25,200 nucleotides of DNA from a virus. This document shows positions 1 to 25,200 of the stretch, in pieces. A program made the translations under genes and the position numbers. Below the pieces are notes generated by a model that ran no database searches, was not told the origin of the DNA, and saw only the letters and a list, made by a program, of their open reading frames with translations. The number at the start of each line of letters is the position of its first letter. The first letter of the stretch is position 1. Where the stretch lies: positions 1 to 25,200 of IMG/VR virus record IMGVR_UViG_3300017963_000717; one strand, 5' to 3'.

Positions 1-234
1 CGGCGACACTCCGAGGAATCCCGGCACGTCATAGATGTCTTTCACGTCCTCGAAGGCGTCCGCGGGCAGCGGCTTGCCCGTCGGACCGAAGAGACCGAGC
101 GCGGCGTGCGTCGCGACCTTCAACGGGTCGGCGAAGGATAAAATCATGTCGCCGCTGGCCTCGTCGCAAAGAAGCCTAGCGAGCGTGTCCTTCCCCGAGC
201 GGGGCGGACCGTTGAGCAGGGTGACGTGGACCAT
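1..234 (-). CDS. Deoxynucleoside monophosphate kinase-like protein, partial (3' end beyond window)
   Basis: Seventy-eight codons are visible, starting at the ATG at 234 and running off the left edge. A P-loop (NGPPRSGKDT, residues 8-17) lies almost at the N-terminus, as in phage dNMP kinases, which phosphorylate dNMPs to dNDPs. It is followed by LSFADPLK, resembling the segment after the P-loop in that family. Its ATG overlaps the TGA of the MazG-like gene (TGATG), so translation is probably coupled. The family call rests on the N-terminus only; another small P-loop kinase is possible. Confidence 0.7.
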   Translation of the reverse strand, partial: MVHVTLLNGPPRSGKDTLARLLCDEASGDMILSFADPLKVATHAALGLFGPTGKPLPADAFEDVKDIYDVPGFLGVSP

Positions 235-710
235 CAGAACTTCGGGGGCATCTGCTCGACGAGCAGGGAACGGACGTCGGGCTTCTGCCAGCCCTTGGGC
301 TTGATCCACTTCCCGCCGTCGGGGGCGGGCCGCTTCTTCATGTTGGCCGAGAAGATCGCCCGCCAGATCGGGGCGAGCTGGACGCCCATCCCGACGATGG
401 TCCCGAGGACCACCACGATGACGTCGACGGACTCCTGGACGATGGAGGACATGCAGCGGTCGCGCATGGCCGTCCGCAGCTCCAGCACCTCCTCGTCGAA
501 TAGGCGGGCGCGCAGGGCCCACCAGTCGTCGTCCTCGGGCAGGCCCGGGACGTCGGCCGTGCGGTGGCCGAAGTGCTCGTGCATGTCGTGCATGTCCGCC
601 TGCCACTCCAGCTCCCGAGCCTTCTTCGCGCACTCGATCAGGAGCGCGCGCTGGGTGAATGTGCGGCTCACGTTGGCCGCGTCCATCAGGGTCTCGCTCA
701 GGCGTTCCAT
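234..710 (-). CDS. MazG-like / phosphoribosyl-ATP pyrophosphohydrolase-like NTP pyrophosphohydrolase
   Basis: 158 aa, all-alpha. The metal-binding pattern of the MazG/PRA-PH superfamily is visible: FDEEVLEL (E73, E74, E77) followed by QESVDVIVV (E93, D96). The C-terminal part NMKKRPAPDGGKWIKPKGW (about 123-141) is typical of phage proteins annotated as PRA-PH-like. Members hydrolyse (d)NTPs to monophosphates plus pyrophosphate, which fits the dNMP kinase next door. The start at 710 is chosen because its ATG overlaps the upstream stop (TGATG) and precedes the conserved region. The same frame is open further upstream, but that part reads as low-complexity Arg/Pro and is the shadow of the neighbour. 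Confidence 0.78.
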   Translation of the reverse strand: MERLSETLMDAANVSRTFTQRALLIECAKKARELEWQADMHDMHEHFGHRTADVPGLPEDDDWWALRARLFDEEVLELRTAMRDRCMSSIVQESVDVIVVVLGTIVGMGVQLAPIWRAIFSANMKKRPAPDGGKWIKPKGWQKPDVRSLLVEQMPPKF

Positions 711-925
711 CAGGCGTCCACGACGTGGGGGAGGAGGGCGTCGCGCTCGACGGCGAACTGAATGTCCAGCTCGATCAGCGGAAGATATACCAGGGCGCCG
801 TCCAGTTCGTCCAGGACGTCGACCAGGAAGTCGCCGGGCTGGCGGCCGTGGAGCGCAATCGCAACAGCATCGAGGCTGTCGACAGTAAAGGTGGCGAGGG
901 TGTCGAGGTCGAAGAGTCGGTACAT
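710..925 (-). CDS. Hypothetical small acidic protein (71 aa)
   Basis: 71 aa, acidic, rich in Leu, Val and Asp (MYRLFDLDTLATF... ending LLPHVVDA), with no motif I recognise. Its TGA overlaps the start of the MazG-like gene. No Shine-Dalgarno is visible before the ATG at 925. A 6-bp hairpin with an ATGG loop lies 17-32 nt upstream. Upstream in-frame starts exist but would add an Arg/Pro-rich extension unlike the rest, so ATG 925 is preferred. Function unknown. Confidence 0.6.
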   Translation of the reverse strand: MYRLFDLDTLATFTVDSLDAVAIALHGRQPGDFLVDVLDELDGALVYLPLIELDIQFAVERDALLPHVVDA

Positions 926-941
926 GGCGTGGTTTGGCGGG

Positions 942-957
942 GCGGCACCATTGCCGC
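942..957 (-). other. Short hairpin upstream of the 71-aa gene
   Basis: GCGGCA and TGCCGC flank a 4-nt ATGG loop (minus-strand reading), 17 nt before the ATG at 925. There is no T-tract, so it is not a clear terminator. It could shape the leader of the 71-aa gene. This gap (926-1019) has no copy of the promoter cassette seen elsewhere. Confidence 0.35.
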
Positions 958-1019
958 ACCCATGGTATCGGCCGTCCCCCGGTCGAGCTGGAGCGCTGGC
1001 CTTGTTCTTTCGTGGTTTC

Positions 1020-1274
1020 TCAGAAAGAGGAGTCGGCCTCGATCTCGGCCATAATCTTCGCGGCAAGCGCATCCACGCGAGCGGCGGCCTCGGGGTTGCG
1101 CTCGCGCTGAAGCGCGACGGCGGAGCGGCGGATCCGGCGGGGCTGCTCGGTGCCGCAGCAGCGGCAGCGCCAGACGGGCGAGCCGTCCTCGGAGGTCGCG
1201 CGGTCGTGGACGTTGGTCCAGTTCTCGTTCGCGGGGCAGCAGCTCTGGCAGGTCTTGCGGGCGGTGTTCTTCAT
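1020..1274 (-). CDS. Small zinc-ribbon protein (84 aa)
   Basis: 84 aa beginning MKNTARKTCQSC. Two cysteine pairs, CQSC (residues 9-12) and CRCC (about 37-40), form a likely four-Cys zinc ribbon; the C-terminal half is a basic, Ala/Arg-rich helix. Zinc ribbons of this size often bind nucleic acid or protein, but no specific role can be assigned. It has its own promoter cassette: the ATG lies 9 nt after TATCCT, leaving no room for a Shine-Dalgarno. The first codons ATGAAGAACACC are shared with several other genes in the window. Confidence 0.7.
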   Translation of the reverse strand: MKNTARKTCQSCCPANENWTNVHDRATSEDGSPVWRCRCCGTEQPRRIRRSAVALQRERNPEAAARVDALAAKIMAEIEADSSF

Positions 1275-1283
1275 GACGCTGAC

Positions 1284-1311
1284 AGGATACCCGCCTCACG
1301 CGAAAAGGCAA
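1284..1311 (-). promoter_or_regulatory. Cassette promoter P1 (TTGCCT-16-TATCCT)
   Basis: On the minus strand TTGCCT (1311-1306), a 16-nt spacer containing TTTTCGCG, and TATCCT (1289-1284), followed by 9 nt and the ATG at 1274. The sequence fits a sigma70-type promoter and closely matches the other copies. Predicted transcription start is within about 3 nt of the ATG. Confidence 0.75.
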
Positions 1312-1313
1312 AC

Positions 1314-1343
1314 GGGGGAGCCGGTTTCTTTCCGGCGTCCCCC
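1314..1343 (-). terminator. Hairpin after the 103-aa gene, overlapping cassette P1
   Basis: Minus-strand stem GGGGGACGCCGG / CCGGCTCCCCC with one bulged base and an A-rich loop (AAAGAAA). It is followed by GTTTGCCTTTT, which acts both as the T-tract and as the -35 region of P1. It sits 7 nt after the stop of the upstream gene. Confidence 0.7.
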
Positions 1344-1350
1344 TCCGAGA

Positions 1351-1662
1351 TCAGACCCCGAGCTGCCCGGCCAGGCCGAGGTCGATCAGGCGGGCCCAGA
1401 CCTCCATGGCGTGCCAGGCGCTCGCCAGGTCGTCGGCCTCCATCTCGAAGCTGAAGCTCATGACGCGGCAGGTGCCGTCGGCCAGCTCCTCCAGGACGTA
1501 GCCGCCCCAGGCGTCGTCGCCTTCTCCGGTCTCGCGGCTCCACCACTCGCCGTCGGGCTGCTGCTTCCACTCGAAGACAGGTCGGTCGTTCATGCCGACC
1601 TTGCGGTCGAGGGCGAGGGAAAGGATGGCGGAGGCGCTGGTGTACGTTTCGGTGATCTTCAT
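1351..1662 (-). CDS. Hypothetical protein (103 aa), first gene behind promoter P2
   Basis: 103 aa starting MKITETYTSAS. Acidic, with aromatic-rich stretches (EWKQQPDGEWWSRE, WGGYVLEELADG) that suggest a small beta-rich fold followed by a C-terminal helix (DDLASAWHAMEVWARLIDLG). No family recognised. The ATG at 1662 is 9 nt downstream of the -10 box, as in the sister genes, and no Shine-Dalgarno fits. It is monocistronic by context: its own promoter upstream and a strong hairpin right after its stop. Confidence 0.68.
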   Translation of the reverse strand: MKITETYTSASAILSLALDRKVGMNDRPVFEWKQQPDGEWWSRETGEGDDAWGGYVLEELADGTCRVMSFSFEMEADDLASAWHAMEVWARLIDLGLAGQLGV

Positions 1663-1671
1663 GACGCCACC

Positions 1672-1699
1672 ATACTACCCGCCTCACGCGAAAAGGCAA
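1672..1699 (-). promoter_or_regulatory. Cassette promoter P2 (TTGCCT-16-TAGTAT)
   Basis: TTGCCT (1699-1694), a 16-nt spacer with TTTTCGCGTGAGGCGGG as in P1, TAGTAT (1677-1672), then 9 nt to the ATG at 1662. The spacer is identical to that of P1, so similarity extends well beyond the two hexamers. Confidence 0.72.
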
Positions 1700-1709
1700 A
1701 CGGGAGGCA

Positions 1710-1723
1710 TCGCTTTTCTGCGA
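1710..1723 (-). terminator. Weak hairpin after the ClpP-like gene
   Basis: Minus-strand TCGC-AGAAAA-GCGA just after the stop at 1729, upstream of P2. The stem is short, but the loop is the same A-rich AGAAAA seen upstream of P7. It may work as a weak terminator or as an A-rich upstream promoter element. Confidence 0.4.
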
Positions 1724-1728
1724 GAGTC

Positions 1729-2223
1729 TCAGGCCGGGAAGATGATCTCGTCCACCAGGCCCCACTCCAGGGCCTGCTCCGCGCCGAAGAACGTGTCCGT
1801 GCCCGTCATGCGCCGGAGCCAGAAGCGGTGGTCCTTCCGCGCGCTGTAGCGCGCCAGGAGCCGGGCATAGGTCTCCGTCATGCGGCGGCCCCACGTCACG
1901 TTGGCCTCGACGTGGTCGAGCGTGCCGTCCGCCTCCTCCAGGCTGATCGAGTGCAGCATCCAGACGGTGTTCGGCATCGTCGTGCGCTGGCCCGGGGCCC
2001 CGCAGGCGACGATGAGCGGCGCGGCCGACTGGCACCGGCCCACGGCGCAGGTGCGGACGATGCGCGGCGAAGCGGCGATCAGGTCGTGCAGGCCGAACGC
2101 CAGCTCCACGTCACCGCCGGGCGAGCAGACGAGCAGGTCCAGCGCGGAGCTTCCGACGACGAGCTGCTGCGCGAGCTGCGCGAAGCGCTCCTCGGTGATC
2201 TCGCCGTTCAGGAATAGCTTCAC
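1729..2223 (-). CDS. ClpP-like serine peptidase
   Basis: 164 aa with the ClpP/crotonase fold signature. The catalytic triad can be read: S66 in GRCQSAAP, H91 in WMLHSIS, D143 in TGTDTFFGAEQA, with Ser-His spacing of 25 as in ClpP. SPGGDV (34-39) matches the oxyanion/strand motif, and the C-terminus EWGLVDEI is typical. The GTG start at 2223 overlaps the TGA of the phosphoesterase gene (GTGA). In phages ClpP-like enzymes often process capsid proteins, but no portal or capsid gene is nearby. It sits among small early-type genes, so a role against host or phage proteins is possible. No adjacent ATPase is seen. Confidence 0.85.
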   Translation of the reverse strand: MKLFLNGEITEERFAQLAQQLVVGSSALDLLVCSPGGDVELAFGLHDLIAASPRIVRTCAVGRCQSAAPLIVACGAPGQRTTMPNTVWMLHSISLEEADGTLDHVEANVTWGRRMTETYARLLARYSARKDHRFWLRRMTGTDTFFGAEQALEWGLVDEIIFPA

Positions 2224-3515
2224 TCGTCCAGCCAGTTCCGCCGCCAGTCGGGCATCTCCCCCGAACGGTCGTCCGTCAGGTGCAGGCCCTCGAACGTGCA
2301 GAAGCCGTCGTTCGTCACCACCGGGTACTGCTGCACGCGGCCCGTGCGCGGGTGGAGGAAGGCGATGCCGAATCCCTTCTGCCAGCCGCTGTTCCGCTTC
2401 TTGAAGAGGTAGGCTTTGCCCGCGCGCTCCGTGCAGCCCATGGGCGTCGACATCCAGGAGTGCGCGCCCATGGACTCGGAGGTGGAGTAGGCCATGCCCG
2501 CGCGGTGGACGTGGCCGCTCTGGCCCGAGCGGCCCGCGGAGCGCAGCTCCTGGAGGTAGGGGGTCTGGCCGAGGCTCGTGCCGTGGTAGACGGTGTAGAA
2601 CCCATGGAAGAGCGTGCCCGGCAGGTCGTCCTCCTGATCCTTCGGCGAGGCGATGGTGCCCTGCTGCGCGAGCTTGATGCCCAGGTCATCGACGCCCGCG
2701 AGCTTGTCGAATCGCATGGTGGGGAGGCCCGACAGGGCGGGCGCGACCTGGGCCAGGTACATGGCGAGCCGGTCGAGGCCGTGGTTCCCGGAGCCCCATA
2801 CGATGTCGGCGTCGGGCGCGATGGCCCGGAGCTGCTCGAACATGGTGCGGGCGAACTCGAACTCCAGCTCCAGGGACACCGACCAGCCTGGGATCTTGGG
2901 GTGGCGCGAGATCGCCGCGCCCTCCAGGATGTCGCCGTTCAGGTAGATGACGTCCGGGTCCAGGTGCTCGACGGCGCGCTTGAAGCAGTACCAGGTGAAC
3001 GGGTCCAGGAACGTGGAGTGCGTGTCGCTGATCGACAGGATCAGCTCCACGTCCTTCGCCTCGCGGTCGCTCGGGTCGTAGCGGTGCGGGTGCATGAACC
3101 GCTCCTGGTAGCGGGCGGCGTGCTCGCGGCGCGACTGCTCCGCGCGGGCGCTCTTCCACCTGCGGGTGCCGATCTTGTCGACCAGGCCCGCGACCTCCTT
3201 CGCGTGCTCGAACGTGCCGAACTGCCGCTCGACGTGCTCGATGTACCAGGAGCCCATGCGCTTGTAGCGCTTGCGGGTCAGCGTGCGGTCACGCCAGCCT
3301 CGCGGGTTCAGCTCCTCATCCTCGGCGACGCGGATCATGTCCGCGACCAGCTCCTCCACGGTGGGCTCGCCCTCGCGCTTCGCGTTCCGCTCCCGCTCCG
3401 CCTCGGCGGACTCGCGGGCCTTGCGGTCCTGGTAGCGGCGGCGCTCCGCCTCGTTCAGGCGGACGCTGTCGGGTGCTGCGAGCCACTTGTCGTAGCCGGT
3501 CTCTTCGTCACTCAT
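2220..3515 (-). CDS. Calcineurin-like metallophosphoesterase with N-terminal DNA-binding-like domain
   Basis: 431 aa. The C-terminal two thirds carry the metallophosphoesterase motifs in order: SDTH (D164, H166), NGDI (D195), GNH (243-245), a later His (H311) and GHVH (334-337). The first about 50 residues are charged and helical. Residues about 54-111 (ELVADMIRVAEDEELNPRGW... to FEHAKEVAGL) resemble the repeat domain that accompanies homing endonucleases and binds DNA. Similar phage proteins are annotated as phosphoesterases or DNA repair exonucleases. The ATG at 3515 lies inside the end of the upstream gene (8-nt overlap), so translation is coupled. A DNA-processing phosphodiesterase is inferred; the substrate is unknown. 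Confidence 0.85.
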   Translation of the reverse strand: MSDEETGYDKWLAAPDSVRLNEAERRRYQDRKARESAEAERERNAKREGEPTVEELVADMIRVAEDEELNPRGWRDRTLTRKRYKRMGSWYIEHVERQFGTFEHAKEVAGLVDKIGTRRWKSARAEQSRREHAARYQERFMHPHRYDPSDREAKDVELILSISDTHSTFLDPFTWYCFKRAVEHLDPDVIYLNGDILEGAAISRHPKIPGWSVSLELEFEFARTMFEQLRAIAPDADIVWGSGNHGLDRLAMYLAQVAPALSGLPTMRFDKLAGVDDLGIKLAQQGTIASPKDQEDDLPGTLFHGFYTVYHGTSLGQTPYLQELRSAGRSGQSGHVHRAGMAYSTSESMGAHSWMSTPMGCTERAGKAYLFKKRNSGWQKGFGIAFLHPRTGRVQQYPVVTNDGFCTFEGLHLTDDRSGEMPDWRRNWLDE

Positions 3516-3765
3516 GGATGGGTGCCAGGTCGGCGATGCCCAGGCAGGCGTGGAGGTGGTTGTACGCGGTGGAGTTCGCGCGGATGCCGTAGGTCGGGGC
3601 CAGGTAGGTCCGGTGGAACCTGTTCAGGCTCAGGACCACCTTGCCGGACTGGACGTCCTCGACGAAGCGCACGAAGTCGGCTGCGGCCTTCGGGTTCGAG
3701 CAGATCGAGCAGCGCGTGCCCGGTCGTTTCGGGCCCGTGGTGCTGGCCCATTCGTCGTAGTTCAT
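3508..3765 (-). CDS. Small putative zinc-binding, HTH-like protein (85 aa)
   Basis: 85 aa. CSIC near residues 19-22 and a distal HLHAC could form a Cys/His metal site. The spacing and the following helices resemble small phage proteins of the CxxC...H...H type with a resolvase-like helix-turn-helix, some annotated as DNA-binding. Its ATG overlaps the stop of the 29-aa ORF (ATGA), and its end overlaps the phosphoesterase start. Function not established. Confidence 0.6.
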   Translation of the reverse strand: MNYDEWASTTGPKRPGTRCSICSNPKAAADFVRFVEDVQSGKVVLSLNRFHRTYLAPTYGIRANSTAYNHLHACLGIADLAPIHE

Positions 3766-3851
3766 CCGATCGTGGCCTGGAGCATGGCGGCTGCGGCGAA
3801 GCCACCGAGGAAGATAGCGAACGGCGGGATGCTGGTGATGATGTCCTCCAT
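3762..3851 (-). CDS. Membrane microprotein (29 aa)
   Basis: 29 codons. After MEDIITSIPP the peptide is one hydrophobic stretch with small residues (FAIFLGGFAAAAMLQATIG), long enough to cross a membrane. Support comes from GC3-rich codons and an exact ATGA overlap with the next gene. No Shine-Dalgarno precedes the ATG. Role unknown; such peptides can be holin-like, inhibitors, or simply coupled leader ORFs. Confidence 0.5.
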   Translation of the reverse strand: MEDIITSIPPFAIFLGGFAAAAMLQATIG

Positions 3852-3897
3852 GGTACTGGAAAGATCGGCAGGATGGTGGTCGAGAATGAAGGGCCGA

Positions 3898-3913
3898 AGC
3901 CGGTTTCCCGGCT
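3898..3913 (-). terminator. GAAA-tetraloop hairpin after the 66-aa gene
   Basis: AGCCGG-GAAA-CCGGCT on the minus strand, 16 nt after the stop at 3930, followed by the pyrimidine-rich TCGGCCCTTCATTCTC. The stem is compact with a stable GNRA loop, but the T-tract is imperfect. Confidence 0.5.
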
Positions 3914-3929
3914 CCGTCCCAGGTTGGGA

Positions 3930-4130
3930 TCAGGCGGTCTTCAGCTCCCACCCGCGGGCGCGGAGGTTGCGATAGGTCTCGCGGGCCTCCTCGATGCCGT
4001 CGACGTCGGCGGACTCGCCCATGTAGTCGTCGGCGTACCACAGCTCGACGGTGCCGTCGGTGCGGGGGACGAAGCGGACGTAGTCGCCGTTCGGGCTGAC
4101 GAGGGTGTAGTGCTGCGCGGTGTTCTTCAT
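3930..4130 (-). CDS. Hypothetical small protein (66 aa)
   Basis: 66 aa starting MKNTAQHYTLVSPNGDYVRF. Likely a short beta-sheet (YVRFVPRTDGTVELWYADDY) followed by a helix (GIEEARETYRNLRARGWELKTA). No family recognised. It is expressed from cassette promoter P3, with 9 nt between the -10 box and ATG and no Shine-Dalgarno, and is followed by a hairpin. The first four residues match those of several other cassette genes although the rest is unrelated. Confidence 0.68.
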   Translation of the reverse strand: MKNTAQHYTLVSPNGDYVRFVPRTDGTVELWYADDYMGESADVDGIEEARETYRNLRARGWELKTA

Positions 4131-4139
4131 GACGCTGAC

Positions 4140-4167
4140 AGTATAGCGCCCTCACGCGAAAAGGCAA
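4140..4167 (-). promoter_or_regulatory. Cassette promoter P3 (TTGCCT-16-TATACT)
   Basis: TTGCCT (4167-4162), a 16-nt spacer with TTTTCGCGTGAGGG, TATACT (4145-4140), 9 nt, ATG at 4130. Close to the bacterial -10 consensus. Confidence 0.78.
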
Positions 4168-4169
4168 AT

Positions 4170-4196
4170 GGAATCCCCGGGATTCCCGAGGATTCC
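4170..4196 (-). terminator. Strong intrinsic terminator after the 168-aa gene
   Basis: Minus-strand GGAATCCTCGGG-AAT-CCCGGGGATTCC, a 12-bp stem with one G-T wobble, followed by ATTTGCCTTTT. As at 1314-1343, the T-rich tail contains the -35 box of the next promoter (P3). Confidence 0.75.
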
Positions 4197-4208
4197 TTCC
4201 GTCCCGGA

Positions 4209-4715
4209 TCAGCGCACTCTCAGGCCGTGGTTCAGGGACAGGCCGGTCAGCTCGCGGGCGAAGTCCCGCAGGATCTCGCTGCGCCCATCGTAGGGCGCAG
4301 CGTTCAGGCGGCCCAGCAGCTCCTCGATCTCGCCGTCTTCGAGCTGGACCACCAGGAGGTCCCGGTGGAGCGAGCGGTAGCGCCAGCCACCGGAGGGCGT
4401 GGTGCGTCGGCTTGTGAGCTGCTCGGTGTAAACGCGAGTCTCGCGGCAGCCTTCGACGGTCGCCTGGTAGGCGTACCTCGCCGGGTGGTGCGTCTTCCGG
4501 GCGTACTCTCCGGCGTGCTGCCAGGTGACCCGGACATGGTGCCCGCCCATGCCGAGGCTATCATCGTAGGTCACCTCGAAGTCGATGCCGCTCACAACCT
4601 TATCCCAGGAGTCGGCCGTCCTCATGATGATCTGGGCGTAACGCCCGACGTCGCCTTCGCGGGGCAGCTCGGTGTTCAGGTAGGCGTGGGTTCTCGTTTC
4701 GGTGGTGTTCTTCAT
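4209..4715 (-). CDS. Hypothetical protein (168 aa), promoter P4
   Basis: 168 aa starting MKNTTETRTHAYLNTEL. Mixed alpha/beta with several Tyr/His-rich strands (GIDFEVTYDD, GHHVRVTWQHAGEY) and a C-terminal helical half (LVVQLEDGEIEELLGRLNAAP). No family recognised. An in-frame GTG at 4724 would give three extra residues, but the ATG at 4715 is preferred because it lies at the fixed 9-nt distance from the -10 box and reproduces the ATGAAGAACACC start of its sister genes. A strong terminator follows. Confidence 0.7.
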   Translation of the reverse strand: MKNTTETRTHAYLNTELPREGDVGRYAQIIMRTADSWDKVVSGIDFEVTYDDSLGMGGHHVRVTWQHAGEYARKTHHPARYAYQATVEGCRETRVYTEQLTSRRTTPSGGWRYRSLHRDLLVVQLEDGEIEELLGRLNAAPYDGRSEILRDFARELTGLSLNHGLRVR

Positions 4716-4720
4716 GACGC

Positions 4721-4999
4721 TCACAGTATAGCGCCCTTCCGCGGAAAAGCAAGTCGCGGTGCCAGTTTCTTTTCCGTCGCGTCCACGGCGTGGGACAGGA
4801 GCCCCGGCAAGCAGCGAATGACGGTCGGTGTCTCGCTCGGGAAAAATCCCGCCGCGACGATCTTCCCGCCGAGATGAATCTCCGCGGATCTCCGGTCGAC
4901 GATGTAGGCGCGCAGCTCCCCGAGGTGCTCGGGAATCCGCGGACGGACCTCGGCCAGGGCGGCCACGATCTCCTCCTGGATTCGAGCCGTGGTGCTCAT
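4721..4999 (-). CDS. Hypothetical protein (92 aa)
   Basis: 92 aa. N-terminal helix (TTARIQEEIVAALAEVRPRI), a central strand region (LRAYIVDRRSAEIHLGGKIVAAGFFPSE reads as beta-alpha), and a basic C-terminus. The last about 15 residues are encoded by the cassette hairpin and promoter P4, so this tail may have been acquired when the cassette replaced the original stop. The ATG at 4999 overlaps the upstream stop (ATGA), so it forms an operon with the 78-aa gene. Function unknown. Confidence 0.62.
   Translation of the reverse strand: MSTTARIQEEIVAALAEVRPRIPEHLGELRAYIVDRRSAEIHLGGKIVAAGFFPSETPTVIRCLPGLLSHAVDATEKKLAPRLAFPRKGAIL
4725..4752 (-). promoter_or_regulatory. Cassette promoter P4 (TTGCTT-16-TATACT), inside upstream gene
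   Basis: TTGCTT (4752-4747), a 16-nt spacer with TTCCGCGGAAGG, TATACT (4730-4725), 9 nt, ATG at 4715. Unlike P1-P3, the whole promoter lies within the last codons of the preceding 92-aa gene, whose stop is at 4721-4723. Confidence 0.72.
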
Positions 5000-5232
5000 G
5001 CGAGCACCTTGGCGAGGGCCATCTCGGCGGCCCTGATGTTCAGGAGGTTGGCCGCGGCCTCGGCGCGGCGGGAGAGGTCGTCGTCGCCCAGCCAGGAGGC
5101 CAGCTCGGACCTCTCCTCCAGGTCGCCGATCAGCGTGTCGTCGACCTCCAGGCCGCCGAGGGAGAGCACCGTGCGCGCGGCGCGGATGGTGGAGCGGATT
5201 TGTTTGCGGAGCGTTTGCAGGTCGTTCTTCAT
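4996..5232 (-). CDS. Hypothetical helical protein (78 aa), promoter P5
   Basis: 78 aa, predicted entirely helical: MKNDLQTLRKQIRSTIRAA, then GDLEERSELASWLGDDDLSRRAEAA and a C-terminal Ala/Leu helix. No motif recognised. The ATG at 5232 is 9 nt from the -10 box of P5 and shares the ATGAAGAAC start. It is followed, with a 4-nt overlap, by the 92-aa gene. Confidence 0.66.
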   Translation of the reverse strand: MKNDLQTLRKQIRSTIRAARTVLSLGGLEVDDTLIGDLEERSELASWLGDDDLSRRAEAAANLLNIRAAEMALAKVLA

Positions 5233-5241
5233 GACGCTGGT

Positions 5242-5269
5242 ACTATACCGCCTTGCCGCAGAAAGGCAA
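5242..5269 (-). promoter_or_regulatory. Cassette promoter P5 (TTGCCT-16-TATAGT)
   Basis: TTGCCT (5269-5264), a 16-nt spacer with TTCTGCGGCAAGG, TATAGT (5247-5242), 9 nt, ATG at 5232. Confidence 0.76.
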
Positions 5270-5305
5270 ACGGGGGAGCCGGTTCCTTTTCGGCGTCCCC
5301 CGTTT
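5267..5305 (-). terminator. Long hairpin after the wHTH gene
   Basis: Minus-strand AAACGGGGGACGCCG pairs with CGGCTCCCCCGTTT around an A-rich loop (AAAAGGAAC), with one bulge; it is the strongest cassette hairpin. The T-rich tail TTTGCCTTTC overlaps the P5 -35 box. It lies just after the stop at 5309. Confidence 0.75.
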
Positions 5306-5308
5306 GGA

Positions 5309-5521
5309 TCAGTCCACCTTGACGGGAAGAGCCATCATGCCACCGTCTGGGCTGATGCTCAGAGTGATGAGGCCGCGCTTCTCCAGCGCCCGGAGAGTGG
5401 ACGCGGGCACGTTGATCTGCCAGCCGCGGTCATCGACATCGTGACCGGCGAACATGCCTCCGCGCTTGGTGACAAGGTCGAGGATCTGCTGCATCTTCGG
5501 GGTGAGTTCGGTGTTCTTCAT
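5309..5521 (-). CDS. Winged-helix-like small DNA-binding protein (70 aa)
   Basis: 70 aa. TPKMQQILDLVTKRGG followed by ASTLRALEKRGLITLS matches the helix / recognition helix / wing pattern of small winged-helix domains (MarR- or phage-type). Basic and glycine-containing strands follow (ISPDGGMMALPVKVD). A DNA-binding regulator is inferred; the target is unknown, though the repeated promoters in the window are an obvious candidate. Expressed from P6 with the usual 9-nt gap and MKNT start, and closed by a strong terminator. Confidence 0.62.
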   Translation of the reverse strand: MKNTELTPKMQQILDLVTKRGGMFAGHDVDDRGWQINVPASTLRALEKRGLITLSISPDGGMMALPVKVD

Positions 5522-5530
5522 GACGCTGGT

Positions 5531-5558
5531 ACTATACCCGCTCCACGCGAGAAAGCAA
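5531..5558 (-). promoter_or_regulatory. Cassette promoter P6 (TTGCTT-16-TATAGT)
   Basis: TTGCTT (5558-5553), a 16-nt spacer with TCTCGCGTGGAGCGGG, TATAGT (5536-5531), 9 nt, ATG at 5521. The upstream gene's TGA (5562-5560) directly abuts the -35 box. Confidence 0.77.
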
Positions 5559-5559
5559 G

Positions 5560-5829
5560 TCAGCCGTCCGGCTTTTCCGCGAGCGCCTCCAAACGAGACC
5601 GGACCACGTCCTCCAGGTCGATGCCCAGCTCCTCGCGGTTCTCCACCAGCGCGGCCGCCCAGAGCAGGAAGCGGAAGCCGCGCGGGTCGACCATGAACTG
5701 GCGCTCATGCTTCGAGCCGTCGCCACCCTCGACGTGGACGGTGGCGAGCTGGAGCCCAGCCTCCTTCGCGGCGGCCCGCATCTCCCGGCTGTAGGTCACC
5801 CGGCTCTTCTGCTTCGACTCCTCGGCCAT
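5560..5829 (-). CDS. Hypothetical protein (89 aa) downstream of the primase
   Basis: 89 aa: basic N-terminus (AEESKQKSRVTYSREMRAAAKEAG), a short strand region (LQLATVHVEGGDGSKHERQF), and helices (RFLLWAAALVENREELGIDLEDVV). No family recognised. The ATG at 5829 overlaps the primase TGA (TGATG), so it is coupled to the primase-helicase and may serve replication. A longer in-frame start exists upstream but lies in the primase shadow. Its last codons form a small stem (AGCC/GGCT) next to P6. Confidence 0.65.
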   Translation of the reverse strand: MAEESKQKSRVTYSREMRAAAKEAGLQLATVHVEGGDGSKHERQFMVDPRGFRFLLWAAALVENREELGIDLEDVVRSRLEALAEKPDG

Positions 5830-8216
5830 CAGAAGGGCTCCTCGACCTTCTGCTGCTCGGGCGCGACGGCCTCCCACTCGTAGGGACCGCCGTGCGTCTC
5901 GTCGAACAGGGCCCGCAGCTCGGCGAGCTTCGGCAGCACGAAGCAGTTCGGCCGCGGCGTGGTGCGCTCCTCGCCGGACTGCGGATGGACCGGCGGCAGG
6001 TCGACCTGGTCGAGCCCACTCGCCTGGCGATAGGCGACGTTGCCCTTAGTGGCCTTCGCCAGGAAGCGGCGCATCGCCGTCACGGAGATCCGGTCGCCGT
6101 AGGGCACGGCCATATTGTAGTCGTACACGAGGGACCCGGTCGGGATCAGCGCCCCGTCGGCCAGGCTGGCGTCGTCGATCGCCCCGACCTGGAGCGCGTC
6201 GAAGAACCACTTCGCCTCGGGGGAGAACGAGTGAGCCTTCTGGTCCTGGAGCGCGGCCGTGCGCGGGCGGGAGCGCGGGTCGAACTTCGCGACGGGTCGC
6301 GTCATCAGCATGTGCAGCAGCGTCTCGTAGCCGCCGCTGCTCAGCTCGCGCGCGATGTCGGCGAAGTAGCTGCCGTCCTGGATGTGCGCGCCGCCGACGT
6401 CGAGCACGACGAAGCGCCGGTCGTCGATGCCGGTGGGCACCACCCAGTCGTCGTTAGAGGCGAGGATCAGGTGCAGGTAGTTCCGCTCCACCGCGGCGTC
6501 CACGCCCTTGGCCTCCACGATCAGGTTCTCCTCGGTCACCATGGTCTTCAGCATGGACTCGTGGCGCCGGTCGTGGGCCGCGATGGCCTCGTCCGCGAAC
6601 AGCAGCACGCAGTCCCGCAGGTGCGCGTTGAAGGAGCCCACCAGGTGCTTCGCGTCGGTCACCTGCTTGAAGTGCTGGCCGAAGAGCTTCCCGAAGTGCT
6701 TCGCGAAGGAGCCCTTGCCCGCGCCCTGCGAGCCACGCAGCACGATGGCGGTATGCCCAGGCTGGTCGGGCTTCTGCACGGCGAGCGCCATCCAGTCGAG
6801 CAGGTACTCGAAGACCTCCTCGTTCCCGGAGCAGATGTTCTCGCGGACGTGGGCCAGGTACTTCTCGCACGAGCCGCCGGGCAGCGCGTTCACGGCCCAG
6901 CCGCGCCAGATGTTGTAGACGTCGGAGGCGGTCTCCTTCCCCGGCTCGAAGACGATCGAGCGGAAGCTCCGGCGCTGCGGGTGGTCGAGCCACCACTTGC
7001 CTGCGGGCACCAGCTTCGAGTTCTCTCCGTCGCCGACCTCGACCTTGCGGTTGCTGTAGAACTGGCGGAAGTCGGACGGCGACTGGTACACCAGCGCGCT
7101 CGTGTCCGGGTCCTCGTAGACCACGCGGCAGCGGCCGCCGCCCGTGTTCTGAACGACGGCATAGCGGCCGTTCAGCTCCATCAGCACCGGGTCGACGGCG
7201 AACTCGTGGGCCCGCTCGATCTGGCGCTTGGCGTAGCGCTCGGGGCGGCCGTTCGTCCCGTCCAGGACGGACTCGGAGATCGCCCAGTCGGCGTCGGTGA
7301 TGAGCGAGTAGATCATGTCGTCCGACACGCCCGCGCGCACCAGCTCGCAGACGACGTACCAGAGCGCGCCGCTGCGGCCCTCGTCGGCCCAGCGGTCGGG
7401 CTCGTCGGGGTGGAAGCCCTGGGCGATGACCGTCTTACAGAAGTCGTTCACGGTGTTGGGCAGCTCGTCCAGCGACATGATGCGCCGAACGTTCTCGTCG
7501 ACCTTGACCGTCGAGCCGGTCGACAGGCGCTGTCCCTTGGGCAGCGCGGTCTGGAGCTGCGGCGCCTTCGTGAAGGTGGACAGCGGGTAGCTCGCTCCGT
7601 TCATGTCGACGATCGTCGAGAGCGCGGCCGTGCGGCCCTTCTTCAGCTTGCGCTTGTCGGGCCAGTTCACGGTGCCCGGCAGGCGCGCGATCCGGTCGAC
7701 GTTGTGGCACGAGTCGGCGCCGAACAGCAGTTCGAGCTGGAGGTTGTAGAGCTTCGCCTCCTCGTAGCGGGCCTCGTCGCCCTCGATCTCGAAGGGCTCG
7801 TCCAGGCGCCAGAAGCCCCAGAAGCCTCCGCCCGAGTCGACGATCGCCGAGGGCGCGGGCACGCCCTCGGGGAGGTTCGTCGTCAGCAGGCCCATCAGGC
7901 GCTTGCGCTCGGCCTCGAAGTCCTCGCCCGTGCGCGGGTCGAGGTCGACGTGGAGGAACGACATGCGGGCGATGTCCGTTCGCAGCGCCTTCTTCGCCAT
8001 GTCGCGGCTCGGCGGGTTGACGCTGAAGTAGACGTTCAGGTCGGCCTCAGCCGCCTTCTCCAGGAAGGTGTGGACCTCGTCCTCCTGCCCCGCGCGGAAG
8101 GTTCCGTGCAGGTCGCCCACTCCTCCGCCCACCTTGATGGTGTTCAGCAGCCAGCGCTCGTCCGGGTGGACGAAGCGCAGCCAGCGGACGGACTCTTCAT
8201 GGCGGGGCTCGATCAT
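5829..8216 (-). CDS. PrimPol-like primase fused to SF3 (D5/P4-type) helicase
   Basis: 795 aa from the ATG at 8216, which has GAGGTG about 10 nt upstream and an ATGA overlap with the upstream stop. The N-terminal part looks like an archaeo-eukaryotic-type primase: HVDLDP (D91, D93) gives the metal-binding acidic pair, followed by DSGGGFWGFWRLDEP (about 127-141) and HNVDRIARLPGT (about 171-182). The C-terminal part is a D5/VapE-like superfamily 3 helicase: Walker A GSQGAGKGS (about 495-503), Walker B LLFADEA (about 538-544), and sensor-like LILASNDDWVVP (about 583-594). It should prime and unwind DNA during phage replication. No DnaB or DnaG gene is seen in the window, consistent with this protein filling both roles. 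Confidence 0.88.
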   Translation of the reverse strand: MIEPRHEESVRWLRFVHPDERWLLNTIKVGGGVGDLHGTFRAGQEDEVHTFLEKAAEADLNVYFSVNPPSRDMAKKALRTDIARMSFLHVDLDPRTGEDFEAERKRLMGLLTTNLPEGVPAPSAIVDSGGGFWGFWRLDEPFEIEGDEARYEEAKLYNLQLELLFGADSCHNVDRIARLPGTVNWPDKRKLKKGRTAALSTIVDMNGASYPLSTFTKAPQLQTALPKGQRLSTGSTVKVDENVRRIMSLDELPNTVNDFCKTVIAQGFHPDEPDRWADEGRSGALWYVVCELVRAGVSDDMIYSLITDADWAISESVLDGTNGRPERYAKRQIERAHEFAVDPVLMELNGRYAVVQNTGGGRCRVVYEDPDTSALVYQSPSDFRQFYSNRKVEVGDGENSKLVPAGKWWLDHPQRRSFRSIVFEPGKETASDVYNIWRGWAVNALPGGSCEKYLAHVRENICSGNEEVFEYLLDWMALAVQKPDQPGHTAIVLRGSQGAGKGSFAKHFGKLFGQHFKQVTDAKHLVGSFNAHLRDCVLLFADEAIAAHDRRHESMLKTMVTEENLIVEAKGVDAAVERNYLHLILASNDDWVVPTGIDDRRFVVLDVGGAHIQDGSYFADIARELSSGGYETLLHMLMTRPVAKFDPRSRPRTAALQDQKAHSFSPEAKWFFDALQVGAIDDASLADGALIPTGSLVYDYNMAVPYGDRISVTAMRRFLAKATKGNVAYRQASGLDQVDLPPVHPQSGEERTTPRPNCFVLPKLAELRALFDETHGGPYEWEAVAPEQQKVEEPF

Positions 8217-8545
8217 CGGCTTTTCACCTCGGACCAGTAGTCGATGAGGCGCTGCGGGTCCTGCTGTCCGCGCTCCATTTGCGTCAGCCACCAGGGCGAC
8301 ACGTCGAGCGCCTTGGCGAGAGCCGTGCGGCTCATGCCCTCGCGGCGGCGAAGGATGACCGCGGCCTCGTTCGGGGCGAGCTTCCCGATCTTGACGGCGG
8401 GCACGTCGCCCTCGCCGTTCTCGGCCTGGCGGTAGGCCCAGGTGGTGATGTCGAAGTAGTCGGCGGCCTGGGCTTGGTTCAGGTCGGCGCGGCGGCGCCA
8501 GATCAGGAGGCGCTCGTGCCTCGCGAGGTCAGACGTTGCAAGCAT
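8213..8545 (-). CDS. Protein with two helix-turn-helix domains (110 aa)
   Basis: 110 aa. Two Cro/C1-type HTH-like units can be read: LLIWRRRADLNQAQAADYFD (about 12-32) and ILRRREGMSRTALAKALDVSPWWLTQMERG (about 64-93), the second being the clearer match with its S-x-T-x-L-A pattern. It is probably a DNA-binding protein; directly upstream of the primase-helicase it could be a regulator or an origin-recognition factor. The ATG at 8545 lies 43 nt inside the VRR-NUC gene end. A shorter start is possible, but the first HTH would then be lost. Confidence 0.7.
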   Translation of the reverse strand: MLATSDLARHERLLIWRRRADLNQAQAADYFDITTWAYRQAENGEGDVPAVKIGKLAPNEAAVILRRREGMSRTALAKALDVSPWWLTQMERGQQDPQRLIDYWSEVKSR

Positions 8546-8931
8546 GGGAGTAGGTCGGTGGTAAGGGTGCGGTGGTTGAAGACCTGGATGGCGGCCGCCC
8601 GAAGGTCGGACTCCGTGGCCTCGCCGATAAGCGTAGCCGCCTGGTCTCCGAAGAGCAACAGGTACTCCGAAGAGACCTGGAGGAGAAGCAAAGAGAGCCC
8701 GCCCTTCTCCATTCGGCGGGTGAGCCAGACTCGCTGCTGCGGCGTGAAGTGCGGCAGGCGGACTGGTGTGGTCGGGCGCTTCGGCCAGGCGTCGAGCTTC
8801 TTCAGCTCGACCCATCCGCCGATGAACTCGATGTCCGGGGTTCCGGGCAGGCACGGGTTCTCCACGCGCATCGCGTCCAGCGGATGCAGCAGCTTGCGGA
8901 TCTTCCGGGCGAGCGTTGACTCCTTCGTCAT
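8503..8931 (-). CDS. VRR-NUC-type nuclease (PD-(D/E)xK fold)
   Basis: 142 aa. GTPDIEFIGGWVELKK supplies the conserved D and the ExK of the PD-(D/E)xK core, followed by a Gln-containing helix (FTPQQRVWLTRRM) as in VRR-NUC proteins. Phage members act on branched or broken DNA and often sit beside primase and helicase genes, as here. The ATG at 8931 is used; a TTG one codon upstream is less likely. No Shine-Dalgarno precedes it. The last 43 nt overlap the double-HTH gene. Confidence 0.8.
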   Translation of the reverse strand: MTKESTLARKIRKLLHPLDAMRVENPCLPGTPDIEFIGGWVELKKLDAWPKRPTTPVRLPHFTPQQRVWLTRRMEKGGLSLLLLQVSSEYLLLFGDQAATLIGEATESDLRAAAIQVFNHRTLTTDLLPCLQRLTSRGTSAS

Positions 8932-8945
8932 CAAAAATCTAACTG

Positions 8946-9383
8946 CTACGGATGCACCTCGTCGACATAGACGTTCGCTTCGTGGAGCATCAGGCCCGAT
9001 GCCTGGAAGTCGCAGCCCCAGCGGGCGAGCATCTCCTCCGTGGGCGGAGGGAACACCACGCGCGCGATGCCCGCCTGGATCAGGAGCTTCGTGCAGGAGG
9101 AGCAGGGCGGGTGCGTCAAGTACGCGGTCGCCTCCGCCGTGGGCACGGTCGCCGACAGCAGGGCGTTCGCCTCGGCGTGGACGACGAGCTGGAGCTTCAT
9201 CTCCCGGTCCATGTAGCGCTCGCGGGTGTCGGTCACTCCACGAGGGAAGCCGTTGTATCCCGTCGCGATGACTCGGCGGTCATCGTCGACAAGGATGCAG
9301 CCGACCTTCGTCGACGGATCCTTCGACCACTCGGCGACGTGCGCCGCGAGACGCAGGAAGCGCCTGTCCCACTTGTCGTTCAT
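8946..9383 (-). CDS. dCMP deaminase
   Basis: 145 aa, the usual length. The zinc site is complete: HAE (H69, E71) and PCSSC (C94, C97). TKVGCILVDDD and GYNGFPRGV are typical of the deoxycytidylate deaminase family, which converts dCMP to dUMP for dTMP synthesis. The ATG at 9383 is supported by GAGGG about 5 nt upstream and an ATGA overlap with the preceding small reading frame. A longer version from 9506 would add a 41-residue, poor-codon extension and is rejected. Confidence 0.92.
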   Translation of the reverse strand: MNDKWDRRFLRLAAHVAEWSKDPSTKVGCILVDDDRRVIATGYNGFPRGVTDTRERYMDREMKLQLVVHAEANALLSATVPTAEATAYLTHPPCSSCTKLLIQAGIARVVFPPPTEEMLARWGCDFQASGLMLHEANVYVDEVHP

Positions 9384-9506
9384 CGGTCCCTCTTCATCAG
9401 CATGACGTCGTCCCTCTTGGCGAGGCGGTCGAAATCCCTGTCGCGTCGGCGGCGATCGGTGTAGGTGCGGAAGCGCTCCCAGCGCTCCGGCGGCAGCGGG
9501 CATCAT
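9380..9506 (-). pseudogene. Small gene of about 41 codons, apparently frameshifted
   Basis: After an ATGATG start with AAGGGA upstream, the good-codon frame reads LPPERWERFRTYTDRRRRDR and continues to MLMKRDR, ending in a TGA that overlaps the dCMP deaminase ATG. The ATG pair is in a different frame: removing one C from the ATGATGCCCG run at about 9498-9500 would join them into an MMPLPPERW protein. In the as-given sequence the frame instead continues from the 23-aa ORF through a single in-frame TGA (9505-9503). The product would be a short, very basic peptide of unknown function. Third-position GC strongly favours this frame over the one continuous with dCMP deaminase. Confidence 0.55.
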
Positions 9507-9574
9507 GTCGGTCCCTTCGCGCCAGGCTCGTAGATACCGGGCCGCCGCTTCCAGTCGATCATGTAGCGATTCAC
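9503..9574 (-). CDS. Short ORF (23 aa) after the polymerase gene
   Basis: 23 codons: a GTG start overlapping the polymerase stop (GTGA), then NRYMIDWKRRPGIYEPGAKG and a stop in an ATGA overlap with the next start pair. Overlaps on both sides and the good codon use support translation, but length gives little statistical power. An ATG four codons in (9562) is an alternative start. Function unknown. It might instead be the N-terminal half of a single gene interrupted by TGA. Confidence 0.45.
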   Translation of the reverse strand: MNRYMIDWKRRPGIYEPGAKGPT

Positions 9575-11496
9575 GAGACCTGGCCCATCAGCTCCTGGTG
9601 GCCCCAGTTGTCGCCCCACTCCAGGTCGACGACCATGGGCACGCGAAACTCCATGGCGTCCCTCATGATCTCGCCCAGCTCGCGGGCCTCGGCCTCGGAG
9701 TGGACGGTCTCCACGACCTCGTCGTGGACCTGGAGCTGGAGCTGGTGCCCGGCCGCGTCGGCGTCGATCATGGCCTGGCGCATCTGGTCCGCGGCAGAGC
9801 CCTGGATGATCCGGTTCAGGGCCTTGTGGGTGAAGTCGAAGCCGCGGCCGTAGCGCGAGACGGGGAAGCGGCAGCGTCGGCCGCCCCAGGTGCGGATGAA
9901 GCCCATCCGCTCGGCCTTGCGCTGCGTCCGCTTCGACAGGTCGCGGACGTAGGGGACGGCCTCGTGGTAGGCGTTGAGCAGCTCCATGGCCTCGGGCCCA
10001 GCGCCGAGGTAGGTGATGGTGCGGCCGCCCTTCTGGAAGCTCTTGACCTCGGTAGGGTAGCCCAGCGACTCGGCCAGCTTGCCTTGACCCATGCCGTAGG
10101 CGAGGCCCAGGCCGATCGTCTTCGCGGGCTTCCGCTTGACGCCCATGATGTCCGCGACGGCCTGGTGGTAGTCGGTGAACGGGTCGTCCCGGTAGCGCTG
10201 CGCCATCTCCTTCCCGCCGGGGGCGTCGATCTCCTCGGCGTAGTGGCAGGTGATGCGCGGCTCCTGGGAGCTGTAGTCCGCGGACAGGAGCTTGCCGCCC
10301 TCGTCCGGCTTGTAGATCGCGCGCCACGCCGGGCCGATCTCCGGGTCCCGGGCGGGCTGGTTCTGGAGGTTCGGGTCCGAGCAGGACAGGCGGCCGAACT
10401 TCGCGCCGCTCGCGTCGTCCGAGCCCTCGGAGCTGCCGACCATCTGGCGGAATGTCGCGTGGATCCGGCCATTGATCTGGTGGGCGAGGATCGACTCCAC
10501 GAAGGTCGTGCGGACCTTGTTCCACTTCTTCGCCTGGACGATCGCCCGGCAGACGTCGTCGTCCTGATCCGCCAGCCAGTCGGACTTGACGGAGGGCTGG
10601 CCCTCGGGGAGCTTCTCGGTCGGGTCCGTGCGCTCCAGCTTCAGGCCGCGCTCGGTCAGCACCTCCGCCCAGGTGGCGGTGCGGTTCGTGTCGGACTCGT
10701 CGACCCGGCGCCCAGTCAGGGTGCTGATCCGGTGGAGGGCGGAGCGTTCCCGATTCTGGGCATCCTCCTTCACGCGGGCGAGCTGGTCGAAGTCGACGAG
10801 CACGCCGCGGCGGCGCATCTTCGCCAGGACCGGCAGGAGCTTCGACTCGCGGTCCCAGACCTCGTGGAGATCCTGGTCGTCCAGGTGGCGCTCCAGGCGC
10901 CTCAGGAGCGCGAGCGGGGCCTCCACGTCGCCCTCGCCGTAGGGCCCGACGAACTCCGGCGGGAGCTGCCAGAGGCCGCCCTTCGGGTGGACGCCCCAGG
11001 CGGCGGCGGCCTGCTCCAGGAGGGACTCGTCCTTCCCGGGGATGCCCTCGCGGGCGCAGACGTTCGCGAGGCTGTAGCTGCGCTCCAGCTCGCTCACGAG
11101 CGAGGCGGCGACCATGGTGTCCCGGAACCACGCGGCCTCACGGTAGACCACGCCGTCCTCGGCGAGCCAGTCCAGGTCGTAGCTCAGGTTGTGCCCGACG
11201 ATGGTTCCCCGGAAGGCTCGGGCCTGATCCCGCAGGTACGCCAGGGCCTTCCCGGGATCGAGGTTGATCCCGTTCCCGTGGCGAATGGGCAGATAGTAGG
11301 ACGGCCCGTCCTCGATGGCGAAGCCCACCCCGACCATCTCGCTGCCAGCGCGGCGGACGCCGGGCCCGAGCGTGAGGAGCTGCGGGTCCTTCGTCTCGAC
11401 GTCGACGCAGACCCGGCCGTGCTTCGGCCAGGCGGGAAGCTCCCCGAGCTTGGGGAGCTTCCAGTCGGTGTGGGGAGATCGGGGCGGGAGGTTCAT
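9571..11496 (-). CDS. polA: DNA polymerase I family polymerase with 3'-5' exonuclease
   Basis: 641 aa, family A. The N-terminal proofreading domain shows VDVETKD (D32, E34), GHNLSYDLD (N103, D108) and YGEGD (Y186, D190). The polymerase domain shows motif A SADYSSQEPR (D407), motif B RKPAKTIGLGLAYG (R455, K459, L463, Y467) and motif C QVHDEVV (H591, D592). There is no 5'-3' nuclease domain, as is usual for phage replicative PolA. L463 corresponds to E. coli Phe762. The ATG at 11496 is 5 nt after the upstream stop without a clear Shine-Dalgarno. Confidence 0.95.
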   Translation of the reverse strand: MNLPPRSPHTDWKLPKLGELPAWPKHGRVCVDVETKDPQLLTLGPGVRRAGSEMVGVGFAIEDGPSYYLPIRHGNGINLDPGKALAYLRDQARAFRGTIVGHNLSYDLDWLAEDGVVYREAAWFRDTMVAASLVSELERSYSLANVCAREGIPGKDESLLEQAAAAWGVHPKGGLWQLPPEFVGPYGEGDVEAPLALLRRLERHLDDQDLHEVWDRESKLLPVLAKMRRRGVLVDFDQLARVKEDAQNRERSALHRISTLTGRRVDESDTNRTATWAEVLTERGLKLERTDPTEKLPEGQPSVKSDWLADQDDDVCRAIVQAKKWNKVRTTFVESILAHQINGRIHATFRQMVGSSEGSDDASGAKFGRLSCSDPNLQNQPARDPEIGPAWRAIYKPDEGGKLLSADYSSQEPRITCHYAEEIDAPGGKEMAQRYRDDPFTDYHQAVADIMGVKRKPAKTIGLGLAYGMGQGKLAESLGYPTEVKSFQKGGRTITYLGAGPEAMELLNAYHEAVPYVRDLSKRTQRKAERMGFIRTWGGRRCRFPVSRYGRGFDFTHKALNRIIQGSAADQMRQAMIDADAAGHQLQLQVHDEVVETVHSEAEARELGEIMRDAMEFRVPMVVDLEWGDNWGHQELMGQVS

Positions 11497-11501
11497 TGCG
11501 A

Positions 11502-11801
11502 TCAGATGGCCCAGTCGGGCTCGCAGGCGTAGATGCGGGACATCTGGGCGTCGACCATGGCCTCGTAGAGGGCCTCCTCGTCGATGCCGGGATCCTCGTC
11601 GACCTCGTTCTCTTCGGTCCAGCCCAGGCTCTTGAGGCGGCGCCACTCGGCGCGGGCCCGCTCGCGGGGGACGAGGCGCTGGTCGGTGAGGCGAGCGCCC
11701 TCGAAGGTGTGGGTGCTGACGTCAGGGCCGCCCGCGTCGGTGACCTGGTAGGAGTCGCCGAGGCCGTTGGTGAGCGCGTGTTGCTTGATTTCGTTCTCCA
11801 T
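11502..11801 (-). CDS. Hypothetical protein (99 aa), promoter P7, upstream of polA
   Basis: 99 aa starting MENEIKQHALTNGLG, acidic toward the C-terminus (WTEENEVDEDPGIDEEALYEAM). No family recognised. The ATG at 11801 lies 9 nt from the -10 box of P7. The stop is only 5 nt before the polymerase ATG, so P7 probably also drives polA and the genes beyond it. Confidence 0.68.
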   Translation of the reverse strand: MENEIKQHALTNGLGDSYQVTDAGGPDVSTHTFEGARLTDQRLVPRERARAEWRRLKSLGWTEENEVDEDPGIDEEALYEAMVDAQMSRIYACEPDWAI

Positions 11802-11810
11802 GACGCTGAC

Positions 11811-11839
11811 AGGATACCAGGCCAGGCGCAGGAAAGCAA
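11811..11839 (-). promoter_or_regulatory. Cassette promoter P7 (TTGCTT-17-TATCCT)
   Basis: TTGCTT (11839-11834), a 17-nt spacer beginning TCCTGCG, TATCCT (11816-11811), then GTCAGCGTC and the ATG at 11801. The 9-nt segment after the -10 box is identical to that of P1 and P3. Confidence 0.74.
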
Positions 11840-11847
11840 ACGCTGGA

Positions 11848-11863
11848 CTCGCTTTTCTGCGAG
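11848..11863 (-). terminator. Hairpin after the HD nucleotidase gene, upstream of P7
   Basis: CTCGC-AGAAAA-GCGAG on the minus strand, immediately after the stop at 11868, followed by TCCAGCGTTTGCTTT. Loop and stem match the element upstream of P2 (1710-1723), with a better stem here. Possible weak terminator with the T-rich -35 region as tail. Confidence 0.5.
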
Positions 11864-11867
11864 CGTC

Positions 11868-12395
11868 TCAACCGGGGAACGTGTCCGGGTGCCGGGTCCA
11901 GACGTGCGTCTGCACGAACTCCTCCAGCTCCGGGGGCATCTCGCTCATCGTCAGCTCGGCGATGGCGGCGCCGTAGGGTGCGGCGGCGTTCGCGTTGCCC
12001 AGGGCGATCTGGTCCTTGCACCAGAGGATGAACTCGACCCGGTCGAGGCTGACGAGCCAGAGCCGTTCGTCCGCCGTCAGGAGGGAGACGTAGTCGGCCT
12101 CCAGCCGCTCCAGGGTCAGGCGCTCCAGCCGGTCCAGGCGCTTGCCGATCTCGCCGTCGAGCCGCTTCGCCGGGTGCGGCATGTCGCCCGTGAAGCGCTC
12201 GCCGAGGTCGTGCGTCAGCACGGCCTTCAGCAGCTCGGGTCGCGGGTTCGGGTGGAGGACGAGCAGGAGCAGGGCCATGTCGAAGGAGTGCTTCCCCACG
12301 CTGTAGCTCCCGTGGTGCGGGAGGGTGTGGGCACGCTCGACGTGGCCCGCCTCGCGGAGCAGGCTCAGGCGCTCGGCCGGGGTCAGCTCGTGCAT
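11868..12395 (-). CDS. HD-domain phosphohydrolase (YfbR-like 5'-deoxynucleotidase)
   Basis: 175 aa. The HD site is visible: H36 in VGKHSFDMA, H62-D63 in LTHDLGERFTGD with E66 and D71, and a later Asp (D118, SLDRVEF). The layout fits the YfbR/HD-hydrolase family that dephosphorylates dNMPs; phage versions can tune or purge nucleotide pools. The start at 12395 has GGAGG 7 nt upstream and lies 13 nt inside the preceding gene. It sits in the nucleotide-metabolism cluster with RNR and dCMP deaminase. Confidence 0.82.
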   Translation of the reverse strand: MHELTPAERLSLLREAGHVERAHTLPHHGSYSVGKHSFDMALLLLVLHPNPRPELLKAVLTHDLGERFTGDMPHPAKRLDGEIGKRLDRLERLTLERLEADYVSLLTADERLWLVSLDRVEFILWCKDQIALGNANAAAPYGAAIAELTMSEMPPELEEFVQTHVWTRHPDTFPG

Positions 12396-13120
12396 TCCGC
12401 CTCCATGATCGCCTGGCGCCAGTCCTGGGCGACGATGTCCGTGGCGATGGCCCGCCGGGCGTCCGGGTCCTCGACGTCCTGGAGGCGGAAGGCCGGGGCC
12501 AGCACTCCGGCCAGCCAGGGGTCCTGGTACTCGCCCTGGCCCTTCTGCTGGATCAGGGTCTCCAGCTCGCGGCGCCACCGGCCCACGGGGATCGAGACCA
12601 TCGGGACCTTGGCCGAGACCTGGCCGCGGGAGTAGCGGTCCTGCGCCGGGTCGGCAAGGTCTTCGTCGGCGATCTCCTCGCCGGTCCAGGTGGTGACGAA
12701 GGTGCAGAACAGGAGCCCAGGGGCGACGTTGATCTCGGCGGCGAGGTACTCATGGACCATGGCGAAGATCGTCAGGTCGTGCTCGGCGATGTTCCAGGAG
12801 CGGGAGAACGTCGTGGTCTGGAGCAGGCCGTCGACGTCGATGCGGCTCGCGACGGTGTGGCCGTTGAGCATGACGACGCCCTCGCCTTCGCGGTACTGCG
12901 CCAGCGCCTCGCGGGGGATGGCCGCCACGATCGTCGTCGCGACCTCGACCAGCAGGCGGCTCGGTTGCTTGTGCCGGAAGCTCGCGCACTCCGCGGGCGA
13001 GGTCATCGCGACGCAGGCGGGGATGGGGAGGGTGCAGAACTCGCCGTGGCCGTGGCCGTGGAGAGTTTGGGCGAGCGCCGCCTCGGCGGCGTCGACGTTG
13101 CGGACGAGCAATGTCTTCAT
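12383..13120 (-). CDS. Unknown protein, possibly a degenerate thymidylate synthase-like protein (245 aa)
   Basis: 245 aa. MKTLLVRNVDAAEAALAQTL at the N-terminus and LLQTTTFSRSWNIAEHD followed by MVHEYLAAEINVAPGLLFCTF recall the N-terminal and QRSxD...NI...H regions of ThyA-type thymidylate synthases. However, the PC(H) catalytic segment expected before the QRS-like motif is not present (no Cys in VMLNGHTVASRIDVDGLLQ). If the relation is real, the protein has lost or changed its active site. Neighbours in nucleotide metabolism fit. ATG at 13120 overlaps the upstream stop (TGATG). The relation to ThyA is my inference by eye. Confidence 0.5.
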   Translation of the reverse strand: MKTLLVRNVDAAEAALAQTLHGHGHGEFCTLPIPACVAMTSPAECASFRHKQPSRLLVEVATTIVAAIPREALAQYREGEGVVMLNGHTVASRIDVDGLLQTTTFSRSWNIAEHDLTIFAMVHEYLAAEINVAPGLLFCTFVTTWTGEEIADEDLADPAQDRYSRGQVSAKVPMVSIPVGRWRRELETLIQQKGQGEYQDPWLAGVLAPAFRLQDVEDPDARRAIATDIVAQDWRQAIMEAECTS

Positions 13121-13287
13121 CAGAAATCCACCAGGTGCATGAAGTGAAGGGAGGCGGGGCCGATCTGGATGACGGCGGTGCGGAGGCCGACCTCGGAATG
13201 GAAGCCCACGCCGATAAACCACTTCCGCAGGTCAAAGGCGACGGCCACCGCCCATCCGTCGCTGTTCTTCAGGAGGTAGTCCTTCAC
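13120..13287 (-). CDS. Hypothetical protein (55 aa)
   Basis: 55 aa from a GTG start that overlaps the upstream stop (GTGA) and ending in TGATG with the next gene. The sequence MKDYLLKNSDGWAVAVAFDL, then RKWFIGVGFHSEVGLRTAVI and GPASLHFMHLVDF, reads as a compact beta-rich domain. Overlaps on both ends and strong third-position GC make it a convincing gene. No family recognised. Confidence 0.68.
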   Translation of the reverse strand: MKDYLLKNSDGWAVAVAFDLRKWFIGVGFHSEVGLRTAVIQIGPASLHFMHLVDF

Positions 13288-13655
13288 GAGAGGCGGGAGA
13301 TGTCGCGGTTCGTCGGGCGGATCAGGGTCGAGTCCTTGACCCTCAGCACCAGCACGGTCACGCGGCTGTCCTCCTTCAGCGAGGAGCCCTCCTCGAACCT
13401 CGACTGGAGGTGCAGCATCATGCCGCTGAAGGTGCGCTGTAGCGGGTCGTGCGCCAGCTCCAGGGCGAGCGCGGGCACTGACGCCAGCGCGCCGATCCAG
13501 ACGTCGAGGACCTCACCGAAGGCGAGATCCTGGTCCCGGGAGTCGACCAGCTTCACTTCGAGGCCGGTCTTCATGTCCATGCTCCCCGGGAGCACGGTGG
13601 CGACTCTACCGGCCAGGCCGGTCGGGTTGTGGATCTGGATGACGGGGGCGGGCAT
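13284..13655 (-). CDS. Hypothetical protein (123 aa)
   Basis: 123 aa: N-terminal PAPVIQIHNPTGLAGRVATV, then a helical centre (FGEVLDVWIGALASVPALALELAHD) and beta-rich C-terminal strands (SRVTVLVLRVKDSTLIRP). No motif recognised. The ATG at 13655 lies 50 nt inside the end of the upstream zinc-binding gene; a start at Met26 (MDMKTGLEV) would avoid the overlap and remains possible. Its end overlaps the 55-aa gene by GTGA. Confidence 0.62.
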   Translation of the reverse strand: MPAPVIQIHNPTGLAGRVATVLPGSMDMKTGLEVKLVDSRDQDLAFGEVLDVWIGALASVPALALELAHDPLQRTFSGMMLHLQSRFEEGSSLKEDSRVTVLVLRVKDSTLIRPTNRDISRLS

Positions 13656-13935
13656 GGGCGAAGGGTAGGGTGGGGCGGAAGTCGCCGAGGGCGACGATCA
13701 GGAGGACGGGTCCTCCGGTGAAGGTGCAGCCGCCATCCGACCAGCGTCGGATGCAGGCGTGCGCGGCGAAGCGAGCGACCTGGTGGTCGTACATGCCCAG
13801 CCGCTTGAAGTCTGCGGGGCTCTGCACGTTTCGGCAAGAGGGACAGACGAAAAGCCAACGGTCGGTCTCAGGTCCGAACCGCCTCCAGCCTTCCGCCTGC
13901 CACTCGGCCAGGGTGGGCTCCCAGGTTACTCGCAT
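13606..13935 (-). CDS. Small zinc-binding phage protein resembling the VVA0879 family (109 aa)
   Basis: 109 aa. TLAEWQAEGWRRFGPETDRWLFVCPSC followed by VQSPADFKRLG (about 38-48) resembles the phage family annotated VVA0879, in which FVCP-C-HVQ and a later Cys-containing G-R-W segment form a probable zinc site. Here CPSC (about 31-34) and HACIRRW are present. Biochemical role unknown. The ATG at 13935 overlaps the RNR stop by 10 nt. The C-terminal Arg/Pro-rich tail overlaps the next gene and may be read-through extension. Confidence 0.6.
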   Translation of the reverse strand: MRVTWEPTLAEWQAEGWRRFGPETDRWLFVCPSCRNVQSPADFKRLGMYDHQVARFAAHACIRRWSDGGCTFTGGPVLLIVALGDFRPTLPFAHARPRHPDPQPDRPGR

Positions 13936-15647
13936 TGCTGGCGGCCGGTCTCCGGGTCGATGCGGCAGGAGGCGCCCTCCTGGTGCTTCTCCTCCTTCAG
14001 GATGCCCATGCGCTTGCCGCCGGAGTTGAAGGTGGTCAGGCCCTTGCAGCCCGACCGCCAGGCATCCAGGTAGAGCTGTTTGAACTCGTCCCAGGGCATG
14101 TCCGGGGAGACGTTGCAGGTCTTCGAGACGGCGCTGTCCATGAAGCGCTGGGCCACGGCCAGGACGGCGACGTGCTCCTGGGCGGTGACCTGCGCCGCGC
14201 TCCTGGGCTCGACGCCCCAGCGGGCCCATCCGTAGTCCTCGACGACGTGCTCCTCCGGGCCGTCGAACGTCTGGATCGTCCTGCGGGTCGAGACGGAGAA
14301 GACCGGCTCGATGCCGCTCGACACGTTGTCCGCGGTCAGGCTGATGGTTCCCGTGGGAGCGATGGAAAGCAGGTGGCTGTTTCGGAGACCCTTCTCCGCG
14401 ATGACGGCGCGCACGCCATTGGGCAGGCTCCTGCCGAAGCCGGAGTTTAGCCAGAGCTTCGCGTCGAACATGGGGAACGCGCCGCGCTCCTCGGCCAGGT
14501 ACGCGCTCGCCCGGTAAGCCTCGTCTCGCAGTACGGCCAGGATGTCCGCGAGAAGGCCGCAGAACGATTCGGAGCCGTAGGGGTGGCCCAGGGCCTCGAT
14601 AGCGTTGGCGACCCCGGTCACGCCCAGGCCCATGCGGCGCTTCTCGTGGGCCTCCTGCTTTTGCTCAGGCAGCGGGTAGTCGCTGACGTCGATGACGCGG
14701 TCCATCGCACGGACGACGCGAGGGATATCCTCGCGGAACTGGTTCCAGTCGAAGCCTCGGCGGTTGCCGGTTCCGAAGGCATCGCCCGCGTCCTCAACGA
14801 TGTAGCGCGTCAGGTTGAACGAGCCCAGCAGGCAGGCGCCGTGCGGAGGCAGGGGCTGCTCACCGCAGGGGTTCGTCGCGGCGATGTGCTCGCAGTAGCC
14901 CAGCGGGTTCATTCCGTTGATGCGGTCGATGAAGAGCACGCCGGGCTCGGCCCAATCCCAGGTGCTCCTCATGATCTTCTCCCAGAGCGCGCGGGCGTCG
15001 ATGGTGTCGAACACCTCCCCGCCCCAGCGCAGGTCGAAGGTGCGGCCGAAGGACACCGCCTGCATGAACTCGTCGGTGACGGCGATGCTGATATTGAAGC
15101 CGGTCAGCTTGCCGCTGTTCTGCTTGGCGTGGATGAACTCCTCGATGTCCGGGTGGTCGACTCGAAGCACGCCCATCTGGGCGCCGCGCCGATGGCCCGC
15201 GGACTGCACGGTCTGGCAGATGGCGTCGAAGATGCCCATGAACGCGAGCGGGCCCGAGGACTTCGAGTCTAGCTTGCGGATGCGGGCGCCGCGCGGGCGC
15301 AGCGTGGAGAAGTCGTATCCGATGCCACCGCCCATCCGCATGGTGGTCGCGGCCGATGTCGCCACGCCCATGATCGACTGCTGGCCCTCCACGAAGGAGT
15401 CCTCGATCGTCGCGGAGACGAAGCAGTTGTAGGCGGTGACGGACTTCGGGCTACCGACTGCGGCCTGGATGCGGCCTCCGGGAAGAAAGCGCATCTCGCG
15501 GAGGACCTCGCGGAACGCGCGGAACTCGTCCTTCGACTCGGTCAGCGCGGCGGCGATGCGGTTCGTGGACTCCAGGAAGGACTCGCCCTTGGCGCGGTAC
15601 TTCTCGGCGTGGATGAACTCGGAGACGGGGTTGGTCGGGCCTTGCAT
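13926..15647 (-). CDS. nrdJ: Class II (adenosylcobalamin-dependent) ribonucleotide reductase
   Basis: 573 aa, short for the family but with all key sites: the redox pair C75 (YNCFV) and C272 (HGACLLGSFNL), the active-site triad N259, C261, E263 in NPCGEQ, and PTGTISL (431-437). GHRRGAQMGVL and SKTCNVSP are typical of NrdJ. C561 and C572 near the C-terminus can act as the re-reducing pair. The enzyme makes deoxyribonucleotides without oxygen and without a small subunit, using B12 from the host. ATG 15647 is 4 nt after the upstream helicase stop; no Shine-Dalgarno, so coupling is likely. Confidence 0.93.
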   Translation of the reverse strand: MQGPTNPVSEFIHAEKYRAKGESFLESTNRIAAALTESKDEFRAFREVLREMRFLPGGRIQAAVGSPKSVTAYNCFVSATIEDSFVEGQQSIMGVATSAATTMRMGGGIGYDFSTLRPRGARIRKLDSKSSGPLAFMGIFDAICQTVQSAGHRRGAQMGVLRVDHPDIEEFIHAKQNSGKLTGFNISIAVTDEFMQAVSFGRTFDLRWGGEVFDTIDARALWEKIMRSTWDWAEPGVLFIDRINGMNPLGYCEHIAATNPCGEQPLPPHGACLLGSFNLTRYIVEDAGDAFGTGNRRGFDWNQFREDIPRVVRAMDRVIDVSDYPLPEQKQEAHEKRRMGLGVTGVANAIEALGHPYGSESFCGLLADILAVLRDEAYRASAYLAEERGAFPMFDAKLWLNSGFGRSLPNGVRAVIAEKGLRNSHLLSIAPTGTISLTADNVSSGIEPVFSVSTRRTIQTFDGPEEHVVEDYGWARWGVEPRSAAQVTAQEHVAVLAVAQRFMDSAVSKTCNVSPDMPWDEFKQLYLDAWRSGCKGLTTFNSGGKRMGILKEEKHQEGASCRIDPETGRQQCE

Positions 15648-15651
15648 GGGA

Positions 15652-16824
15652 TCAGCGGATAATCGCGACCTCTTCGGCCGCTCTCGTAACTGCCGTGTAG
15701 CGCCAGGAGCGGCGCATACTGGAGGGGAACTTGTGGGCTTCGTCGATGATGCAGACGCGGGGCCACTCGGAGCCCTGTGCTCGGTGAACGGTGATGGCGT
15801 AGGCGAAGTCGAAGCACTGGGCCTCGCGCAGCTCGAAGTACGGGATCTCCTCTCCTCGGAACGGGTGCGCGTGCGCTTCGCAGCGCAGCATCGTACCATC
15901 CTCGACCGACTCCAGGCAGAAGAGAATCCGATCCGCCCCATCGTCGAACGCCTCTCGAACGATCCATTGGCTCCCGTTCAGGAGGCCCAGCTCGTGGTCG
16001 TTCCGGGTGCAGATCAGCCGCTCGCCCACGTTGGGCACGGTGCCGGTGTAGCAGTGGAACGCGCGGAGCTTGTCGATGGACCGCCGCCGGGTGGCGTTCG
16101 TGCCCACGATGATCTGGTCGAACGCGGCCACCTGCTCGATACCCATGCCGCCGCGCTCGTAGATCGGGCCGCCGCCGTAGTCGCCGGTCTCGCGCAGCGA
16201 GGTCGCCATCCGCAGGACCGGGGACTCGGCCGCCTGCCGGTGGATCTCCGTCAGCAGGACGTCAGGCTCGGCCGAGATCAGCTCGGGCTCGTCCTTCACG
16301 GGCGGGAGCTGGGCCGGGTCGCCCAGGCAGAGGATCGGCACCTTGAACTTCCGCAGGTCGTCGGCGATCTGCTTCCCGACCATCGACACCTCGTCGAGGA
16401 TCAGCAGGTCCGAGCGCGTCAGGTCGGAGGTCAGGTTGAGCGTGAAGCTCGGGCGGGAGTGGTTGTCCTCCTCCTCCGCGAGCTGGCGCTCCAGCTCCTG
16501 GCGCTCGGGGCCGGGCTCGGCCTCGCGGACCTGGCGGCGCAGGTCCCGCAGCCGCTGGGCGGACTTGACCTTCGGCAGGTAGATCAGCGAGTGGATCGTT
16601 CTTGCATTCGCGCAGCCCTTGGACTGGAGGACGTGCGCCGCCTTGCCGGTGAACGTCGCGAACTGCACGCGCGCTCCGATCTCGTCGGCGATGTGGCGGG
16701 CGATTGTTGTCTTTCCCGTTCCAGCGTACCCGAACAGGCGGAAGACCTGCTGCTCGTCCGCGCCGTCCCGAAACCATGCCGTTACGGCGTCGACGGCGGC
16801 CAACTGCTGGCGTGAGAGATTCAT
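15652..16824 (-). CDS. SF1B helicase, Dda/RecD-like
   Basis: 390 aa. FGYAGTGKTT (Walker A), LLILDEVSMVG (Walker B), CLGDPAQLPPV (motif III), EIHRQ (motif IV) and ITVHRAQGSEWPRV with YTAVTRAAEEV (motifs V/VI) give a complete SF1B set in the expected order. Similar phage helicases (T4 Dda group) act in replication start and recombination. The ATG at 16824 is preferred to a TTG three codons upstream. The 134-base gap upstream has no clear promoter. Confidence 0.9.
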   Translation of the reverse strand: MNLSRQQLAAVDAVTAWFRDGADEQQVFRLFGYAGTGKTTIARHIADEIGARVQFATFTGKAAHVLQSKGCANARTIHSLIYLPKVKSAQRLRDLRRQVREAEPGPERQELERQLAEEEDNHSRPSFTLNLTSDLTRSDLLILDEVSMVGKQIADDLRKFKVPILCLGDPAQLPPVKDEPELISAEPDVLLTEIHRQAAESPVLRMATSLRETGDYGGGPIYERGGMGIEQVAAFDQIIVGTNATRRRSIDKLRAFHCYTGTVPNVGERLICTRNDHELGLLNGSQWIVREAFDDGADRILFCLESVEDGTMLRCEAHAHPFRGEEIPYFELREAQCFDFAYAITVHRAQGSEWPRVCIIDEAHKFPSSMRRSWRYTAVTRAAEEVAIIR

Positions 16825-16940
16825 GGCGGTCAAGGGGACTGGGAAGCTGGAGGTGCGGGCCTTCCACCCGCTGGGCCGGTTGTACTATGCCCGGGCTCTG
16901 GGCGCTGACCGCCCGCACGTCCGCAGAAGCTGACGCGGTC

Positions 16941-16954
16941 CCAAGGTAGCTTGG
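16941..16954 (-). terminator. Short perfect hairpin after the SSB-like gene
   Basis: CCAAG-CTAC-CTTGG, 5 bp, starting 5 nt after the stop at 16959. No T-tract follows, so termination is uncertain. The rest of the 134-nt gap (16825-16958) is GC-rich with a CATAGT box but no convincing -35; I see no gene in it. Confidence 0.35.
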
Positions 16955-16958
16955 TCGA

Positions 16959-17807
16959 TCAGAAGGCGTCGTCCTCGACGTCCGCCTTCCCGCTGCCCTG
17001 CGGCTTCTCCTCGGCGGGCTTCGCCGCGCCCGAGCGGACCTGCTCGGCGAACTCGCTCGCCTGCGCGAGGATGTCCGCGTGGGCCTCGTTCGTCGGGAGG
17101 AGCAGGGAGTCCTGGTAGGTGGAGCCCACCGCGGGCGCGAAGGTCGGGATGTAGTACGACTCCCCGGCCGCGTTCTTCGTGCGCGCGCTCGACATGCGAG
17201 CCCGATGCGCGAAGAGCGGGATCTTGGCTCCGCCGCGGATGGTGCGGAGGCGGGTCAGGAACTGCTTGAAGGGCTTCACCTTCGTGATGTTGAAGGAGAT
17301 CACGGCCATGCCCGTCGCCTGCTCGCCGTCCTCGTCGAGGATCAGGCAGTAGAGGTAGTAGGTGTTGAGCAGGTCGTTGGGGATCTTCTGACCTTCGACC
17401 GGCACGGTCAGGCGGATGCCATCCTCGCTGCGGGCCTTGGCATCGCGAACCACGTCGCTGTCGATCTCGTGGCGCGCGACGAAGCCGCCGCCCTCCTTCC
17501 GGGGGACCCACTCGACGAAGCAATGGTCCAGGTGGCAGGGCACGAAGCTCACGTCCTCGTGCAGCTCGCGGGTGACGGTGTTCACGAACGCGCCAGCCTT
17601 GGCGCCCTCGACGAACTCCACGTCGCCCTCCTCCGCGTTGACCTCGGGGGACAGCGCCTGGAGCAGGTTGATGAACGGGATCGACAGGTCGTCGGCGTTG
17701 ACGTCCTCCCAGCCCTGACCGGCGTGCTGGCCGTAGTCGAGGGTGGCGAGGTCGGTCGAGGTGGTGGCCGTCTTGGCGACGGCGGTCGTCTTCTTTCGGG
17801 TTGCCAT
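16959..17807 (-). CDS. Putative single-stranded DNA-binding protein with acidic C-terminal tail
   Basis: 282 aa. Lys/Thr-rich N-terminus (MATRKKTTAVAKTATT), a beta-rich middle with several Tyr/Phe strands, and a disordered Pro/Glu/Gly linker ending in DVEDDAF. An acidic tail ending in Phe is the hallmark of phage and bacterial SSBs that recruit replication partners. Genes of this general type are common next to PolA and helicases in phages. The start is uncertain: ATG 17807 has no Shine-Dalgarno, while GTG 17840 has GGAGG 8 nt upstream and would add 11 residues. The core fold is not recognised by motif, so the function is inferred from tail and context. Confidence 0.6.
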   Translation of the reverse strand: MATRKKTTAVAKTATTSTDLATLDYGQHAGQGWEDVNADDLSIPFINLLQALSPEVNAEEGDVEFVEGAKAGAFVNTVTRELHEDVSFVPCHLDHCFVEWVPRKEGGGFVARHEIDSDVVRDAKARSEDGIRLTVPVEGQKIPNDLLNTYYLYCLILDEDGEQATGMAVISFNITKVKPFKQFLTRLRTIRGGAKIPLFAHRARMSSARTKNAAGESYYIPTFAPAVGSTYQDSLLLPTNEAHADILAQASEFAEQVRSGAAKPAEEKPQGSGKADVEDDAF

Positions 17808-17873
17808 GGTGGCGGGTGGGTAAAGGAATGCCGCGGACACTTTCACGTCCTCCGGGGCGAGGGACGGTTCGGT

Positions 17874-18944
17874 TCAGGCGAGCTTCGCGATGCGGTGCTC
17901 GGCGTCAGCAGCGTACTCGGCTTCGAGTTCGATGCCCACGACTTCTTCCCATCCCGCGCGGAGTGCTCCGATCATCTCGGAACCAGCTCCCGAGAAGGGG
18001 ACGAGGATCCTCCGCGGCGAGCCGTCGGAGTGCGGAGGCGGCAGCAGGAGCTTCGCGAGGTACTCAGTCAGAGCGAGCGGCTTCAGCGTCGGATGCTTCG
18101 ATCCAGCGCGCTCGGCCTTCGACGCCTTCGCGGTGTAGAAGAAGCGCGACGACTCGCCGACCATCTCCGCCGCCTCCTCGTCGAGGACGACGTTCGCGGG
18201 CCAGCGGCCCTGCTGCGACGGCTCGAACGTCCTACGATCCGCGGCGGGAGCGTAGGACGTTCGAGCCGTATTGAGCCCCTGCGTGACGGCGTTCTCGGTG
18301 TAGCCGTCCAATGCGGCCACCCTTCCCCCATCAATATTCAACCCCGCCACGCCCCACTTCTCGGCGTTCGCGGCGAACGTGCCGTCCGTCGGCTTCATGG
18401 CGAGGACGATGGGTTCCCATGCGGGCTTGAGGGCGGTGCCGTAGCCGTCGAGCTGCTTTGCGAGCGGGGTGGCTGAAGCGGTGCCCGGCGTGTGCTTCGT
18501 GGCGCCGGACTGCGAGTTCTCGCTTCGTGTCGTGTAGCGGGAGCACTCTCGCCCGGCAGCGAGGTCGGGGCAGTTGGACGCGCCCGAAGAGGTCACCTCA
18601 CGCTCCGCGCCCGCCGCCTTGTCGATCGCCTTCCCGACGTTGAGCGACTTCGGGAACCCCGTCCCGTACATCCACGAAAGGCAGTCGCGGATCTTGAATC
18701 CCGAGTCTTCGATGGCGCAGGTGAGCCGATGGAAGGTTCTCGTTCCGCCCGCGGCGAGGAGATGCGCTCCTGGCTTCAGGGTCTCCCGCACGAGAGCCCA
18801 GACCTCGGCGCTCGGGACTCCCTTGTCCCACGCCTTCCCCATGAAGGAGAGGCCGTAGGGCGGATCGCAGAGTACCGCGTCGAAGTGCTCGTCGGGAAGG
18901 GTAGGGAGGACGTCGGAGACGTCGCCGATGTGGATGATGTGCAT
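17874..18944 (-). CDS. DNA N6-adenine/N4-cytosine methyltransferase
   Basis: 356 aa. Catalytic motif IV DPPYGLSFMGKAWD (27-40) comes first and the SAM-binding motif I (VPFSGAGSEMIGA) near the C-terminus, the beta-class order. Other signatures are GRWPANVVLDEEAA, SRFFYTAKASKAER and KHPTLKPLALTEYL. Phage orphan methyltransferases protect against host restriction or mark the genome. No restriction enzyme gene is nearby. A 19-bp perfect inverted repeat lies inside the gene. ATG 18944 is 7 nt after the upstream stop. Confidence 0.92.
   Translation of the reverse strand: MHIIHIGDVSDVLPTLPDEHFDAVLCDPPYGLSFMGKAWDKGVPSAEVWALVRETLKPGAHLLAAGGTRTFHRLTCAIEDSGFKIRDCLSWMYGTGFPKSLNVGKAIDKAAGAEREVTSSGASNCPDLAAGRECSRYTTRSENSQSGATKHTPGTASATPLAKQLDGYGTALKPAWEPIVLAMKPTDGTFAANAEKWGVAGLNIDGGRVAALDGYTENAVTQGLNTARTSYAPAADRRTFEPSQQGRWPANVVLDEEAAEMVGESSRFFYTAKASKAERAGSKHPTLKPLALTEYLAKLLLPPPHSDGSPRRILVPFSGAGSEMIGALRAGWEEVVGIELEAEYAADAEHRIAKLA
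18218..18269. repeat. 19-bp perfect inverted repeat inside the methyltransferase gene
   Basis: ACGGCTCGAACGTCCTACG (18218-18236) is repeated as its exact reverse complement at 18251-18269, around a 14-nt loop containing CCGCGG. It encodes part of the TARTSYAP...DRRTFEP segment, an Arg/Thr-rich loop between conserved methyltransferase motifs. Confidence 0.9.
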
Positions 18945-18951
18945 GGTGGTC

Positions 18952-19512
18952 TCAGAAGTCGCCGGTGGACTTCTTCGGCTTCGAGAGCTTGGCCTCGTTC
19001 ACGATGTACGCGCCGAACAGCTCCATGGGGAAGTCGCCACCCTCGGCGAGAAGGTCGCGGAGCACCTTCTTCAGCGTCATGGGATGGACGTTCTGGTCGT
19101 CGCGGGCCATGTACCCCGCGTCCTCGATCTTCGCGATCAGGTCGGAGCTGTCGCCCTTCCCGGCGTCGACGACCACCTGGTGCTTCACCACGTCGCCGAG
19201 GCCGTGCTCGTGAAGCCAGCGCATCGCGGCGGCCTTGCGGGCCTGCGGGATGGACGCCCGCACGTTCGTCGACACAGTGAGCTTCGAGCCGTTCTCCAGC
19301 GCGATCTCGGACAGCCCGAGCTGGGCCATCAGGTCCGGGATCGCGTGCTCGCGCAGGTGGCGGATGCGCTTGTCGGTGACCTTCAGCGCAGCGTCCTGCT
19401 CGGCGCGGGTCAGCTCGGCGTCCTGAAGCTCGCGGGCGAGTCCGGCGAGGTCGGACATGGAGGCGGTGCTCGGCGCGGCGTCGAAGGCACCATAGTCGGG
19501 AGTCTCGGTCAT
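18952..19512 (-). CDS. Conserved-type phage protein with N-terminal coiled coil (186 aa)
   Basis: 186 aa. Residues about 20-60 (LAGLARELQDAELTRAEQDA, then LKVTDKRIRHLREHAIPDLM) form a probable coiled coil. It is followed by a beta-rich part (LSEIALENGSKLTVSTNVRASI), an ARKAAAMRWLHEHG helix with a GD-V-K-HQVVV strand, and VHPMTLKKVLRDLL. This layout recurs in replication regions of many phages in proteins of unknown function. The ATG at 19512 has the same -10/9-nt geometry as the cassette genes. Confidence 0.7.
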   Translation of the reverse strand: MTETPDYGAFDAAPSTASMSDLAGLARELQDAELTRAEQDAALKVTDKRIRHLREHAIPDLMAQLGLSEIALENGSKLTVSTNVRASIPQARKAAAMRWLHEHGLGDVVKHQVVVDAGKGDSSDLIAKIEDAGYMARDDQNVHPMTLKKVLRDLLAEGGDFPMELFGAYIVNEAKLSKPKKSTGDF

Positions 19513-19521
19513 GGCGAAAGG

Positions 19522-19550
19522 ATGCTACCGGGTCAAAGCCAGTCGGGCAA
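19522..19550 (-). promoter_or_regulatory. Diverged promoter P11 (TTGCCC-17-TAGCAT)
   Basis: TTGCCC (19550-19545), a 17-nt spacer, TAGCAT (19527-19522), 9 nt, ATG at 19512. It lacks the conserved cassette spacer and hairpin and overlaps the last codons of the helicase gene, but keeps the hexamers and the exact -10 to ATG distance. Confidence 0.55.
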
Positions 19551-20984
19551 GCAGTCCCCGGTGACTTCTGCACCGATGTCGCGCTTGTTCCGCAGGCTGT
19601 TCAGGATGGGGCGGTCGTAAGTGCCCAGGGCGACGAGGTCGATGTACTGCACGGCGCGGCTGGGCATCCCCGCGCGGTGCGCCCTGTCTTCCGACTGGAG
19701 GCGCTGGTCCAGCCGATAGCTGTTTGAGCAGTAGATCACGGTGCCCGCTCGGGTCAGCGTGATGCCCTCGCCCGCGACAGAGACCTTGCCCACGAACCAG
19801 CGCGGTCCGTCGTCCGAGTCCTGGAAGGCGCGGATCGCGGCCTGGCGCTCGTCGTCGCCGACCTGTCCGTCGAAGCGGACGCAGGTGTCGCCCAGGGCTG
19901 CGACGATCTGGTCGACCTCCCAGGTCCAGCGAGCGAAGATGATGGCCTTCCCCTGGACCTCCTCCAGCAGCTCCAGGAGCGCCTCCAGGCGGACGTTCTC
20001 GCCGACCGGGACGTCGGGGCCGTCGTCGGTGCCGGTGAAGCCGCAGGCGATCTGCTGGAGCCTCGTGAGGCGGGTGAGGGCGAAGTCCGCGCTGACCTCC
20101 TCGCCGGACTCCAGCACGGCGCGCAGCTCCGAGCGCAGCTCGTCGTAGAGGCGGCGCTGTTTCGGGTCCAAGGAGAACTCGCGCTGGGAGTAGATTTTGG
20201 GAGGCAGGTCGGGCAGCACCTCGGACTTCAGCTTGCGGTCTGTGACCTCGGCCACCAGCTCCTGAAGCTCGGGCAGGTTGCGGTAGCGGACGAGCTGGTT
20301 CCATTGCTGCGACCCGGACTGGCGGCGCTCGAAGATGCCGAACCGCTGCCTGAAGAGGTGGAAGTTCTTCAGCCCACGGGCGGTCCAGTAGTCCGCGTCC
20401 AGGACCCGAAGCTGGGCGTAGACGTCGAACGGTCCCTGGGCGATGGGCGTGCCCGTCAGGATGCGGGTCACCTTCGCGTACTTGGCCGCGGCGACGACGC
20501 GCATAGACGTCTTCGACCCGGGCGTCTTCAGGCGCGCGGACTCGTCGCAGACCAGCATACAGCGCCGCTCGGTCAGGAAGCGCTTCAGCGCGGCGCCCCC
20601 GAGCTTCGTTATGGTGGCCTCGTAGTTCATGGCGAGGATGGCGAGGCCCTCGTGCTGGATCGCGTCCTCGAAGGAGCGCTGGTCCTTCTTCGGCATCGGG
20701 TTCTTCGAGACCCAGGAGTGCGCGCGCCAGTCGACCCACTCGGGCATATGCCTCGGCAGCTCGGTCTCCTCCCAGTTGCGGTAGACGCCCTTCGGGGCGA
20801 GGACCACCAGGGCGTCGATGTCCCCGCGCTCGAAGCGCCAGGTCGCCGTCATGATCGACGCGAGGGTCTTGCCTGCGCCCATCTCCCAGAAGAGCCCGAA
20901 CTCGTCTAGGTCGCGCGTGCGCTCCCAGACCTCCCGCTGGAACGGGTAGGGCTCGTGGTCGCCCCAGTAGGTTCGCTCGGTCAT
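19533..20984 (-). CDS. SNF2-family DEAD-like helicase/translocase
   Basis: 483 aa. Q-motif region PYPFQREVWE, Walker A WEMGAGKTLA (motif I), VVLAPKGV (Ia), LVCDESARLK (II), RILTGTPI (III), AIIFARWTWEVD (IV), VAGEGITLTRAGTVIYCSNS (V) and Q-EDRAHRAG (VI) give a full SNF2 set. Phage SNF2-like helicases are usually in replication or recombination modules. The ATG at 20984 overlaps the stop of the 33-aa ORF (TGATG), which fixes the start; longer upstream reading is a shadow. Confidence 0.92.
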   Translation of the reverse strand: MTERTYWGDHEPYPFQREVWERTRDLDEFGLFWEMGAGKTLASIMTATWRFERGDIDALVVLAPKGVYRNWEETELPRHMPEWVDWRAHSWVSKNPMPKKDQRSFEDAIQHEGLAILAMNYEATITKLGGAALKRFLTERRCMLVCDESARLKTPGSKTSMRVVAAAKYAKVTRILTGTPIAQGPFDVYAQLRVLDADYWTARGLKNFHLFRQRFGIFERRQSGSQQWNQLVRYRNLPELQELVAEVTDRKLKSEVLPDLPPKIYSQREFSLDPKQRRLYDELRSELRAVLESGEEVSADFALTRLTRLQQIACGFTGTDDGPDVPVGENVRLEALLELLEEVQGKAIIFARWTWEVDQIVAALGDTCVRFDGQVGDDERQAAIRAFQDSDDGPRWFVGKVSVAGEGITLTRAGTVIYCSNSYRLDQRLQSEDRAHRAGMPSRAVQYIDLVALGTYDRPILNSLRNKRDIGAEVTGDCLPDWL

Positions 20985-21085
20985 CAGCCCAGGGTGCGGA
21001 GGAGGCTCGCCATGGCCCAGGCGGCGGCGGCGATCAGGAGCAGGTCGCAGAGAGCGACCAGCATGTTGCGGGTTGTGTCCTTCAT
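20984..21085 (-). CDS. Membrane microprotein (33 aa), promoter P8
   Basis: 33 aa: MKDTTRN followed by a hydrophobic stretch (MLVALCDLLLIAAAAWAMAS) and LLRTLG, a probable single transmembrane helix. It has its own AAAGGA Shine-Dalgarno about 4 nt before the ATG, a cassette promoter about 45 nt upstream, and a TGATG overlap with the helicase, so it is a convincing gene despite its size. Its MKDT start resembles the MKNT starts of the other cassette genes. Function unknown. Confidence 0.68.
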   Translation of the reverse strand: MKDTTRNMLVALCDLLLIAAAAWAMASLLRTLG

Positions 21086-21131
21086 CGGTCCTTTGCGGCG
21101 GAGTAGGGGGGGGAGCCTCGCACACGGGAGA

Positions 21132-21160
21132 AGAGTATCCGGTCCGCCGCAGGAAAGCAA
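21132..21160 (-). promoter_or_regulatory. Cassette promoter P8 (TTGCTT-17-TACTCT), with leader
   Basis: TTGCTT (21160-21155), a 17-nt spacer beginning TCCTGCGG, TACTCT (21137-21132). The predicted start at about 21125 leaves a leader of about 40 nt with a run of eight C residues and an AAAGGA site. It is the only minus-strand copy with a normal leader; a shifted -10 (GATACT) is an alternative. Confidence 0.6.
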
Positions 21161-21179
21161 GCGGAGGACCGGGTTTCTG

Positions 21180-21413
21180 TCAGGGTGCCTCTAACTGGTC
21201 CAGGGCCTTGCGGAGCTGGGAGGCTTCGTTCAGCACGGTGCGGCGGTCGCTCGGGGTCGAGGCCAGGACGAAGACCTTCGGCCCGCCCTCGGGGCGGACG
21301 AGGGCCGCGTGGCCTGACCCGGTGAGCCGGAGCACCAGGCCCAAGTCCAGAGCGCGCTGGACCTGGACCCGGAGCTTCGGTGGCCTGGCCCTCAGGAAGC
21401 GGCGGGTGTTCAT
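21180..21413 (-). CDS. Hypothetical basic protein (77 aa)
   Basis: 77 aa, strongly basic N-terminus (MNTRRFLRARPPKLRVQVQR), then strands (GSGHAALVRPEGGPKVFVLAS) and a helical C-terminus (TVLNEASQLRKALDQLEAP). No family recognised; charge suggests nucleic-acid binding. The ATG overlaps the metallopeptidase stop (ATGA), so it is coupled to it. P8 starts right after its stop. Confidence 0.63.
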   Translation of the reverse strand: MNTRRFLRARPPKLRVQVQRALDLGLVLRLTGSGHAALVRPEGGPKVFVLASTPSDRRTVLNEASQLRKALDQLEAP

Positions 21414-22045
21414 CCGCGGGGCAGCAGGTCGTCGAACGGATCGAACACGGCGCGCGACCTGCGCTTCGCCTTCGTGACGGTGAAGCTGGCCTTCCGGCGA
21501 GGCGTGAAGCGGACGCCACGCTCGCGGAAGGAGTCGCGGAGGGCGTCGTGCTCGGCCTTGCCCTGGAACAGGCGGGTCAGCTCCAAAAAGGTGCGGGCGA
21601 ACAGGCGGCCGTGCTGCTCCCAGCTCGGGCAGAGCGTGTGCGCGATCTCGTGCAGGACGACGTCGCGGGTCCGGGCCCAGTCGGGGAGGGTGATGTAGCT
21701 GGAGCCGTAGGCTGCGGCGCGAGTGCGGCCGCGTCCGTCGCGGACCTCCAGGGTGCGGACTCCCCAGCGTCGCTGGAACGTCGCGGAGTTCAGAACCTTG
21801 GCGACGAAGCGCAGCGTGTCCGCGTAGCTCATGGGCGCGCCTCGGCGGACGACTCGCTCCGCGCTGTAGACCTTCGTGCGCTGCCAGTCGCGATCGAGCC
21901 CAGGGCTCATGCGGGTCTGGTGGCGCCAGAGATTCTGGTCCTTCCCGAAGAAGTTGTAGCAGGCTCGGCCGCCGTGGGAGGCGCGAGGGGTGAGGCGGAA
22001 GCCGCCTTCGCAGGTTGACTGGACGTCGGTGCTCTTGATTTTCAT
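21410..22045 (-). CDS. SprT-like zinc metallopeptidase
   Basis: 211 aa. LHEIAHTLCP (H132, E133, H136) with H145 nine residues later gives a zincin site in a helix as in SprT/Spartan-like proteins. The C-terminus is basic (RRKASFTVTKAKRRSRA). Spartan removes proteins crosslinked to DNA; in phages the targets of such proteins are unknown. The ATG at 22045 has GAGGG about 9 nt upstream and follows the 85-aa gene by 10 nt. Confidence 0.78.
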   Translation of the reverse strand: MKIKSTDVQSTCEGGFRLTPRASHGGRACYNFFGKDQNLWRHQTRMSPGLDRDWQRTKVYSAERVVRRGAPMSYADTLRFVAKVLNSATFQRRWGVRTLEVRDGRGRTRAAAYGSSYITLPDWARTRDVVLHEIAHTLCPSWEQHGRLFARTFLELTRLFQGKAEHDALRDSFRERGVRFTPRRKASFTVTKAKRRSRAVFDPFDDLLPRG

Positions 22046-22055
22046 GGTGGTGCCC

Positions 22056-22313
22056 TCAGGCAGGAACGTGGTCGATTCCCCAGCGGGAGCCGGGAGCAGT
22101 GTGGACGAGGAGGCCGCGGTCCTTCGCGATCCATGTGGGGATCTCCCACCCGTCGCCGGAAACCTCGACGAAGCGTCGAGGGATCCATGCCTTGCGAGTG
22201 TAGTCCACTCGGCCGTAGCCGATGGGATCGACGACCATCATGCGGACCTCGATGTGCAGCGCACGAGCGGTCGCGTTGATGACGCGGCCTCGGATGTGGG
22301 TCGTTTCGTTCAT
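22056..22313 (-). CDS. Hypothetical protein (85 aa), first gene of the leftward block
   Basis: 85 aa starting MNETTHIRGRVINATARALH. Likely beta-rich (HIEVRMMVVDPIGYGRVDYT, WIPRRFVEVSGDGWEIPTWI). No family recognised. The ATG at 22313 lies only 6 nt after the TATGAT -10 box of P9, so the predicted transcript starts at or next to the A of the ATG. The nearby GGAGG then cannot act in a normal way, since it would lie upstream of the transcript. Confidence 0.68.
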   Translation of the reverse strand: MNETTHIRGRVINATARALHIEVRMMVVDPIGYGRVDYTRKAWIPRRFVEVSGDGWEIPTWIAKDRGLLVHTAPGSRWGIDHVPA

Positions 22314-22319
22314 GCCTCC

Positions 22320-22347
22320 ATCATACCCGCTACCCGCGAGAAAGCAA
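22320..22347 (-). promoter_or_regulatory. Cassette promoter P9 (TTGCTT-16-TATGAT), strictly leaderless geometry
   Basis: TTGCTT (22347-22342), a 16-nt spacer with TCTCGCGGG, TATGAT (22325-22320), then GGAGGC and the ATG at 22313. An A-rich stretch (AAGAAGAAACCGG) upstream resembles the cassette loop and could be an UP element. It faces P10 56 bp away. Confidence 0.76.
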
Positions 22348-22403
22348 GCGGTAGATCCGGTTTCTTCTTGGTTGTCTTTTTGTGAGAACTTCGGACAAGT
22401 CGC

Positions 22404-22432
22404 TTGCCTTTTCGCGGCGAGCGTGGTATGAT
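22404..22432 (+). promoter_or_regulatory. Rightward cassette promoter P10 (TTGCCT-17-TATGAT)
   Basis: TTGCCT (22404-22409), a 17-nt spacer with TTTCGCGG as in the minus-strand copies, TATGAT (22427-22432). Predicted start near 22439, giving a leader of about 43 nt with AGGAGGG 9 nt before the ATG at 22482. The only plus-strand copy. Confidence 0.78.
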
Positions 22433-22442
22433 GCTGGCGTGT

Positions 22443-22456
22443 CGGGAATGGTCCCG
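22443..22456 (+). other. 5'-leader hairpin of the rightward operon
   Basis: CGGGA-ATGG-TCCCG near the predicted start of the P10 transcript; flanking CTGGC (22434-22438) and GCCAG (22457-22461) would extend it if transcription starts earlier. May stabilise the transcript or affect initiation. Confidence 0.4.
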
Positions 22457-22481
22457 GCCAGAAGCCCAGGAGGGCATCACC

Positions 22482-22766
22482 ATGGAAGCGCTTCGCTCCA
22501 GCTACTCGGAACTCGCCTGCTCGCTCAACCTTCTCCTCGACCAGCGCGTCGAGGCGCGGGAGGCTCGGCGGCCCATCGCCGAGATCGACGAGCGCCAGAT
22601 CGCCCTCCGGGGCGAGATGCGCCGCGCGGCGCTGGAGCTTTCCAAGGCCTACATGGCCGAGGGCGACGTGGAGCAGGCCAAGGCCTGGGCCGAGTGCCTG
22701 GCCGAACACGCAGGCGTCATCGAGCGCCTGGAGGAGAGCGCGGCTCGGAGGGGCCTCCGGGGCTGA
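22482..22766 (+). CDS. Hypothetical helical protein (94 aa), rightward
   Basis: 94 aa, almost entirely helical and charged: MEALRSSYSELACSLNLLLD, then EIDERQIALRGEMRRAALEL and a C-terminal coiled-coil-like segment (EHAGVIERLEESAARR). No family recognised. The start at 22482 has a strong AGGAGGG Shine-Dalgarno. It and its neighbour are the only rightward genes, transcribed divergently from the early block, a place where phages often keep a regulator, but no DNA-binding motif is visible. Confidence 0.75.
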   Translation: MEALRSSYSELACSLNLLLDQRVEAREARRPIAEIDERQIALRGEMRRAALELSKAYMAEGDVEQAKAWAECLAEHAGVIERLEESAARRGLRG

Positions 22767-22984
22767 TGGGGCGCTTCGAGCCTGACGCGCTCTGGGCCTG
22801 GGTCGACGGGACCTGGGCCCGAGCGGTCGAAGTGAACGGCGAGCCCGTCGCGCAGGACCTTCGTGCCGCCTGCCAGGCACTTCGGGCAGAGGGCATCCCG
22901 GCCCACGTCGGCAGCCTGTCCATGGGTCCGCCCGACGGCGAGCCCGTCGCCGGGTGCTGCTTCGATGACGACGCCCGGCCGTAG
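22766..22984 (+). CDS. Hypothetical protein (72 aa), second gene of the rightward pair
   Basis: 72 aa: MGRFEPDALWAWVDGTWARA, a short helix (AQDLRAACQALRAEG) and a Gly/Pro-rich end with GCCFDDDARP. No family recognised. Its ATG overlaps the upstream TGA (TGATG), so it is translationally coupled to the 94-aa gene. A GCCCGGC hairpin spans its stop codon. Confidence 0.68.
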   Translation: MGRFEPDALWAWVDGTWARAVEVNGEPVAQDLRAACQALRAEGIPAHVGSLSMGPPDGEPVAGCCFDDDARP

Positions 22985-22990
22985 CCGGGC
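22973..22990 (+). terminator. Hairpin spanning the stop codon of the rightward operon
   Basis: GCCCGGC-CGTA-GCCGGGC, 7 bp, with the TAG stop starting in the loop. No T-tract follows, so it may need a factor or simply stabilise the 3' end. Confidence 0.4.
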
Positions 22991-23079
22991 GCCGAGATCC
23001 ATCACCTCCTGCCGGGCGGGTCACCGAGCGCGCCCCGCACGAGGCGCCATCCTACCAAGCGAGAGATCAGGCGAAAAGT

Positions 23080-23112
23080 GGGCCCCGCGTCACCTGCAAG
23101 ATCGCGGGGCCC
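23080..23112 (-). terminator. Leftward intrinsic terminator 2
   Basis: Ten-bp perfect stem GGGCCCCGCG / CGCGGGGCCC with a 13-nt loop; on the minus strand it is followed by ACTTTTCG. It would stop transcription coming from the structural genes. Confidence 0.7.
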
Positions 23113-23174
23113 GTGCCATGAAGAGGCTCGCGCCTCGACGCCCAGAGCCTACCCGCCCGAGGGCGCAGGCAAAA

Positions 23175-23206
23175 GGAGGCCCCGGACATTTCTGGCCAGG
23201 GCCTCC
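23175..23206 (-). terminator. Leftward intrinsic terminator 1
   Basis: GGAGGCCC / GGGCCTCC, 8-bp perfect stem; on the minus strand followed directly by TTTTGCC. The clearest terminator of the window's late region. Confidence 0.8.
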
Positions 23207-23260
23207 ACCCCACCCTGCCGAATCCCCATTCGACAGCGTCTCATGCCGGGACCAGAGAGG

Positions 23261-23360
23261 GGCGAGCCCGGTCGCGGCAAAACTATTATTCTTGTTACTA
23301 AAGTTGTTGGGTTACAAAAAACCACTCATGAGCCGCTATTCTGCCGCGACTGGGCTCGCC
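23261..23360. repeat. 19-bp inverted repeat enclosing an AT-rich island
   Basis: GGCGAGCCCGGTCGCGGCA (23261-23279) and TGCCGCGACTGGGCTCGCC (23342-23360) pair with one mismatch (a G-T pair when transcribed). Between them lie 62 bases with only about one third G+C, against roughly two thirds around it, containing TTGTTAC and GGGTTAC motifs and runs of A. No open reading frame of note. Candidate replication origin, protein-binding site or large structured RNA. Confidence 0.75.
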
Positions 23361-23444
23361 TCCAGCTTTTAGCTAGTGGCGACCGAGGCGAGCGCAAGTC
23401 TGGGCGCAGCAGGAGCTTACGCCGTTCCGTCTCACCTAGAGAGG

Positions 23445-23732
23445 CTAGGAATGCAAGGAAGCCTTGATCCCGAGCCACGTCGCGGCGGCCAGGGAGCTGA
23501 TGACGATGCCCACTAGCACCAGCATTCCCTTCGACCGGATCCGCTGGTGGGCCTGCCTCATCTCGCGGAGGAAGGCCATGTCCTGCTGGAGCTGGATCGG
23601 GTTCCGGGCGTCCATGCCCAGGGTCACGAGGGTCTCGTGGACGCTCGTGCGGACGATCCGCTCGACGTCGACGGTGGCGGGAAGGGTCGTGGGCGGCAGG
23701 TGCGCGGGCGGCGGCTTCTGCGGATCGGTCAT
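23445..23732 (-). CDS. Small membrane protein, holin-region type (95 aa)
   Basis: 95 aa. Pro-rich N-terminus (TDPQKPPPAHLPPTTLP), a helical middle (ETLVTLGMDARNPIQLQQDM, FLREMRQAHQRIRSK) and one C-terminal transmembrane segment (GMLVLVGIVISSLAAATWLG). Proteins with this layout (a short soluble helix with DMAFLRE, then one membrane span) are common near tail and lysis genes of phages and are sometimes called holin-like. It follows the tail gene by 4 nt with GGAG about 10 nt before its ATG. No endolysin is seen, so the lysis role is unproven. Confidence 0.65.
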   Translation of the reverse strand: MTDPQKPPPAHLPPTTLPATVDVERIVRTSVHETLVTLGMDARNPIQLQQDMAFLREMRQAHQRIRSKGMLVLVGIVISSLAAATWLGIKASLHS

Positions 23733-23736
23733 GAGG

Positions 23737-25200
23737 TCAGGACTCCAGGATGGCGAAGGCGTCGGTGCCCGCGCCAGGCGCAGCCATGTCGAGCTGCTTC
23801 AGGATCGCGACGTCGGACGAGGTGTGGCGGACCTCGATGACGTCAGAAACGGCGACTCCGGCGATCGACCCCGAGGTGTTCCCCGCGCTGATGAGCGTGG
23901 TCCACGCGCCGAACCCGCCTCCGGTGTCGATACGATACTCAACGTCCCCCGCGCTGAACACGCTCGACAGGGTGAAGCCGTGGCTGCCTGCGGCGTCCGC
24001 GGTGTATTGCGCGCTCGTCTCGTTCTGCGAAAGGAGACCGAACTCGAACTGGCCCTCCAGGGCGGACGCGATGTCGAAGTCGTGGACCAGCGTCTGGCGG
24101 CTCGTGAGCGTCTCCCCTGCGTCCGTGTGGCGGCTCTGGACGGAGATGCGGAGGTCGGCCGACGGGACGGCCCCGTCGAGCGCCTGGAGCAGCACGAGGC
24201 GCTCCAGGGCGAAGTTCGTCCCGGAGACCACCTCCGCGGTGTAGACGGCGTCGTCGGCGCCACCGGGGTCATGCACGACCGTCACCAGGTGCTCGGTAGA
24301 GTTCGCGCTCGGGAAGTCCGAGAAGGTGGTCGCCGCGTCCTCGGTCAGGGCCGTGATCTCGTTCCCCAGGTCGGCGGTGCGGTAGTCGCGGCGCTGGAGG
24401 TCGACGTCGATGTGGAAGTCCTCGGGGCCGGTCCCGCCGGACTCCAGGGAGACGTCGGTGGTGTCCCAGTCGACGGAGTTCAGGGTCAGGAGCGCGGGCG
24501 GGTACGGGCGCCGGACCCGCTTGTCCATGGTGAAGGTGATGGTGGTCGCCGCGGACTCCAGCAGCTCGGCGTTGATGCTGACCGGGATCAGCTTCACCTC
24601 GACGTTGTCCGTTTCTGGGATCGAGTCGTCCGTGATGGCCGCGCCCGAGGACAGGACGTAGACGGGCGTGCCCACCGCGTGGTCGGCCTGCACGGAGTCG
24701 AGCGCGCCGCGGTAGACGTTCGCCAGCCGGGTGACGGCGCCGCTGTTGGAGGCGGACTCCACCAGCATGAACTCGTCCCCCACCAGCACGAGGTTCCGCA
24801 GGTTGGTGCCCAGCTCCGTCAGGTCGTCGGTGGTCGAGAAGGAGCCCGTCAGGTCGGACTGCGAGTCGGGCGTGGCGGCCAGGTCCAGGGTCGTCAGCGG
24901 GTAGGCGCTCTTCGTCGACAGGGCCGAGTCCAGCACGCCGATCTTGGCGAACTGGAAGCTCGTGCCCGCCACATTGAAGTCGCCCGAGACCGCGCCCGAG
25001 GCGTGGCGCTCGCGGACCTCGAAGATGGCGGCCGACCCTCGGGCGCGGGCCGCGGCGTAGACCTTGTCCACCAGGGAGCCGTCGCGCGGGTCCCGTCGCA
25101 CCAGGGCCCGGGGCGCCTCGAAGGCCACCTGCTCGTCGGCCGGGAATGCCTCGACGCCCACGGTCGGATCGGTCCATTCGGAGCCGTCCGGGTCCGCGAA
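23737..25200 (-). CDS. Phage tail/baseplate-type protein, partial (5' end beyond window)
   Basis: 487 codons are visible and the frame stays open to the right edge (FADPDGSEWTDPT precedes the first in-window GTG), so the gene probably starts outside. Residues near GDEFMLVESAS followed by VYRGALDSVQADHAVGTPVY match the pattern seen in tail-tip/baseplate proteins of gene-transfer-agent and siphophage type, where 'E-LQ/V...RG..GT..A.H..G..V' recurs. The C-terminal part is Ser/Thr/Gly-rich and beta-sheet-like (GGGFGAWTTLISAGNTSGSI), probably exposed domains. It is the only structural gene visible. Confidence 0.68.
   Translation of the reverse strand, partial: FADPDGSEWTDPTVGVEAFPADEQVAFEAPRALVRRDPRDGSLVDKVYAAARARGSAAIFEVRERHASGAVSGDFNVAGTSFQFAKIGVLDSALSTKSAYPLTTLDLAATPDSQSDLTGSFSTTDDLTELGTNLRNLVLVGDEFMLVESASNSGAVTRLANVYRGALDSVQADHAVGTPVYVLSSGAAITDDSIPETDNVEVKLIPVSINAELLESAATTITFTMDKRVRRPYPPALLTLNSVDWDTTDVSLESGGTGPEDFHIDVDLQRRDYRTADLGNEITALTEDAATTFSDFPSANSTEHLVTVVHDPGGADDAVYTAEVVSGTNFALERLVLLQALDGAVPSADLRISVQSRHTDAGETLTSRQTLVHDFDIASALEGQFEFGLLSQNETSAQYTADAAGSHGFTLSSVFSAGDVEYRIDTGGGFGAWTTLISAGNTSGSIAGVAVSDVIEVRHTSSDVAILKQLDMAAPGAGTDAFAILES

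Follow-up and report, generated by a model that had tools for sequence, protein, structure and literature searches.

A recurring promoter-like cassette ahead of small gene starts in a phage genome fragment, and gene turnover at its counterparts in Bordetella phages

Introduction

Small orphan genes are numerous in phages. Morons are single genes in phage genomes that come with their own promoter and terminator. In T4-like phages, PeSL cassettes have reportedly been described by Arbiol et al. in 2010 and by Comeau et al. in 2014. In the available part of a published account, the PeSL (promoter-early stem-loop) is a sigma-70-type promoter with a stem-loop; it recurs between small genes, and genes are gained and lost at these places (PMC4503421). 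The accessible part of a report on Gordonia phage Vardy describes a 50-bp intergenic motif (PMC9671010).

We analyzed a stretch of 25,200 nucleotides of phage DNA (the window). Its primase is 45% identical to the primases of PaMx11, Ab18 and Bordetella phage CN1, and the order of HD protein, polymerase, dCMP deaminase, HTH protein and primase is that of PaMx11. Polymerase identity is 46-51%, and the deaminase is 51% and the HD protein 47% identical to their counterparts in PaMx11 (L005 and its IMG/VR copy L019). The replication genes of this fragment suggest a phage distantly allied to Mesyanzhinovviridae. The listed primase and polymerase matches are not T4-like; among them are PaMx11 and Bordetella CN1, which their records place in Mesyanzhinovviridae.

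Results

Ten copies of an element of about 37-40 nt, composed of TTGCYTT, a CGCG-like spacer and TANNNT, were found in the window, each ahead of a gene start. A two-block weight matrix was built from nine of them (c8 was left out), and a scan of the window returned exactly ten sites of 24.8-35.4 bits, followed by sites of 11.7 and 11.4 bits; as the matrix was trained on the same copies, the evidence lies in this gap and not in the scores themselves. Twenty mononucleotide shuffles of the window gave 0-1 sites above 11 bits each. All ten sites share the strand of the gene that they face, nine on the minus strand (c1-c9, with their genes) and one on the plus strand (c10). The ten-copy element reported in a preliminary description is thus real and tied to gene starts, and the motif is not scattered at random positions.

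Positions of the -35 box are given for the first T of TTGC. Copy c1 (1263..1345) combines the hairpin GGGGGAcGCCGG-AAAGAAA-CCGGCTCCCCC (z -4.3), TTGCCT from 1311 and TATCCT with a start codon at 1274, and extends through codon 4 of a cysteine-rich 84-aa protein with an MKNT start (1020..1274), which matched no PHROG or Pfam family. In c2 (1651..1728), a short hairpin with AGAAAA loop (z -0.5, not significant) precedes TTGCCT from 1699, TAGTAT and the start codon at 1662 of a 103-aa gene (1351..1662). Copy c3 (4119..4200) has a strong hairpin (z -5.2), TTGCCT from 4167 and TATACT, and its start codon at 4130 opens a 66-aa gene (3930..4130). The next copy, c4 (4704..4790), has TTGCTT from 4752, TATACT and the start codon at 4715 of a 168-aa gene (4209..4715), and no significant hairpin (z 0.3). 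Its upstream half lies inside the ORF 4721-4999, the stop of which is just past the c4 -10 box.

The strong hairpin of c5 (5221..5308; z -5.8) is near-identical to that of c1 and is followed by TTGCCT from 5269, TATAGT and the start codon at 5232 of a 78-aa gene (4996..5232). Copy c6 (5510..5590) comes after the stop codon of the upstream gene, one base away; it contains TTGCTT from 5558, TATAGT and a start codon at 5521 but no significant hairpin (z 0.3), and leads into a 70-aa gene (5309..5521) with a MerR-like stretch under the Pfam cut-off. In c7 (11790..11867), a short AGAAAA-loop hairpin (z -0.9), TTGCTT from 11839, a 17-nt spacer and TATCCT precede the start codon at 11801 (ATGGAGAAC) of a 99-aa gene (11502..11801). 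The diverged c8 (21085..21200) has TTGCTT from 21160, GATACT at 15 nt, a leader, and the ATG at 21085 of a hydrophobic 33-aa ORF (MKDTT..., 20984..21085) that overlaps the helicase start; a strong dyad (CCGGTCC.CCGC/GCGG.GGACCGG, z -5.1) spans its -35. Copies c9 (22302..22380) and c10 (22404..22484) are divergent. The former has TTGCTT from 22347, TATGAT and, 6 nt past the -10, the start codon at 22313 of an 85-aa gene (22056..22313); the latter has TTGCCT from 22404, a 17-nt spacer, TATGAT, a leader with GGAGG and the ATG at 22482 of a 94-aa gene (22482..22766). Neither c8 nor c10 adjoins its start codon, the two being separated from it by a leader of about 40 nt with a purine-rich, ribosome-binding-site-like stretch.

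A sigma-70-like promoter (TTGCYT, 16-17 nt, TANNNT) is predicted in nine of the ten copies. A strict promoter-consensus scan of the window returned only c3, c5 and c10, each with 9/12 matches, and no further site; TTGCYT matches the E. coli -35 consensus at only 3-4 of 6 positions, and this consensus may not be the host's. AGCGTC-ATG occurs at 6 minus-strand starts. One occurrence on the plus strand, at 19073, lies opposite a gene, has no promoter and was rejected as chance. The motif ATGAAGAAC is present at 5 starts and absent from the rest of the window. Among c1-c7, which share a common start, mean pairwise identity was 0.95 over the six bases before ATG and 0.95 at +1..+6, then 0.75 at +7..+12 and 0.28-0.42 beyond, with 0.28 expected from composition. 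The seven copies are therefore alike through codon 4 (ATG AAG AAC ACC) and at background level past it, bearing out the claim that the likeness exceeds the promoter hexamers. The same sharp drop past codon 4 was seen in six copies of the relative L013.

One explanation for this likeness is that each transcription unit needs a strong host-type promoter, the copies being kept alike through selection by the host RNA polymerase, perhaps together with a phage regulator, while small genes turn over by ordinary recombination in which the cassette has no part. We regard this as unlikely, since the likeness extends to codons 2-4 and, in pairs of copies, to the terminator block, exceeding what a promoter needs. 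Yet the window copies are as diverged from one another as from the copies of other phages: cassette identity was 0.771 within the window and 0.755 between genomes, and 0.772 and 0.755, respectively, for L012. Because they are hardly more alike inside the genome than to copies elsewhere, the window copies give the impression of age and constraint, not of recent spread. Only L013 (0.83 within the genome, 0.748 between genomes) shows fresh copying among the three. Host-dictated promoters would also fit the 183-kb phage record L004, from outside the 80 primase relatives kept: it contains TTGCCTTTTCGCG-9 nt-TATACT-GCTGGCGTC, along with same-strand sites that are weaker, and similar hosts would impose similar sequences. 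Copy c5 of the window has the appearance of a mosaic, with a hairpin block as in c1 (2 differences in 37) and a block from the -10 to codon 3 identical to that of c6.

The preliminary description placed a hairpin in every copy. This holds for c1, c3 and c5 (z -4.3, -5.2 and -5.8), which alone fold much better than shuffles, and not for the other seven, with z between -0.9 and +0.3, among them c2 and c7 with their short AGAAAA-loop hairpins. Of the cassettes, a consensus terminator scan found c3 alone, and the scan totals did not exceed those in shuffles (6 vs 5.1; 5 vs 5.0). Across all cassettes examined, 9/49 had folding z below -2.5, compared with 10/480 random 42-mers. Own hairpin arms paired better than swapped arms (p 0.0017), an effect carried by c1, c3 and c5; among the ten arms, that of c9 itself came last, and five other copies had their own arm in fourth to seventh place. 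With strong hairpins in 3/10 window copies and poor own-arm ranks for these six, the terminator part appears to be optional. Where a strong hairpin is present, its T-tract is also the -35 box.

The start codon lies 6 or 9 nt past the -10 box in 8/10 window copies, which predicts an mRNA with no leader or with one of about 3 nt. This near-zero distance was absent from the preliminary description. In 23 cassettes from five phage records (c1-c7 and c9 of the window, with L012, L013, L014 and L015; the leadered c8 and c10 were left out, and sites in relatives were chosen with a pattern requiring a start codon close by), the spacing is quantised, with 9 nt in 17 cassettes, 6 nt in 5 and 8 nt in 1. 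GTC or GTT directly precedes the ATG in all 17 cassettes of the 9-nt class. This spacing suggests a leaderless start.

The block after TTGC is better kept than an ordinary spacer, reading TTGCYTTYYYGCG in the window, TTGCCTTTCCGCG/GAG in L013/L012 and TTTACTTYTTCGG in the Bordetella phages. Such conservation would be expected if the spacer (TTTYYCGCG...) were an operator for a phage regulator and the copies a regulon of dispersed operator-promoters. A candidate, and only a candidate, for the regulator is the protein with two HTH_3-like stretches (8213..8542, minus strand; Pfam HTH_3, E 3.4e-10) that adjoins the primase, and an HTH gene was present in 11/11 cassette-bearing loci checked (L008, L012-L015, L018, L028 and L093-L096, with CN1 counted twice). 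However, homologues of this protein occur in 55/96 loci, including that of PaMx11, where no cassette was found, and the association is thus not specific. There is also no conserved dyad around the spacer (own versus swapped arms, p 0.41 and 0.24), and we consider an operator quite improbable as the basis of the repeats.

None of the ten cassette-led window genes had a homologue in the comparison loci at E 1e-4, in agreement with the proposal that the cassettes head unrelated small genes. By comparison, 4/7 other tested window ORFs of up to 110 aa had one (hypergeometric about 0.015, by hand), in a contrast that includes the longer c4 gene (168 aa) and loci fetched by primase, which favours primase neighbours. 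Uncultivated relatives (primase 54-60% identical) share the element and its 6/9 spacing, in front of other orphan genes. Only three orthologous pairs were found among 27 cassette-led proteins (8 from the window, 19 from six relatives), and the relatives' cassettes therefore head different genes. The cassettes of these pairs are 0.72-0.78 identical and give no clear sign of cassette swapping. The window and L018 share a metallophosphoesterase (62% identical) and the gene before it (31%, E 5e-7), which is cassette-led in L018 but not in the window; five other tested window genes of this slot had no match in L018. The best primase identity was 60%, and the relatives found are too distant to reveal mobility in the window genome itself.

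The Bordetella phages CN1, CN2, MW2 and FP1 (Vojvodinavirus) have a diverged, leadered version of the cassette, and genes are gained and lost at its borders, as the preliminary description had anticipated for relatives. The single MW2 cassette at 12947 joins the upstream flank of CN1 cassette 12172 to the downstream flank of CN1 cassette 12622, and one cassette-gene unit therefore differs. Behind a near-identical cassette, leader and ATG, CN1 has a SprT-like gene at once, and CN2 and MW2 have a 66-aa orphan first and then SprT; in FP1, where the leader is less alike, the cassette leads into a different 54-aa orphan, then SprT. Recombination at repeats would predict both the hybrid junction in MW2 and the cassette-to-cassette indel, and both count against promoters kept alike by the host alone. 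In favour of the latter explanation, breakpoints show no excess at cassettes over other gene starts: 9/53 edge places fall within cassette units, above the cassettes' 3-4% share of the sequence but about as expected from the 15/109 gene starts bearing a cassette. Gene turnover in Vojvodinavirus also occurs at places without a detected cassette. The idea of a mobile or duplicating module thus gains from the turnover at Bordetella cassettes, but finds no backing in the similarity of the window copies or in a breakpoint excess.

CN2 and FP1 have a cassette immediately behind the gp34 stop codon that the closely related CN1 and MW2 lack. This pattern, like the fresh copying in L013, would suit an autonomous repeat, mobile or selfish, with insertions ahead of genes. 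We find this very improbable, given that the position of 10/10 window sites at same-strand gene starts is explained by selection for expression; neither target-site duplications nor inverted ends were noticed, in passing only.

Discussion

We favour as the probable explanation a PeSL-like modular joint, which in this lineage would provide a leaderless start as well, with recombination between copies able to move genes. Each copy would be a compact expression joint that the host RNA polymerase reads by means of a sigma-70-type factor. Some copies would carry an intrinsic terminator that closes the transcript of the previous gene and whose T-tract (GTTTGCCTTTT) also serves as -35 region for the promoter that follows; the -10 box (TATACT/TATAGT class) would come 16-17 nt beyond. 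Transcription from a purine about 7 nt past the -10 would yield an mRNA starting at AUG, or at GUC/GUU and then AUG, translated via the leaderless route, perhaps with help from the A-rich first codons (AUG AAG AAC ACC); c8 and c10 (2/10 copies) would feed a leadered gene instead. A gene body behind the joint would not need its own promoter or ribosome-binding site. The recurrence of one joint would let recombination between copies insert, remove or exchange cassette-plus-gene units, a mechanism also proposed for T4-like PeSLs. Mobility is partly supported by the Bordetella phages, in which the junctions were probably made by recombination between cassettes; in the window itself, we infer it.

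More tentatively, the cassette may be a standard start joint of about 70 nt at which one transcript is terminated and the next begun, and which provides a leaderless AUG with an N-terminal MKNT-coding tag. Any frame recombined behind codon 4 might then be expressed at once, and recombination might drive the turnover of orphan small genes across the phage family. A joint with termination, promoter and leaderless start would be a simple answer, outside T4-like phages, to how a newly arrived phage gene gets expressed. A repeated joint also predicts where to search for new small genes, and the cassette could serve at the bench as a compact leaderless expression element. Cassette-bordered gene turnover in related viruses may help explain small-gene swapping among phages, and if mobility is true, the PeSL idea is general and not a T4 speciality.

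The cassettes of CN1, CN2, MW2 and FP1 (Mesyanzhinovviridae) resemble those of the window in part order, in the -35/spacer block, in the small genes behind many of them and, in some copies, in a hairpin fused to the -35 (CN1 12172, z -6.0; CN1 14306, z -3.2; CN2 13799, z -3.5). They differ in having TTTACTTYTTCGG and CACTATACTTCTTC, and most have a GGAG leader before the ATG. As far as the accessible part of the Vardy report goes, that phage likewise has a repeated promoter motif with a -10 box ahead of small genes, but in the three copies examined the annotated start is 16 nt past a ATGAAAGGA stretch resembling a ribosome-binding site; family and host are also different. Morons share with the cassette-led genes the independent transcription unit for an accessory gene, whereas in the window many units share one standard joint.

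The comparison with the promoter-plus-stem-loop elements of T4-like phages, made in the preliminary description, is apt. Both systems repeat a sigma-70-type promoter, predicted in the window, between small genes; the stem-loop that accompanies it is strong in only some window copies, and gain and loss of genes at the repeats was seen in the Bordetella relatives. By eye, a terminator lies ahead of the promoter in 2/20 printed RB49 gaps, as in the window, whereas in about 9/20 the stem is between the boxes or straddles the -10. RB49 genes follow the promoter after a leader of roughly 30-40 nt, mostly with GGAG or GAGG. In the window, which belongs to a different phage family and not to a T4-like myovirus, the hairpin, where present, stands before the -35 and lends it the T-tract, and the start codon follows 6-9 nt past the -10.

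Results

A weight matrix built from nine copies of the cassette (TTGCYTT, a CGCG-like spacer and TANNNT before a gene start) finds ten sites in the window, every one at a gene start and on the same strand as the gene, with a wide score gap to the next window site. Counted from the first T of TTGC, c1 to c9 lie on the minus strand at 1311, 1699, 4167, 4752, 5269, 5558, 11839, 21160 and 22347, and c10 on the plus strand at 22404. The parts follow in the order TTGCYTT, a spacer starting YYYGCG, and TANNNT 16-17 nt on, with c8 as the exception (GATACT at 15 nt). Similarity among c1-c7 is kept up to and including codon 4 and is at background level beyond; six copies in the uncultivated relative L013 have the same codon-4 edge, there with ATGAAAAACA.

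The -10 box lies 9 nt from the ATG in c1-c7 and 6 nt in c9. In 23 such cassettes from five phage records, the distance was 9 nt (17 cases), 6 nt (five) or 8 nt (one), and GTC or GTT preceded the ATG in every cassette of the 9-nt class. Since the distance from the -10 box to the transcription start is usually 6-7 nt, the first transcribed base would be either the G in GTY or the A in ATG, and this spacing suggests that the mRNA is probably leaderless or has a 3-nt leader. In c8 and c10 there is a leader containing a ribosome-binding-site-like stretch. The divergent promoters c9 and c10 have their -35 boxes 57 bp apart (22347-22404) with no intervening gene, and ORF 4721-4999 receives its final codons from the c4 promoter, its stop lying just past the -10 box.

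The preliminary description had counted a hairpin among the shared parts of the cassette. This stands for c1, c3 and c5, to which a strong hairpin is limited, and not for the other copies. In these three the hairpin ends about 2 bases before TTGCC, so that the T-tract of the terminator is the -35 region; the c5 stem can reach into TTGCC. A second dyad, in which sequence before TTGC would pair with the spacer to give a bidirectional terminator, was rejected, as the copies' own arms paired no better than swapped ones (p 0.41 and 0.24); it was seen in c8 only (z -5.1). There (21130-21175), a long near-perfect dyad, CCGGTCC.CCGC / GCGG.GGACCGG, spans the -35 box and is followed by a T-rich stretch; c8 may have turned into a terminator.

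Within the window, c5 joins the hairpin of c1 to the c6 block from the -10 box to codon 3, and c2 and c7 have an AGAAAA hairpin in common while their promoters differ. Both patterns fit what recombination among copies would give. Cassette identity within the window hardly exceeds identity between phages, so any spread of the window cassettes is old. Concerted evolution was discarded as proof of recent spread, being seen only in L013 and not in the window or in L012, another uncultivated relative. Three L013 cassettes (8319, 9894 and 11721) have an extra upstream block, AAATAAATCGCACGTAGA, in common; it forms no significant hairpin and looks freshly copied.

None of the ten cassette-led window proteins matched PHROG at E 0.01. 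Eight of them (those of c1-c7 and c9) gave nothing above threshold against Pfam, with one sub-threshold MerR stretch, and no homologue of any was found at E 1e-4 among the compared loci (94 records in one run and 96 in another, some overlapping). The c8 ORF (20984-21085) encodes 33 hydrophobic residues, MKDTTRNMLVALCDLLLIAAAA..., overlaps the helicase start and has a weak match in record L082 (E 0.016).

The window takes in an entire 25,200-base virus record (GC 0.68), which is listed as lacking end repeats and is probably a fragment. Its minus strand carries a replication module comprising a two-HTH protein, primase-helicase, PolI-type polymerase, dCMP deaminase, HD protein, ribonucleotide reductase, helicases and a methylase, some of these names resting on resemblance only. 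Pseudomonas phages such as PaMx11 and Ab18 share 45-50% identity with the window in primase and polymerase, and Bordetella phage CN1 shares 45% in the primase. The phage collection contained no close relative, its best DNA matches covering 3% of the window, and neither a single-protein scan nor a strict pattern search revealed one. Two cassette queries run by BLAST on phage sequences gave no match, an Rfam search of the window nothing at gathering scores, and a tRNA search of the window no tRNA.

A primase-profile search confirmed 133 IMG/VR loci, of which the best 80 were kept. Relatives at 54-60% primase identity bear cassettes: five in L012, eight in L013 and one each in L014 and L015. L018 has three with TAGCCTT (two 6 nt from the ATG, one leadered) and L028 three with TTGCCTTTTAACC. 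The pattern used required a start codon 3-11 nt past the -10 box and is thus biased toward leaderless cases; in a matrix scan with no such requirement, the top five L012 sites and all but one of the eight L013 sites listed coincide with those of the pattern, the exception being 2021, and 11721 is absent from the list. Weak matrix matches at L013 2021, L012 4608, L014 795 and L018 9543, all one sequence form just before the HTH gene, were taken as conserved coding sequence. A pattern match within a coding-like stretch of L003 and a single site with a leader of some 40 nt in L092, a Clostridia MAG, were taken as chance.

Among 27 cassette-led proteins compared, three orthologous pairs were found. 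L018 retains the slot that is bounded on one side by the post-primase gene (38% identical; window 5560-5829) and on the other by that for the metallophosphoesterase (62%; window 2220-3515), and the slot genes of c3, c4, c5 and c6 and ORF 4721-4999 have no L018 match. Adjoining the phosphoesterase gene, slot gene 3508-3765 (85 aa) has an L018 counterpart at 16985-17194 (31%, E 5e-7). In the window it lies behind a 29-aa ORF with no cassette detected, whereas the counterpart lies behind cassette 16908, so that of these two relatives one has the gene cassette-led and the other does not.

Outside the 80 kept primase loci, the 183-kb phage record L004 contains the same core, TTGCCTTTTCGCG-9 nt-TATACT-GCTGGCGTC, along with weaker sites on the same strand. 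The first pattern specified about 18 bases, for which one or two chance matches are expected in a collection assumed, as a guess, to hold some 5e10 bases; it gave two, one in coding-like sequence. L004 agrees at about eight further bases and the match is on that account probably real; a later pattern, designed after L004 had been seen, is no independent test of it. If the L004 match is real, it would point to a promoter type set by the host. At L004 1614-1639, promoter-like sites stand back to back, divergent, with GCAAGC/GCTTGC in common.

In 25-kb stretches of four Bordetella phages, the pattern detects 4 cassettes each in CN1, CN2 and FP1 and 3 in MW2, every one on the same strand as its gene. 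CN2 and FP1 have a cassette directly behind the stop codon of gp34, where CN1 and MW2 have none. CN1 has the order cassette, gp39, cassette, gp40; MW2 has a single cassette, with the upstream flank of the first CN1 cassette and the downstream flank of the second. Cassette, leader and ATG are also nearly the same, with one to several differences (the FP1 leader is more diverged), in front of genes that are not: in CN1 they lead straight into SprT, in both CN2 and MW2 into a 66-aa orphan, and in FP1 into another orphan, of 54 aa. Gene gain and loss at cassette borders in relatives, which the preliminary description had named as a check, was seen in these comparisons.

Six phage pairs read both ways gave 53 distinct edge places, defined as ends of unshared segments of at least 100 bases. 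Cassette units hold 9 of the 53, against about 2 expected from their share of the sequence (3-4%) and about 7 from gene starts (15/109). Breakpoint enrichment at cassettes was therefore rejected, there being no excess over gene starts; in this sample cassettes are among the turnover borders, with no preference for them over the remaining gene starts. No cassette was detected in another large stretch that varies, at about 14,980-16,060 of L096. Genes for SprT-like metallopeptidases are repeatedly found at cassettes or close to them (L012 12607, L013 7147, L096 14376, L093 14069, L094 14902, L095 13424 and window 21410-22045); these calls are annotations in CN2, MW2 and FP1, were made by eye in L012 and L013, and in the window rest on a weak Pfam match (E 0.011).

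Discussion

The cassettes are real, functional-looking promoter-start elements that are long established; the fused terminator is optional, and the starts are probably leaderless. In relatives, genes have been gained and lost at them. We found no published description of them in the open-access literature searched. Passages of PMC4351075, PMC5313236 and PMC5348500 do not describe the present cassette, and the word "promoter" is absent from the main text of PMC11946847 and PMC8471281, on Mesyanzhinovviridae and Vojvodinavirus.

Another repeated phage promoter motif is the 50-bp motif of Gordonia phage Vardy, as given in PMC9671010; its sequence record suggests a leadered start. Leaderless genes are predicted at SigA promoters of cluster O mycobacteriophages, according to PMC4351075.

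The nearest kind is the promoter-early stem-loop (PeSL) of T4-like phages. In 20 gaps of phage RB49, sorted by eye and not from coordinates of published PeSLs, about nine have the stem between the promoter boxes or straddling them, and two have a terminator ahead of the promoter. RB49 genes behind a promoter have a leader of about 30-40 nt, in most cases containing GGAG or GAGG. The present cassette would be PeSL-like in its working but is different in anatomy and start mode, and we do not class it as a PeSL member.

Follow-up and report, generated by a model that had tools for sequence, protein, structure and literature searches.

Gene content of the late/early junction

The window analysed here, a stretch of 25,200 nucleotides, is a 25.2-kb viral record of 68% GC and not a whole genome. 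Toward its right end lies a gap of 460 bp (22985-23444) between convergent genes, the plus-strand gene ending at 22984 and the minus-strand gene at 23445, in agreement with the convergent, gene-free gap described in the initial annotation of this DNA. As the late operon ends to the right of the gap and early genes lie to its left, the gap is where late operon and early module meet (Table 1). Leftward from the early promoter region, the early genes encode a helicase, a methyltransferase, ribonucleotide reductase, a PolI-type polymerase, dCMP deaminase, and the primase-helicase; the two short genes that converge on the late operon had no family match. The tandem leftward terminators that had been proposed for the gap are recognizable as two terminator-like hairpins with T4 tails (-26 kcal/mol for the one nearer the late operon, -27 kcal/mol for the other), though a strict terminator consensus scan returned neither.

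Table 1. Positions of genes and sequence features in the window
Feature	Position	Strand	Remarks
Primase-helicase, 820 aa	5829..8291	-	RepB'-like AEP primase + SF3-type helicase (DUF5906, NrS-1 like); proposed initiator
DNA helicase, phrog_62	19533..21125	-	Early operon; directly behind iteron gap in M6 and CN1
Divergent early promoter region	22340..22440	.	Second AT-rich spot; TTGCCT-17-TATGAT on +
Two short overlapping genes (22482-22766, 22766-22984)	22482..22984	+	Convergent with late operon
Second terminator-like hairpin	about 23080..23112	-	GGGCCCCGCG/CGCGGGGCCC then ACTTTT; downstream of inverted repeat on late transcript
Terminator-like hairpin	about 23175..23206	-	Followed by TTTT; downstream of inverted repeat on late transcript
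Left arm of inverted repeat	23261..23282	.	GGCGAGCCCGGTCGCGGCAAAA
AT-rich island	23280..23341	.	34% G+C, at window AT minimum; proposed unwinding element
Right arm of inverted repeat	23339..23360	.	TTCTGCCGCGACTGGGCTCGCC
Small membrane protein, 95 aa, phrog_6420/PHA00649 type	23445..23732	-	Last late-operon gene; anchor for relatives' junction
End of tail protein, phrog_1101	23737..25161	-	56% identical to L002; second anchor

Early promoters near 21150, 22351, and 22404, and one at ~6575 in the related record L002, appear by eye to have in common a CGCTTGC-CTTT-like -35 block and a TATGAT or TATAGT -10 element; a pattern search of the window for the motif as written gave no match. A minus-strand frame at 21410-22045, for which there was no PHROG match, appears by eye to contain an HEIAHT-like motif and perhaps encodes an SprT-like metallopeptidase. 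The protein encoded at 8213-8854, next to the primase-helicase gene, matches phage transcriptional repressors. A clustering of CTAG near 23373-23513 was dropped as a candidate feature, being partly stop-codon context common to L002.

An inverted repeat around the AT minimum

The gap contains a 100-bp hairpin with 22-nt arms set 56 nt apart and 91% complementary (20 of 22 positions paired); the near-perfect 19-bp arms of the initial annotation are thus real, and extend by three more positions. Both arm mismatches are transitions and leave each strand with one wobble pair; the arms therefore favor RNA of neither strand. The 62-bp island between the arms, originally put at about one third G+C, has that composition and overlaps the 62 bp of lowest GC content in the window (32% G+C, the next lowest being 44%). 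The AT minimum of the window hence coincides with its only long-loop inverted repeat. In an ungapped scan that allowed loops of up to 150 nt, the arms scored 16; the highest scores reached in six Markov sequences as long as the window were 11-14. These results confirm the AT-rich inverted repeat as an observation. One stronger inverted repeat was found in the window by the same scan, at 18218-18269; it has 23-nt arms and a 6-nt loop, and lies within the frame of the DNA methyltransferase (17874-18944), whose family matches are split around its middle.

Copies of the arms and island were sought in the contig and in other records. The initial annotation had suggested a search for the arms elsewhere in the genome; the contig has no second copy of the hairpin. 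An exact arm search of viral contigs gave no match, and a degenerate search gave ten single-arm matches, which is the chance level. The inner-arm pair, searched for with a gap, occurs in 35 viral records, where the loop is 48-78% GC and the arms have almost no extension; in no other sampled phage were the arms paired around an AT-rich loop. A 24-mer of the island, searched for in one genome per species, had no match; blastn of the gap turned up only short chance matches among phages and plasmids; and no close relative with >60% protein identity was found. Because arms and island were without detectable copies, the comparison with other phages was anchored on position instead, using the small membrane protein (80 viral loci, 62 phage records, and 12 genome loci) and the tail protein (27 loci).

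Iteron loci at the equivalent junction of relatives

The closest relatives, L002 and L123, show 56-57% identity over the tail protein. In L002 the junction holds an AT-rich run surrounded by ACTCCTAGTA-like repeats, at least seven in number and facing either way, and in this 32-kb record the AT minimum and the repeat maximum coincide at the late/early junction. The L123 junction has ACTGAGA/TCTCAGT repeats. Repeats of other types are present at the junctions of phages M6, LKO4, and CN1 (CGCTTAGGTTACTT-type repeats flanking GTAAGTAAGTTAAGTAAGTTAAG, plus an AT-rich run) and of the records L057, L020, and L054 (GACTCTACC(T)-type), L082 and L047 (CTTGACTTA-type), and L126 (CTCTACTCTACTC). All of these junctions combine iterons with an AT-rich run. 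Judging from their anatomy, these loci look like iteron origins in which the repeat sequence has drifted between lineages. Many relatives, e.g., the Bradleyvirinae, have only terminators or genes at the junction, so that position alone is no proof of function. Repeats were also seen elsewhere: Pseudomonas phage KPP23 has seven TAAAACGAA copies in 150 bp between early genes (6190-6341 of its locus L005), possibly its own iteron locus at a different place, and an uncultured relative (L078) has six CGTACTGAC copies in 300 bp (629-917).

No iteron array is present in the window gap, where the repeat excess in the 80-locus comparison was z 1.2, and matches of the L002 iteron matrix were scattered over the window with no cluster in the gap. 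In a test of repeated 7-mers against dinucleotide shuffles, the iteron gaps of relatives gave z values of ~5 to 65, L047 being the exception; the window gap gave z 2.8, which is partly due to the hairpins themselves.

The window resembles the iteron loci in its base composition. When the GC dip was defined as the fall from the GC content of the locus to that of its lowest 60-bp stretch, the values among 80 distinct loci were 0.42 for CN1, 0.41 for L082, 0.39 for L002 (listed among the loci as L019), 0.35 for M6, and 0.35 for the window, and at most 0.23 for the remainder. The first four all have an iteron excess of z ≥ 5.8 and fall within the seven loci with z >5; the hypergeometric probability that four of four dip loci are among seven such loci in 79 is ~2e-5. 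Inverted repeats with an arm score ≥13 and a loop of 40-90 nt numbered 11 in 880 kb, two of them being the same repeat, and those of L057, L082, and L126 sit at the junction, a tendency of modest significance (P = 0.028 in the set tested, window omitted). The long inverted repeats of these three are made of iterons, and such repeats are absent in most loci. What recurs in relatives is the position and the AT dip, not the arm sequence or the loop. The initial annotation had named a lack of conserved arms or island in close relatives as a refutation, and this applies by half.

The primase-helicase

Homologues of the primase-helicase from five related records are 43-51% identical to it. They include those of CN1 and the L082 phage, both of which carry iteron loci (45-47% identity for these two). 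The N-terminal domain of the window protein gave a good-confidence model that matches the RepB' primase (3h20, 3h25), and the homologues passed or approached the RepB_primase Pfam model. The helicase part matches DUF5906 and VapE-like models, plus the NrS-1 helicase region (E 4e-19). The C-terminus, where a winged helix was sought, had pLDDT below 60 in most model blocks. An AEP primase joined to an SF3-type helicase is suited to opening a site such as the hairpin, which lies 15 kb from the primase gene. Because relatives with homologous enzymes use iterons, a hairpin origin cannot be predicted from the enzyme family by itself.

A candidate replication origin

As the hairpin lies where relatives carry repeat-rich, origin-like DNA, it is probably a stem-loop version of the replication start, and its dimensions closely match those of the stem-loop of plasmid pRN1 (see below), which likewise favors a replication-origin core. 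Among the options that the initial annotation left side by side, which included a structured RNA and a mobile-element remnant, the comparative evidence thus favors the origin. The support is partial: the position matches the AT-rich iteron loci of relatives and a primase-helicase is present, but the arms and loop are not conserved. Our preferred reading, to which we give about even confidence, is accordingly that the hairpin may be the core of a replication origin in which one long hairpin has replaced the iterons.

The starting points of this reading (the hairpin, its rarity, its AT content and its position, the iteron/AT loci of relatives, and the enzyme domains) are direct observations; from them we infer origin function, binding of the primase-helicase at the hairpin, and the replacement of iterons by a hairpin. 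The site would be the origin core of a siphophage, placed at the boundary of its late and early modules. The inverted arms would serve for recognition, as an extruded hairpin structure, or both, and the AT-rich 62 bp would be the unwinding zone. The phage primase-helicase might assemble at the hairpin, where it would open the loop and make the first primers for extension by the phage PolI-type polymerase. One long hairpin with an AT-rich loop would in this way do the job of the relatives' iteron arrays beside an AT-rich run. Against an origin are the lack of iterons in the gap, the location of the AT run within the loop rather than beside a repeat, the lack of a close homologue, the many relatives with nothing but terminators or genes at the junction, the distance from the primase gene, and the GC skew of LKO4, which was uninformative and did not single out the junction. 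We found no mapped origin for Yuavirus-like or Mesyanzhinovviridae-like phages in the literature covered, which did not extend to subscription papers, and candidate loci may be noted elsewhere; a paper on phages with CtrA sites (PMC9437464) does not discuss the origin.

Alternative roles of the hairpin

The hairpin could instead act as a structured RNA at the 3' end of the leftward late mRNA, stabilizing or processing the message or serving as a small RNA. This is an unlikely alternative, although not a negligible one, for the hairpin does lie between the last late gene and the two leftward terminators, and both strands fold far better than shuffles (RNA folding z = -5.8 and -6.5, with 0 of 200 shuffles as good; DNA folding z = -5.5 and -4.1). 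However, the loop region by itself folds no better than shuffles on either strand, the transitions in the arms leave neither strand preferred, and no Rfam family matched the hairpin at the gathering threshold, the sub-threshold matches being mostly to miRNA families. Moreover, the other late-operon ends of relatives have ordinary short hairpins.

Also rather improbable is that the hairpin is a protein-binding site of the module boundary with a role other than origin, i.e., in transcription control, partition, or packaging/recombination. This possibility comes from the paired repeat loci of several relatives, seen in complete or long records. In LKO4 the repeats are at about 0.62 and 35.7 kb (L109, about 620, and L110, about 4712), which are both boundaries of the early module, one of them preceding the terminase genes. 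The repeats of CN1 are at 0.5 and 34.96 kb (L207, about 500, and L208, about 15150). G006 has inverted repeats of 134 and 127 bp at 15.9 and 47.0 kb (L203, 15857-15990, and L205, about 7374), and in G014 the loci, placed by repeat family, are at 22.95 and 59.2 kb (L195 and L196); G010 has a single locus, placed in the same way. Paired loci share repeat family and orientation, consist of iterons plus AT-rich DNA, and are 46-58% of the genome apart. Such spacing, about half a genome, suits two origins, but suits a boundary-control or partition site as well. What tells against a boundary site is that origins classically consist of AT-rich runs adjoining inverted iteron arrays, and that the window hairpin is behind converging genes, not at a promoter. 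The window record covers one module boundary, the second being off the contig. In G006 and G010 the AT run is beside the inverted repeat; in the window it is inside the loop.

We consider it quite improbable that the hairpin does no more than strongly block transcription or replication forks, in both directions, between convergent operons. The gap is indeed convergent and has two further hairpins, but these short hairpins already serve the leftward side. The long hairpin itself has neither feature of an intrinsic terminator: no T-run directly follows the stem on either strand, and its loop is much longer than a terminator would have. The other option of the initial annotation, that a small mobile element with terminal inverted repeats left a remnant here, gained nothing from the arm and island searches and is very improbable; the 100-bp length and 22-bp terminal inverted repeats would fit such an element, but, as already noted in the initial annotation, no target-site duplication is visible beside the hairpin, the contig has no further copy, viral contigs and one genome per species have no matching arms or island, and the inner-arm-pair records have GC-richer loops almost without arm extension. 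A phage attachment site, suggested by an AT-rich site with inverted flanks in a gap, is scarcely credible, as no integrase was found among the window proteins scanned and a survey of the Mesyanzhinovviridae, which blames misannotation of primase-helicases, likewise reports no integrases (PMC11946847).

Comparison with known replication systems

A replication-origin core can be compared with several known systems. Relative to an iteron origin, the window has the AT-rich element and the shared position, and has no short-repeat array. The iteron loci of Yuavirus-like phages (M6, LKO4, CN1, and uncultured relatives) lie, like the hairpin, behind the PHA00649 gene, have a GC dip of the same depth, and occur with a homologous primase-helicase. 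They differ in that their short repeats form arrays adjoining the AT run, where the window has a single inverted pair that encloses it. Several of these relatives have two loci per genome; the second boundary of the window phage is off its contig. Mesyanzhinovviridae-like siphophages are widely used Pseudomonas phages, and the comparison made here yields concrete origin candidates for them, with two loci each in LKO4, CN1, G006, and G014.

Other parallels concern the enzyme. The alpha protein of P4 is a virus-encoded primase plus helicase that acts as an initiator, unwinding and priming at the origin (PMC4234260). The window phage likewise encodes a primase plus helicase as its proposed initiator; P4 alpha, however, has a primase of the Toprim type and binds repeats, whereas the primase of the window phage is of the AEP type and the hairpin site lacks repeats. 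RepB' of RSF1010, which the window primase domain matches, primes at ssi stem-loops exposed by unwinding (PMC4234260). In RSF1010, unlike in the window phage, iteron binding and helicase activity reside in different proteins, and the ssi hairpins are described as short. The stem-loop of BIP-1 (PMC4234260) was located but has arms of only 9 bp, which makes it a weak parallel.

The closest likeness in dimensions is to the Sulfolobus plasmid pRN1, in which a 100-bp stem-loop (21-nt stem and 58-nt loop at 75 C) beside a terminator is required for replication, and in which the replication protein comprises an AEP primase, an SF3 helicase, and a winged helix; assembly of such proteins at stem-loops, in some phages as well, was put forward by the authors of that work (PMC4234260). 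The stem is 21 nt in pRN1 and 22 nt in the window, the loop 58 and 56 nt, and the total about 100 bp in both; both have a terminator nearby, no iterons, and a protein with AEP primase and SF3-type helicase domains. On the other hand, the pRN1 hairpin directly follows the replication gene and has been proven necessary, whereas that of the window follows the late operon, 15 kb away from the primase-helicase gene, and has a putative role; the window loop is also AT-rich in a 68% GC genome, unlike that of pRN1. As the window hairpin does not follow the replication gene and would be a putative origin, we do not assign it to a pRN1 type of origin. More specifically, and only tentatively since we think it rather unlikely, this could be a pRN1-like stem-loop origin in a tailed dsDNA phage, one lineage having swapped duplicated iteron origins for an AT-loop hairpin recognized by a RepB'-like primase-SF3-type helicase. 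If the hairpin is the site equivalent to the relatives' iteron loci, then iteron and hairpin origins would be interchangeable around one homologous primase-helicase, and the stem-loop origin proposed for pRN1 would extend to tailed phages.
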